A DNA stretch of 64,000 nucleotides. Origin: Cliona cf. orientalis. Its lineage: Eukaryota > Porifera > Demospongiae > Clionaida > Clionaidae. The translations under genes were made by a program, and so were the position numbers. Below the pieces are notes generated by a model. The model made no database searches. It worked only from the letters and a program-made list of their open reading frames with translations, and was not told where the DNA came from. Shown one piece after another: positions 1-64,000 of the stretch (within the stretch, counting starts at the first letter, position 1; every line of letters begins with the position of its first letter). Location of the stretch: assembly GCA_963930775.1 (NCBI GenBank), contig OZ005689.1:6673569-6737568 (forward strand), given 5' to 3'.

Positions 1-1
1 T

Positions 2-94
2 AAGCCGGACATACATCTGGAAGAGTGTCCGGCTTATGTTGGAAAAGACGATATCAAACTGGAAGATTGTCCAGCATATGGACACATACAATGA
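2..94 (+). CDS. Terminal (cytoplasmic tail) exon of a truncated upstream receptor gene
   Basis: The window opens inside an open frame ending at TGA (92-94). It encodes a short acidic tail with two tyrosine motifs, LEECPAY and LEDCPAY, separated by a KDD spacer and followed by GHIQ. This closely matches the tails of genes E (53552-53727) and F (58492-58676), so it is the last exon of a receptor whose remaining exons lie to the left of the window. The acceptor and reading phase of this exon cannot be seen. By analogy the tail would lie in the cytosol and offer tyrosines for phosphorylation; that function is inferred. Confidence 0.7.
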   Translation, partial: KPDIHLEECPAYVGKDDIKLEDCPAYGHIQ

Positions 95-159
95 TATTTC
101 TGTAGTATGATATAATGTAGGCTTATTATAGCCTCGTCATCTCAAGGTGGCATAGCTAG

Positions 160-345
160 GATTATCAGTTTGGTGGGGCAGAGAGTATCAGGTGGGCAGT
201 TCCTCCTAGGGAGGTCTGGGGGCATCCCCCCCCCCCCCCCCCCCCCCCCCCCAGAATATTTTTTTGGAGCTCTGAGACACATTCTGGAGGCTCCTGAAGC
301 CTTAATTTCACCACAACAAAATTAATTATCATCAAGTTGCTAACA
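160..345. repeat. Dispersed repeat with a poly-C run; second copy at 26540-26700
   Basis: The stretch carries blocks such as GTATCAGGTGGGCAG, GGTCTGGGGGCAT, CTCTGAGACAC and TCTGGAGGCTCCTGA that recur in the same order at about 26558-26670. A C run at about 226-252 lies inside it; run length is unreliable in any assembly. No gene is visible. Confidence 0.55.
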
Positions 346-501
346 GTCTTTCACCACAAAGTAAACAATTATATATAGCACTTTACTTGTTGCAGTATTA
401 TAATATAAATATGCGACAATAACCCTATGTCTCCGAGGCCTTGATCACAGCACTATATATCTTGCTCACATGCATGATATCATTCTATACTCCTAATTAG
501 G

Positions 502-587
502 AGTAAATCTATAGATTGCACAATGTACACATGTGCTCTAGTTATAACTAGAGCACATGTGTACATTGTGCAATCTATAGATTTACT
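502..587. repeat. Perfect 86-bp palindrome
   Basis: The arms 502-544 and 545-587 are exact reverse complements with the axis inside GTTATAAC. The right arm and its flank (GTGCAATCTATAGA, then GCATGGCTATGT) recur at about 18145-18185 beside another partial hairpin, so this is a member of a small foldback family. Confidence 0.8.
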
Positions 588-1073
588 TTTGTGCGCATGG
601 CTATGTACTTGAGAGCTTATATTATATCTAAGACTTAGTTGTAACATACTGGGGCCCGGTCCTGGTGCCGACAAAACTATGATCACTCTCGATCTGCACC
701 AGATCTAGACTATAGCTAGCTATATGATATACTAGGAAGATTATGAACTCAGTGATATGACCAATATTTTGTTTCTTAGGGCTTCATGCAGGTCAGCGGA
801 TCCGGTATCATAATATTATGAAAATGGGGAATCTGGTCCCTGGGTCCCACAGTATTGGGGACCCTCTTCAATGATGAAAATATATGGGGACCCCCAGTGC
901 AATACATTTAGCTAGCTACAGGCATGCATGAACATCTAGACAGCACATGACTCAGCCTGCATGGTATCCATTAGCTAGTCTAAGAGTAGATAAGAGATAC
1001 TCCGGCACAGTCATAAAACACTGTCACCATATTGATATACATGGGCGTCGCACCCGGGGGTCGGGGGGGCTAT

Positions 1074-1104
<31 letters not shown>

Positions 1105-2389
1105 ACTTTTCATGACCGGACACACCCACTTTTACATTATGCCATAGAATAAGCTGACCTTACCTGTCTATATGAACGTTTTGCCTGAAAACTAGACTGC
1201 TTACATCGGTGCTCGAGTTATCAGCAGCTTCTATCTGCCCTCTGGTCGTCCTTGCTGCTTTTGCTCTTTAAATTCAGTGCTGTTCACGAACTCGTTTACT
1301 GTTAATTAGTGGGCGTGGCTAAAATTTTCGCGCGCGCACTGTTACTTGACCCTTGCCCCCTCACCTTCCAATTGCTTCCGACGCCTATGATATAAACTTG
1401 AATGTTTGAAGCAATTGTAAGGTGCTGACAACCTTTACCAAAAGATGCTTCCATCGTGTACCGTTTTTTTATACAAGTTTAATAGGCTAGCCCGGCAAAC
1501 TGTTTCTAGCCAGCCATTAACTTTTCCCAACAATAATGAGCTCTGCTGACCCCAGTAAATTCATGGAAACTGCTGATTCTTCAAGTCCTACTATGAATAT
1601 CTAACTTTGGGGGTCCCCCAAAATCATAAAAGCTAATGCTATAAAGAGCTATATAATTTCTGACGATCTTTACCAGTCATATACTGTGCGCATGAACAAA
1701 AAGTATGCACTGTCGATAGGCGTGGCTACGAAGGTGTCTCTCGATTTATTGCACGCGGAAGCCAGTTTTTCACCGAATTCGATTGATTCGTTGTACTTTA
1801 ATACGAGTCGCTTAGATACCTACATCTCGAGATATGGCGATTTTTTTTGCTAACGACGATAACAACAACGACGACACAACCGATTATTTTACCCAATGCG
1901 CATGCGTGCGGGGTACTATTAGTGCACATCGTCCCTCCTACGCTAAGAGCTAGGGTCTGATCTGGTGAATGAGCCATTGGAATTCAGTTTATGTGACGTG
2001 TACCTAACCACTGCAATGCGCTAATAATAAGTCCGCTTGGCTTGCTAGCTACGTTCAGGGGGCTTAAAAAGAGTCTCATGCGCGCGTTCCTTGCGCGTAC
2101 ATTAATTGTCACATGACACGAATCTGCTATCTCATTGGTAGTTCTTATATCGCACCCAGCAGTAGCTAGGTTCATTCACCAGACCCTATCATCATGTATC
2201 AAGCAAGGTAAGCTTATTAACCAATAAAATCCTTAGCTATTCACTCAGAAAAGTTACCCGGGCCAGGCGCCACTATCATCTCATTATCTCCCACATAGAT
2301 AAGTGTAATTTTGAATAATTATCCCGGGCAACTCAGGCTTCTTGTTGATTTAGACCGTGCTAGCTATAAATCACATAAACTTAAATAAG
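588..2389. other. Gene-free intergenic stretch with repeat fragments
   Basis: I see no supported exon here. It holds a C run at 1078-1104, GGGCGTGGCT-type fragments seen elsewhere, and at about 1655-1918 a solo end of the element described at 16208-18723 (shared blocks GATAGGCGTGGCTACG, CGAATTCGATTGATTC, GAGTCGCTTAGAT and the terminal GCGCATGCG...GGGGTA). Confidence 0.5.
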
Positions 2390-2968
2390 GCCCCAATTCC
2401 TTGATTATTAGTTTCTCATCAGGTAGTTTCCCAACATACCATGCGGGCGGGCGGGTGGGTATTACCATTATTTAATTAAAACTTATCTACTGTACACAGT
2501 ATATGGCATAGTAAAAAGCTTAAAACTTATCTACTGTACACAGTATATGGCATAGTAAAAAGCTTAAAACTTATCTACTGTACACAGTATATGGCATAGT
2601 AAAAAGCTTAATGTTGACCACAACTTATGCAACACTTGAAAGGCACATAAAATGCATGGTGCTGCCTGGGCAAACATTGCTATCGGCACACACAAACAGT
2701 ATACTAGTCACAAAAGTGGCATCAAGAGTGTCAGTCATGAAAGTAGCATGGTTAGGCAGTACACAGATGCTTACCAGAGCCATAGCACCCCCTAGCTCTT
2801 CAACAACATTGTAGCTAACTGCTATGCTGCACACGGTCGGTCACGTGATTGTCCACGCCTTTTATTACGTCATTGGAATGCACTAATGAAATAATGGTGA
2901 TAAATTCTAACTTGAAAAATTGATGCGGGCGGTTGATGAGAAACTAATAATCAACGAATTGGGGCCTA
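2390..2968. mobile_element. MITE-like element with GGCCCCAATTC inverted ends
   Basis: The left end contains AGGCCCCAATTC and then TTGATTATTAGTTTCTCATC. The right end contains GATGAGAAACTAATAATCAA and then GAATTGGGGCCT. The ends are inverted. A related pair of ends (GTTAGTTTCTCGTC / GACGAGAAACTAACAATC, flanked by GGCC) occurs at about 45715-45965. There is no coding capacity. Confidence 0.65.
2477..2609. repeat. Three tandem copies of a 44-bp unit
   Basis: Units starting TAAAACTTATCTACTG begin at 2477, 2521 and 2565 and are essentially identical over 44 bp. The array sits inside the MITE at 2390-2968, which suggests a recent expansion. Confidence 0.9.
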
Positions 2969-3047
2969 ATGGGCATCACTGCATGTGGTTACATTATCCG
3001 CGAACTTGACCTCATCCCCAGTAGCTGCATAGTTCCATAGATAAAAA

Positions 3048-3375
3048 CAAGTATAAAAACAATTGAAGGATGAAGTAGGATGGCAGGGTCAAAAAGTATA
3101 CAAATATGATTTATACGGATAATCACATCCACTATACATCCCTACGCTTACTTTTTGAGGGGTACAAAAACAACCAATATTAACATGCAAATCAAGAGTA
3201 CAGTGACAACGTAATATTTGAGAAAAGTAAGTGTAGGGATGTATATTGGATGTGATTATCCGTACAAATCTAAGACTTGTTTGTATACTTTCTTACCCTG
3301 CCATCCCTACTTCATCCTTCAATTTTATTCAATGGTTTTTATAGCTACTTGTTTCTGTTCTCTTTTTATTGCTCT
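3048..3375. mobile_element. Foldback MITE, family with CCATCCCTACTTCATCC arms (copy 1)
   Basis: The left arm (GATGAAGTAGGATGGCAG, then the GGATAATCACATCC region) is the inverse of the right arm (GGATGTGATTATCC, then CTGCCATCCCTACTTCATC). The same architecture occurs at 29152-29545 and 56010-56380 with different loop sequences. Confidence 0.75.
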
Positions 3376-4264
3376 CAGGATAATTCATCAAAATTAAATG
3401 GTTTGCTCATTCAACTGTCAATGGTCCGGTATAATTAAGCAGAACATGGGAGGTTTGAAAGTGTGTGTATGCGCGTAAAATTTGTAGCCACGCCCCTTGT
3501 TAACTTGCGTTCATATGCCTATTAAATTTTGATGTAGCAGGCTGACAAAGGCTGCTGCTTTAGGTGGCCCAAGTAGCAGTGAGACTTCCGTTTAGGGAGA
3601 AAACTGACTTCTCTCTAAATTTGTTGTTAGCAGCTATGGTGGCCCAGAAGTGCACTCGTTTTGGTCCTCAACTCATTCCTGATTCTGATTCTCCGACTTG
3701 AATTTGATTTTGATTCTGATTCTCTGATTCCATTCTTATTTTTAATTTTAGTAGATTCTTACTTTGACTTTGTAAGTGGATTCTGATTCTCTAACATGAT
3801 TCTCATTGGGCTTTTCCGTTAATAATTAAAGGACCTCTAGAGGCCTATAGAATCAATTAATTATTGCCAACAGGACCCTCAAGAAACTCATTAAATTGTT
3901 TAAAAAGCTCCCTCTGGATGTAATTATCAATCCTCAATTGGGGGGGGGGGGGTGTATGTATGCCTATTATAGTATGGAAAGCCCATTTAGCAAAGAAAAC
4001 CATCTCATGTTTTTCATTGTTGCACATGCAAACATGGGATGGGTTGGGTGTATTACACCACACACAATCATTACTTTTCTACGTAAGCACATTAAGCCCT
4101 ATTGACCAGCCAAAAAATACTGCGCAAGACCACAGATTAGTCACTGTATCACAGGCAAGCTTTGAGGCAGAGTCCATCATGCGGCAAATTAAACTACCCA
4201 TCAAAAGAACAGGACTGGCTTAAAGTAGCTAGCATCACGTAACACATATTAATACTGATTTTCA
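3376..4264. other. Gene-free stretch with a poly-G run
   Basis: The stretch is AT-rich with GATTCTGATT-type low-complexity sequence (3665-3800) and a G run at 3940-3952. Short open frames here lack splice-site support and family resemblance. Confidence 0.4.
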
Positions 4265-4885
4265 AGTCTCAGAAAGGCTCCATGGAGGCCCTGAATTTTC
4301 TGATAATTACCTCATAGATTACATCATCATTACCCATATAAAAATAAATTGCTACTGGGGATGTATTGAAAATCTTATTATATACCGTATAGCGGGAAAT
4401 TTTCGAGGGAGAAAACTTTCGCGGATCGGTAGGAAAGGAGCATTTCGCGGAGAAAACTTTCGCGGAATGTTAAAATTGGTCGCATAATGGGTGTGGCATG
4501 CCTAGAATTTCGTGGAGAAAACTTTCGCGGATGGCGGAAAAATCGCGAAATTCGTGAAAGTTTTCTCCCTCGAAAGTTTCCCGCTATACGGTACATCCCT
4601 CGTATATACCTCATGAAAAGCGTTCACTGCACCTGCTGTATACCACCATTATCGACCTCAGACGTACACACTGACAAACTGCGCATGCTCCGAATATGTG
4701 TATATTGGATCTTATACGCAAGGTTCAAATTCTGGGTCCCAATAACCTTTCATGCGCGCTAAACGTGGAGCAGTCATCACTGACCACAATTTCATCATCA
4801 ATTACCTCATAGATTTCATCATAATTTCATCATAGGTTGGCCGAATTGTTTTTTGTTGACTGGGACTCGGGACATAATGAAAAAC
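4265..4885 (-). repeat. Inverted degraded fragments of the 33-41 kb array units, split by a MITE
   Basis: Positions 4265-4352 are the reverse complement of part of array unit B (CTACTGGGGA, TAATTACCTCATAGATTACA and GGCCCTGAATTTTCT recognisable). Positions 4700-4885 are the reverse complement of the start of unit A (TTCAAATTCTGGGTCCCAAT, CATGCGCGCTAAAC, then ATTTCATCATAATTTCATC and GGGACTCGGGACAT). A TACCGTA MITE (4383-4593) lies between them. Confidence 0.7.
4383..4593. mobile_element. TACCGTA-family MITE (211 bp)
   Basis: It begins TACCGTATAGCGGGAAATTT and ends with the inverse, AGTTTCCCGCTATACGGTA. The interior has further GAGAAAACTTTCGCGGA blocks in both orientations. It has no coding capacity. 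Relatives lie at 7234-7684, 25758-25968, 32289-32470 and 55206-55396. Confidence 0.85.
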
Positions 4886-5262
4886 TTACTACATCCCTTG
4901 TCCCTCATGAAAAGTGTTACACGTGCGCGTGGCTTGAGGCGTGGGGCTTGACGCACGTAGCTTGAACCAGTTGACCCGGATGTGACCTCGACCTGCCACG
5001 TGCTAGACTAAATAGGGCCAGGGGAATACACCCAGAGTACGAGCTCATAAAAGAAAGCGAACTGAGAGAATCACCATATAGCTATCATCAATAGTCCATG
5101 ACCACGCTACTGTATGCTATACTGTATGCCGCCCACTATCGACCTTGTCACATCGACAAACTGCGCATGCTCCATATTGAATACTATTGGGGTGCGCAGC
5201 TAGATAGCTACAGTCATCATCCAGCAAAGCTTTATGATTATTATTCATATAAATTTTCATAT

Positions 5263-5303
5263 CCTAGGCAATTCTGAAAGCTACCAACACAATTAATAGT
5301 TAA
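5263..5303 (+). promoter_or_regulatory. Conserved 5' leader of receptor gene A
   Basis: A block containing GGCAATTCTGAAAGCTACCAAC, split here by small changes, and ending just before the start codon is conserved in front of all five sushi genes (about 22423-22474, 41646-41694, 47950-47996, 59556-59592). It is preceded by AT-rich CATATAAATTTTCATAT. It is probably 5' UTR and the transcription start region; no transcript data are available. Confidence 0.45.
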
Positions 5304-8000
5304 ATGAGGATGGATAAGGTAACAGTGCTCTTCCTTCAGTTCCTGGTTTTAATATGGCTAGGACTGGTCTGCCGCTTTTCAAATGCACAGTCAATGTCAT
5401 GTCCACTCATCACTATCGATGATCTTGGAAGCACTACCGAGTTTTCCACCCAGGGACTCGTTGCCCGGGGCATAGCCCCTACAGGAGAGGTTGCAGTCAG
5501 CGTCCCTGTGAGAATTAGGAACTTCACAAAAGTGTGTGATGCAGCAGGAGATCGAATAAACACATCCTCTTTTGTTTCTGTGGTAGTTGAATTTCAGTGT
5601 GATTTTCAGAGTTCCAACCTCAGATTGGCTGTTTGCAATGATTCCAATAACATAGTCACCAGGCAGTACCAGTTTCAGTGTTTTGAACAAAATGGGCAAC
5701 CTGTTTGGAGTACTATTGTATCTGGCAGTAATTTGTTTGTCCAGACTCTGAACCCAACAGCTAATCTCTTGACACCACTTGCTGACCAGTGCAGGCGATG
5801 TATTGATGATCAGCAGTCTAGTAGAGCTGACCCCACCACTCACTGCGACCGTGAGTCTGTCTAGCATTGATTAGCTATAGCTACACACTTTCGTAAAAAT
5901 CATGTATTCATATTATAATAATATTATTATAGCATGTCCATCACGATGTGATCAGGGACAGGGACGTTGCTATCTTGGGTCAGGAGCTGATGTGTGCTGT
6001 AGCTTTTATCTTCAAAATAACTGTACAGATCTGGAGGAATGTCCTAGTGCTTTGGTCAGTGATTCAAACTCTGTCTGTGGTGAGTAAATTTCACGGTTAT
6101 AATACTTACAAATCTCTCTTAATAATAATTATTATGCTCACACGTGTGTACACATGCACACATATGCATGCACACATGCTTATACATGCATGTTATTATT
6201 ATTCATACGCATACATACACACATATACATCAACAGTGTGTCCTTCTCTGAGTGTTGCTAATGGTGATGTGAGCTATTCACCAGCGAACAGGGACATTGG
6301 AAGTGTGGCCACCTATACCTGTAATCCTGGCTACCATCTGACATCGCCACAGGCTGGAATGACACGAATGTGCAGTGTGAATGGCTGGAGCGATCAAAAT
6401 TTCACTTGTGGTATTATGTCTTTGTAGCTACTTATTCTGGAAATTCAATAATAATTAGATATTTCATAGTCAAGTCTATTACGATGACCATGTGCAGGCA
6501 TTGCTCTGTTGGGACTGGCCCCCCTTCCTTGCTGGTTGGGGGGGGGAGGGGCACATGCCCCTGGTGCCCCCCCCCTCCCCCCGGTTCCGGTCCCATGCCT
6601 ATGTCTATCTATACTACTTATCTTTTCACGTATTATTATAATACAGTTGTTCAGTGTCCAGATCTCGGTGACAGCATAGCAAATGGTGAAGTGGTCGTCA
6701 CTCCTCCTGCACGTACGGTTAATTCAATAGCTGAATACTCCTGTAATGGTGGCTATAAGCTGGACAAGGGAGATGCCAAACGTACCTGCCAAGCTGAGGG
6801 TACTTGGAGTGGTGAAGCTCCTCGATGCAGTGAGTAGTATTATCATAATTATATTTAATTTATCATTATGTATTAGGTATCATAGTGGGTTTATTGTCTG
6901 CTGTGTGCTGTTGCATATCATTGGTGGCAATATTAATATTACTATAATTATTGTATACCTGATTAGTAAGTTTAACCAACTCCCAAGGCTTGTATATATG
7001 CAGTACATGTATATATATATGAGCACAAATTCTGAGGCTGCATACAAAGCAAGGGTTATAATTGGGTTGTCACTTGATAATTATTCTCTATAACGAATTG
7101 TTTCTACATGCATGGATATAATCTCAGAAACTGTATAATTATTTTTTATTATTGTGGTCCAGGACATGAACCGTTTACACGGAGGGACTCTATCACTAAA
7201 TTTTGTATACAAATAATAATTATACCAATCACATACCGTATAGCGGGAAATTTTCGTTGGTGCTAATTTTCGTATGATTGACCAATGCGCCCTTAGAATA
7301 AATTTTTGTATTTTTTAATTTCATATGTTTGCACTGGAAGATTGGGCGCATGCGCAGCTCGCAACGCTAGCTAGGCCCACGCCCGATAGCTTGACAATGG
7401 CATCTTGTCGATTGAAGCGATGGTGAGAGGCTACCATGAGTCTACAAGAGTATTTGGACTGCTGCCGTTGGCGAAGAATTCGAAGTCTTGGCGAAGAACC
7501 AATACCGAGACATTGTTAGCACCTGCAGCTGCGCTAGCGACTGCGTGTGGTGTAGGTCAAAGGTCACGTTCGCTAGAAAAAATTTCGTAGGTTTAAATTT
7601 TCGTACTTTTTATTTTCGTATAAGGGATGGAGCATACAAAATATACGAAAATTAGCACCATACGAAATTTCCCGCTATACGGTAGCAATGAGCTAGAATT
7701 TATGGAGTATTTACTTATAATAATATTGTTAGTAGGTGGTGACTGTATACGACTTCTATTCAAAATACATGTCATAATATTATTATAGAATAATAATAAT
7801 TATTATTATTCATATATATACAGTTGTCCAGTGTCCTGATCTTGGCACAGAAAATGGTAAAGTGCTCATCACTCCAACTGCACGTACGGTTAACTCAACA
7901 GCTGAATACTCCTGTAATGATGGCTATAAGCTGGACAAGGGAGATGCCAAACGTACCTGCCAAGCTGAGGGTACTTGGAGTGGTGAAGCTCCTCAATGCA
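5304..8000 (+). CDS. Sushi receptor gene A, ectodomain exons 1-5 (gene split by a transposon)
   Basis: Exons are 5304-5850, 5933-6079, 6237-6410, 6647-6829 and 7824-about 7998, all joined in phase 1. Exon 1 encodes a signal peptide (hydrophobic FLQFLVLIWLGL, likely cut after NAQ) and an unrecognised domain with eight cysteines. Exon 2 is a cysteine-rich EGF-like module (CPSRCDQGQGRC...VCCSFYL). Exons 3-5 are sushi/CCP modules with the usual C...C...C...W...C pattern. A second in-frame ATG at 5310 matches the start used in genes B-D. Exon 5 should end TGCA|GTGAGT, but the 7999-16075 transposon sits two bases before that donor. The intact donor now lies at 16080, and the transmembrane and tail exons are at 20170-20603. 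Without the insertion the protein would be about 489 residues. The allele probably makes truncated or read-through products; a weak in-phase donor at 8013 inside the element is possible. Confidence 0.85.
7234..7684. mobile_element. TACCGTA-family MITE (451 bp) in intron 4 of gene A
   Basis: The ends TACCGTATAGCGGGAAATTT and AAATTTCCCGCTATACGGTA are perfect inverses. A second internal inverted block (GGTGCTAATTTTCGTA near 7259 and its inverse near 7650) extends the hairpin. The interior differs completely from the 4383-4593 copy. The 61-residue open frame inside has no support as a gene. Confidence 0.85.
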
Positions 8001-8012
8001 CAGAAAAAAATG

Positions 8013-9012
8013 GTCTGTTATTTTGACATTTTTTTCATAGTAACACGCTGTCTATATGACAAGTAATGTTATTATAATAAATAACCGCAACTATTACACT
8101 AAAATGCAGTTAAAATTATTAATGCATGATTATTTGACACATTTCTTACATATTGACATGTACAATTAATATTTACATAAGGAATGTTAGTCTGAATGTT
8201 TGAAATGTTGCATTGACATTATTGTAGATACAATAGGATGATGTTACTGTTATTAGTATTATGTCAATATGACAGAGATAGTGTTAAAATGGAGAAGGAG
8301 TTGTCAACTTCACCTACTAATTTTAATTTAACAATAGAAAGTTATAAAGACATTATGTCATTATTTTTAACACTAAAATGTAGACGTGATGGTATAGTGC
8401 TACTTTGATTGGTACTCTGCTGGAATGACAGAGGTAGTGTTAAAATAGAGAAGGAGTTTTCAAGTTCACCTAATGACTTCAATTTTACGACCAACTGTCA
8501 AAAAGAAATTGTGTAGATTGTTTTTAACAAGTAACTGTTCGGTTGACATGCTACCATTATTTTAATTATCTAACGTAAGGTTGACAAGTATTAGAATTTT
8601 CCTGTTAAATTAACATGGCAGTTATGTTGTTCCAACAGTGGTAGTGCTAAAATAGAGAAGGAGTTGTCAAGTTCACCTACTAACTTCAATTTTACGACCA
8701 ACTGTCAAAAAGAAATTGTATAGATTGTTTTTAACAAGTAACTGTTTGGTTGACATGCTACCATTATTTTAATTATCTAATGTAAAGTTGACAAGTATTA
8801 GAATTTACCTGTTAAATCAATGGAAAAGTTAGATATTAACATGGCAGTTATGTTGTTCCAACAGTGTATCTTATAATAATTATTGTGCCGTTAATACGAC
8901 AACCTTTTCTCCTTTAATATACATTTTGACATAATAATAAAAATAAAATTTAATGTACTTTCCAGGTATCTCTTTCAAATTAATAGGTTATTAACATATA
9001 GTTAAATTCACC
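8013..9012. repeat. Left subterminal repeat region of the CMC transposon
   Basis: The region is AT-rich, with many TGACA/TGTCA words. It contains a direct duplication of about 207 bp: a block starting GTTAAAATAGAGAAGGAG near 8438 recurs near 8645 (as GCTAAAATAGAGAAGGAG) and continues through TTTTTAACAAGTAACTGTT and GGTTGACATGCTACC. A partial third copy begins near 8282. Subterminal repeats of this kind are transposase-binding regions in plant En/Spm; that role is inferred here. Confidence 0.7.
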
Positions 9013-12000
9013 TCAGTTTGTATCAAAAATGTGTGACCGTAGTGCAATATAGGTCTGTCTGTCACCAATATACGTGTGTGCCTCCACAGGATATCGATTC
9101 TCAAGGTGCACCATGTATAAAACATCAATCTTATGTGTGCGCTTAACACAATAGCTTTGCAAGTGTGAATCTAGCCTTTCTGTGGAGTATAGCTCTACAG
9201 CGAGCAATGGAAAGTCAGCTGCAATCAGAACATCAAGTATTCTAGCAAATACTGGCAAGTCATCCTGCCATCCACAGTGCACAAAGCTATGCTTTTGAAA
9301 ATGTTCACCAAATATCTTAATCCAGTTTGGCCTAGAGGTTAATTGTGTGTGGCAGGAGTGATAGTATATGAATATATAACGTGACACTGTATGCTATATC
9401 TACACTATATCTAACCTTGTAATCATGACGGCAGGATTGATGTCTGGCAAAACATTTCGAATACCCTCTTGGATGTTACGTGGCTGTTCAGAAAGTGTGC
9501 CTATATTTGAATCCTTGCCTGTATACATTGTATATACACATGCACAATTCTATTATAAAGATACAGTCTTAATTGGTAGCTATTTGTATGCTCTTACATG
9601 GTCCACACTCCAAGTCATAGTAGGTGAAGAAGTTTCCTTGCAGGTGTGCACACATCAGTCGTTGATGACGCTGACACACGGAAAAGGGAATATTCTTAAA
9701 ACTTCCAATCTGAGCAACACGTTTGAAGTAGGAATTTTTTGCCTCCATTCTCATGCACCAGCAGGATATTAATGGGCCAACCCTACCAATAGTGCAGATA
9801 ATAAATAATAATAGAGTACCTACTATGATATCACTATTATTATGTCAATACAATAATATATCATAATCTGCTACTTACTTTAAAATAAGGCTAGGAAAAT
9901 GGACCATGTAGTGACTTTTTGGTGTGAAACTCTGAAGGGGGTAACAATTTCTGAACTCCCTATGATGTTGATCTACCAGTGCTCGAACATAATGAGATGC
10001 TGCTTGAGATGTCACTCTAGCTGTACAGTACTTGGTGATCTCTAATAGGAGTAAGAAACACTCCCACATTTGATCTTCCTCTGGTACCTTATCCCCTATC
10101 ATGAGTGGCAGATATACAGCAAAGCTCCACATCTGAGAGGCTATTAATATTAAAATTAATTGATAATGTGTCATATGTATTGTGTGCATCGTCATGGCTA
10201 GTATAACATACCAGAGAGATGAAGTTTTCCATCAGGAGAGAAAGATTTGATGGTAAATTCTTTGGGTGGCTTATTCCTAGATTCTGTCTTCCCATAGTAG
10301 AATTTTGATACGCGATCATTCAGGAATTGCACATCAAAATATTTCTTATCCTTAATAAAGGATGTGAGCATCAACTTTATTTCTAAAGGTAGTGTGCCTT
10401 CTAGGATTATGTGCATCACATCTTGAGGTAGTTGATTATTTGCCACATGAAAGCCACTTATTTCATTGAGGGGACTTTTGTAATTGATACCGTAGGTAGT
10501 AGAATCGTGATCTGCTAAAGGACCATCCAGTAGTGAACACTGGTAGTCATATGAAGCAGGGTTTCTCAATTGAAATTCTTCTTCAACATACTGTAAAGTG
10601 TAAAGAAAAATAGCTGGATGTGAACAGTTGTGCCAAAGTTATAGTTAACTACACCAAAAGGACGCACAGAAATTGATTATGCCAAAGCATAATGAACATA
10701 CTTTCAACTGAATGTCTGAATGTGTAGCCATGCAGTCCCTACATTTTCGTAGGGCAAAACCAACTCCAATCTTGAATCCACCTAGTTGGTGAGCAGCTTG
10801 GGTATCACACAGAGTGACTATTACAGTACCATGAAATTTATGTTCTTCTCCATGCATTACAATTGAAATTCCTTCCTATAACATGATAAAATATTAATAT
10901 GCGAGTAAACAAAGTAATCCTATAAGATACAATAATACAGACCTCTCTAAGGGTATTTACATCCTCCATAAAAGGCCGCAAAACTGCCTCGAAACCATAC
11001 TTCTCCAGATTAGGTGAAGTGACACATGCAATTAATTGTATTGCCCGATGAGTTGATCTCAGTTCGGGTCTAATATTTCCAAGAGTGTAGTAGAACATTG
11101 CTAGTATGGACATAATATACAAAGATGGGATGTAAAATGCATATTACCTTTAAAAATTTACCTAGTTTGTGTATTCCAGCCTGAGCTCCAAGAACGTTGC
11201 AGGGCTCAACTTCATCAAAGTAAGTTATCAGTTGTAACGCTCCAGGAAACTTCTGATAAAGCTCATGAGATTCAAATAGCTCACCATCACAAATATCAGA
11301 GAGCAAATTATCCTTTCTCTTATGAGATTGGCACACCTGCAATACATTAATACTGTATCCTGAAGTATAAGCCCCTCTTAAGACGTCCATGGTAGTACAT
11401 GTACACACATGGACGCTAACTAGGCAGATAGCTATAACAGTGGAAGAGCTTGGCAATCGACGAGGAGGGGGGGGGGCTTATTTTCGGGAAAATATGGTGG
11501 TAATATTATTCATGCTGGAAAAATCATCACAATTATTATTGTGTATGTTATCAGTATAGGACAGGAAATTAGCAAAAATTTCTAGCTTTAATTAGATACC
11601 TCTTCAAAAATATAGGGATTTTGGAGTAGAGAGTTCAGCCCGGGCAACAGTGGGACATACTGAAACGTATCTATCCCAGACTCCCTAATATCACCTGAGT
11701 CACCCAATTTTACAGTCACTGGTTCCTGTATTGAAATATAGAGCAGTGTGATGTGAAATGTGATTATATACATAGTGTCCCTGCATGGCAAGTGCCCACT
11801 CCCGGGTACTAAAGCACCCATGCATGTACCGCATTTCAAGGGGTCAATGTAGCAGCTTCTATACAAATGTATGGAAATCATATATCCGGGTAAGCGCCCA
11901 TGCGGGCCTAAATCGCTATCTCTATGTTCAAGCACCAATGCATGGGCACTTATCCGGGACACTATAGTACTTACAACAAGATTAAAGTGTGTTTTGTAGA

Positions 12001-12691
12001 ATTTCTTCTGCCGATATTCAGTTTCCAGTCCCGTGAAGGGGTTTGTGTTTTCATAGCACTTAGTGAAATACTCAAAATCATCGCTGGAGGATACAAATGA
12101 ATGTTCTACTAACACTTCTGACACCATTGATTTCACATCCTTAACAATGCACTCAATTATTTCCTTCACTTGTGATACGAGAAAATTAATTGCGACTTGA
12201 GTAAGCCGGTGTTGTTCCTTAAGAGTTAGTAGAAATCTGGCAGCAGCCTTTTGTATTTGTAGTATGCTCCGTTCTTCATCTGTCTCGACATCCATTGAAT
12301 CATGTTCTGACCCCATAAAACCATCATCGATATAGGGTAGAAATGCATCGTCAGTCTCATGCATGGACGTGTCAGCACTATCACTTGTCGAGACATGTGT
12401 AGTAGGGGCTCTTGTCACCACTGCCGCTTCATCATCTTCAGCCTCGGAGAGGGTGGGATCTAGCATGTCTAGAGTCGGTGATGATGTCATGATTGGTCGC
12501 TCCAAGGAAGTGTGATTCCTATTGATGTGCGATGAAATTGCTGAGTATGTCTTGAAAGTGCGTGTACATCCACTCAGGCAACAAGTAAATTGAAACCCAG
12601 GTAGAGAAGAATGGCAATCAAAGGTGTGCTTAATCAATACCCTCCATATCGAACACCGAAAAGAACAGTGGTTACAATGGTAAATATCCAT
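9013..12691 (-). CDS. C2H2 zinc-finger, TNP2-like transposase of the CMC element (865 aa, 10 exons)
   Basis: Exons, in transcript order on the minus strand: 12691-11975, 11725-11600, 11336-11162, 11100-10943, 10875-10702, 10590-10212, 10140-9879, 9782-9598, 9518-9416, 9331-9013. All junctions are GT/AG and keep frame, giving 865 residues with no internal stop. Residues about 1-70 hold C2H2-like fingers (YHCNHC...H; CCLSGC...H...H), a likely DNA-binding part, followed by an acidic linker. The core has HKL-AMFYYTLGNI, GVGFALRKCRDCM, PQDVMHIILEG near residue 507, then SHYMVHFPSLI and GPLISCWCMRMEAKNSYFKR. The DVMH-type and EAKNSYFKR blocks resemble TNP2-type transposases of En/Spm elements, from memory of the family. 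Catalytic acidic residues cannot be assigned confidently by eye. The gene is divergent from the SAM gene and lies wholly inside the terminal repeats, so it is the likely mobilising enzyme. Confidence 0.85.
11770..11968. repeat. Small inverted-repeat insertion in intron 1 of the transposase gene
   Basis: The sequence runs from ATAGTGTCCCTGCATGG to the near-inverse CATGGGCACTTATCCGGGACACTATAG, with internal GCATGGG/CCCATGC pairs. It looks like a short nonautonomous element inside the larger transposon. The 60-residue plus-strand frame over it has no gene support. Confidence 0.5.
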
Positions 12692-12963
12692 CTCTTTATG
12701 AATTTCACTATTCTGTACGATCGATTGATTGGGTAGCTAAGTGAAAATCAACTCGAGTCTGCAGCTGGAGACGACCCTGCGCGGCGATCGCGATCGTGCT
12801 ATGGTGCAAATAATCGCGTTTGTGGGCGGAGTCGACTGCATTGGGGACCGGGATTCGGCACATGGCATGCACGTTCTTAGTCACGTGCCAAATTTGGCGG
12901 GCAAACTAGCATGCACGTGTTCGTTAATTTTTGAAGAACTAGAACCAGCGATCGAGTCAAAAA
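12692..12963. promoter_or_regulatory. Shared intergenic promoter region between the two transposon genes
   Basis: The 272 bp between the two divergent start codons are richer in CpG (GCGCGGCGATCGCGATCGTG near 12780) than the surrounding sequence and contain CACGTG-type words near 12890 and 12916. Position and composition suggest a bidirectional promoter; no transcription start can be placed. Confidence 0.5.
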
Positions 12964-15346
12964 ATGAGTGGTTTAGAAATCGAGTCTATGACGGCCGAGG
13001 AGGTTGGTGAGTGGCTGAAGAAAAAAGGACTCTCAGAGGATGTTGTGGATGCCTTTGCTGGTGAGTGTTCTATAATATACCAACTTTGTCATGCCATGCC
13101 AGGCTAGACTCGGTCAGCTCCTCGATTTTTATATTGGTAGAAAATGACATGGACGGTGAAGCCGTGTCACTAGCATTCGCTTCGTGCTCTGGTCCCGACT
13201 GTATCAAGGACGTCATTCCTAAGTATGGTCTGAGATTGAAAGTGTATCAAGCCATCAAAAGAGAAATTGAGGCTAGTGCAGCGTGTTCAAGTGGAGCCTT
13301 GGTACATTTTTGAAATCATGGCGGCTTAATTTTCATTAGTAGTGCTTGTATGTTTATACTATAGGATGTTAGTGCCAATAGTACTGAAGGTGGTGCTGTA
13401 TGGGAGGATGTTGCTAAATCTAAGGTATAATAACTTCATGCATACTAGTTTAATTGTAGATGAACCTGTGTAATTAATGTTGGACTTTGATGTTGGCATT
13501 TGCATGTATACACTTAGCCTGTTTCCTTATACTGTGGTTAAACACATTGTATCATAGTAATTACCCACCTCACTATTGTAATTTGTGGTTGGTGTGTAAT
13601 CATCAAATATTATTTTATATAGCCTGAATCTGTCTGTTCTAGTTCTGTCACCAAATCTGTATGTTCAAGCAAGGTATGTAAAATTGTTGCAAGTAAACAA
13701 AATAATTATTTTCATATTATTTCCCAGAGTCTTAAAGCTCCTAAGTCCTCTGCTTCCCTGCCAGCCACGCTTAAGAAATCTAAACTCTTGGTATTATTAC
13801 TTCGCTTAATATGAGGACTTTCTTCACTCGTGATATCACATGCAGGTTGAGAAGTGTCCAGACCCATTTCCCATTCCAAGATTCAAAGCCGACACAGAGC
13901 AACAACTACAGAATTGCCGATTTGGTGACTCCGACAGGAGATACATAGTTCGAGTTTTAGCGACCATGCTATGTACCTATGTGCAGAGGCCATCTTCACG
14001 TGATTGTGGAATTGTAGCAAAAAGTCTTGTGTGCAAGCATCCTTTCCTAAAGGAACATGTACGTCTTGGTTTGTGATGACTTTTACATGTATAGATACTT
14101 ATATACACATGCAGGAATCTTGGAAGCGGTATTTAATCACTAAATGCCAGAATCTTAATCGGTGTGAAAAGAAATCAGATACAGATGATTCTCCAGCACC
14201 ATCTGCTAAGCGCCTAAAAATGAGTCCACTCAAACATCCATACTCTTCCTTCAGTACAGAAATGGAGGACGATACTTCTCACGAGCGTAACCTCACCCTC
14301 CTCAAAAAGGAAGCTGCACAAGTAAAACCCAGAGCAGATGTCTTAAAGGATCTGATGAAACGGACTTACGGAAGGAGGAGGAAATTGATTTTGGATGGGT
14401 ATGATAGTGTACAGCATCTGTGTAGTGAGTATTCGTCACTAAAGAAAGCTTTTATTGTAAGTGCTTCCTGTTAAATTAAATCAATGTAGATATAATATTG
14501 TATTTTTTATGTTAATTCTTATGACATAGATCATTCAAGAATTTGAGTTGATAATGAGCATGGAAAACTCTGAGGAAATCTTTTGCACATCTTGGGATTC
14601 ATGGGAGGATGCAATTCTTGGCTATGCAAATGCCTCTGGACATAAATCAGTTGGATTGAAACATGCTTTACGTGACTGGTCTCACCTACACATAACTGCG
14701 TTTGCACATGACAGTGATTCTGAGGATGACTATAGTATATATGGTATAATATATCAATTGCTTTTATTATTTACTTTTGTACTTCTTGTTTTAGATCCAC
14801 TTACCAAGACCATCACTGCAATTCGATGTCTCGCCCATTTCCTGACAACCAAGGAGAAAAAGAAGGGGAAAGATAAGGATGATGGAAGTTATGTTGACAC
14901 CCCATATGTCCTTAAGGAATGTCCTGTAAGTTGCTATGTACATGAATGCAGAGTATTTTATTGTGATATTTTTTGTATGATATATTGTATAGCGTGGCAC
15001 ACCAACAACGGAGGCTATTGATAAGAATAACAACCACCCTCATATTGTGATGTTCACAGATAATGATGACATAACTCCAACATACTACATCGCCATTGAG
15101 CAGGACCTTGTTATCGAATGCTCAACTCTGACAAAGGCTCTCTTTTGTTTGCTGGCTGTACACTATGTTTTTGACATATCCTACCATGACAGAGTAAAGG
15201 ACTTTTTTCTCTTCCTTCAAGAGAAGGTTATGGAGATTACAAGTGAAGGCTATAATAGTGGCAGCAGTAGTAAAGGAACAAAGAAATCGGCATCCTATTT
15301 GTCTACTGCCTCTGGGATAGAATGCTATAAGAACAGGAAGGATTAA
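12964..15346 (+). CDS. SAM-domain protein carried by the CMC transposon (561 aa, 10 exons)
   Basis: Exons are 12964-13060, 13141-13301, 13365-13424, 13623-13673, 13728-13790, 13846-14058, 14115-14456, 14530-14743, 14795-14925 and 14993-15346. All have GT/AG junctions and frame is kept to the TAA-side stop at 15346. Residues about 5-75 form a typical SAM domain (TAEEVGEWLKKKGL...NDMDGEAVSLAF...YGLRLKVYQAIKREI), a protein-protein interaction fold. The rest is a conserved-looking globular region (CPDPFPIPRF; YGRRRKLILDGYDS; DSWEDAILGYA; YHDRVKDFFLFLQEKV) with a low-complexity, basic/acidic linker in exons 3-5 and 7. From memory such proteins are often named SAMD3-like in animal genomes; that is not checked. 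Its place between the element's ends, divergent from the transposase, suggests an accessory transposition protein, as TNPA is in En/Spm; this is inference. Confidence 0.8.
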
Positions 15347-16075
15347 TTTGGTATGAATAACTCATTGTACTTTCTACACTTTTGACTATTTTATTGGCAA
15401 TCCAATCATCCTTATATTCATCTGCTTATGATCTTATATTTAACTTTATTTGTCAAGGATACACGGTAGGGCATGTACATATGCATGCAACTGTGTCAAA
15501 GTACACCTTGCATTCTTGTAAAGTTACTAGATTTTGTTAAAATACAGTGCTTTCCATGTAATAATATTGTATGCTATATGGTCATAATAACAGCTATAAA
15601 AGCCACAGTGACACTCCCAACTGTTAAAATGACAATATTTTCTGACAGGACAAATGTTAATTCAACACACACAACATGTAAAAAGAATGAGTTATGGTAC
15701 ACTTAAATTAATGTGATGTAGTAGATTTAACAGACATCAACATTACAATTAGCATAGATGCATGTATGTTAAAATGACAGGACTGATGTTCATTCAATAT
15801 GTACTGTATGGTACATATATCATTAACAGTATAATAAATACTACATAGTATTGTAGAATTGACAAATATTACGTTTAAAATAACTACACTCAAATAATGT
15901 GAATATGACAGTATGTTTGTTATAGTTAGAAAATAACTGTAATTGTAACATAAAGTGTTATTGTCATTTTTACATTGAAGTTGACCTGTAAAGGTTACGT
16001 AAAAGTAATTGTCATTTGAAATGCAGCAATATGACACTAAAAACATGTAAAAATGACAGATTATTTTTATCTGTG
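15347..16075. repeat. Right subterminal repeat region of the CMC transposon
   Basis: The region is AT-rich, with repeated AAAATGACAG, TGACAGGA and ATTGTCATTTT words in both orientations, mirroring the left end. It finishes with ATTTTTATCTGTG at 16075, the right terminus. Short open frames here are not supported as genes. Confidence 0.65.
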
Positions 16076-16207
16076 TGCAGTGAGTAGTGTTGTTGTGTCA
16101 GTAGCTACCTAGCCGTAGCTGCACGCTAGTGAGTGTGTTGACTACCAGCAGGTACTTTTCTGTGATTTAAATTCTAGACTATAAAATATAGGCATCACAT
16201 AGTATTA

Positions 16208-16585
16208 TTACCCCGCACGCATGCACAAGGGGTAAAGCAAACGGTTTGTCCATCTGTCGTTGTCGTCGGCATGAAATCACTAGATCTTGAGTTCTAGGCA
16301 TCTGTGCATGCTAGAAGCACAATCAATCGATAGATATCAGTGAAAAACTGGTTTATACGCGCTTCAAATTGCTAAAAAAGGCTTACTAGTGCTACAAATC
16401 GTGCATTTTCTGTTCAGCATGCCTGTGGTTTATAGACCACACCTACCCATTGGCATAATATTATGCTGATGCAATTGCACATGCTCAAGTTCCGTGTTGG
16501 AAAGGGTCGTCAAATCATAAAACTATGGAAGCCGAGAAGGGCAATTTTGTTCGATTCCGCAACCCGCAACCCGCATCCCACACCT

Positions 16586-16618
<33 letters not shown>

Positions 16619-18723
16619 AGCTCCGCATCCCGCATCCCGCATCCCGCAAAGTTAACAATACTCTGTGAGTGTCCAACTATAACTTATGGCGGATAGCTAT
16701 AGCTGGTTAAATTTATTGATGAGGCTACGGTTCTGTGCTGGAGCTACGAAGGTCCATAAAATAATATTAGTGGCGATTAATGCCTCTATAGTATTAAGTA
16801 TTGTCACGATACAGGACGGCCATTCAAAGGGGCGTGGCTAAAAGATCGTGAAAGCACAGCTAACTTTTTCAGTGCTAGAATCTACATGAAAGTGATCGAT
16901 AATCACTATACTAGCTATAGCTATCATCCAGCAGACGGCGTAGCTACTTGAGGTGTCTAGTCTATGCTTTCTGCCTGGGTCCGAGGTCTGTATCGGCGAT
17001 TACGTCATCTGTTTATCGTTGGCACAGCACCACGCCCTTAGCTTATTAATTTGAACATCGCAGAAGTATTGTTTCATCACTATAAATAATTGTACTATGA
17101 TATTGTGACTAATGGGCTTCCTGGCCTTTATTGTCATTAAAATTATTATTATTATTATTATTATTAATTACTATCAGCTACTTGCTGTCAGCCCAACCAC
17201 TACAGCAATATGACCGTCTGAAGTTTATACTCCTGAACTCAGACATACACTAGCTAGCTCGAGCTTGAGTGCGGGATGCGGGATGCGGGATGCGGGTTGC
17301 GGGTTGCGGGAGCCCGCATCCCGCATCCCGCATCCCGCACTCAAGCTCGAGCTAGCTAGTGTAACAGTATGTCTGAGTATAAACTTCAGATTAGTCATTG
17401 CTGTACACGCTGTACATGTTTGGGGCTGACACTGTGACAGCAAGTAGGCTAAGCTACGTAATAGTCTAGTAATTACTAATAAGCCAAGGGGGTGGCGCTG
17501 CGCCAACGATAAACAGATGACGTAATTAATTGATACAGACCTCGGGCCCAGGCAGAAAGCATAGACTAGACACCTCAAGTAGCTACAGCGTCTGCTGGAT
17601 GATAGCTATACTGGCTAGTAGAGATTATCGACCACTTTCATGTAGATTCTAGCACTGAAAAAGTTAGCTGTGCTTTCACGATCTTTTAACCACGCCCCTT
17701 TGAATGGCCGTCCTGTATCGTGACAATACTTAATACTATAGAGGCATTAATCGCCACTAATATTATTTTATGGACCTTCGTAGCTCCAGCACAGAACCGT
17801 AGCCTCATCGATAAATTTAACCAGCTATAGCTAGCTATCCGCCATAAGTTATAGTTGGACACTCACAGAGTATTATATAAAAGTTAACTTTGCGGGATGC
17901 GGGTTGCGGGTTGCGGAATCGAACGAAATTGCCCTTCTCGGCTTCCATATAAAACAGCTCTGCTGCAGATCGAGTATGGAGGGGGCAGAATACTACGCTA
18001 GCACTACAGTGGCTATAGAGCGCACGGGGTATGTGCTCTACAGAGCTCTAGTTGGTATATGGATTCTATACGCCTATGCCTATATACATGATCAATAATA
18101 ATATTATAACTAGAGCTCTGTAGAGCACATACCCCGCGCGCACATTGTGCAATCTATAGAATTGCTTTTGTATGCATGGCTATGTTTGTGAACTTCAGAA
18201 AATTAGTGGATTGTATGTACGGTAACAAAAAGTACTCTCTCTGCACCAGATCTAGACTACTAGGAGATATGAACTGATACTTCTAATATTTTATTGTAAT
18301 AGTATAGCCATGCATAGGGCCTGCAGATTTCAGTTCCATCAGCGGATACGGATGGACTATAGATTTAACGAGCATTAGTAATGTCGACGATCTTTACCAG
18401 TCATATTCTTGGCTACTGAGTTGTGCGCATGAGCAAAAAACACATGGCATGCATTATGCATTGAGTAGGCATTGTCGATAGGCGTGGCTACGTTAGCCAA
18501 CAAAAAAAAAGCATGGATTTGTGACGCCCGTGGAGTGTGTCCATTGATTTGAAGCACACTGAAGCTAGTTTTTCGCCGAATTCGATTGATTCCTTGTGCT
18601 TACGAGTCGCTTAGATGCCTACATCTCGAAATATGGCGATTTTTGTGCTCACGACGACAACGACAACAACGACGACAACGACACAACCGATTACTTTACC
18701 CCTTGCGCATGCGCGCGGGGTAA
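16208..18723. mobile_element. TTACCCCGC-ended element (2.5 kb) in the intron of gene A, itself invaded by a foldback element
   Basis: The left end reads TTACCCCGCACGCATGCACA and then AGGGGTAAAG. The inverse of the right end reads TTACCCCGCGCGCATGCGCA and then AGGGGTAAAG, and the similarity continues through the GTCGTTGTCG region. A solo end with the same words lies at about 1860-1918. No transposase frame is visible. Confidence 0.65.
16524..17948. repeat. Large foldback element with GCGGGAT hairpins (1.4 kb)
   Basis: The outer arms are long near-perfect inverses: ATGGAAGCCGAGAAGGGCAA at 16524 pairs with its inverse ending at 17948, and the arm continues over about 600 bp (for example GCGATTAATGCCTCTATAGT against its inverse near 17740). 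The arms contain tandem GCGGGATGCGGGAT tracts that form hairpins at about 16555-16650 and at the centre (17270-17340). Confidence 0.85.
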
Positions 18724-19049
18724 TAATTATATTATTATTATTATTAGTGCATGGTGATATGTTATTATTGTAGTGCATCTTTAGTGAGTAACATGAAGCA
18801 TGGTGACTATTGTAGGGTTTTGCACTGTATATGATTCATGACAGTATTAAATTTATTCAATTGTCTTTATAGCTACTTATTCCTGTTCTTTTTTATTGCA
18901 CATAGTGCATTTTATCCATGCCATCTTACATGGCTTGCTCATAAGGCCAGTGTTATAGTTGTAAACGTGTTTCTGGTCACCCGCCTGCAAGCAATTTTGG
19001 AGGCCGCCTGTTTTGGCCATTATTGTCATTATTAAATTATATTGTTATT

Positions 19050-19463
19050 GCCTCGTCCCTCAAGGTCCTCTAATTATAATATTATTATAATATTCTAGAC
19101 AAAATTTAATAAGTGAGCATAATAATATATAGCTAGGATAATTTTGAATGTTGTAGAATCATAATTATTATAATAATAATATTATATTATAGCTATACAT
19201 GTATAATATTATTATTATTTCTTGTTAACAAGTATGCCACTCATATTATGGTTGGCATATAGTCTTCCCTTAATAATGTTCAAACACAAGGGCAGATGTG
19301 CGCCAAAATACGTACCTTAAAGTGTCCCCGTTATGTACAAAACGGCGAGCGTGGCGTAAAATCTTCCCTTTAGGTCTAAAGGAAACACTGGTGTAAAATC
19401 TTCCCTTTAGGTCTAAGGGTAATATTTCTTAAAATACCGTGTAGTGGGAATTTTTTTCGAGGG
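19050..19463 (+). repeat. Direct repeat copy 1 flanking the gene A transmembrane and tail exons
   Basis: It starts GCCTCGTCCCTCAAGGTCCT and includes GGGCAGATGTG, ACAAAACGGCGAGCGTGG, TCTTCCCTTTAGGTCTAA and ACCGTGTAGTGGG. The same blocks occur in the same order at 20667-21410, after the gene A stop codon. Confidence 0.8.
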
Positions 19464-19586
19464 TAGCTGATGTGACTGCGCATGCTCAAGTTCAATGTTG
19501 GAAATGGTTGTTACGACACAAATGCGATCCCGACCCGTTCGCGATACGCCGGTACGTACGCCGCCGCGATCGCTGGACGATATGGA

Positions 19587-19790
19587 TGGGAGGGGCTGGG
19601 AGGTCAGGGGATGGGTTGCGAATGGTTAGCAGGGTTAGTGTGGGAGGGGCTGGGAGGTGTGGGGATGGGTTGTGAATGGTTAGCATGGTTAGTCTCTAGG
19701 GTTTGCGTATACGTGGACTGGAGGGGCTAGGAGGTCTGGGGCTGGGTTGTGAATGGTTAGCAGGGTTAGTGTGGGAGGGGCTGGGTTGTG
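19587..19790 (+). repeat. GC-rich minisatellite, about four irregular units
   Basis: Units begin GGGAGGGGCTGGGAGGT and contain ATGGGTTG(C/T)GAATGGTTAGCA and GGTTAGTGT. Spacing is about 50-60 bp with variation, and one unit is interrupted near 19697-19718. The open frames across it are translations of the repeat. Confidence 0.75.
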
Positions 19791-19849
19791 TAGGGTTTTC
19801 TATAAAAATTTTAATAGTTGAAATAACGGCTGCCGGCAGCAACAATGGT

Positions 19850-19940
19850 GGTGGCCGAGTGGTTGGGCTCTTATGTATGGGACGGAATAGAGCGGGTTCG
19901 AATCTTGCAGTACACTTTGACTTTTTTTCTTTTTTTTTCC
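19850..19940 (+). ncRNA. tRNA-like Pol III unit (degenerate tRNA or SINE head)
   Basis: An A-box match TGGCCGAGTGG (19852-19862) and a B-box match GGTTCGAATC (19895-19904) are separated by 32 nt, as in tRNA genes. A long T-rich run (19921 onward) could serve as terminator. The acceptor stem does not pair well by eye, so I read it as a tRNA-derived pseudogene or SINE rather than a working tRNA. Confidence 0.45.
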
Positions 19941-20169
19941 CTATCGAATTTTTTAAAGTGTTGATAGATCGCATTTGCGTTAGATCGCATTTGCGTCGTA
20001 ACAAGGGTCGTCATATTAATATGCCACGCCACAATACTACGCTACAGTGGCTATAGAGTGCGCGGGGTATGTGCTCTATAGAGCTCTAATTATTATGTGT
20101 ACTAACGCGTGCACACACACACTCATAATAATAATATAATTATTATTATGCATACACACACACCTTTAG

Positions 20170-20603
20170 ACAACCAGTCTAACGTTGCTGCTATTGTTGG
20201 AGGAGTTGTTGGTGGCTTGGTGGCATTAGGAATCATACTGAGTCTGATTTTTGGCATTATTATAGTGGCCATGAAGTTAAGGAAAAGAGGTACCTCTCTT
20301 ATAATAAGTGATTATGTAGTGCAGTAGCTAGTAAGTGATTGATGGGATGAGTGCTTCTGTACAAAAACATGGGATTGGTTGATATAACATAAGAATGTTA
20401 ATGGCTGGAATTTCACAAGGAGAGGAATTTCACCGATAATAATAATAGTAATATTATTACTATTATTATTATTGTATATAGGTGAGCTTGATGCTCTAAA
20501 ACGTTATGAAGAACTAGATGATGTTCAACAGTACAAATTAAAGGAAGATAAGGACGTACATCTGGAAGAGAGTCCATCTAATGCTGAAAAAGACGATCAT
20601 TAG
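20170..20603 (+). CDS. Sushi receptor gene A, transmembrane and cytoplasmic tail exons
   Basis: Two exons are seen, 20170-20289 and 20482-20603 (stop TAG), both entered in phase 1. The first gives a short stalk (NQSN), a glycine-rich transmembrane helix (AIVGGVVGGLVALGIILS...) and a basic stop-transfer KLRKRG. The second is an acidic tail, with a tyrosine in KRYEELDD and another in QQYKLKED. Where genes C, E and F have LEEC-x-AY, gene A has LEESPSN, so that tyrosine is lost. After the stop, CTGTCTAGCATGGACACA is a remnant of the second tail motif. These exons lie about 12 kb from exon 5 because of the inserted elements, and are flanked by direct repeats, so their link to exons 1-5 rests on order, phase and the shared intron sequence at 16080-16190. 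Confidence 0.75.
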
Positions 20604-20666
20604 AAACTGTCTAGCATGGACACAAGTAATAATAACACTAACTTTTGTGCAATTATCATTGTTATA

Positions 20667-21410
20667 GCCTCGTCCCTCAAGGTCCTCTAATTATAATAAT
20701 ATTATTATAATATTCTAGACAAAATTTAATAAGTGAGCATAATAATAATAATAATATAGCTTGGACAATTTTGAATGTTGTAGAATCATAATTATTATTA
20801 TAGCTATAATAATAATGTTATTATTTCTTGTTAACAAGTATTATGTTTTTACGCCACTCATATGGTTGGCATAAACCCCCCGTGTCTAGCTTTGATATTC
20901 AGATTTTGGCTGGGTGACGTCATCATAATTAACCATTCTGGAGCATGGTCTCATCGTTAGTCGCTCGAGGCCTGAGTGGATGCTCTACAAATGTCGAAAA
21001 TCGAGTGAATGCTCAGCTTCTACCAACAATATTGGTCAGAAAAGATCATCAATAACTGCTGTGATACTGGAAATGGAGCAGATATAGAGCTAATCATTGT
21101 TAAAGTTGCCATTTCAGCTTGTTAGCAATTAATGGGTGTGGTATCAATGATATCAAAATCATCCGTGTCCCTTATGTGCTTTGGAGTATCCTATAGGACG
21201 AGAAACAGAATATTTTATTTGTGTGGCCTAATAATATTCAAACACAATATTAAGGGCAGATGTGTGCCAAAATACGTACCTTAAAGTGTCCCTGTTATGT
21301 ACAAAACGGCGAGCGTGGTCTAAAGGAAACACTGGCGTAAAATCTTCCCTTTAGGTCTAAGGGTAATATTTCTTAAAATACCGTATAGTGGGAAACTTTC
21401 GAGGGTATAA
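20667..21410 (+). repeat. Direct repeat copy 2 downstream of gene A
   Basis: It shares its blocks with 19050-19463 but contains an extra segment of about 350 bp (20870-21225). It starts 64 bp after the gene A stop codon. A similar start (CCTCGTCCCTCAAGGTCCTC) follows gene B at 33141, so it is 3' flanking sequence of the receptor family. Confidence 0.75.
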
Positions 21411-22422
21411 AGTGACAAAAATAGAGATTTTCTACTGTTCGTATCGATGATGTCAGAGACTCAACAGATTGGAGGCAGATATGACTGGTGATCCCATGCG
21501 TCTTGATCACGATCGTGTGCCACCGATTTGGGGGCAGAGTAAGACCTCAAGGCTGTATCCTGTGTGGAGTACCGAATACAACGCATGATCCAATTTAACG
21601 CAATAAATTAGCATTAACGAATTCTCATTACGTTAATAATAATATTATCATATGGAGCGATTGACGACCTTTACCAGAAAAACGCGCTTTTTTTCAAAAA
21701 TTAATTGAAATTATTTTTTCGCAGTGTCTAGAGTGCCGGCAAATTTATGTACAAATTTATATTGCCATATGCAGGAGGGGGCGGGGACTAGGGCTACGTA
21801 AGAGTACAGTATTTTATATGGACTTACCGGCACTATAACGCGATGCCGGTACCGGCACTGTAGACACAGCGTTATTTTTTTTCCATGCGTAGTACCGGGT
21901 ATTAGATATGTATGTTTTACCACTTAACCCCTTCTACTATCTATGGTTTTACTATACAGACCTCAAGAATGTAATCTAATTATAGTACCGCCCACCCGCA
22001 TGTAACTCAAGAAAGTATGTGGCTGATGCTAAACTATACGTAGTGTCAAATTTATGTACATATATTGCCATATGCAGGAGGGGGCGGGGACTATAGGGCA
22101 AAAGGATGCGGACGGGCGGTGTATTAGTATTATGTATTACTATGAATATTATTAAAATTCTTAACGTTCCATGAATCTCAATGACCTTATTGACCTTACC
22201 GAATTGAAGAAGCTTGCCGAACTTCGTCGATCATCGTCGCAACAATCAGTATCATAATAGTAATGTTGTACACTAACGTTAGTCAGTAGCATTGTTTTTG
22301 TTGATAAATAATTCAAGGCGGCTCCCTCAGCAAGGGGCGGGCGGTGGACGGGAAAGTAAAGTCTCATTTGGTATGGCCTAACATAAATATAAATTATTAT
22401 TATTATTATTCATATAAATTTT
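21411..22422. other. Intergenic stretch between genes A and B
   Basis: No gene is supported. It has a repeated block around GCCATATGCAGGAGGGGGCG (about 21763 and 22068) and GACGACCTTTACCAGAAAAA (21665), which also occurs near 59146. Confidence 0.4.
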
Positions 22423-22474
22423 CATATGCCAGGCAATTCTGAAAGCTGCCAACAAAATTAATAGCTAAATAAGG
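22423..22474 (+). promoter_or_regulatory. Conserved 5' leader of receptor gene B
   Basis: This is the family leader (GGCAATTCTGAAAGCTGCCA, then AATTAATAGCTAAATAAGG) directly before the start codon, preceded by ATTATTATTCATATAAATTT. It is inferred to be 5' UTR. Confidence 0.45.
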
Positions 22475-25400
22475 ATGGATAAGATAACAGTGCTCTTCCT
22501 TCAGTCCCTACTTTTGATATGGCTAGGACTGGACTACCGCCTTGTGAATGCACAGTCAACGTCATGTCCACTCATCACTATTGATGATCTTGGAAGTGCT
22601 ACCGAGTTTTCCACCCAGGGACTCGTTGCCCGGGCCATTGTCCCTCCAGGAGAGGCTGGAACCATGGTCCCTGTGAGAATTAGGAACTTCACAAGAGTGT
22701 GTGATGCAACAGGAGATCGAATAGATACATCTTCATTTGTTTCTGTGGTAGTTGAATTCCAGTGCGACATTCTGAGTGCCATTTCCAGTTTGGCCGATTG
22801 TGATCGCAGCATGATAGTCACCAGGCAGTACCAGTTTCAGTGTATTGAGCAAAATGGGCAACCTGTTTGGGGTACTGTTGTATCTGGCAGTAATTTGTTT
22901 ATTCAGACTCTGAATCCAACTGCTACTCTCTCGACACCACTTGCTGACCAGTGCAGGCGATGTATTGATGATCTACAATCCAGCAGAGCTGATCCCATCA
23001 CTCACTGCGACCGTGAGTCATTACCTGATTAGCTAGATCTATACACTTTTCTTAACAATCATCATGTGCCCACAGCTTGTCCATCACGATGTAATCAGGG
23101 ACAGGGGCGTTGCTATCTCGGGCTAGCAAGCGATATATGCTGTAATTTTTATCTTCAAGATAACTGTACAGAGGAGTGTCCAAGTCCTTTGGTGAATGCA
23201 AACTCTATCTGTGGTGAGTTGTATATAATTTCACGGTTATACAAATATGTACACACATGTATACACATGCACACACACACATACACACACTCACATATAC
23301 GCACATGCAGTGTGTCCTTCCCTAAGTCTTGCTAATGGTGATGTGAGCTACTCACCAGCAAACAGGGACATTGGAAGTGTGGCCACCTATACCTGTGATC
23401 CTGGCTACCGACTGTCATCACCACAGGCTGGAATGACAAGAACATGCAGCATAAATGGCTGGAGCAGTCAAACTTTTACTTGTGGTAAAATTTATAGTAT
23501 CGGCCATGCTTATATGAAAGTTGTATTGAATGATCTGCTATAGAGATGTTATGACGTTGTGGAGTCATTTATTCCACACTGTTGTTGTGAGTTATATATT
23601 ATAGTGGGCGAGGTCAATAATATTATTCATGGTGTGCCACCCATACGATGCATAATAATCTTCTGTCCTCATCTATCTATATAATATAATAATATATATA
23701 TAGTTTGTGAGCGTATACATCTTTTATTCACATTTCACATAATATATTATATTATTATAACATCCATACAGTTGTCCAGTGTCCTGATCTCAGTGATAGC
23801 ATAGAAAATGGTGAAGTGGTCATCACTCCAACAGCACGTACGGTTAACTCAACAGCTGAATACTCCTGTAATGATGGCTATAGGCTGGACAATGGAGATG
23901 CCGAACGTACCTGCCAAGCTGAGGGTACTTGGAGTGGTGAAGCTCCTCAATGTTGTGAGTAGTGTTGTTGTATCCTATCATTATGTATTAGGTGTGGATG
24001 TTTTTTTAGATTAATTTTGTTCATTAGTCAGCTGCACGTGTGCTATTTGCATACTACCATTAATAAGCGCACATGCTTATTAAGTGCATATTTTTTAATA
24101 AGCGCATGCTTCCTTCCTGTTATTAAGTATTGTCTAATAAGCGCATGTGCCCAATAAAGACGATAGTAACAGTCATCGTTCGATCAAGAGTATTCCATGT
24201 TCTCTACATGGCTAGAATTAATTTACCAACCTATTTTCGGATAGCCAGCTGCACGAGATCGGCTATACTCAACACTGCGATGTTCTGCTGAGACAGGTTC
24301 AGACTCTTGACCTTGACCGAAGCGAGTCTCGCGAAAGAAATAGGTTATTTTTCCACGGTTTTCTTCCAGCGATGGCTTCCGATCATACTCCCGTGAACTA
24401 TTACAGAGCTTAGTCCAAGAATCGCTGTGTTATAGCTTGCTAGCTTTGTGATTGAGCACTAGAACATGCTGGCAGTGGGTGGGGCCAAAATTTCACTCTC
24501 TATTAAGTGCACATCGTCTAATAGGTGCATGTTTCCTTACCACCAAGAGTGATGAGTGCATGCACTTATTAACCAGACTTTACGGTATGATTGGTGGGTG
24601 AGGTCAATATTAATCATGGAATATCACCCATTCAATGCTTGATTAATCATCTGTTCTATAGTTTGTGAGCAAATATACACCTTTTATTCACATATTAATA
24701 ATTATTATAATATCCATACAGTTGTCCAGTGTCCTGATCTCAGTGATAGCATAGAAAATGGTGAAGTGGTCATCACTCCAACAGCACGTACGGTTAACTC
24801 AACAGCTGAATACTCCTGTAATGATGGCTATAGGCTGGACAATGGAGATGCCGAACGTACCTGCCAAGCTGAGGGTAGTTGGAGTGGTGAAGCTCCTCGA
24901 TGCTGTGAGTAGTGTTGTCGTATACTATCATTACCCGTATTCACTCGATCAGATGCCGCTCTCGATTAGTCGCCACTCTCAAATAGTCGCTGCACTTCCG
25001 GAAGTGCTGAACGAAATAGTGGCCGCTCTCAAATAGTAACCGTGCCACGTCATACTTTTCGAAAATACCAACACGTGGACATGCCTCGCGACTCGTTTTC
25101 AATGGCAGGTACACGATAAACAGTCTAGAACAAGTTCTAACCTTCTTCTACATCAGCAAAAGGGGCCAGAATCTCCTAGATCTGATTCAGTGGTATCAAT
25201 CGACCATTTCTCTATGGATTGCCTCTCTGGCAGCTACTAGTATTAATAAACGCCGCACAAACTCGGGCGATGAAATAAATAGTAGCCGCGGTGTTTGATC
25301 GAGCGAATATGGCGATATGTATTATGTGTCTTTTTTAAGACTAGACTAATTTCATTTATTTGTCAGCTGCACACATGACGTGCTATTTGCATATCACTGA

Positions 25401-28400
25401 TCGGTGGGCGAGGTCAATATTATTATTCATGGTATACCATCCATTCGATGCATAATAATATTGATTAATCTTCAGTCCTATAGTTTGTGAGCATATGATA
25501 TACATCTTCACTCATATTTCACATTATTATAATATCCATACAGTTGTCCAGTGTCCTGATCTCAGTGATAGCATAGAAAATGGTGAAGTGGTCATCACTC
25601 CAATAGCACGTACGGTTAACTCAACAGCTGAATACTCCTGTGATGATAGCTATAGGCTGGACAATGGAGATGCCGAACGAACCTGCCAAGCTGAGGGTAC
25701 TTGGAGTGGTGAAGCTCCTCAATGCTGTGAGTAGTGTTGTCATTTACTATCATTATGTACCGTATAGCCAGAAACTTTCGAAGGAGAAAACTTTCACGAA
25801 TTATGCGATTTTTCAGCCATCGATGAAAGTTTTCTCCATGAAATTTTTGGTATACCACACTCATTATGTGACCAGTTTTAATATTCCGCGAATGTTTACT
25901 CCACAAAATGCTCCCTTCCCACCAATTCGCGAAAGTTTTCTCCCTCGAAAGTTTCCCGCTATACGGTATTAGCTAGGTGTGGAAATTTTTTTAAAGATTA
26001 GACTAATCATTTCGTTTATTTGTCAGCTGCACCTGTGCTATATGCATATCAATGATTGGTGGGCGAGGTCAATATTATTATTCATGGTATACCACCCATT
26101 CGATGCATAATAATATTGATTAATCTTCTGTCCTACACTTTGTAAGCATATACACCTTTTGTTCACATTTCTCATAATATAATATCCATACAGTTATCCA
26201 GTGTCCTGATCTCAGTGATAGCATAGAAAATGGTGAAGTGGTCATCATTCCAACAGCACGTATGGTTAACTCAACAGCTGAATACTCCTGTAATGATGGC
26301 TATAGGCTGGACAATGGAGATGCCAAACGTACCTGCCAAGCTGAGGGTACTTGGAGTGGTGAAGCTCCTCAATGCTGTGAGTAGTGTTGTCGTATACTAT
26401 CATTATGTATTAGATGTGGATGTTTTTTTAAGATTAGCTAGACTAATTTCTAGCCCATCATTCAAGTTCATTGATAGAGTATAATTGTAAACATTGTGGT
26501 CCAGGACATGAACCCAGTTGCGTAGCTGAGAATGTTAGCTAGTTTGGTCAGGCACAGGGTATCAGGTTGGCAGCCGCCGTAAGGCGGCTCCACCTAGGGG
26601 GTCTGGGGGCATGCCCCGCTGAAAATTTTGAGATTTTAGGTGCTCTGAGACACTTTCTGGAGGCTCCTGAGACCATCATTGAATATTTAAGTTGCCAATA
26701 GTATTATCAGTATACAACCGTTTAATATGCAAAAACGAGTCTTAGACTAGCCTCCTATCACAAAATATTTCTTGCTTCCATATCTCAATCAAGGTAGGGC
26801 CTCTATTAGCCTAGGGTGTGGATAAAATTACACTCTTTTGATGACCACGCCCATTCTAATGGGCAGGAAAGAGTGTACTCCCACACTCTTTCCTGCCTAT
26901 TAAAAGGAGGCAGGCATAGTCTAAGTTTAGTGTGGGGGTACACTCTTTCCTGCCAACTATATTCAGGCAACAAAGAGTGCGGGGGTACACTCTTTACCCC
27001 TACACTCTTTCCTCATGCAGGGATTCAAAAGATTAACTCACACACACTCTTTGCTGCCCCTTTAAAGCGGGAAAGAGTGTACCCCTGCACTCTTTGTTGC
27101 CTGAGTATAGTAGGCAGGAAAGAGTGTACCCCCACACCCTTTGCTGCCCCTTTAATCTAACTATGGGCAGGAAAGAGTGTACCCCTACACTCTTTCCTCA
27201 GCCTGAAAAATAGAGGCAAGGTCCAAGTGTACCCCCACACTGTAAATTTAGACTATGCCTGCCTCCGTTTAATAGGCAGGAAAGAGTGTGGGGGTACACT
27301 CTTTCCTGCCCATTAGAATGGGCGTGATCATCAAAAGAGTGTAAATGAACACATCCGTCAGCCTAGATGCACTCATCACGATGTGCACGACATCATTCTA
27401 TATACTCCTAATTAGTGCACATCATCAGCCTAGCTCTAATTCTAAATAAGGCACAAGATTGATTAAGTAATGATAAGCTCAATTCCAATGAAACCATAGT
27501 TAATTGTGGACTTGTGAAAGTTGTGATCATGATGCCCAGGTAGCTACAGGCCCGTGTAGGCCCGCCCCGGGTGTGGCTATGCCACTGCATGAACCCTACA
27601 AGGAGAGACTGTAGCTATCACAAAATGTTTTTTTTTATCATAGAGTCGGTAGACTCTATAAGTAGGGATGGCACGGATACTCCATATATGTAATACGTTA
27701 CGAATATCAAAATATCTCGAAACAGGTAATTTTGTGAGATTTCTAAGTGTCAAAATCAGAATCTACAGCAAATTATCTATCTAACAAGACCAAGATCATT
27801 CATCAACTCCATTGTATATGTCAGAACCAGATGTTCAAAAAAATAGCCATTTTCTCAATCTTTCTTTCTTTCTTTCTTTCTGTTTTCCTGGGCTAACTCA
27901 AGACTACCATGACCGCCCACCTTAGTTCGAGTATAAATCCACTCTATTTTGGAGCGCGCACGTCTGTGGCATGCTCGTTTTGTGTTATCGGGACAGCGAT
28001 TTAATTGTGGGTGTGTACAGCGCATTTCGTGAGTGGGTGTGTCTGATTAGCCATATTATCATATAATGCGCATGCTCATACGGTGTTGCCATGGTGAAGT
28101 CATGTGACCGATATCAGTGGTGCGCATGCGCCGGGACATGCTCAAGCGCTAGGACAGGCTTGACCTTTGGCTAATAGTTCACTAATTAAATCGCTAGTAG
28201 AGGCTTTCGTGAAGATTTTTAGAGGATATCATTGCAATTTTCGAACTCAGCGCTATTGATTTAGTGGGGGAGCCCCTCTCATTTAGCACTGTAGAGCAAT
28301 TTTTAGGTCTTTGGAATGTTAATTAGCTGCTTTGATTAACATTCCAAGGGCGTAAAAATAACTCTACAGTGCTAACTAAGAGGGGCTCCTCCACTAAATC

Positions 28401-31400
28401 AATAGCGCTGAGTTCGAAAATCGCAACGATATCCTCTAAAAATCTTCACAAAAGCATCTACTAGCGATTTAATTAGTGAACTATTAGCCAAAGGTCAAGC
28501 CTGTCCTACCTCCTCTGCAGCTGATCGATCAACTCAGTGAACTAAAGATTATGGTGACTACTACCAACAGTAAACTTACTGGCCTATACAATATGCTCCC
28601 GAAACAGAAGATTTTCGTCGCTACTTGGTTCTAAACGGCCTTCTTTCAAGTTCGCCGGTCAGCCAACTTCAGGATCGAGATAACGAGGGGCGTAGCTTCA
28701 TTCGCAGGTCATGGAATCCCACTGATGTACGTTCAATAGTGTGTGATGCAAAAGAAGACGTCCTAGCTAGCTATCAAACGACTGCCTGGGATTTGTACTT
28801 ACAGAAATATTCAAGTTTGAAATCACGGTGTGTTGCAATACCATAGCTCAGGCCTGACACAAAGGCTAGGATCGCACAAACATGCTGAATCAGTGGTCCA
28901 GGTGTACCTACTTCCCTATAATATATTGTATTATGATTGGAGCACAGTTGGATGTAGCTTGGTCCAGAAAAATAGTTGTAGCTAGTTGTAAACATTTATA
29001 AGTGACAATGAATACGCAAACCATAATATCAGGTCACCATAGTATGTATAGTTTCATGCCCGGCCTCTGTCCTCACGAAATTAGTCAGCTATATAGGTGG
29101 CATTGATGAAATTAATGACAATCATGAGCTACCCCGAGGACTCTAAAAAAAGAAAAGTAACAAGTATAAAAAACAATTGAATAAAATTGAAGGATGAAGT
29201 AGGGATGGCAGTGCCAAAAAATACACAAACAAGATTTGTAGGGATAACGTATCACACCCACTATACATCCCTACGCTTGCTTTGTAAGTAGCCGTGCACA
29301 CGCATAATATTATTATAATCATGCAGGAATGGAAATCAATACAGTAAACCCATGCATGGATAGCGATACTTTACATACTGAATCAGAATTAAGTGTATGA
29401 TAATTATTAATTATCGAGAAAAGCAAGCGTAGGGATGTATAGTGGGTGTGATACGTTATCCCTACAAATCTTGTTTGTGTATTTTTTGGCACTGCCATCC
29501 CTACTTCATCCTTCAATTTTATTCAATTGTTTTTTATACTTGTTATAGTATGGCATTCCAACACTGACAAAATTGGCAAGCTCAAATATATGATCAAACT
29601 TGAGTCAGATATATGGTCAAACTCAAATATGTGATCAAATTGTTGCTTATATATGGTCAAAGCCAAATATATGGTCAAATTTTATATAATATGATCAAAC
29701 TCAAATACATGGTCAAACGAAAGTTATGGTCATTTTGCCCATATATGGTCAAACATGCAGCAAATATATGGTCAAAATTCAAGAAGATCCCCTTACATAA
29801 TAGTCACGAATATGACGTATCTATTAGTTAATTGGACCGACGTGACGTCAACAGAATCACAGCCAGAATCCGCGTTCGCGAATAAAATTCGCGATCGCGC
29901 GCACAAACGTACACTCACGATCCTAGCATCGTCCCCAGGCCCCTCCGCGTTGGGAGGGGCCTGGGGACGAGGCTATCACGATCCTTACCTTATGTAGTCA
30001 CGTTCACGGACCCGCCCCCTTTAGGGCGGAGTCTGGGGGCTTGACCATTCAGGTTCGCTCCGCTCCTACGTGGGAGGGCTGGTGCGCGAGACTAGGTACA
30101 ATCGGACATTGTATTGTATGGTATTAAAGCAGTATGGTAAGCATGGATGAAACTACTAGCTATTCATGTACTATAATATATTATCCTACTGCACCTAGTG
30201 TGTCTTACCTTATCCCCAGGCCCTCTCTCGATCTCCCAGTGTTTATTATGAAAGATAGAGAGAGGGCAGCTCAGCTAATTTCATTCATACTTACCTTACA
30301 ATGTGCGATTGTACCTAGTCTCGCGCGCCAGCCCTACGAAGGAGGGATTGTAGCGGAGCGAGATGGCCAAGTCCCCAGAGGGGGCGGGTCCAGGAACTAC
30401 ATAGCGGATAAAGGATCGTTTGTGCGCGCGATCGCGAATTTTATTTGCGAACGCGGATTCTGGCTGTGATTCTGTTGACGTCACGTCAGTCCAATTAACT
30501 AATAGATACGTCATATCCGTGACTATTATGTAAGGGGATCTTCTTGAATTTTGACCATATATTTGCTGCGTGTTTGACCATATATGGGCAAAATGACCAT
30601 AACTTTCGTTTGACCATATATTAAGCTTTGATCATAATATACAGGCAACAATTTTGACCACATATTTGAGTTTGACCATATATCTGACTAAAGTTTGATC
30701 ATATATTTGAGCTTGCCAATTTTGTCAGTGTTGGAATGCCATATTATAGTGGAGCTAACGGAGATTAGCTGTCTAGAGACTCCTAGTGTGTCACGCACCT
30801 TTTTTTTAGTTATTCATGCTTACAATGTAACACTAATTTTTGTCACACATTTTGGATCCTTGTACGTCACCAAATTCATATGTCTGCTCCAGCCCTTGCA
30901 CTTTTGTTGTAGCCCTCCTATAAAAAGAGGGCCCTTAGATTCCAATATCTGATTCTACCAGTATAGGAACTGTTGCTTTCTTTTCATTTGCTACTGCCAG
31001 GGTGTTCTTTCCGTCCTGCAACATTTCTCCACCTGTAGCATCCGAACGTAGCAGTTTCATAACTGTTACAATAGTCTATAATACCGCGGCTCATTTCAAA
31101 GGTCGCTTCTGATTGGTCAAATCGGCTAAAAATGGTCACGTGAAGGGGCGGGGTTTGGGTTTGGTATAGGGTTTTGTATGGAAGGGTTTGAAAACAGCTG
31201 CGGGATAGTTCACAATAGTATAACTTGTATACATAACAATCACATGCATGGCAAAGAGCTATAGAATTTATGGAGTATACTTGGTAGGTTGTGACTGTAT
31301 ACAGTGGCGTTCCCAGAATTTGAGGGAGGGGGTGCTAAGACATTCGCGCACGAAGCGCGCGCAAAATATTTAGCCACGCCCAAAAGTTGACCACAACCCT

Positions 31401-33076
31401 AATTAAACGCATTTTTGAAGGTATCTGGCTGACAAAGAAGGCTGTTTTAGGCCAAATAACGACGAGAAACTGCTGTTTTGGGAGCAAATTTTAGAGGCCA
31501 ATAAGTTTATTGTTGGTAGTAGCTTCCAGTCAACGATTATCAATAACGATATTTGTCAGTGAGCTACTGAGCTGGCTGTTGTGCCAGAGCTGATGGGGGT
31601 GCTCTAGCACCCTAAGCACCCCCCTGGGTACGCCACTGGTATACGTCTTCTATTCAAAATACATGTTATTCATACCGCAGTTATCCAGTGTCCTGATCTC
31701 GGTGATAGCATAGAAAATGGTAAAGTGTTCATCACTCCAATAGCACGTACGGTTAATTCAACAGCTGAATACTCTTGTGATGATGGCTATAAGCTGGACA
31801 AGGGAGATGTCAAACGTACCTGCCAAGCTGAGGGTACTTGGAGTGGTGAAGCTCCTCAACGCTGCAGTGAGTCTATAGTATTGTTGTGTGAGTAGCTATA
31901 CCTATAGCTGTAGCTGCACACTAGTGAGTGTGTTGAATACCAGCAGCTACTGTCTGTGATTTAAATTCTAGACTATAGGTGTCACATAATATTATTATTG
32001 GGATCTGGATTCTATAAACCTATGCCTGCACTGTAAATAGTTCATTAAGAAAAGTATAAAGTATAATGATGTAATAGTGGTCATGTCTGTGTTTACACGG
32101 CACCTACCTCAACTACATTACTGATTGCCATTCTGTGTTTCGCTGGTCAGTTAGCTATCAGTGCAGTGACAGTGTAAATAGACAGTGGATCTTGACAAGT
32201 ACCATAATAAACACGTCACCACTAGAAACCTTAAATGTTGTGTGCACTGTCCTATCAGTGTTTGATAGTAACTAGCTGCAGCTGCAGCTACCGTAAATTG
32301 CGAATATTTCGTGTCTAAAATATTTCGTGCAATACTTTTTCACGTTTTTGGAAAAATGACCCTGTACCGCATTGTCGTTAATATTGCGCATGTATTTCAT
32401 GCATTTAATTTTCGCACAAGCCAGGCTGTCCGAAAATATTTTAACATCTAAATATTCGCGATTTACGGTATTGTAACTCCGTGGTTGCAACTTACAAGGG
32501 TGATTGTGATGTTTGTACAACTACATGTATGAGTAACTATGTATGTTGCATACTCCTGACCGGTAAATGTACTCCTGGTGCAGGGTATGTAGTTCAATAG
32601 CTATACTAGTACTCCTAGTACTGAACAAGCATGGTATACACACACAGCACCCACCTCTTTAGGTCTAGCTCGCGAGACTACCACCTCTTAATTTCTGCAT
32701 ACACACACATACACACCTTTAGTTCCCTTGGACAAGCGGTCTAACATTCCTGCTATTGTTGGAGGAGTTGTTGGTGGCTTGGTGGTATTAGGAATCATAC
32801 TGAGTCTGATTCTTGGCATCATAGTGGCCATAAAGTTAAGGAAAAGAGGTACATCTTATAATAATCATAGCAAAGTGATTACATGGTACAATAGTAATTT
32901 TGATATTAATGGGCTTGAATTTCGAATTCACCAGGAGAGAAATTTCACCAATAATAATCATAATAATAATAATATTATTGTATACAGATGGTGTTGAAAA
33001 AAAGAAAGATGATCATGAGGACATGCATCTGGAAGAGTATCCAGCTTTTGCTGAAAAAGACGATGATCTTTATTAG
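22475..33076 (+). CDS. Sushi receptor gene B: six sushi modules, type I membrane receptor (660 aa)
   Basis: Exons are 22475-23012, 23076-23213, 23311-23484, 23772-23954, 24722-24904, 25544-25726, 26194-26376, 31681-31866, 32723-32848 and 32988-33076. All junctions are in phase 1 and frame is open to TAG. Residues 1-27 are a signal peptide, 28-179 the eight-cysteine domain, 180-225 the EGF-like module, 226-589 six sushi domains, about 598-623 a transmembrane helix with GGVVGG, then KLRKR and a 29-residue tail. Sushi exons 4-7 are near copies: exons 4 and 5 differ at three of 183 bases. The tail has LEEYPAF in place of the family LEECPAY, and remnants of a second motif follow the stop. Intron 7 (26377-31680) is swollen by several repeats. 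This is the most complete sushi gene of the window. The ligand is unknown; a binding role for the sushi stack is inferred. Confidence 0.88.
24040..24592. mobile_element. Nonautonomous element with AATAAGCGCATGC repeats in intron 4 of gene B
   Basis: The left part has several (T)AATAAGCGCATG / TTATTAAGTGCAT words; the right part has the inverse forms (AGTGCATGCACTTATTAA, ATTAAGTGCACATCGTCTAAT). The equivalent introns 5 and 6 of gene B lack the block, so it is an insertion. Confidence 0.55.
24930..25325. mobile_element. Insertion in intron 5 of gene B, CGAATATGG/ACTCGATCA ends
   Basis: Left CGTATTCACTCGATCAGATG and right GTTTGATCGAGCGAATATGG are imperfect inverses, with CTCTCAAATAGT words inside. 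The segment is absent from neighbouring paralogous introns. No coding region is evident; it may be a MITE. Confidence 0.45.
25758..25968. mobile_element. TACCGTA-family MITE (211 bp) in intron 6 of gene B
   Basis: The ends TACCGTATAGCCAGAAACTT and AAGTTTCCCGCTATACGGTA are inverses with small changes, and inner GGAGAAAACTTTC blocks are inverted. It has the same length as the 4383-4593 copy. Confidence 0.85.
26540..26790. repeat. Dispersed repeat, second copy of the 160-345 family
   Basis: It shares GGTATCAGGT, GGGGGTCTGGGGGCATGCCC, GTGCTCTGAGACAC and TCTGGAGGCTCCTGA with positions 160-345. It lies in intron 7 of gene B. Confidence 0.55.
26826..27345. repeat. Foldback element built from GGAAAGAGTGT hairpins
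   Basis: The outer arms TACACTCTTTTGATGA...CCCATTCTAATGGGC and GCCCATTAGAATGGGCG...TCATCAAAAGAGTGTA are inverses. Between them at least eight GGCAGGAAAGAGTGTA / TACACTCTTTCCTGCC blocks alternate in orientation. The 114-residue frame across it is the repeat translated. Confidence 0.8.
27645..28135 (+). repeat. Dispersed repeat; inverted second copy at 56840-57300
   Basis: The order AGAGTCGGTAGACTCTATAA, GTAGGGATGGC, AGATTTCTAAGTGTCAAAATC, ACAAGACCAAGATCATTCATC, a TTTC microsatellite (about 27862-27881), TATAAATCCACT and CATGCGCATGC-type words is matched in reverse complement at 56840-57300. No coding region is recognisable. Confidence 0.65.
28155..28500. repeat. Foldback element (about 345 bp)
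   Basis: TTGACCTTTGGCTAATAGTT at the left and AACTATTAGCCAAAGGTCAA at the right are exact inverses. The inner arms (GAACTCAGCGCTATTGATTT and its inverse) continue to a centre near 28325. Confidence 0.85.
28565..28846 (+). other. Unrecognised open reading frame fragment
   Basis: An open frame upstream of and through the ATG at 28625 reads YAPETEDFRRYLVLNG, then QDRDNEGRSFIRRSWNP and YLQKYSSLKSR. The composition looks protein-like, not repetitive. I do not recognise a family. It lies in intron 7 of gene B between two foldback elements, so it may be a remnant of a mobile element gene. Confidence 0.25.
29152..29545. mobile_element. Foldback MITE, CCATCCCTACTTCATCC family (copy 2)
   Basis: The arms AACAAGTATAAAAAACAATT...GGATGAAGTAGGGATGGCAG and CTGCCATCCCTACTTCATCC...AATTGTTTTTTATACTTGTT are inverses. 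The interior GGGATAACGTATCACACCCA is also inverted on both sides. The loop (about 29285-29410) is unrelated to the other copies. Confidence 0.85.
29549..30743. repeat. Foldback element with ATATGGTCAAA tandem arrays (1.2 kb)
   Basis: TATGGCATTCCAACACTGAC at the left pairs with GTCAGTGTTGGAATGCCATA at the right. Each arm carries a degenerate ATATGGTCAAA array (29590-29780, inverse 30550-30715) and then an inverted block with ATTGGACCGACGTGACGTCA and ATTCGCGATCGCGCGC. The centre (29925-30300) includes small inverted blocks around CCCCAGGCCC. It abuts the 29152-29545 MITE. Confidence 0.85.
31302..31638. mobile_element. CAGTGGCGT-ended element with 5-bp target duplication (337 bp)
   Basis: It begins CAGTGGCGTTCCCAG and ends CTGGGTACGCCACTG. 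Both flanks carry GTATA (31297-31301 and 31639-31643). The empty site is visible in the paralogous intron of gene A (GACTGTATACGACTTCT near 7741). It has no coding capacity. Confidence 0.85.
32289..32470. mobile_element. TACCGTA-family MITE (182 bp) in the last large intron of gene B
   Basis: The ends TACCGTAAATTGCGAATATT and AATATTCGCGATTTACGGTA are inverted. Beyond TACCGTA they differ from the GCGGGAAA subtype, so this is a separate subfamily. Confidence 0.75.
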
Positions 33077-36000
33077 GATAATATCAAACTGGAAGAATGT
33101 CTAGCATGGACACATACAATATTATATACATGTTAATATAGCCTCGTCCCTCAAGGTCCTCTTCCAGACATGCTATATTTAATTACGTCCAGAGTCCCAA
33201 TTCGCAAAAAAGAATTCGGCCTCGCGATGAGGTAATTATGATGAAATTACGATGAAATGATGATGAAACCTATGATGAAACCTATGATGTAATTGCTGTG
33301 AAACTGTTTCAAAATGTTTAGCGCGCATGAAAGGTTGTTGGGACCCAGAATTCGAACCTAGCGTAGAAGAGATCGTGGACTATCCGATGATATCCTTATG
33401 GCGTTTCTCTCAGTTCGCTTTCTCTAGCGAGCTCGCTTTCAGGGCAGGGGGATTTCCCTATTCAGTCGAGCACATGGCAGGTGAAGGTCAACCGGCTCAA
33501 GCCGCGCGCCCCAATATTGTACGCGTATACGGAGCATGCGCAGTTTGTCGATGTGTCCTAGTTCGAATTTATGGCGGCGTATTCGTGAGGGACTCTGGAC
33601 GTAGTCTCTAGGTTGTTCATTACGTCCAGAGTCCCAATTCGCAAAAAAGAATTCGGCCTCGCGATGAGGTAATTATGATGAAATTACGATGAAATGATGA
33701 TGAAACCTATGATGAAACCTATGATGAAACCTATGATGTAATTGCTGTGAAACTGTTTCAAAATGTTTAGCGCGCATGAAAGGTTGTTGGGACCCAGAAT
33801 TCGAACCTAGCGTAGAAGAGATCGTGGACTATCCGATGATATCCTTATGGCGTTTCTCTCAGTTCGCTTTCTCTGGCGAGCTCGCTTTCAGGGCAGGGGG
33901 ATTTCCCTATTCAGTCGAGCACATGGCAGGTGAAGGTCAACCGGCTCAAGCCGCGCGCCCCAATATTGTACGCGTATACGGAGCATGCGCAGTTTGTCGA
34001 TGTGTCCTAGTTCGAATTTATGGCGGCGTATTCGTGAGGGACTCTGGACGTAGTCTCTAGGTTGTTCATTACGTCCAGAGTCCCAATTCGCAAAAAAGAA
34101 TTCGGCCTCGCGATGAGGTAATTATGACGAAACCTATGATGAAACCTATGATGAAATTAGGGTGAAAACTGCTTCAAAATGTTTAGCTCGCATGACAGGG
34201 TGTTGAGACCCAGAATTCGAACCTAGCGTAGAAGAGATCGTGGACTATCGATGAGATATGGCGATTTTCTCAGTTCGCTCTCTTTGGCGAGCTCGCACTC
34301 GGGGGGATTTCCCTGTTCAGTCTAGCACATGGCAGTGGAGGTCACGTCCGGGTCAACCGGCTCAAGCCGCGCGCCCCAATATACGCGTGTACGGAGCATG
34401 CGCAGTTTGTCGATGTGTCCTAGTTCGAATTTATGGCGGCGTATTCATGAGGGACTCTGGACGTAGTCTCCAAGTTGTTCATTACATCCCGAGTCCCAAT
34501 CCGCAAAAAAGAATTCGGCCGCGCGATGAGTAATTATGACGAAACCTATGATGAAATTATTGAAACCTATGATGAAATTATGATGAAATGATGATGAAAT
34601 TGGGGTGAAGACTGCTTCAAAATGTTTAGCGCGCATGACAGGGTGTTGGGACCCAGAATTCGAACCTAGCGTACAAGAGATCGTGGACTATCGATGACAT
34701 ATGGCGATTCTCTCAGTTCGCTTTCTTTGGCGAGCGAGCTCTCTGGGGGATTCCCCTATACAGTCTAGCACATGGCAGTGGAGGTCACGTTCGGGTCAAC
34801 CGGCTCAACCCGCGCGCCCCAATATACTGCGTGTACGGAGCATGCGCAGTTTGTCGATGTGTCCAAGTTCGAATTATGGCGGCGTACACTAAGCGCGGTG
34901 CAATACTTATGAGGGACTCGGGATGTAGTCTCTAAGTTGTTCATTACGTCCAGAGTCCCAATTCGCAAAAAACAATTCGGCCTCGCGATGAGGTAATTAT
35001 GAGTAATGATGATGAAACCTATGATGAAATTGGGGTGAAAACTGCTTCAAAATGTTTAGCGCGCATGACAGGTTGTTGGGACCCAGAATTCGAACCTAGC
35101 ATAGAAGAGATCGTGGACTATCGATGAGATATGGCGATTTTCTCAGTTCGCTTTCTTTGGCGAGCTCGCACTCGGGGGGATTTCCCTGTTCAGTCTAGCA
35201 CATGGCAGTGGAGGTCACGTTCGGGTCAACCGGCTCAAGACGCGCGCCCCAATATACGCGTGTACGGAGCATGCGCAGTTTGTCGACGTGTCCAAGTTCG
35301 AATTTATGGCGGCTACTTTTCATGAGGGACTCTGGACGTAGTCTCTAAGTTTTTCATTACGTCCAGAGTCCCAATTAGAAACTAAGAATTCCACTCTCGC
35401 TATGATGAAATTATGATGAAATGATGATGAAATCTATGATGAAACCTATGATGTAATTGCTGTGAAACTGTTTCAAAATGTTTAGCTTACATGACAGGGT
35501 GCCGGGACCCAGAATTCGAACCTAGCGTAGAAGACATCGTGGACTATCGATGAGATATGGCGATTTTCTCGGTTCGCTTTCTTTGGCGAGCTCGCACTCG
35601 GGGGGATTCCCTATTCAGTCGAGCACATGGCAGGTGAAGGTCAACCGGCTCAAGCCGCGCGCCCCGATATTGTACGCGTATACGGAGCATGCGCAGTTTG
35701 TCGATGTGTCCTAGTTCGAATTTATGGCGGCGTGTTCATGAGGGACTCTGGACGTAGTCTCTAAGTTTTTCATTATCTCCCCAGTAGAAATTTACTTTTC
35801 TGTGGTTATGAGGTAATTAATGTATGATGAAACCTATGGTGTAATCTCTTAGGTAATCTATGAGGTAATTATGAGAAAATCCAGGGCCTCACTGGAGCCT
35901 TTCTGGGACTTGAAAATCAGTAAATATGTAGAGTATCTTACGCGCGTATCCAGCGAATACATTACAAGCCGAGCGCTACTTTCTCTGAGAAGTACTGTTG

Positions 36001-36976
36001 GTTGAACTTCACGTGTTTTCTTGGCTTACGTAATGCCGTGGATAAATAAAGCTAGCCTTGCGCTATATATAGCACGCATCACTGTCACAAGGGGCTGGCC
36101 CGCGCGGCGACTGCAGCAGCGTGACCAACCTGAAATTCGGAAGGAATACTGTGCTGTCGAGTTCGTCTCTGTAATTGAAGCATCGAAAATTGTCGCTATC
36201 AAGGTTGAGAGTCGATCTTTGACGCCATCTCCATGATTTCTGGGGCCAGCATCGATCGATGTGTACGCATTCTATTGACGACCTTTTACCACATGCACCA
36301 TTACACTGTGCAGCTACTGGGGAGATGGTCAAGTGTTCATCCCTAGTTACGTCCAGAGTCCCAATTAGAAACAAAGAATTCGGCTCTCGCTATGATGAAA
36401 TTATGATGAAATGATGATGAAACCTATGATGAAATATATGATGAAATTTATGATGTAATTCCTGTAAAACTGTTTCAAAATGTTTAGCGCGCATGAAAGG
36501 TTGTTGGGACCCAGAATTCGAACCTAGCGTAGAAGACATCGTGGACTATCGATGAGATATGGCGATTTTCTCGGTTCGCTTTCTTTGGCGAGCTCGCACT
36601 CGGGGGGATTTCCCTATTCAGTCGAGCACATGGCGGGTGAAGGTCAACCGGCTCAAGCCGCGCGCCCCAATATTGTACGCGTATACGGAGCATGCGCAGT
36701 TTGTCGATGTGTCCTAGTTCGAATTTATGGCGGCGTATTCATGAGGGACTCTGGACGTAGTCTCTAAGTTGTTCATTACGTCCAGAGTCCCAATTAGAAA
36801 CAAAGAATTTGGCTCTCGCTATGATGAAATTATGATGAAATGATGATGAAACCTATGATGAAATCTATGATAAAACTTTAATATGATGTAATTCCTGTGA
36901 AACTGTTTCAAAATGTTTAGCGCGCATGAAAGGTTGTTGGGACCCAGAATTCGAACCTAGCGTAGAAGACATCGTG

Positions 36977-37375
36977 CATAGGCTCCAACTGTCCCTGAAT
37001 CTCCGGGACAGTCCCGGATTTTTAGCAATTGTCCCGCATCCCGGAAAGCTCTTCTATAATTGTATTATTGGTCCCGGAAGAGGTCCAGACACTAGCATAA
37101 ACACTGTAGTAATAGTACAACTAATCACTTATTGGTGGTAAAATGAACAACCTGCTTGTGGTAGTGCCTTACAAACTTTGGTTTTTGCAGTAGCAGCACT
37201 ACAAGAGCTCTACTAGGCTTGCAAATTCATGCTCTAGAAAGTATATTTTGGGCATTGTGGTCATCAAATTCAATCATATTGGGTGTGGTGTGGGTGGAGT
37301 TTTAATTAATGATGGCCACATCTAGTGGGTGTGGTCTATGTCCCTGGAGCTGTTCAGGAAAAGTTGGAGCCTATG
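36977..37375. mobile_element. CATAGGCTCCAACT-ended element with ATCGTG target duplication (399 bp)
   Basis: The left end CATAGGCTCCAACT and right end AGTTGGAGCCTATG are exact inverses. ATCGTG flanks both sides (36971-36976, 37376-37381). It interrupts an array unit A copy, whose uninterrupted form is seen in the other copies. Confidence 0.85.
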
Positions 37376-38310
37376 ATCGTGGACTATCGATGAGATATGG
37401 CGATTTTCTCGGTTCGCTTTCTTTGGCGAGCTCGCACTCGGGGGGATTTCCCTATTCAGTCGAGCACATGGCGGGTGAAGGTCAACCGGCTCAAGCCGCG
37501 CGCCCCAATATTGTACACGTGTACGGAGCATGCGCAGTTTGTCGATGTGTCCTAGTTCGAATTTATGGCGGCGTATTCGTGAGGGACTCTGGACGTAGTC
37601 TCTAAGTTGTTCATTATATCCCCAGTAGCAATTTACTTTTCTGTGGTTATGAGGTAATTATGGTGTAATTATGATGAAACCTATGGTGTAATCTATGAGG
37701 TAATTATGAGAAAATTCAGGGCCTCGCTGGAGCCTTCAAGTCTGAGACTTGAAAATCAGTAAATATGTAGAGTATCTTACGCGTGTATCCAGGGAATAGA
37801 TTACAAGCTGAGCGCTACTCTCTCTGATAGGTTGAATTTCACGTGTTTTCTTGGCTTACGTAATGCCGTGGATAAATATAGCTAGCCTTGCGCTATATAC
37901 TAGTAGCACGATCGTCACAAGGGGCTGGCCCGCGCGAGACCGCAGCAGCGCGACCAACCTGAAATTCAGAAGGAATACTGTGCTGTCGAGTTCATCTCTG
38001 TGATTGAAGCATCGAAAATTGTCGCTATCAAGATTGAGAATCGATCTTAGACGCCATCTCCATGATTTCTGGGGCCAGCATCGATCGATGTGTACGCATT
38101 CTATTGACGACCTTTTACCACATGCACAATTAAACTATGCAGCTACTGGGGATATGGTCAAGTGTTCATTACGTCCAGAGTCCCAATTAGAAACAAAGAA
38201 TTCGGCTCTCGCTATGATGATCCAGAGTCCCAATTAGAAACAAAGAATTCGGCTCTCGCTATGATGAAATTATGATGAAATGATGATGAAACGGTCCTAC
38301 AGTTCTTTAT

Positions 38311-40306
38311 GTAAAAGTATAGAAATTGCCATGATTATATCATGGGAAGATTTTACGTGACTTGTTCCTTGGGTTAATCATGGGAAGATTTTACGTGACT
38401 TGTACCTTGATTTAATCATGGGGACATTTTACGGCACATGTAATGAAAGCCCAGTTGTTAAATGGATTGTATACATGGGAAGATTTTACGTAAGGTCAAA
38501 GTACTTACGTAAAATCTTCCCATATAATAGGATCCGAGAACACAATAATCAGGTGAGGATTTATGTGTGAACTTTGATCTCACGTAAAATCTTCCCAAGT
38601 AAATAACAGATTATACTCTGGGCTGACATTATCGAAATTTGATCCTGCCATACACAGAGACCTTTGACCTCACGTAAAATCTTCCCATATAATAGCATCA
38701 GAGAATACAATAATCAGGTGAAGATTTATGTGTGAACTTTGACCTCACGTAAAATCTCCCCAAGTAAATAACAAATTATTCTCTGGGCTGATAATATCGA
38801 AATATGATTGTGCCATACATAGAGACCTTTGATCCACATAAAATTTAATGCTAACCATGGTTGGGGGGGGGGGGGGGGGGACAATCAATAACTAGCAACT
38901 AGATACCTATACCATAGCTACCCGGCTGGTGTGTTTTCTTTATCTCTGTACCATACATAATAGAATAGTATAGGTTGCATGCAGGGGCATTAGTCTATAT
39001 GTAAGTAGCTAGCTACAGCAATGTCATTTATAGTAAGCTCAGATCTCAGATATTTTTCATGCATATTTTTTAATATAGGCTATACTGTTTATTAAACTAT
39101 AGCTAGCTACATTGTACTTGCCAGTTTCTAGGCCGAGTGCTATGACAAATTGTTCAAATTAACCAGAGACTCAAAGGTGCTAATCATAATGCCAGGTATT
39201 ATTAGTGTGGGCGTGGCTAGCGGCAGCTGCTTGCGCATGCGCATGCGTAGTTGAATGCCAATGCACAGTGACACCACTCTGCAGATCTATATAGCAGCTC
39301 CATCCAGTATGCACTCTTTGAAATTAATCTGGTTGGTTGTTCTTTAAGCGGGCGCGGGATTCTGCATATACTTCCGCACTGTCCGAGGTATCTAGATGGC
39401 TTATTGCAAGTTTACCGTACGCCTGTTTCTCGTTCTTGTCTGCCTCTGGTTGAGTTTCATCATAATATAATGGAATAACAGAAAAATATGGAATATACTT
39501 CCCTACTGACAAAGAAACAGTATACGGTATTATGCAGGACTGGATGATGAGGACCTTGAGTTTGTTGAGTAGCTACAAAATTAATGCAACGGTTAGCAGC
39601 TAACTCCTTATTCACTATCTATCATAACTGTTAATGATTATAATTAATTTCATGTGATCTTAATTGTTAGCTATCACGCATGAACTATCAGATAATACAT
39701 GTACTGTTACAGTAGCTAACTACTGTTACAGCTATCTGTATTGACGCCACCCCCCCCCCCCCCCCCCCCCCATCATGGGGTCAAAGCTCTCTGTGTACGG
39801 TAGAATCTAATTTCAATAATGTCAGCCCAGAGTGTAGTCTGTCATTTACTTGGGGAGATTTTACGTGAGGTCAAAGTTCACACATAAATCCTCACCTGAT
39901 TATTGTGTTCTCTGATGCTATTAGCTATATGGGAAGATTTTACGTGAGGTCAAAGGTCTCTGTGTATGGCAGGATCAAATTTCGATAATGTCAGCCCAGA
40001 GTATAATCTGTTATTTACCTGGGGAGATTTTACGTGAGGTCAAAGTTCACACATAAATCCTCACCTGATTATTGTGTTCTCGGATCCTATTATATGGGAA
40101 GATTTTACGTAAGTACTTTGACCTTACGTAAAATCTTCCCATGTATACAATCCATTTAACAACTGGGCTTTCATTACATGTGCCGTAAAATGTCCCCATG
40201 ATTAAATCAAGGTACAAGTCACGTAAAATCTTCCCATGATTAATCCAAGGAACAAGTCACGTAAAATCTTCCCATGATATAATCATGGCAATTTCTATAC
40301 TTTTAC
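38311..40306. repeat. Foldback element with GGGAAGATTTTACGTGA repeats (2.0 kb)
   Basis: TAAAAGTATAGAAATTGCCA at the left pairs with TGGCAATTTCTATACTTTTA at the right. The arms, about 550 bp each, carry many TGGGAAGATTTTACGTGA / TCACGTAAAATCTTCCCA words. A G run (about 38863-38880) in the left arm is mirrored by a C run (about 39749-39771) in the right arm. The unpaired centre (38890-39740) has no recognisable gene. It splits an array unit A copy. Confidence 0.85.
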
Positions 40307-41340
40307 ACCAGGCTATTTGACCTGATGAAACCTATGATGAAACTTATGATGTAATTCCTGTGAAACTGTTTCAAAATGTTTAGCGCGCATGAAAGGTTGT
40401 TGGGACCCAGAATTCGAACCTAGCGTAGAAGACATCGTGGACTATCGATGAGATATGGCGATTTTCTCGGTTCGCTTTCTTTGGCGAGCTCGCACTCGGG
40501 GGGATTTCCCTATTCAGTCGAGCACGTGGCAGGTGAAGGTCAACCGGCTCAAGCCGCGCGCCCCGATATTGTACGTGTATACGGAGCATGCGCAGTTTGT
40601 CGATGTGTCCTAGTTCGAATTTGTGGCGGCGTATTCGTGAGGGACTCTGGACGTAGTCTCTAAGTTTTTCATTATCTCCCCAGTAGCAATTTACTTTTCT
40701 GTGGTTATGAGGTAATTATAGTGTAATTATGATGAAACCTATAGTGTAATCTATGAGGTAATTATGAGAAAATTCAGGGCCTCGCTGGAGCCTTTCTGAG
40801 ACTTGAAAATCAGTAAATATGTAGAGTATCTTACGCGTGTATCCAGCGAATAGATTACAAGCTGAGCGCTACTTTCTCTGAGAAGTACTGTTGGTTGAAC
40901 TTCACGTGTTTTCTTGGCTTACGTAATGCCATGGATAAATAAAGCTAGCCTTGCGCTATATATAGCACGCATCACTGCCACAAGGGGCTGGCCCGCGCGC
41001 GACTGCAGCAGCGTGACCAACCTGAAGGAATACTGTGTTGTCAAGTTCGTCTCTGTGATTGAAGCATCGAAACTTGTCGCTATCAAGGTTGAGAGTCGAT
41101 CTTAGACGCCATCTCCATGATTCCTGGGGCCAGCATCGATCGATGTGTACGCATTCTATTGACGACCTTTTACCACATGCACCATTAATACACTATGCAG
41201 CTACTGGGGAGATGGTCAAGGGTTCATATTATATAAACAAAATAAGTGTCATGAGCATAGGACAATTAATTTTTGAATGTTGTACAATCACAATGGCTAT
41301 AATAATAATATTATTATTATGCCAGATTTCTTGTTAATAA

Positions 41341-41694
41341 TTTATATTTAGACTGTAATCACAGATTCAGAAATATTCTTAATAATGGAACCATCACTGC
41401 ATGTGGTCACATTATGATCCAACTCAAATAATATTAATCATTGGGCAGTGACCACTCCCACTTTACAACACTAAAAAAGTGGGAGTGGCCTGGGGTTGAG
41501 GCAGGTAGCTACTAGGTTGGATATTGTGGCAGCTGCAGGTAACTGTTACTGTAAGTTACTAGCTACAATCACCATCCAGTATTGAAGCATTGTAGCATAG
41601 ATAATGATTGTAGGGAAGTTCAATATAATTATTATTCTTCATATTATGACAGGAAATTCTGAAAATTATCAACAATATTAGTAGCTAAATAAGG
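41341..41694 (+). promoter_or_regulatory. Upstream region of gene C, duplicated upstream of gene D
   Basis: Blocks GACTGTAATCACAGATTCAG, ATAATGGAACCATCACTGCA, GATATTGTGGCAGCTGCAG and GTAGCATAGATAATGATTGT recur in order at 47645-47996, ending in the family leader before the start codon. It is a probable promoter and 5' UTR, duplicated with the gene. Confidence 0.5.
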
Positions 41695-44600
41695 ATGGAT
41701 AAAATAAGACTTGTGCTCTTCCTTCAGTCCCTACTTTTGATATGGCTAGGACTGGACTACCGCCTTGTGAATGCACAGTTTATGTCATCATGTCCACTCA
41801 TAACTGTCAATGATCTTGGAAATACTACTGAGTTTTCCACCCAGGGACTCATTGCCCGTGCCATTGTCCCTCCAGGAGAGGCTGCAGCCAGCGTCCCTGT
41901 AAAAAATTAGGAACTTCACAAAAGTTTGTGATGCAGCAGGAGATCGAATAAACACATCCTCCTTTGTTTCTGTGGTAGTTGAATTCCAGTGTGACTTTCA
42001 GAATTTCCTTTCCAGTTTGGCTGTTTGCAGAGATCCCAACAACATAGTCACCAGGCAGTACCAGTTTCAGTGTATTGAACAAAATGGGCAACCTGTTTGG
42101 GCTACCATTGTATCTGGCAGTAATTTGTATGTCCAGACTCTGAATCCAACTGCTACACTCTCAACACCACTTGCTGATCAGTGCAGGCGATGTATTGATG
42201 ATCAGCAGTCTAGTAGAGCTGATCCCACCACTCACTGCGACCGTGAGTCTAGCATTGATTAGATTTTCTTAATAATTATCATGTGCCCACAGCGTGTCAA
42301 TCACGATGTGATCAGGGACAGAGGCGTTGCTATCTCGGGCTAGGAAACGATATATGCTGTAATTTTTATCTTCAAGATAACTGTACAGAGGAGTGTCCAA
42401 GTCCTTTGGTGAATGATTCATTGACAAACTCTGTCTGTGGTGAGTTATAATTTCACAATTATACAAAATAATACGCACACACGTGTATACACATGCACAC
42501 ACACACACACATGCAGTGTGTCCTTCTCTAAGTCTTGCTGACGGTGATGTGAGCTACTCGCCAACAAACAGGGGCATTGGAAGTGTGGCCACCTATACCT
42601 GTAATCCTGGCTACCAGCTATCGTCGCAACAAGCTGGAATCACACGAACTTGCAGCATAAATGGCTGGAGCAGTCAAAGTTTTACTTGTGGTAAAATTTA
42701 TAGTATCAGCCATACTTGTATGCATGAAAGTTATATTAAATTGAGCTGCTAGATCTGTTATGACGTTGTGGAGTCATTAAATTTTATTCCATACTGTTAT
42801 TGTGAGATATATTATTATATAATAGTGGGCGAGGTCAATAATATTATTCATGGTGTGGCACCCATACGATGCATATTTAATAATCTTCTGTCCTCATCTA
42901 TCTATATAGTTTGTGAACGTATATATCTTGTATACAATGTCATGATATTAGCTACATACAGTTATCCAGTGTCCTGATGTTGGTGATAGCATACAAAATG
43001 GTAATGTGGTCATCACTCCAACTGCACGTACGGTTAACTCAATGGCTGAATACTCCTGTAATGCTGGCTATAAGCTGGACAATGGAGATGCCAAACGTAT
43101 CTGCCAAGCTGAGGGTACTTGGAGTGGTGAAGCTCCACAATGCAGTGAGTAGTGTTGTCATAATATTATTATATATACTATCATTATGTATTATAGGTGT
43201 GGGTGTTTTTTAAGATTGGATTATTTGTCAGCTGTGTGCTATTTGCATAATATCATTGGTGGCAATATTTATCATTATTATTCTATACCTGCTTAGTTGA
43301 ATTAGTTTAACCAACTCCCAAGGCTTGTATGCAGTATACAAGCTCAAATACCAAGGGATGAGTGCTTCTGTACAAAACATGCATGGGATTGGTTGATATA
43401 TAAATAATTTCTAGCCCATCGTTTCCATGGATACATTAATTGAACTCTATACCATGCAGTGTTTGGCCTTGCCCTAGACAAATTGTTATTGATCAACTTC
43501 CAAGATTTGTATATGCAGGGTTCTCCCCAGAAGTTTTGAGAGGTGGTAAATCTTGAGATGTGTATGCAGACAAGCCTAGTGGTGGCTGTAGTAATGTACT
43601 TGTAAACTGTGGAAATTAGTGGTTATAGCATGCCCAAAGTGTGACCAAGAGTTTATGTAGCCATTTGTAGTGCACCACAGCTAGGTGAATGGTGGTAAAT
43701 TTGAGTAATTTTGAGCTAGCAACTGGTCGACCCTTTACCAGAAGTGGTCGGATCTGTACCAGAAGTGGTCGTCCCTTTACCAGAACCGACGAGTGTGGGG
43801 AGAACCCTATATATGTGGTATATAAAAGCACAAATTCTGAGGATCGATGTGTACAAAGCAAGGGATAGGTTGTCACTTGTCTTGATAACTAGCTACTTTC
43901 TATAATAGCGAATTGTTTATACATGCATGGATAGCATTGGATACAAGAAACTGTATAATAATTGTAAAATATTATTATGGTCCAGGACATGAACCCTACA
44001 AGGAGTGACTGTATTATAGTACTAGACTAAGTATATAATTTGTATACAAATAATAATAATATTATTGTTATAGCAATCACATCGCTAGCAACAAGCTAGT
44101 CTAAGAATAATTATTTATGGAGTATACTTAGTAGGTTGTGACTGTAGCTATATGTCTTCTATTAGGCATGTCAGAACCCCAAAAAATTGCCTATAAAAAA
44201 CCTGCACACATATAAACATTATGAAGTTTCAGGGATCATAACTACTCACTACAATGTGCTAGGAACACCAAACTTGCACCACAGGCTTCAGCAAAGATAG
44301 CACTACACTACAGTATCCAAAGTGTTGGGTTGTAACCACTTCCGGCATTGCAGGGCTTCAAGGAAACTCCATAAATACCACATACTCAACTACTGTGGCA
44401 CATAAATATTGCTAATGGATAACTTCAACTTGCTCCGTGTTGCTCACTTCTCCAGAGCATTTTATGCTTCTAGGGGTAACTCAAGGTGCTGATTTCAAAT
44501 TTTTTAGTAGTTTTAACCATTTTTGAAGTGTTCGGTTGAAAAGAGCTCAATAAGCATTTTACTTTGTGTAAAATAACATGTGTACATACGAGAAAATGTG

Positions 44601-47437
44601 TTGAAAATATGAAAAATGAAATTTTTGGCTCAAACTACCCCTAGCTAGACTATTTCTGTCAAAAAATATGATACATAGAAAGTGCACGCACTTTAAACTC
44701 TTTGTTGCTTCTAAAGAACTCAAGGCTCATCTTGCACTTTAAGAATAGATTCCACTTCATTAATATGTGCATATGTACATGTACATGTGTGAACATGTGT
44801 GTGTACCACTATGAGAGCTTATGTATGTGTTTGAGGGGGCATCTTAACTAGTAATTTCAAAAAATTATGCATGAAGTCAGCTTCTGGAATTCTGAGGCAG
44901 TGAAGTGTTAGCTACAATAGCAGCCAAACAGGTATGCACACCAAATTTTTATATTCACTAATGCATGTTAAATTCATTAGTTGAATAAGAAGAGAGGTAC
45001 TTACATGCTATATTTCAAGTTTGAAGTCAATCAGTAGTGTAATTTTTGAGTTATAGGCCTCTAAAGCAATCAACATGTTACGTGCCATTCCCCTATTGGA
45101 ATAGTACACACACGACTAGCAGAAAAATTGTGATGTTTAGAAATATTAAAACAGCCATATCTCCACAACCACTCAATGAATTTTTACGGAACAAAGACCA
45201 AATTGTATCTTGAAGCCTCCTTTATTATTATATGTGGTAAAGAAAGTGTAAAGAATAATCTAAAATTTTGATGTAATATGCCTACTTCTATCATTCATAC
45301 AGTTGTCCAGTGTCCTGATCTCGGTGATAGCATAGAAGATGGTAAAGTGCTTGTCACCCCTACTGCACGTACAATTAACTCAACAGCTGAATACTTCTGT
45401 GATGATGGCTATAAGCTGGACAATGGAGATGCCAAACGTACCTGCCAAGATGGGGGTACTTGGAGTGGTGAAGCTCCTCGATGCTGTGAGTAGTGTTGTT
45501 GTGTGAGTATACCTAGCTGTAGCTGCACGCTATTATATTATATAATATTATAGTCGTTATGTTGCAGTGGTGTAAGAAGATGTTTTTTAACAGGGGGACT
45601 GTAAATACTAAATTGCATGCAAAGTGCGCAACACAGGATACACCTTCAAACCATACTAGGCCTGGGCCAAATATTCTTTTAAATTTGCCCATTATTCAAA
45701 TAATTATTCTTCACTTAGGCCAATCAAACTACATTGTTAGTTTCTCGTCCACCCGTTTTTATATTTCTATGCGGGCGGGCGGTCATTATTCATTATTCAT
45801 TGTTCAATATTATGGCATTTTTAGGGTGTGGTTTCCTGGAACCGCCCAAATAATTAGCAAAAAAGAGGTGTGGCTGGCGTTTCAAGGCAATAATGAAGGC
45901 AGAAGCGGTAGGTTGAAACAGACGCGGGCGGTGACGAGAAACTAACAATCAAGTTTGTGTGGCCTTATCTCCCCCATTATTCAAGAAAAAGTTACCTATT
46001 ATTCTTAAAAAGCTGACAAAATGTTAATGAAACATGAATATGACCAGAATGTACATACATGTACATTCAAGTTGGCCAACAAGTGCTAGTCTAAGATTAC
46101 ATGCAAAATTTCTCTTTATTGTAGCTATATTCTGAGGCTAAAGGAACTTTTAGCACTCCCAAAAATGATCGATGCATGACTGATTTGTTTGCTCAAGTGT
46201 TTCCTCCATTTGACCACAGACTCATGTCACATGATACGAAATTTTCTATTTTAAGCACACGTTGTGTATGCACACTACTTCCTTGAGCAGTTGAACAGCC
46301 CATTATTCAACTTCTTCAAGAAGCTGCCTATTATTAAAAAAATTATTCACGAATATTTGGCAGGCATAAACCATAGTATTACCCATTATTATGCTAATTT
46401 GGCTGTAAAGTAGACTTTACATCACAAATCTGAAGATGTCAAGGCCTAGTAGAATAAATATCTTCCTAGGTTTAGGCCCACTTGGCTGACAAGATGGGGG
46501 GGGGGGGGGGGGGGGGGGGGCTATAGCCCCCCAGCCCCCCTGCTTCTTACGCCAGTGTGTTGAATACCAGCAGCTACTCTCTGTGATTTAATTTTAATTT
46601 CTAGACTATAGGCATCACATAATAATTATTATTGGGATCTGGATTCTATATAATTTTAATGAAACAATTATCACATCCCTAGTAGCTTCATTGTATGTGG
46701 TAAAGGGTCACTACGTATGTAAGTGGCATACTTCTTGAGTTATGCAACGTTACGTAATCATCAAATTCTTTGAAGTGGAATAACTTGAAAATGAAACAGA
46801 TGATAAACTCTAAAATATTTATTTCACGATTCGATACCGTTACTACTTCAGAAAAGTAAATTGCTACTCCTGATACCGAACAAACATTAATTTTGTATAC
46901 ATACACATGCAGTGAGCCATGCATACATGCGTGCATGGGAGTCATGGTATGAGTTCTGCATGCACTCAAGTACAATTTCATTATTGTGTGCATGTACTAA
47001 CACACACACACACCTTTAGTTACTTTGGATAACCGGTCTAACATTCCTGCTATTATTGGAGGAGTTGTTGGTGGCTTAGTGGTGCTAGGAATCATAAGTC
47101 TGATTTTTGGCACTATTGTAGTGGCCATAAAGTTAAGGAAAAGAGGTACCTCTCTTATAATAATATAATAATCATAGCAAAGTGATTACATGGTACAATT
47201 TTAATAATTATGGTATTAATGGCGGGAATTTCGAATTCAACCGGAGAGGCATTCACCAATAATATTCACATTATTATTATTATTATTATTGTATATACAG
47301 GTGGTCAAATGAAGCTCGATGCTCTAAGACTTCATAAAGAGCCAGATGATGTACATGTTGAACAATACAAATCAAAGAAAGATAAGGACATACATCTGGA
47401 AGAGTGTCTGGCTTATGCTGAGAAAGACGATAATTAG
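41695..47437 (+). CDS. Sushi receptor gene C (three sushi modules) with a frameshift in exon 1
   Basis: Exons are 41695-42242, 42293-42439, 42517-42690, 42962-43144, 45303-45485, 47020-47145 and 47301-47437. The order is signal peptide, eight-cysteine domain, EGF-like module, three sushi domains, transmembrane helix and tail, about 498 codons. Exon 1 is one base longer than the family pattern: near 41900 the paralogs read GTGAGAATTAGG, while here an A run gives GTAAAAAATTAGG and an immediate stop. The frame reopens and the rest is clean, so this is either a very recent pseudogene, an allele, or a base-calling error in the A run. The tail is the best-kept of the sushi genes, with LEECLAYAEKDD and a tyrosine in EQYKSKKD. 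After the stop, CTGGGAGAATGTCTAGCATG is a remnant of the second motif. Confidence 0.8.
43145..45302. other. Long intron 4 of gene C
   Basis: The first part (43145-44160) resembles intron 4 of gene A (blocks ATCATTGGTGGCAATATT and GGTCCAGGACATGAACC). From about 44165 to 45285 an unrelated AT-rich stretch is inserted relative to gene A and B introns. I see no terminal repeats or gene in it. Confidence 0.4.
45565..46557. mobile_element. CAGTGG-ended element (0.99 kb) with TGTTG target duplication
   Basis: The left end CAGTGGTGTAAGAAG and right end CTTCTTACGCCAGTG are near-inverses. TGTTG flanks both sides (45560-45564, 46558-46562), and TGTTG lies in the uninterrupted paralogous introns at the same place (GTGTGTTGAATACCAGCAG near 31930). 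It contains a nested MITE-like piece (about 45715-45965, ends related to 2390-2968) and a G run near 46497-46520. No transposase is visible. Confidence 0.8.
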
Positions 47438-47644
47438 TTAGGATATTAAAATTAATATCAAACTGGGAGAATGTCTAGCATGGACACATAATATTATAAT
47501 ATTTCAGTCTTATAATATAGCCTCATCCTTCAATTTAAGGCCCTCTCAGTAGCTATCTACCTTGCACAATTATGATAGCTATAGTAAATATAAAAATTAA
47601 TTAATTGTTATAGCTATATACAGGTATTGTTATGCCAGATAATT

Positions 47645-47996
47645 ATTTAGACTGTAATCACAGATTCAGGAATATTTTTAATAATGGAACCATCACTGCA
47701 TGTGGTCACATTATCCAACTCAAAAGTATAATAATAATCATTGAGCAGTGACCACTCCCACTTTTACAACATAGAAAGTGGGCGTGGCCTGAGGTACTAT
47801 AATATAGGCCCTGTGTGGATATTGTGGCAGCTGCAGATAACTGCATGTGACTGTAAGTTACTAGCTACAATCACCATCCAGTTTTGAAGCATTGTAGCAT
47901 AGATAATGATTGTAGGGAAGCTCAATATAATTATTTAATATTCTTCATATGACAGGAAATTCTGAAAGTTACCAACAAAATTAGTAGCTAAATAAA
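47645..47996 (+). promoter_or_regulatory. Upstream region of gene D (duplicate of the gene C upstream region)
   Basis: It is colinear with 41341-41694, ending in the leader GAAATTCTGAAAGTTACCAA shortly before the start codon. It is inferred to be promoter and 5' UTR. Confidence 0.5.
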
Positions 47997-50056
47997 ATGG
48001 ATAAAATAAGACTTGTGCTCTTCCTTCAGTCCCTACTGTTGATGTGGCTAGGACTGGACTACCACCTTGTGAATGCACAGTCAATGTCATGTCCACTCAT
48101 CACTATCGATGACCTTGGAAGTACTACTGAGTTTTCCACCCAGGGACTCGTTGCCCAGGTCATTATCCCTGCTGGAGAGGCTGCAGCCAGCGTCCCTGTG
48201 AGAATTACGAACTTCACAAGAGTGTGTGATGCAGCAGGAGATCAAATAAACACAGCCTCCTTTGTTTCTGTGGTAGTTGAATTACAGTGCAATTCTCAGA
48301 GTGCCGAACCCAGTTTGACCGTTTGCAATGATCCCAACACCATAGTCACCAGGCAGTACCAGTTTCAGTGTATTGAACAAAATGAGCAACCTGTTTGGGG
48401 TACTATTGTATCTGGCAGTAATTTGTTTATCCAGACACTGAATCCAACTGCTACACTCTCAACACCACTTGCTGACCAGTGCAGGCGATGTATTGATGAT
48501 CAACAGTCTAGTAGAGCTGACCCCACCACTCACTGCGACCGTGAGTCTAGTATTGATTAGCTATAGCTACACATTTTTCGTAAAAATCATGACATTGTGT
48601 TCTATTGTAATGTAGCATGTCCATTGCAATGTGATCAGGGACAGGGACGTTGCTATCTCGGGTCAGGAGCTGATGTGTGCTGTAGCTTTTATCTTCAAAA
48701 TAACTGTACTGGTCTAGAGGAATGTCCTAGTCCTTTGGTGAATGATTCAAACTCTGTCTGTGGTGAGTAAATTTCACGATTATGGTTTTTTACACACATG
48801 CATACAATGTCATGAACACACGTACATTCATACACATACACATATCATCTGTGGTGTGTCTTGAAACCATACACACTCATATACATACATACATGCACAC
48901 ACACACTCACACAGTGTGTCCTTCCCTAAGTCTTGCTAATGGTGATGTGAGCTACTCACCAGCAAACAGGGACATTGGAAGTGTGGCCACCTATACCTGT
49001 AATCCTGGCTACCAGCTGACATCCCCACAGGCTGGAATGATACGAACATGCAGTGTAAATGGCTGGAGCGATCAAAATTTCACTTGTGAACGAAGTGAGT
49101 ATTATAATAATATTATTATCCTATAGTATTGGCCATGCTTAATAATTAGCTCAGTGCTATATTATTGCAAGTAACTGGTTATATCGTCATCATTATTGTT
49201 GTCATTAGCACAAAAATCGTCATATCTCGAAATCTAGGCACCCGAGCACCTTGTGAGCACAATGGATCAATAGAATTTGGCAAAAACTGGCTTCAGTGTG
49301 CTTTAAATTGAGGAATATGCTCCAAGAATGTAATAAATAGTGCCTTTTTGTTGGCTATCATAGCTATGCCTATTGATAGACTAAGTGCCGGCTAATACAT
49401 GTACATGCAGCCCATAATATGCTTTCTACTCATGCATACAACTGAATGGCCTAATGAAGATCATCTGGATGTTCTAAATAATGCTTGTGACATAACATTA
49501 TACTGTTCATACAACTAAGCAGCGTTTTCACTATTTAATAAATGTGTTGCCACTCATACAAAAGTAGACTACAGATAGCACAATGTATGCTCAGGGTATA
49601 TTCTCTAGTACAGATCGCTAGAGCTCTACTGTTGTGTTTATCATTTTGAGATTCGTGAATCATAGTGGGCGAGGTCAATAATATTATTCATGGTAGCCAT
49701 GGCCACCCACATGATACATAATAATATTTAATTGTTTATGATTAATCACCTATGTTGTGAGCTAGGTCTTTAAATTTATTCACATTTCACATATAATATC
49801 CATACAGTTGTCCAGTGTCCTGATCTTGGTGATAGCATAGAAAATGGTAAAGTGTTCATCATTCCAGGACCTGCTGCAAGTAGGATCAATTCAATAGCTG
49901 AATACTCCTGTAATGGTGGCTATAAGCTGGACAATGGAGATGCCAAACGTACCTGCCAAGCTGAGGGTACTTGGAGTGGTGAAGCTCCTCAATGCAGTGA
50001 GTAGTATTGTTAACCCTCAACATAATTATTATGTGCGAGGGTTACAGTAGTCGTTC

Positions 50057-50089
<33 letters not shown>

Positions 50090-50647
50090 CTATCTGTTAC
50101 CAAGCTAACTGGTTTATGTATTGCAAACAAGGAGCCATTAGTCTTCTTATGGCATTTTCAGCGTATGCATTATGTGGATTTCGTTGAAAACGCTTTTAAA
50201 TTTTTGTTACCTTCTTCGCTTCTTGGTACACACAATGTCATACAATTATAATTATATTATACACACATGCACACACATCTTTAGTTCCCAGGTATAATAT
50301 TCCTGCTATAGTTGGCGGAGTTGTTGGTGGTTTCGTGGTATTGTGTCTGCTGATTGCTGGCATTACGATAATAATAATAGTGGCCAAGAAGAAACAAGGT
50401 ACATTGTAAGCCTACAAACACTCTCCCAGCTTATTACGTGACTACATGTGGTGTAAAATAATAATAATATTATTGTCAGTGCTGCATGAACTGGTTATGG
50501 TGTAGCTTTATGTACACGTATTGGTCAATTACATTTCTCCTATTAATAGGATCTGATGTTAAAGTGAAGCCCGAAGGTGTACATGCTAATGACGAGGCAG
50601 GGAGTATTCAAATGAAGGAGGACCATAAGGAGTGGACAACAGTCTAA
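47997..50647 (+). CDS. Sushi receptor gene D (two sushi modules, divergent tail, 423 aa)
   Basis: Exons are 47997-48540, 48616-48762, 48915-49094, 49808-49996, 50285-50398 and 50550-50647, all phase 1 and open to TAA. Residues 1-27 are the signal peptide, to 181 the eight-cysteine domain, 182-230 EGF-like, then two sushi domains, a transmembrane helix (AIVGGVVGGFVVLCLLIAG) with KKKQ, and a 32-residue tail. Exon 3 ends CER as in gene G, not C as in A-C. The sushi exon 4 has two extra codons (PGPAASRINS). The tail contains no tyrosine at all; remnants of the motif follow the stop (GACATTAAGCTGGAAGAGGA, then CCCAGCATAA). Gene D therefore looks like a short receptor without the tyrosine signal, possibly a decoy or dominant-negative form (inference). 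Confidence 0.87.
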
Positions 50648-50914
50648 TACTATCCTGCTTTAAATATTCTGTCGAGAAAAGACATTAAGCTGGAAGAGGA
50701 CCCAGCATAATAACAATATTATTATTATGACATGTAATAATAATTATGTAATGCAGTATTCGTGATCGATGTAAGCTTACGTTTAACCGCAGGCTTATGC
50801 GCATGCGCGTACTCTTTACTAGTGATTAATGTTCACGCAATGATTGTGCGCGCGCGTGTTCATGGGGTGTGGCTAACGGACACCAATCTGCTCTCCGTGA
50901 TCAGCTGAAAAGAA

Positions 50915-53727
50915 ATGAATCACAAGATTGTATCGTCGATCCTTGGCCTCCTAATACCTATACCTTTAACGTTACTTTTAATAGAGAGTAAGTATAAATT
51001 TGGACTTAGTAGATTTCTATCGATCGCGAATTAAAGGAAGCGTAGCTATAGCGATTAGCTAGCTGTATTATCATAATAATATGGCATAAATTCATTATTA
51101 TTAGAGCATAGTTGTATGATGTGGTATATATATCATAACTTCTTTCAGGCTGCTTAGGAGCAGTGGACTTCATTGATCCTCCAAGCGGCTCAGTGGTTGC
51201 CAACTTCGAAGGGTCTCTCAACGCTACCACTCTGACATGTAATGTCAGCCATGAGGGATCCCAGCGTTTTACCTTTTGGAGCATAGCAAACTTCCGTGGT
51301 GTTGCCGGTAGATAATCTCTTGGTACACTAAGGGATCAAAATCTCCCCTTGCATCCGGTACTAGAACTGGATTCATTTTTCAACCAAGTGATAGTTACTA
51401 ATTGGACCACAGAGTTGGATGGAGTGATCATATTTTGTGGGATAGGTTCACAACCTGCTCAAGCAAACGTAACACTCAGACTCTATCGTAAGTTAGTCAG
51501 AAGATTAAGCTTGGCAAGATGATTAATTTTATTTTAGTCATGTAGCTATTAAATTTTATTTTTAGGATCCTTCAATTTAAAAGATAATGTTTCCCTGAAA
51601 ATTCGAGAGGGAGATTTGAATGTTCCCGTTGATCTTCTCCTGGAGCCAACACCTTTTCCTCTACCTTCCAAGCTTGAATGGCTTAAGGATGGTCGGCCAT
51701 TGAGGCAGAGTGACCTAATCACCACTACCTACTCTAGTGTGACATTTGCTTCTGTTACACGAACTGATGCTGGAAATTACACAGTGAATGCAACAAATTT
51801 TTTGCTTGATAGTGTCACTCAACCAGTGGGAAGTGACACGGAGAGCTTCTACTTAGACGTTCTATGTAAGCTGATCATGATTGTTATCTAAGTCTACACT
51901 GCATGTGATATCAGGTAGCTATTGGATTATCATGCATGAAAATCTGCCATCTCATCTTTCGTTAGATGCTCCTTCATTTGTGTCGCAAGGTCCAACCAAG
52001 CAATTTATACGACTGGGTAACAATGCTTCCCTTGTTTGTGGCACTGGTCTGGACAGCAATCCTCAAGCCACCATCACCTGGACAGCGCCTGATGGAACTA
52101 CAATAGTGGACAATATCAATGCTAGATATGACAAGGAGAATGGTCCTACTTTCGTAAGATTGAACTTTACAAATGCCACCAAAAGCGATAGTGGAGTTTG
52201 GAGGTGCGAGGCAGTTGTAATGTCCAAACGGCACATTTTCAGTGGAGGGCAGTTCATTCTTCAGAAGAGAAGTTTAATTGGCTCAATTATTCAAGATATT
52301 CAATTAACTGTGATTGGTGAGTTACATTAATTTGCATGATAGCTTATTGTATTATGCATAGCAAGGATGATATGATCTGTTAAAAATTTCATCAGCTCCC
52401 CCTGGTCAGCCACACACACAATTGGTCAAAGAGAGTGAAGCTACATTATTTCAAGTTTGCTGGGAAGCGCCAGTCCAGTCTGATTCCCATATCTCATACT
52501 ATTCAATCAGAGTACGCAATCTCAACAGCAGTGCTGAGAATAGTAAAAATTAATAATATTTAACACCATCACAAATGACTGGTCTCCTTCCTGGTACTAC
52601 CTATGAGCTGACTGTGGTGGCAGTGTCTCAGGGAGGGGATGTTGTTGCCAGAAGCCAACCTAGTGATCCCACAGTAGATACAACTGCAGTTGCAGGTCAG
52701 TTAGTTTAATTAATTAATTTTCCCTATTTGAATTCATTATTAATAATCCATGCATATAATAGTTCCTGAACTTTCCTGCAATGCTTCAATATGGGCTAAT
52801 GGTACAGTCACAGTTTCCTGGTCTTTCGTTCACACTGGAGGGCTTCCTCTGACCAATGTGTCTGTTTCCTACACAAAATTTAATGACAATAATTTAAGTC
52901 ACATTCCCATTCCACTCATCAGTGTTGATACAACATCTGTCACTATTCCTGATCTGAAAGCAGGATTTGAATACACCTTTAATGTGATCGCTGTAAACAG
53001 TGAAGGATCATCAAGTACAGTGTGTGGTCTCACTATACCTGAATCAGGTTATCATAATTTAATTGTCTAACTTAATATAATTATGTTATGCTTTTGTCAC
53101 TTATACACAACAGGGTAACTAGCTATTATTATTGTACCCAGACATGCAGACATACACAAATTAATTTGTAATAAACTTCATGCCAGGTAGTAGCTATACA
53201 CACACACACACGCACTCTTGGATAATTGGTCCCATGGCTGATAGTTTGCCTATGAAAACTTTGAGCGACTGCATAAATAAACACGTATACTGGATGTGTA
53301 CACAATGTCATCCATATGCATGCACACACTGTGACAAATATCTATACTGTGTCACACACATACAAACCATATTTTATAGTTCCCTTGGACAAGCGGTCTA
53401 ATATCGTTGCTATAGTTGGAGGATTTTTCGGTGGCTTGGTGGTATTAGGATTTGTGCTTTCATTCAGCATTCAAGCGGCTATGGCCCTCATTTTCAGTAA
53501 ACAAGGTGTGTTAGCAGAACTATTAGTTAAACTAATGATTAATGTATTAAGGTAATCAAAAAAAGCTTGAAGCAGTTTATGAAGAGCCAAATAACCTCCA
53601 ACGGTACACACCACAGACAGAAACTGATATAAAACTGGAACTTCAAGAGTGTCCTGCTTATGTTGAGAGAAGAAAAGATGATAATATCGAGCTGGAAGAG
53701 TGCCCAGCATATGGACACATCTATTGA
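50915..53727 (+). pseudogene. Ig/FN3 receptor gene E with in-frame stops
   Basis: Exons are 50915-50987, 51149-51487, 51566-51865, 51966-52316, 52396-52695, 52763-53047, 53380-53505 and 53552-53727, all phase 1 with normal junctions. Exon 1 is a signal peptide. Exon 2 is an Ig-like domain (TLTC...FW...IFCG). Exon 3 is Ig-like without cysteines (LEWLKDG...DAGNYTV). Exon 4 is a classical Ig domain (SLVCG...ITW...DSGVWRCEA). Exons 5-6 are FN3 domains (TYELTVVAVS; EYTFNVIAVNSEGSS). A transmembrane exon and a tail with LQECPAY and LEECPAY follow. TAA codons interrupt exon 2 (51313-51315) and exon 5 (52551-52556), while every exon keeps length and phase. I read it as a young pseudogene. Skipping exons 2 and 5, both symmetric, would give an open transcript, so an expressed shorter form cannot be excluded. 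Confidence 0.75.
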
Positions 53728-54168
53728 AAGATCTAGACAAAATCCAGCACTTAATGCTCTAAAAACAATTATATAATCTATGTAGTATATATGCATAGCA
53801 TGTAAATATGTACTGTTACTGTAACAGCTGCGGCATGCCTCTGTGTTTATGGCTAAAGCCATAATATTATTATTATATCACTGGTCTGCTACAAGTACAC
53901 TCAAAACTACATTTATATTAAAAGTAGTTACTGTAGTGTGTAGTATGACATTGTAGCTTCAAACATTATTATGTACCATGCAATGTACTCTATTAATCCA
54001 GAACTGTCTAATGCTGTTTGACATGTGCTTACGCGGGCAGGTGGGCATGGCTAATATTGCGCGTGCTAAGGATTAATGAGAGAGACAGGCTTGCCACGCA
54101 GTTCTTGCGCATGGTGTGTGTATAGAGTTGAACTGACAGTGTGCTAGCTAAGAAGAGCCGCAATCAGG
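53728..54168. other. Intergenic stretch between genes E and F
   Basis: It holds the 3' flank of E and the AT-rich upstream sequence of F. A GGCGTGGCT-like segment and GCGCGTGCTAAGGATTAATG (about 54060) resemble 50815-50890 upstream of E, so E and F share a duplicated upstream region. Confidence 0.4.
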
Positions 54169-55205
54169 ATGAAATTCGTGTCTTTAATCCTGTCAGGTTT
54201 GGTCGTCGCCCACTCGTTTCGAGGTAAATCAGTTATAGCTAACTGTATGGACTGGCCACGGGCATTGAGACCTATAGTGTATACCTCAGCATAATTAATT
54301 CTAATCATAGATAACTATTTTGGGTTTATTATTGCATTCTAATCAATGTTACTGTAGGTTACAATGGAGCAGCTAACTTTATTAGTCCTGCTCCAAGTGG
54401 GTCGATGATAGCTAATTTTGAAGGAGCTGTCAATGCTACAACTTTGATTTGTAATGCTACTCGTGGAGAAAACCAGATTGATACATTTTGGAGAATTGCA
54501 AATTTTCGTGGTGTTGCTGGAAGTCGAGCACTTATTAATTAATCTAATATCAAGTCAGAACATTTTTATTGCTCATGGATTATATCTGAACGAACTAAGA
54601 GTCACTAATTGGACATCTGAAGTTGATCGAGTGATAGTGTTTTGTGGCACTGGTGGAGATCCCACACAAACAAATGTAACACTGAGAATTTATCGTAGAG
54701 ATATAATTCACTTTTAGCTATCTTATATTATATTAATTGTAGGACCGCCTATTTTGCGAGATAATTTTTCAGTGAAACTTCTAGAAGGTGACTTAAATGT
54801 TCTCATTGACCTTAACCAGGAGCCAGCAGCTTTTCCAGAACCCTCCGACTTTGAGTGGCTTATAGGTGGCCAGGCATTAATAAGGCGGAATGGTATCGTC
54901 ACTTCATACTCAAGTATAATATTAATTTTGGTTCTCTTATGAGATCAGATTCTGGAAATTACACAGTGAACGCAACGAACTATTTGCTTGATAATGTCAC
55001 TCAGCCTGTGGGAAATGACATAGGGAGCTTCTACTTGGATGTTTTATGTAAGTTATAGTAGTCATCAATAGCTAATATGTTTAATCCCTGGAGGAGAGCC
55101 AGGAAACAATCATACTAAGCCAGTTGGTGTGAGGATAATTTTTTGACCATATTATTATAATATTATACATACACTCTCCGTAACTCTTCCGTGAATCCAT
55201 ATAGC

Positions 55206-55396
55206 TACCGTAGATCTGGAAATTTTCGTGTAAAGAAACTTTCGTATGATAAATTTTCGTGTAAAAAAATTTTCGTAGGAACGACCCCTTACCGCATTAG
55301 CGATAATAGTGCATGCTAATTTTCGTAAGATTAATTTTCGTAGCCGCCATCGACTACGAAAATATTTTTACAACGAAAATTTCCAGATTTACGGTA
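55206..55396. mobile_element. TACCGTA-family MITE (191 bp) in intron 3 of gene F
   Basis: The ends TACCGTAGATCTGGAAATTT and AAATTTCCAGATTTACGGTA are near inverses, with inner TTTTCGTA words on both sides. Confidence 0.8.
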
Positions 55397-55513
55397 GTTC
55401 ATAGTACAGTAATGGGTTTTGCATCATATTAAAGCTCACACTTTACAACTGAAACTAGAGCTATAGATGTCATGATTGATAAACAAGGAGAGGTGACTCT
55501 AAGGGGTGCACGT

Positions 55514-55538
55514 GGGGGGGGGGGGGGGGGGGGGGGGG
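55514..55538. repeat. Poly-G run
   Basis: About 25 consecutive G lie in intron 3 of gene F. The window has several such G or C runs inside repeats (226, 1078, 3940, 38863, 39749, 46497); exact lengths are doubtful. Confidence 0.8.
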
Positions 55539-56009
55539 TGCATAACTATACCTGCACCCTCATCCTTACACCATATTGTGCATGACTTTCACGAGCTCTA
55601 TGCTGCTTAAATCCTGCTATTGTTTTATAGACCCACCTTCGTTTATGACACGAGGTCCTACCAGGCAATTTGTATAGGAATGGGTAACAGTGTTTCCCTT
55701 GTCTGTGGCACTGATCTGGACCATGGCAATCCTCAAGCCACCATCACCTGGATAGACCCTAATGGAATAAGAGTTATTGACAGTGCTAGATTTACCCTGG
55801 AAAATGGACCCTCTTTCGTAAGATTGAATTTCACCAATGCCACCATAGCCGACAATGGAGTGTGGAGGTGTGCTGTTGTGGCTTTATCCAAACGGCACAT
55901 TCTGAATGATGGACAGTTTATTCTTCAGGATGAAGCAGTAATTGGCTCAATTACTCAAGATATTCAACTAACTGTAATAAGTAAGTATGATACTCAATGT
56001 TATATAATA

Positions 56010-56380
56010 TAACAAGTATAAAAAACAATAAAATTGAAGGATGAAGTAGGGATGGCAGGATCAAAAAGTACACAAACAAGATTTATAAGGCATAAGCATC
56101 TGCTATACATCCCTTCACTTGCTTTTCTCGATTATTATGCACCTATTAATGTTGATGTATTTGTCGAGTGCGGCATGTGAGAGACATTCAGGGTTGTTCT
56201 CTGGTTGTCACGATGGTTCAGGATAGTCAGTCAGTTGCATTATTTTGCACCCCTCAAAAAGCAAGTGTAGGGATGTATAGCAGATGCTTATGCCTTATAA
56301 ATCTTGTTTGTGTACTTTTTGATCCTGCCATCCCTACTTCATCCTTCAATTTTATTGTTTTTTATACTTGTTTTTGTTCT
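56010..56380. mobile_element. Foldback MITE, CCATCCCTACTTCATCC family (copy 3), intron 4 of gene F
   Basis: AACAAGTATAAAAAACAATA...GGATGAAGTAGGGATGGCAG and CTGCCATCCCTACTTCATCC...ATTGTTTTTTATACTTGTTT are inverted. The inner block GGCATAAGCATCTGCTATAC is also inverted. The loop is about 56130-56250. Confidence 0.85.
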
Positions 56381-56839
56381 TTTTTTATTGCTCTTAGCAT
56401 AATAATAGTAATATTATTTATCAATGCCATCTTATATGGCTTGCTCATTCAACTCTCTTACGGTGTAATTAAGTGGCTAGTAGATAGGAGGTACCGAAGT
56501 TCGCGCGTGCATGCACGCAAAGTCTTAGCCACGCCCTTCAAGGTGGCTGACAAAGAAGGCTGCCCAGGTAGCGGTGTGTCTCAGAGTCTTCAAGTTGTGA
56601 ACTGGCTCAGTGTTATGCTGACTGCTGCCAGGAGCCAGAGTCTTGATAGCTACCTAGTTCACTGTATAGCGCTCAGCTCGCACTGGCCTAGTTAACTAAG
56701 CTATAGTTAGCTCGCGCGGGAGAGCCTGGCGCCTAGTTCGAGGCTAGAAATGAGCGCCGCGAGTGTGAGCGATCGACAGTTACATTAACATTGTACGCGG
56801 CAATGCTGCATTGCGCGCGCCGCGCCCCTGACCATAGTC

Positions 56840-57300
56840 ACATGATTTCACCATGGCAACACATTCCGAGCATGCGCATTGTATGACAAAAATGGCGTAT
56901 CAGACACACCCATTAGTTAATGCACCGTACACACCCACCATTACTGTCGAGATATCGCCAAACAAACGTGCCATGGACCTGCGCGCTACAAAATGGAGTG
57001 GATTTATACGAAAATTAAGGAGAGCGGTCCAGACAGTCTTGAGTTAGCCCTGATAATGAAAAAGAAAGAAGAAAGAAAGAATGAGAAATGGGCTATTTTT
57101 CAAACATCTGGCTCTGGCATGTACAATTGTTTTGATGAATGATCTTGGTCTTGCTAGATGCACAATTTGCTGGAGATTCTGATTTTCACACTTAGAAACT
57201 TCATAAAATCACATATTTTGAGATATTTGGGTATTTGTAATGTATTACATATATGGCATATCCGGGCCATCCCTACTTATAGAGTCTACCGACTCTATGA
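56840..57300 (-). repeat. Inverted second copy of the 27645-28135 repeat
   Basis: The reverse complement matches the order of blocks at 27645-28135, including AGAGTCTACCGACTCTAT near 57280 and a GAAAGAAAGAA microsatellite near 57065. It lies in intron 4 of gene F. Confidence 0.65.
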
Positions 57301-58676
57301 TATGTTGTGAAACTTATAAATTTAACCATGACAGCTCCTCCTGGTCAGCCACACACACTCTCAGTCAAAGAGAGTGAGGCTACATTATTTCAAGTGTGCT
57401 GGGAAGCTCCAGTCCAGCCTGATTCCCATATCTCATACTACCTGCTCGGAGCGTGTAATCTCAACAGCAGTTTTGAAAGCAATAAAACAGTGTTTAGCAC
57501 AATCACTAATGCAACGTCTTCGAATGTGACTGGTCTCCTTCCTGGCACCACCTATGAGCTGACTGTGGTGGCAGTGTCTCAGGGAGGGGATGTTATTGCC
57601 AGAAGCCAGCCTAGTGATCCCATAGTTGACACAACTAGTGTAGCAGGTCTGTAATTTAATTAATTTTCCTTATAATTGAATTCATTATTGATATTTCCCA
57701 GCTCCTGAACTTTTCTGCAATGCTTCAGTATTGGCTAATGGTGCAGTCACAGTTACCTGGTTCTACATCCACACTGGAGGGCTGACTCTGACAAATGTGT
57801 CTGTTTCATACTGCTTTGGGAATAATAATATTCCCATTCCCATTCCACTCATCAGTGTTGATACAACATCAGTCACTATTCCTGATCTGAAAGCAGGATT
57901 TGAATACACCTTTAATGTGACCTCTGTAAACAGTGAAGGATCATCAAGCACAGTGTGTGGTCTCACTACTCCTGAATCAGGTAATCTAATTGTAATGTGG
58001 TCCCTTTACTCTCAAATTAGCATGCATATCATTAATTTTTTGGTGCACATAGGAGATGCTGTATAACTAACTGTTTGTCCATAGCATAGTTCCCTTTCAT
58101 TATCAGGCTATATGCCCTACAGTATGATCATCTAAATTCATTGATAGTTTGCCTATGAAAACTTCGGTTGCTAAGCGACTGCATGAATAAACGCGTAACT
58201 ATGTATATTATACACAATGTCATGCACACATGGCATCCACACACTGTGACAAACATCCACACTGTGGCACACACATACACACCCTACTGACGTACATTCT
58301 TTTAGTTCCCGTCGACAACACGTCTACCATTGCTGCTATTGTTGGAGGAGTTGTTGGCGGTTTGATGGTATTAGGAATCGTAGTTTTAGTGAGTCTGGTT
58401 TTCGGCATTACAGTGGCCGCAAAGTTAAGGAAACAAGGTAAGTAGCTACTCGATTATAGCATAATGATAATTTTATTGAACATTGCCACAGGTAATCAAA
58501 TGAAGCTTGAAGCAGTTTATGAGGATCCCGATAATCTCCAACAACACACACCAAAGAAAGATAAAGATATTATAGAATTGGAGGAGTGTCCGGCTTATGT
58601 TGAGAATAGAAAAGATGACATCAAACTGGAAGAGTGTCCAGCATATGGACACTTACATAACAGTGTGCTTAAATAA

Positions 58677-59555
58677 TCACTTATGAAAGATCTACTGGAT
58701 AAGTTGTAGTGCTAGTGCAGTGATCATGACCTTGCTGTTGTAAAATTATCACTCCCATGCGTGTGCACATTAAATTTGTGCCCCTCCCCCTGTGTTGTGC
58801 ACTAACTATCATAATATGGATGGGTGTATGGGTGTAGCTAAGAAGCAACAGTTGGTGGATGCAAGAAAAGAAATGATCAGTACCTTGTTTTATTCGCCCT
58901 TCTGATACTTAGTTACTAAGTGACCAACATCAAGGTGCCACAGAGAAACTATTGGATTCAGATTATGCCGGCCTAGCTGAGAGAACTACAGCACTATAAT
59001 GAAGATGTGCATGTAATAATATTAAATGTAGACAAATATCATGAGGATGTGGGATATACATGGTACTACAGTAACTATTGTAGTTAATCGAATACAACAC
59101 GTGATCTAATTTAATTCTCGTAATGTTTATGTATGAGCGATCGACGACCTTTACCAGAAAAACGCGCGTTTTTCAAAATTGAAATTATTATTTTTTTTCC
59201 ATGCGTTGTATTAGATTAAGTACGGTATGATGATTGTGTGAAACACTGCATTATTTTGAAATACAAACAACAAGAATGTCATGATTTTATCAGTGGTATT
59301 TTGTTGTAGCTACATGTTTCAGAAGTAGTGAGACCACTTACTATGCTTGATAGTCACTGTTTCCAACACCCAGATCAGTATTGTCTTATGAGTGGAATGG
59401 GAATGGGACTTGAATCATCAAGTTAGGCAGCCCTCCAGTTGTGGATATACTCGTGCCAAACAACTGTGATAGTAGCTATCATTATCCAGTACTGAATTTG
59501 AAGTACATGTTGCAGGAAAGCTTAGGAACTGTGATTCATGAACTTTTAGCTATAT
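58677..59555. other. Intergenic stretch between genes F and G
   Basis: No gene is supported. GACGACCTTTACCAGAAAAA near 59146 is shared with 21668. Confidence 0.4.
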
Positions 59556-59592
59556 GCCAGACAATTCTGAAACTTGCCACCAACGGATAAGG

Positions 59593-61771
59593 ATGGGTAA
59601 AAATTTAATAAGAGTACTCTTACTTCAGTCCCTGCTTTTGATATGGCTGGGACTGGACTACCATCTTGCGAATGCACAGTCGGCGTCATGTCCACTCGTC
59701 ACTATCGATGATCTTGGAAGTAATACCGAGTTTTCCACCCAGGGACTCGTTGCTCAAGGCATATCCCCTACAGGAGAGTCTGCAGCCAGCATCCCTGTGA
59801 GAATTAGGAACTTTACAAGAGTGTGTGATGCAGTAGGAAATCAAATAAACACATCCTCCTTTGTTTCTGTAGTAGTTGAATTTCAGTGTGACTTTCAGAG
59901 TGCCATTTCCAGTTTGGCTGTTTGCAGTAATCCCAACAACATAGTCACCAGGCAGTACCAGTTTCAGTGTACTGAACAAAACAGGCAACCTACTTGGGGT
60001 GTTATTGTATCTGGCAGTAATTTGTTTGTCCAGACTCTGAATCCAACTGCTACGTTCTCAACACCACTTGCTGACCAGTGCAGGCGATGTATTGATGATC
60101 AGCAGTCCAGTAGAGCTGACCCCACCACTCACTGCGACCGTGAGTCATTAGCTATAGCTACTACAATCTAGTTTTCTTATCAATAAGGGGGGTAATCATA
60201 TGTACCTACAGCATGTCTACCACAATGTAATCAGGGACTGGGGCGTTGCTATCTCGGACTTGAAGGAGATATGTGCTGTAGTTTTTACCTTCAAAATAAC
60301 TGTATAAACGAGTGTCCTAGTGCTTTGGTGAATGATTTCAACTTCATCTGTGGTGAGTTTTTAATAATCATGAAACTACTTATAGCTACAAATCTCTCTT
60401 ATGCACTCACATGCACACACATAATATTATATACACACACACTCACACAGTGTGTCCTTCCCTAAGTCTTTCTAATGGTGATGTGAGCTACTCGCCAGCA
60501 AACAGGGACATTGGAAGTGTGGCCACCTATACCTGTAATCCTGGCTACCGGCTGACATCACCACAGGCTGGAATGACAAGAACATGCAGTGTAAATGGCT
60601 GGAGCGATCAAAATTTCACTTGTGAACGATGTGAGTATATATATTAACCTATAACAAAAACTTGTGTTAGAATCGGAGCCAATACTGTCTGGAGTGCACG
60701 TGGCCAAGCACCAACCTGTCAATGTAAGAATGTATGCACGCAGAAAAAAAACAAAAACAAATAAAGCCTGACTTGTGCATCAGTGGAGTTATCTCACCTT
60801 CTACATACCTATCTCCATGACCTTTTTAAATATTATAATAATATCAAAGTCTCATGCTATTGTTGCTACCACACCCTCTTTCCCACTCATTCACACTCGC
60901 AGTGATTCTGTGTCCCCAACTGTCCATCGTCAATGGGATGATCATCATGACTTCGAACACTGTCGGCTCCTTGGCCTTCTACCAGTGCAATGCTGGCTTC
61001 GAACTGAGCGGACTCAGCATCAGGGAGTGTACAGCTGAAGGTGACGAGGGCCAGTGGTCTGGAGAAGAACCCACCTGCATTGGTTAGCTCAACTTGAATA
61101 ATGGTTAGCTATACTCTAAGCAGGATGAGCTACCCAATTTGACTTTGGCCCAATTGCAAAGAATTCGAAGCTTTGCATTTAATAATGAACAACATCACCT
61201 CCCAGTTTAAGATTTCTTTTATCTCGGATAAATTTCTAAATATACTTATCATTCACTTTGGTCGCAATTGTTGTGACAGTCCTGCTATATTTAGCTATTG
61301 TGTTATATTTATTTATGTTCACACCACAGCTGTAGATATTGTTGCCTGTCCTCTACTTGACTCTCCATCTGATGGAAGCATTACCGTATCCACAACCACT
61401 CCCGGTTCGACTGTTAGCTACACTTGTGAACTTGGCTATATACTTGATGGACTTGATACAAGAACGTGCTTGGATAATGGAACATGGACAGGCTTTGATC
61501 CTCTGTGCAATCGTATGTAGTCTCGCAATCATTGGTTAATAAGTTTTTTAGTGTGAATTTCCTTATTATTTTGACTGCAGCTGTCGACTGTGGGATGTTG
61601 GTTGCCCCCGATAATGGTCGTATAACAATGGAGCCGGGACCAACCAGCACAACACTGAACAGCATAGCCTTTTACTTCTGCAACGTGGGATTCAACATCG
61701 TGGGTCCACCAATTAGAGTTTGTCAGCAGAATGGATCCTGGAGTGTCTCATACTCCCATTGTTTAGTCTAA
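59593..61771 (+). CDS. Sushi gene G, predicted secreted form with four sushi modules (473 aa)
   Basis: Exons are 59593-60139, 60212-60352, 60451-60630, 60903-61082, 61330-61512 and 61581-61771. The frame is open and phase 1 throughout. An upstream in-frame ATG (59554) falls in what is 5' leader in the paralogs, so I chose 59593. Exons 1-3 match the family (signal peptide, eight-cysteine domain, EGF-like, first sushi). Exons 4-6 are three sushi modules unlike the VQCPDLGDS type of genes A-D and unlike each other (CPQLSIVNGM; CPLLDSPSDGS; CGMLVAPDNGR). The last runs into TAA two codons after its final cysteine, with no membrane segment. The product would be secreted. A family-type sushi exon at 63693 lies downstream in a compatible phase, so exon 3 could alternatively splice to it and give a membrane form (inference). 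Confidence 0.82.
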
Positions 61772-63692
61772 CTGTTTGCCTGAACATGTGTGGTAGTCCC
61801 CAGTAGAAGCCAAAGTATGCTATGGAATAAAATAAATAGAAGTATATTATTATAATTATTATTACTAGAATAATACTATAGTACACACCCCCACTGCTAG
61901 ACTAAGTGCTCAGTACCAATAGCTAGCTCTTATGTTTGCTGTAGCTATGAATATTCTCCCATACCTTCATCAATACTCCGTGCCATGATTAAACAGCGCA
62001 TTTTTAATTTCATGCTTTTTAATACACCTAAGATACACATTGTACATAATACACAAGACTTAGTATGTTTGATATCACAATCATGGGATAATGTGACTGA
62101 ACACTACTAACAGCATGCTATTATACAATCGAGTGCCAGTTAGTACGTCGAATCTACCACCAGACCATGACAAAGAGCAGATATCGCCTCTCGTTTCGCT
62201 CGAGGCTCGGTGGCCTGCCAAGCAGGCCTGTCAAAATGCGCGGCACTTGCGCCACTCGCTTGAGCTCGAGAATGCATCTCTATGGCCCCTAGGCTCTGGC
62301 AACCTTGTTTGTGCACACGGCACAACAATTCTGACCAATCGTGAGTCTTCTGAACTTGTAGGAGAGCATGTCTTCTTTGCCCTCCAGGTTAGGACATGGA
62401 CTATATAAGAAAAGTGTCGCTCTGAAATACATTTTTCGTTGTAGCTATATAGTATAATAATTATAGCATCATCCATGCTTGCGAATTAAGTATTTCTATC
62501 AGTGCATAAATAATCATGATGGGCGAGATCAGTTATTATTCATTATTTACCGTTTGCCACCCATACATTGACTAATATTAGCCTTTTGGCCTCACCTAGC
62601 TAACTAGAGCTCTCTTGAGCACAAAACCCTCGGCGCATTACATGGCATTAGCTAAATGTTTCAACATGCAATTGTATGCAGAAAAGGAGGTAGCTAAAGG
62701 GCTGGGGCTGGGGCGAGACAGGGATGAGGTTAATGTTATACTTGCAGAGCAGTGTTATTCAAGGTGCAATGGCTCATAGTAGCAACAACCATAGTGTGTT
62801 TTATCGAACTGCACACTGTGGTGTCGAGATCATTTTCAACATCCCTCACTGTTACAGTAGCCTAACCTCCAATTCTTGGGGACTTAGCTAGCTACATCTT
62901 AACTTGAAGGACTGTGATGCAAAGCCTTGGCACAAGACTGAAGTACACTGAGCCATATTGCATGTCCAATATTATCGCAATTAACTCACTTGGGTTGAAG
63001 CACTGTAAAGCCATGCTTGCATACAAGTCAGAGAGTTAAAGGGTACCATAAGAATACAGGCAGCTTTTCGTGGGATGACAGTGGCTTCTTTTCAACTCTA
63101 AGGCTTAGCTTCTAAGCCATAGAAGCTAAGCCTTAGAGTTGAAAAGAAGCACGGTCATTCCGCGATCGTCAAAAGCTCACCAGTAGACTGAGCGGCGGGA
63201 TTGATGCAACTGTGCATGTGCTGAGGGTTAATAGACGCATATATACCGTATATAGCGCGCAACCTATAACTTAAAGTCATGCCATCGCTAGCTCGGGCAA
63301 AGTCAAGAACTTAAAATCGGCAAATGATGCCAAACCTGGCGAACAAAGTGTTTTTGGAGAATTCCACACAAATCAATGACATGCGTTTGGAACGCCATAA
63401 GGAACCTTAATATTATAACACCACAAATTGGACTCGCAAACGAGGTATGTAGCAGCTAGCATGGTTACAGAGAGACCTCAGGGCTTCGCTCGGGATTCTA
63501 CATAGAGCCCTTCAGTCTTCTAAATCACGTAGAAACCTCCTAAACAGTGTCTATCTATATTATATTATAATTTGTGAGCATTATAGCCTCGTCCTCAGGC
63601 TACGAGAACGTGAGAGTGACCCGGGGACAAGGCTAGGTTCCGAGTATTAATTTATCTTTTACACTTTAACGCACACACACACAATATTATAG
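61772..63692. other. Gene-free stretch downstream of gene G with a family intron marker
   Basis: No exon is supported. GGGCGAGATCAGTTATTATTC at 62519 matches the GTGGGCGAGGTCAAT block that precedes family sushi exons in genes B, C and D, so this stretch behaves as receptor-gene intron. It contains a strong hairpin at 63084-63150. The 97-residue frame at 62115-62408 has no recognisable domain. Confidence 0.45.
63084..63150. repeat. Perfect 31-bp inverted repeat with a 5-nt loop
   Basis: The arms 63084-63114 and 63120-63150 are exact inverses (GCTTCTTTTCAACTCTAAGG... and ...CCTTAGAGTTGAAAAGAAGC). Weaker pairing extends outward to about 63055-63177. It could be a small foldback element or a hairpin RNA; nothing distinguishes them by eye. 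Confidence 0.8.
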
Positions 63693-63887
63693 CTGTCCAG
63701 CTGCAGTGTCCTGATCTTGGTGATGGCATAGAAAATGGCAAAATAGTCGTCACCCCTACTGGCAGTGCACGTACGGTTAACTCAACAGCTGAATACTCCT
63801 GTAATGATGGCTATAGGCTGGACAAGGGAGATGTCAAACGTATCTGCCAAGCTGAGGGTACTTGGAGTGGTGAAGCTCCTCAATGCA
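63693..63887 (+). CDS. Sushi exon of the receptor family (gene G alternative exon or a further gene)
   Basis: The acceptor is AG at 63691-63692 and the donor GTGAGT at 63888. The exon is 195 nt, phase 1 at both ends, and encodes a sushi module of the CPDLGDGIENG type with C...YSCNDGY...C...GTWSGEAPQC. It has extra codons (VQLQ, TGSA) relative to the usual 183-nt exon. The next exon lies beyond the window. Exon 3 of gene G (ending 60630) is phase-compatible, so it may be part of gene G. Confidence 0.75.
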
Positions 63888-64000
63888 GTGAGTACAAATT
63901 GCTTTGCATACCTGTATTGTACGAAGTATATCTACTATATACCTGATGAGTGAGTGTTGTTGATTATAATAATATTATGTAGTATTATAATATTATTATA

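Follow-up and report, generated by a model that had tools for sequence, protein, structure and literature searches.

A same-strand array of putative sponge receptor genes with three ectodomain classes and a common transmembrane-tail module

Introduction

The fester and FcoR receptors of Botryllus schlosseri are described as a polygenic cluster in which Ig and sushi domains occur and the tails of FcoR contain tyrosine motifs; uncle fester has its 3' half in common with fester and an unrelated 5' half (PMC12065747). The Alr genes of Hydractinia are clustered single-pass transmembrane genes of the immunoglobulin superfamily with many pseudogenes (PMC11067881), and ITIM/hemITAM motifs have been reported in their tails (PMC12065747). 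In the sea urchin, the clustered Sp185/333 genes are flanked by dinucleotide repeats, which are proposed drivers of exchange (PMC5103432). Almost 200 'cytokine receptors', mainly with tyrosine kinase, Ig and FN3 domains, were reported for Halichondria (PMC8242945). In a grafting study of Amphimedon, adhesion mediated by the aggregation factor was reported as not significantly enriched (PMC5450542). A review of allorecognition describes the candidate allorecognition proteins as not conserved among sponges, cnidarians and ascidians (PMC12065747).

The array described here, on chromosome 1 of the sponge Cliona cf. orientalis, resembles fester/FcoR in its clustering, its Ig and sushi domains, and an apparent end-swapping of the same kind as that described for uncle fester. 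It differs in carrying three ectodomain classes on one tail, in having related front parts on receptor tyrosine kinases (RTKs), and in its tails, where the strict ITIM pattern was found in none of 15 readable rows (the row of gene R being two residues before a stop, and D, G and K lying outside the set). Furthermore, fester has three transmembrane (TM) segments, whereas exon profiles gave one TM exon per gene here, and the fester/FcoR combination of Ig and sushi in one TM protein may occur in two genes, O and P, in which exon order places both domain types together. Hydractinia Alr is similar in its clustered single-pass TM genes with pseudogenes, recognized here by exon profile, but one of the sponge classes has no Ig match and the same 15 tails lack a strict ITIM. 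The likeness to Sp185/333 is confined to clustered genes and dinucleotide repeats, the proteins being unrelated. Sponge Ig/FN3 RTKs have a parallel in the Cliona genome, where front parts of two classes occur on RTKs, but the 264 kb around the window contained no kinase match at E<1. A compact array with modular ectodomains, a phosphotyrosine-type tail and related kinase receptors provides named loci for testing receptor ideas, and a concrete candidate, of putative function, for how sponges sense neighbours or microbes.

Materials and methods

The window is the whole stretch of 64,000 nucleotides analyzed; its position 1 corresponds to C1:6673569, and coordinates prefixed C1 are those of chromosome 1. 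Gene models combine exon profiles, splice signals and exon order, with a splice acceptor test that was lax and had no control. Because most profiles derive from copies in the window, the E-values they give on those copies are circular. The array beyond C1:6917568, including gene T (C1:6919420), was read only in part. Lists of candidate N-terminal domain and kinase loci are lower bounds.

Results and discussion

Array layout

Exon profiles placed seven receptor genes, A to G, across the window, all on the + strand as the first-pass annotation had proposed, and all 169 profile matches at E<=0.01 in the 264 kb scanned were on that strand. A TM-module query returned 28 matches at E<=1, of which the best 19 (E<=2.2e-4) all fell within C1:6.673-6.953 Mb on the + strand; measured by this shared module, the array is about 0.28 Mb long. 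Homology of the TM and tail exons, claimed earlier, was supported by both TM and tail searches, including a non-circular search with the gene B TM exon as single query (A, 3.9e-13; C, 2.0e-12). Neither a tRNA nor an Rfam family at gathering threshold was detected within the window. Members of the sponge aggregation factor family carry Calx-beta/VWA-type repeats; none were among the Pfam matches of the subset of exons scanned.

Ectodomain classes

Class I genes consist of an 8-Cys N-terminal domain (NTD), an 8-Cys module and sushi repeats, and include A, B, C, D and G, which upholds the five 8-Cys/sushi genes annotated previously. The following assignments are by profile unless stated otherwise. 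Gene A contains a first exon with a signal peptide, recognized by eye, and the NTD (5304-5850; no Pfam match), the 8-Cys module (5932-6081), three sushi exons (6236-6409, 6652-6828 and 7829-7999), and a TM exon (20163-20291) with a degenerate tail, extending to 20603, that has neither Y-[DE]-x-P nor CPAY. Gene B comprises an NTD (22475-23011), an 8-Cys module (23075-23215), six sushi exons starting at 23310, 23777, 24727, 25549, 26199 and 31686 (the last ending at 31865), and a TM exon with degenerate tail (32725-33076). Gene C has an NTD interrupted by a stop or frameshift near 41905 and an 8-Cys module (together 41695-42441), three sushi exons at 42516, 42967 and 45308 (to 45484), and a TM exon with degenerate tail (47022-47437). 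Gene D has an NTD and 8-Cys module (47997-48764) and two sushi exons at 48914 and 49813 (to 49995). One gene had been predicted to be secreted, but none clearly is: D has a recognizable TM exon (50281-50400; TM profile E 4.6e-8) and a degraded tail at about 50549-50647, placed by eye. Gene G contains an NTD and 8-Cys module (59593-60354) and five sushi exons inside the window at 60450, 60908, 61344, 61586 and 63704 (to 63886), that at 61344 also matching Pfam Sushi. Its TM exon, which had been noted as not in view, lies just past the window at C1:6739213, along with interrupted tail pieces and two more sushi exons. With seven sushi exons in G, the variation in sushi number described earlier stands, while its range becomes two to seven rather than two to six.

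As a non-circular test, the gene B NTD exon used as single query recovered D (3.7e-90), G (3.3e-89) and A (1.3e-88). No Pfam family matched any of five NTD copies at E<=10, leaving this domain without a match in the Pfam copy searched. The 8-Cys module had been called EGF-like, which Pfam did not bear out: among seven copies (five from the window), a match to an EGF family was obtained for one, with an E-value of 0.54. Pfam gave no Ig match for NTD or 8-Cys module, Ig domains being present in class II and III exons. In profile searches of the PDB, neither the NTD nor the 8-Cys module had a match below E 0.05. AlphaFold models of the five window NTDs were unusable (mean pLDDT 47.5).

Class II genes have an Ig-Ig-FN3-FN3 ectodomain and are represented by E and F, the two Ig/FN3 genes already recognized. 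Gene E has two Ig exons (51565-51864 and 51968-52315), a partial FN3 (52395-52550) and an FN3 (52762-53046), followed by a TM exon and a tail with YEEP, two CPAY units and a C-terminal YGHI (53382-53727). Gene F starts with an Ig-like exon recognized by eye (54339), continues with Ig exons at 54742-55046 (frameshift near 54930) and 55629-55979 and FN3 exons at 57334 and 57701 (to 57979), and ends in a TM exon and a tail with YEDP, two CPAY units and a C-terminal YGHL (58308-58676). Among the exons submitted, two Ig and one FN3 of gene E (Pfam Ig_3 and fn3) and one FN3 of gene F (the 57334 exon, fn3) passed the Pfam cut-offs. The supposed tail remnant at positions 1-94 is instead the 3' end of another Ig-Ig-FN3-FN3-TM-tail gene (g0), by exon and tail profiles; profile matches to this gene begin before the window, at C1:6670891, and YEEP and two CPAY units are present in its tail.

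Class III, whose part of the array is outside the window, has its own N-terminus, Ig/FN3 domains and a membrane-proximal Ig. By exon order, all three classes share a single type of TM exon and a single type of tail exon.

Selection and gene decay

The gene decay noted in the first-pass annotation is present, as in the NTD exon of gene C and the Ig2 exon of gene F. Fragmentary genes occur at C1 6746291-6750811, 6783871-6789862 and 6914411-6915192, and tails are degenerate in A, B, C and D and interrupted in G and R. These features would be expected if the array were a graveyard, consisting mostly of decaying copies with few working genes, in which the TM/tail exon is the residue of one duplicated progenitor. 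We find that reading improbable given that most domain exons have an open reading frame and a donor in the common phase, that L, N and Q have a complete domain series by exon profile, and that median dN/dS values range from 0.27 to 0.65 across domains, suggesting that the coding sequence is constrained. Excess non-synonymous change in the ectodomains had been put forward as a check, and domain averages, which are below 1, gave no sign of such diversifying selection. Values above 1 were obtained for none of 15 NTD pairs, 9 of 134 usable pairs of sushi other than the first, and 20 of 134 usable pairs of the short TM exon; for class II Ig2, no pair gave a usable synonymous distance.

Apparent chimeras and exchange

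Two genes beyond the window appear to be class I/class III hybrids. By exon order, gene O (C1:6859734-6866136) has the class III N-terminus, Ig and Ig, then two class I sushi exons, TM and tail, while gene P (C1:6867643-6874365) has the class I NTD, 8-Cys module and sushi, then the class III Ig3, TM and tail. Gene G is the closest match to the 5' part of P (84.8% over 1431 nt), and the closest matches to its 3' part are N (86.1%) and M (85.0%); a piece resembling the class III 5' flank is retained between the two halves. An alternative for both O and P is that decayed genes lie side by side and are not spliced together.

The best donor was in one common phase in 86 of 119 domain exons, and 95 of 119 had a donor scoring >=5; in a control of 551 ORFs the three phases held 92, 72 and 83, and 304 had no donor. 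Since domain exons are mostly in one splice phase, an exon may be added, lost or swapped without a frame shift. In the TM-exon tree, labelled by membrane-proximal domain (O as class I, P as class III), class I as one clade was rejected (AU p=0.017) and class II as one clade was not rejected (AU p=0.126), in a weak tree with one of 15 inner branches well supported. A (CA)n tract (>=5 units, <=100 bp upstream) preceded 9 of 17 TM exons, 6 of 28 sushi exons and 2 of 3 class III FN1 exons, amounting to 17 of 119 exons overall versus 1.2% of random windows. This enrichment is not independent evidence, because the TM exons are paralogues; tracts also occur downstream of 6 of 119 exons, and their role as exchange sites is an idea only.

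The proposal in the first-pass annotation, that exchangeable ectodomains are combined with a common membrane-tail module, holds more strongly than stated, through the third class, the apparent chimeras, the TM tree and the RTK copies described below. Alternatively, these may be ordinary tandem-duplicated adhesion or matrix receptors, serving development, tissue cohesion or symbiont housing with no self/non-self role, whose ectodomain variety is drift by unequal crossing-over. Domain-average dN/dS below 1 would suit such genes, as would the sushi domains in several other clusters of the genome and the sushi-bearing SRCRs and many Ig/FN3/tyrosine kinase receptors reported in a sponge transcriptome study (PMC8242945). 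However, unrelated ectodomain classes on one tail in a same-strand array, apparent chimeras, and a loss of the tail site concentrated in class I exceed simple tandem duplication, and we regard this explanation as possible but rather unlikely.

Related front parts on receptor tyrosine kinases

A class I front, NTD plus 8-Cys module, is followed by TM and kinase (PF07714, E 6.4e-13) at C1:4150265-4160140; no sushi match was found in its 10 kb. Similarly, a class II front of Ig2 and Ig exons precedes TM and a kinase with HRDLA and DFGL at C1:7.4134-7.4162 Mb on the minus strand, with no FN3 match, so that in both cases the resemblance is limited to the class front. The kinase pieces of the two are 92% identical over 71 residues. 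Together with the array, these copies suggest ectodomain exchange between two signalling chassis in one genome. A TM-kinase pair followed 3 of the 46 NTD loci listed; at two of these three (4030000 and 4054830) an in-frame stop interrupts the NTD match. A class III front on an RTK was not seen, as 9 kb from C1:7643300 held class III exons and no kinase match, and a class I gene on C12 had a different TM and no kinase match in the 7 kb read.

Cytoplasmic tails and putative signalling

An uninterrupted Y-[DE]-x-P was present in 11 of the 18 tails read (g0, E, F, I, K, L, M, N, O, P and Q, with K represented by a fragment). The site is absent from A, B, C, D, G and J, all class I, and sits behind an in-frame stop in R; six of the seven tails without an uninterrupted site are therefore class I. 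Intact tails additionally carry two to nine CPAY-type units, and Y-x-x-[ILV] occurs in g0, E, F and I (C-terminal), A (YEEL) and P (YGQV).

The sushi repeats of class I and the missing Y-[DE]-x-P in its in-window tails would be compatible with secreted or membrane complement-like opsonins or scavengers, with sushi domains as in complement regulators, rather than signalling receptors. Every window gene has a TM exon (A to F inside, G just outside) and class II and III tails, except R, retain their motifs, which makes this very improbable.

The Nck SH2 consensus is pY-D/E-x-V/P, and nephrin pY1193 (PLpYDEVQMGP) is a Nck consensus site (PMC8187788). By sequence match, the sponge tail site fits Y-[DE]-x-[VP] and may dock Nck. 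The nephrin ectodomain includes FN3, and the likeness to the array lies in an Ig plus FN3 ectodomain combined with a Nck-consensus tail tyrosine. To our knowledge, nephrin has no clustered multigene array, sushi/8-Cys classes or tandem CPAY-type repeats, all of which are present here.

The reading we favour, and hold to be slightly on the probable side of even, is a kinase-less array of single-pass surface receptors with shuffled ectodomains and a shared TM/tail, acting in surface recognition through Nck-type signalling. The anatomy of the array is well supported, the signalling route via the tail is moderately likely, and a part in recognition is guessed from resemblance; an immune or allorecognition function, for which the first-pass annotation pointed to Hydractinia Alr, is likewise putative. 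Ectodomain contact or ligand binding would cluster the receptors, and a kinase, either Src-type or an RTK with a related ectodomain, would phosphorylate the tail. The Y-[DE]-x-P site would then recruit Nck, leading to actin reorganization as with nephrin, while class I copies without the site may partner RTKs that have the same front, either competing or not signalling. The most likely use would be surface recognition of other sponge cells or microbes, with diversity presumably maintained by unequal exchange and exon shuffling.

A more specific version, which we consider a long shot, is a split receptor recognition complex, in which ectodomains are shuffled between kinase-less tyrosine-tail (of variable length) and RTK chassis, and matching or mismatching contact would lead to kinase-to-tail phosphorylation and Nck-driven actin changes. 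If true, it would represent the receptor component of self/non-self recognition that has long been sought in sponges.

A potential partner for the tail site is encoded by a Nck-like SH2 exon at C18:1306381, which ranked second among 14 matches (47%); the top four PDB sequences for this exon were NCK2/NCK1 (3.7e-14 to 4.1e-13), the next being at 6.6e-8.

Gene content and extent of the array

The seven plus-strand receptor genes (A-G) described in the first-pass annotation were recovered with exon profiles and Pfam. Genes A, B, C, D and G (class I) comprise an eight-cysteine N-terminal domain (NTD) exon, an eight-cysteine module and sushi exons, while E and F (class II) comprise Ig and FN3 exons; transmembrane (TM) and tail exons were homologous across both classes. 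Several details were revised. The supposed tail remnant at window positions 1-94 is really the 3' end of an upstream class II gene (g0), and gene G, described as having no such module in view, continues beyond the window with two more sushi exons, a TM exon and tail pieces, so that sushi number ranges from two to seven instead of two to six. Pfam gave no support for labelling the eight-cysteine module EGF-like, none of five class I NTD copies had a Pfam match at E<=10, and no clearly secreted gene was found where one had been predicted.

Joining 20 kb upstream and 180 kb downstream to the window yielded a 264 kb interval with no N, in which all profile matches at E<=0.01 (169/169) were on the plus strand. 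E-values on window copies are circular because most profiles were built from those copies; single-copy searches of the 216.8 Mb assembly are free of that circularity. The TM query returned 28 genome matches at E<=1, and the 19 with E<=2.2e-4 all fell on the plus strand of C1 (the contig holding the window, at 6673569-6737568) at 6.673-6.953 Mb. The tail query returned 54 matches at E<=1, mostly at C1:6.38-7.16 Mb on both strands, with a few at C1:5.2-5.3 Mb and on C2, C7, C14 and C15. In the downstream genes M, N and Q a third ectodomain (class III) was joined to the same TM and tail as classes I and II. It consists of an N-terminal domain of its own (no Pfam match at E<=0.1), Ig and FN3 domains, and one Ig close to the membrane. 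Class II Ig exons and related tails form a block on the minus strand (C1:6962908-7007199) that adjoins the plus-strand array, and a dense sushi array lies outside C1 at C18:706200-733411. The published odCliOrie1.1 assembly of Cliona cf. orientalis is reported at 217.17 Mb in total, with k-mer completeness of 60.5% for the primary and 99.62% for the combined assembly (PMC12639293), a difference that suggests a highly heterozygous sponge genome. The same paper names GCA_963930685.1 as the assembly of the alternate haplotype.

Ectodomain fronts on receptor tyrosine kinases

The NTD query gave 56 genome matches that merged into 46 loci, 20 at C1:3.97-4.17 Mb, nine at C1:6.68-6.92 Mb, 12 at C12:1.71-1.92 Mb and five elsewhere; an NTD preceded every eight-cysteine module locus (39/39) by no more than 1.5 kb. 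At C1:4150265, NTD and module are followed by a different TM and then by a tyrosine kinase (PF07714, E 6.4e-13; motifs GEFGIV, AIKTLK and HRDLA), and no sushi, Ig or FN3 was found between module and TM. The same TM-kinase pair stands behind two further C1 loci (TM 4044098 with kinase 4046224, and TM 4068611 with kinase 4070740), both with an in-frame stop in the NTD match, and thus follows 3 of the 46 NTD loci. On the minus strand at C1:7.4134-7.4162 Mb, class II Ig2 and Ig exons (no FN3 match) are followed by a related TM and then a kinase containing HRDLA, DFGL and KWLPPE; this kinase piece shares 92% identity over 71 residues with that at C1:4.15 Mb. The array itself had no kinase match at E<1. 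Since the NTD and module and the class II Ig are both found on receptor tyrosine kinases (RTKs), the fronts of ectodomain classes I and II are carried on two predicted chassis, the kinase-less TM/tail module of the array and an RTK elsewhere in the genome.

One class I copy on C12 has two sushi matches and another TM, with no kinase match within the 7 kb read. Tyrosine-kinase exons close in sequence to the ones in the class I receptor kinases form an array on a single strand at C1:7662796-7872969, an interval without a match to the class I NTD or the class II Ig query. Upstream of the Ig exons of the class II RTK region (L043) lie three short Cys-rich exons (C1:7417513-7416651, minus), which by eye resemble somatomedin-B.

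Tail motifs and predicted function

Among the 18 tails read, the tyrosine site Y-[DE]-x-P was uninterrupted in 11 (g0, E, F, I, the fragment K, L, M, N, O, P and Q) and missing from A, B, C, D, G and J, all class I; the tail of gene R has YDYP behind an in-frame stop. Leaving aside the chimera P, which has a class III-type tail, L alone among class I genes retained the site, giving 1/7 class I genes versus 10/11 others (one-sided Fisher p 0.0025, calculated by hand and descriptive only because the genes are related). The published consensus for the Nck SH2 domain is given as pY-D/E-x-V/P (PMC8187788). A Nck-like SH2 exon at C18:1306381 ranked second among the 14 matches of a Nck query, and its four best PDB sequences were NCK2 and NCK1. 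Intact tails also carry two to nine copies of a second element, a 15-residue unit bearing CPAY. In gene M two units precede a stop, and a further four follow after about 0.9 kb; gene P has nine CPAY-type units, its repeat being a 45-nt unit repeated 8.8 times in tandem. The strict ITIM pattern occurred in none of 15 readable tail rows.

What has been demonstrated is confined to the predicted receptor anatomy. Most likely, the array encodes candidate surface recognition receptors in which the tail, once phosphorylated, would recruit Nck and thereby move actin. Loss of the site may have left the affected class I copies as competitors or companions of the RTKs bearing the same front part. The nearest working analogues are Botryllus fester/FcoR and Hydractinia Alr. 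Membership in either system is not claimed because the ITIM feature of both was not seen by strict pattern in the 15 readable tail rows, class I gave no match to an IgSF ectodomain such as that of Alr, and the triple TM of fester was not seen in array genes. By title and abstract start, no paper listed from the open-access PMC literature described such a sponge array; subscription papers were outside this scope, and absence is unproven.

Exon phase, apparent chimeric genes and selection

The best donor lay in one single phase in 86 of 119 domain exons and in other phases in 9, while 24 had none scoring >=5; in 551 control ORFs best donors were spread 92/72/83 over the three phases, with 304 lacking any. 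Matching-phase acceptors were present in most domain exons (a lax test with no control). Class III FN2 departs from the shared donor phase: in 3/3 copies its best donor lies in a different one. Domain exons mostly of one donor phase would make exon exchange easy. Class I and class III genes share homologous sequence from about 140-200 nt before the TM exon. In an 18-row TM-exon tree, with O assigned to class I and P to class III according to the membrane-proximal domain, a single class I clade was rejected (AU p=0.017) and a single class II clade was not (p=0.126), with good support on 1 of 15 inner branches.

Two plus-strand genes appear chimeric. Gene O (C1:6859734-6866136) starts with a class III N-terminus, Ig1 and Ig2, after which come two class I sushi, a TM and a tail; its 5' part resembles N and Q most closely, at about 85%, and the sushi portion matches genes of class I. 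Gene P (C1:6867643-6874365) has a class I NTD, eight-cysteine module and sushi, then class III Ig3, TM and tail. At the DNA level its 5' part is closest to G (84.8% over 1431 nt; 79-80% to A, B, C, D and L) and its 3' part to N (86.1%, 1427 nt) and M (85.0%, 1257 nt). Both genes are predicted from exon order and could instead be neighbouring fragments. As a chimera, P may have arisen by a class I front landing ahead of a shortened class III gene, as suggested by a stretch resembling the class III 5' flank between its two halves.

Median dN/dS was 0.48 for the NTD (6 copies), 0.34 for the eight-cysteine module, 0.29 for the first sushi, 0.59 for other sushi, 0.65 for the TM, 0.27-0.63 for class III domains (3-4 copies each), and 0.34 and 0.50 for class II Ig and FN3 (3 copies each; class II Ig2 was not usable). 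Pairs with dN/dS >1 numbered 0/15 for the NTD, 0/20 for the module, 0/21 for the first sushi, and, among usable pairs, 9/134 for other sushi and 20/134 for the short TM exons. These values agree with coding constraint, and domain-averaged dN/dS gave no support for diversifying selection.

Repeats and other elements

Long minus-strand ORFs resembling a mobile-element protein lie at window 9875-12736; the first 256 aa of ORF 11588-12736 had no Pfam match above cut-off. Long inverted repeats, 96-100% complementary (window 38310-40307, 16694-17833, 29158-29545, 29685-30641 and 56011-56372), look like foldback or MITE-like elements, and one sits inside gene F. Window 33179-41224 holds an array of many ~430 bp units (direct-repeat families D2, D4, D7, D12 and D13), two copies of which are 100% identical over 300 nt.
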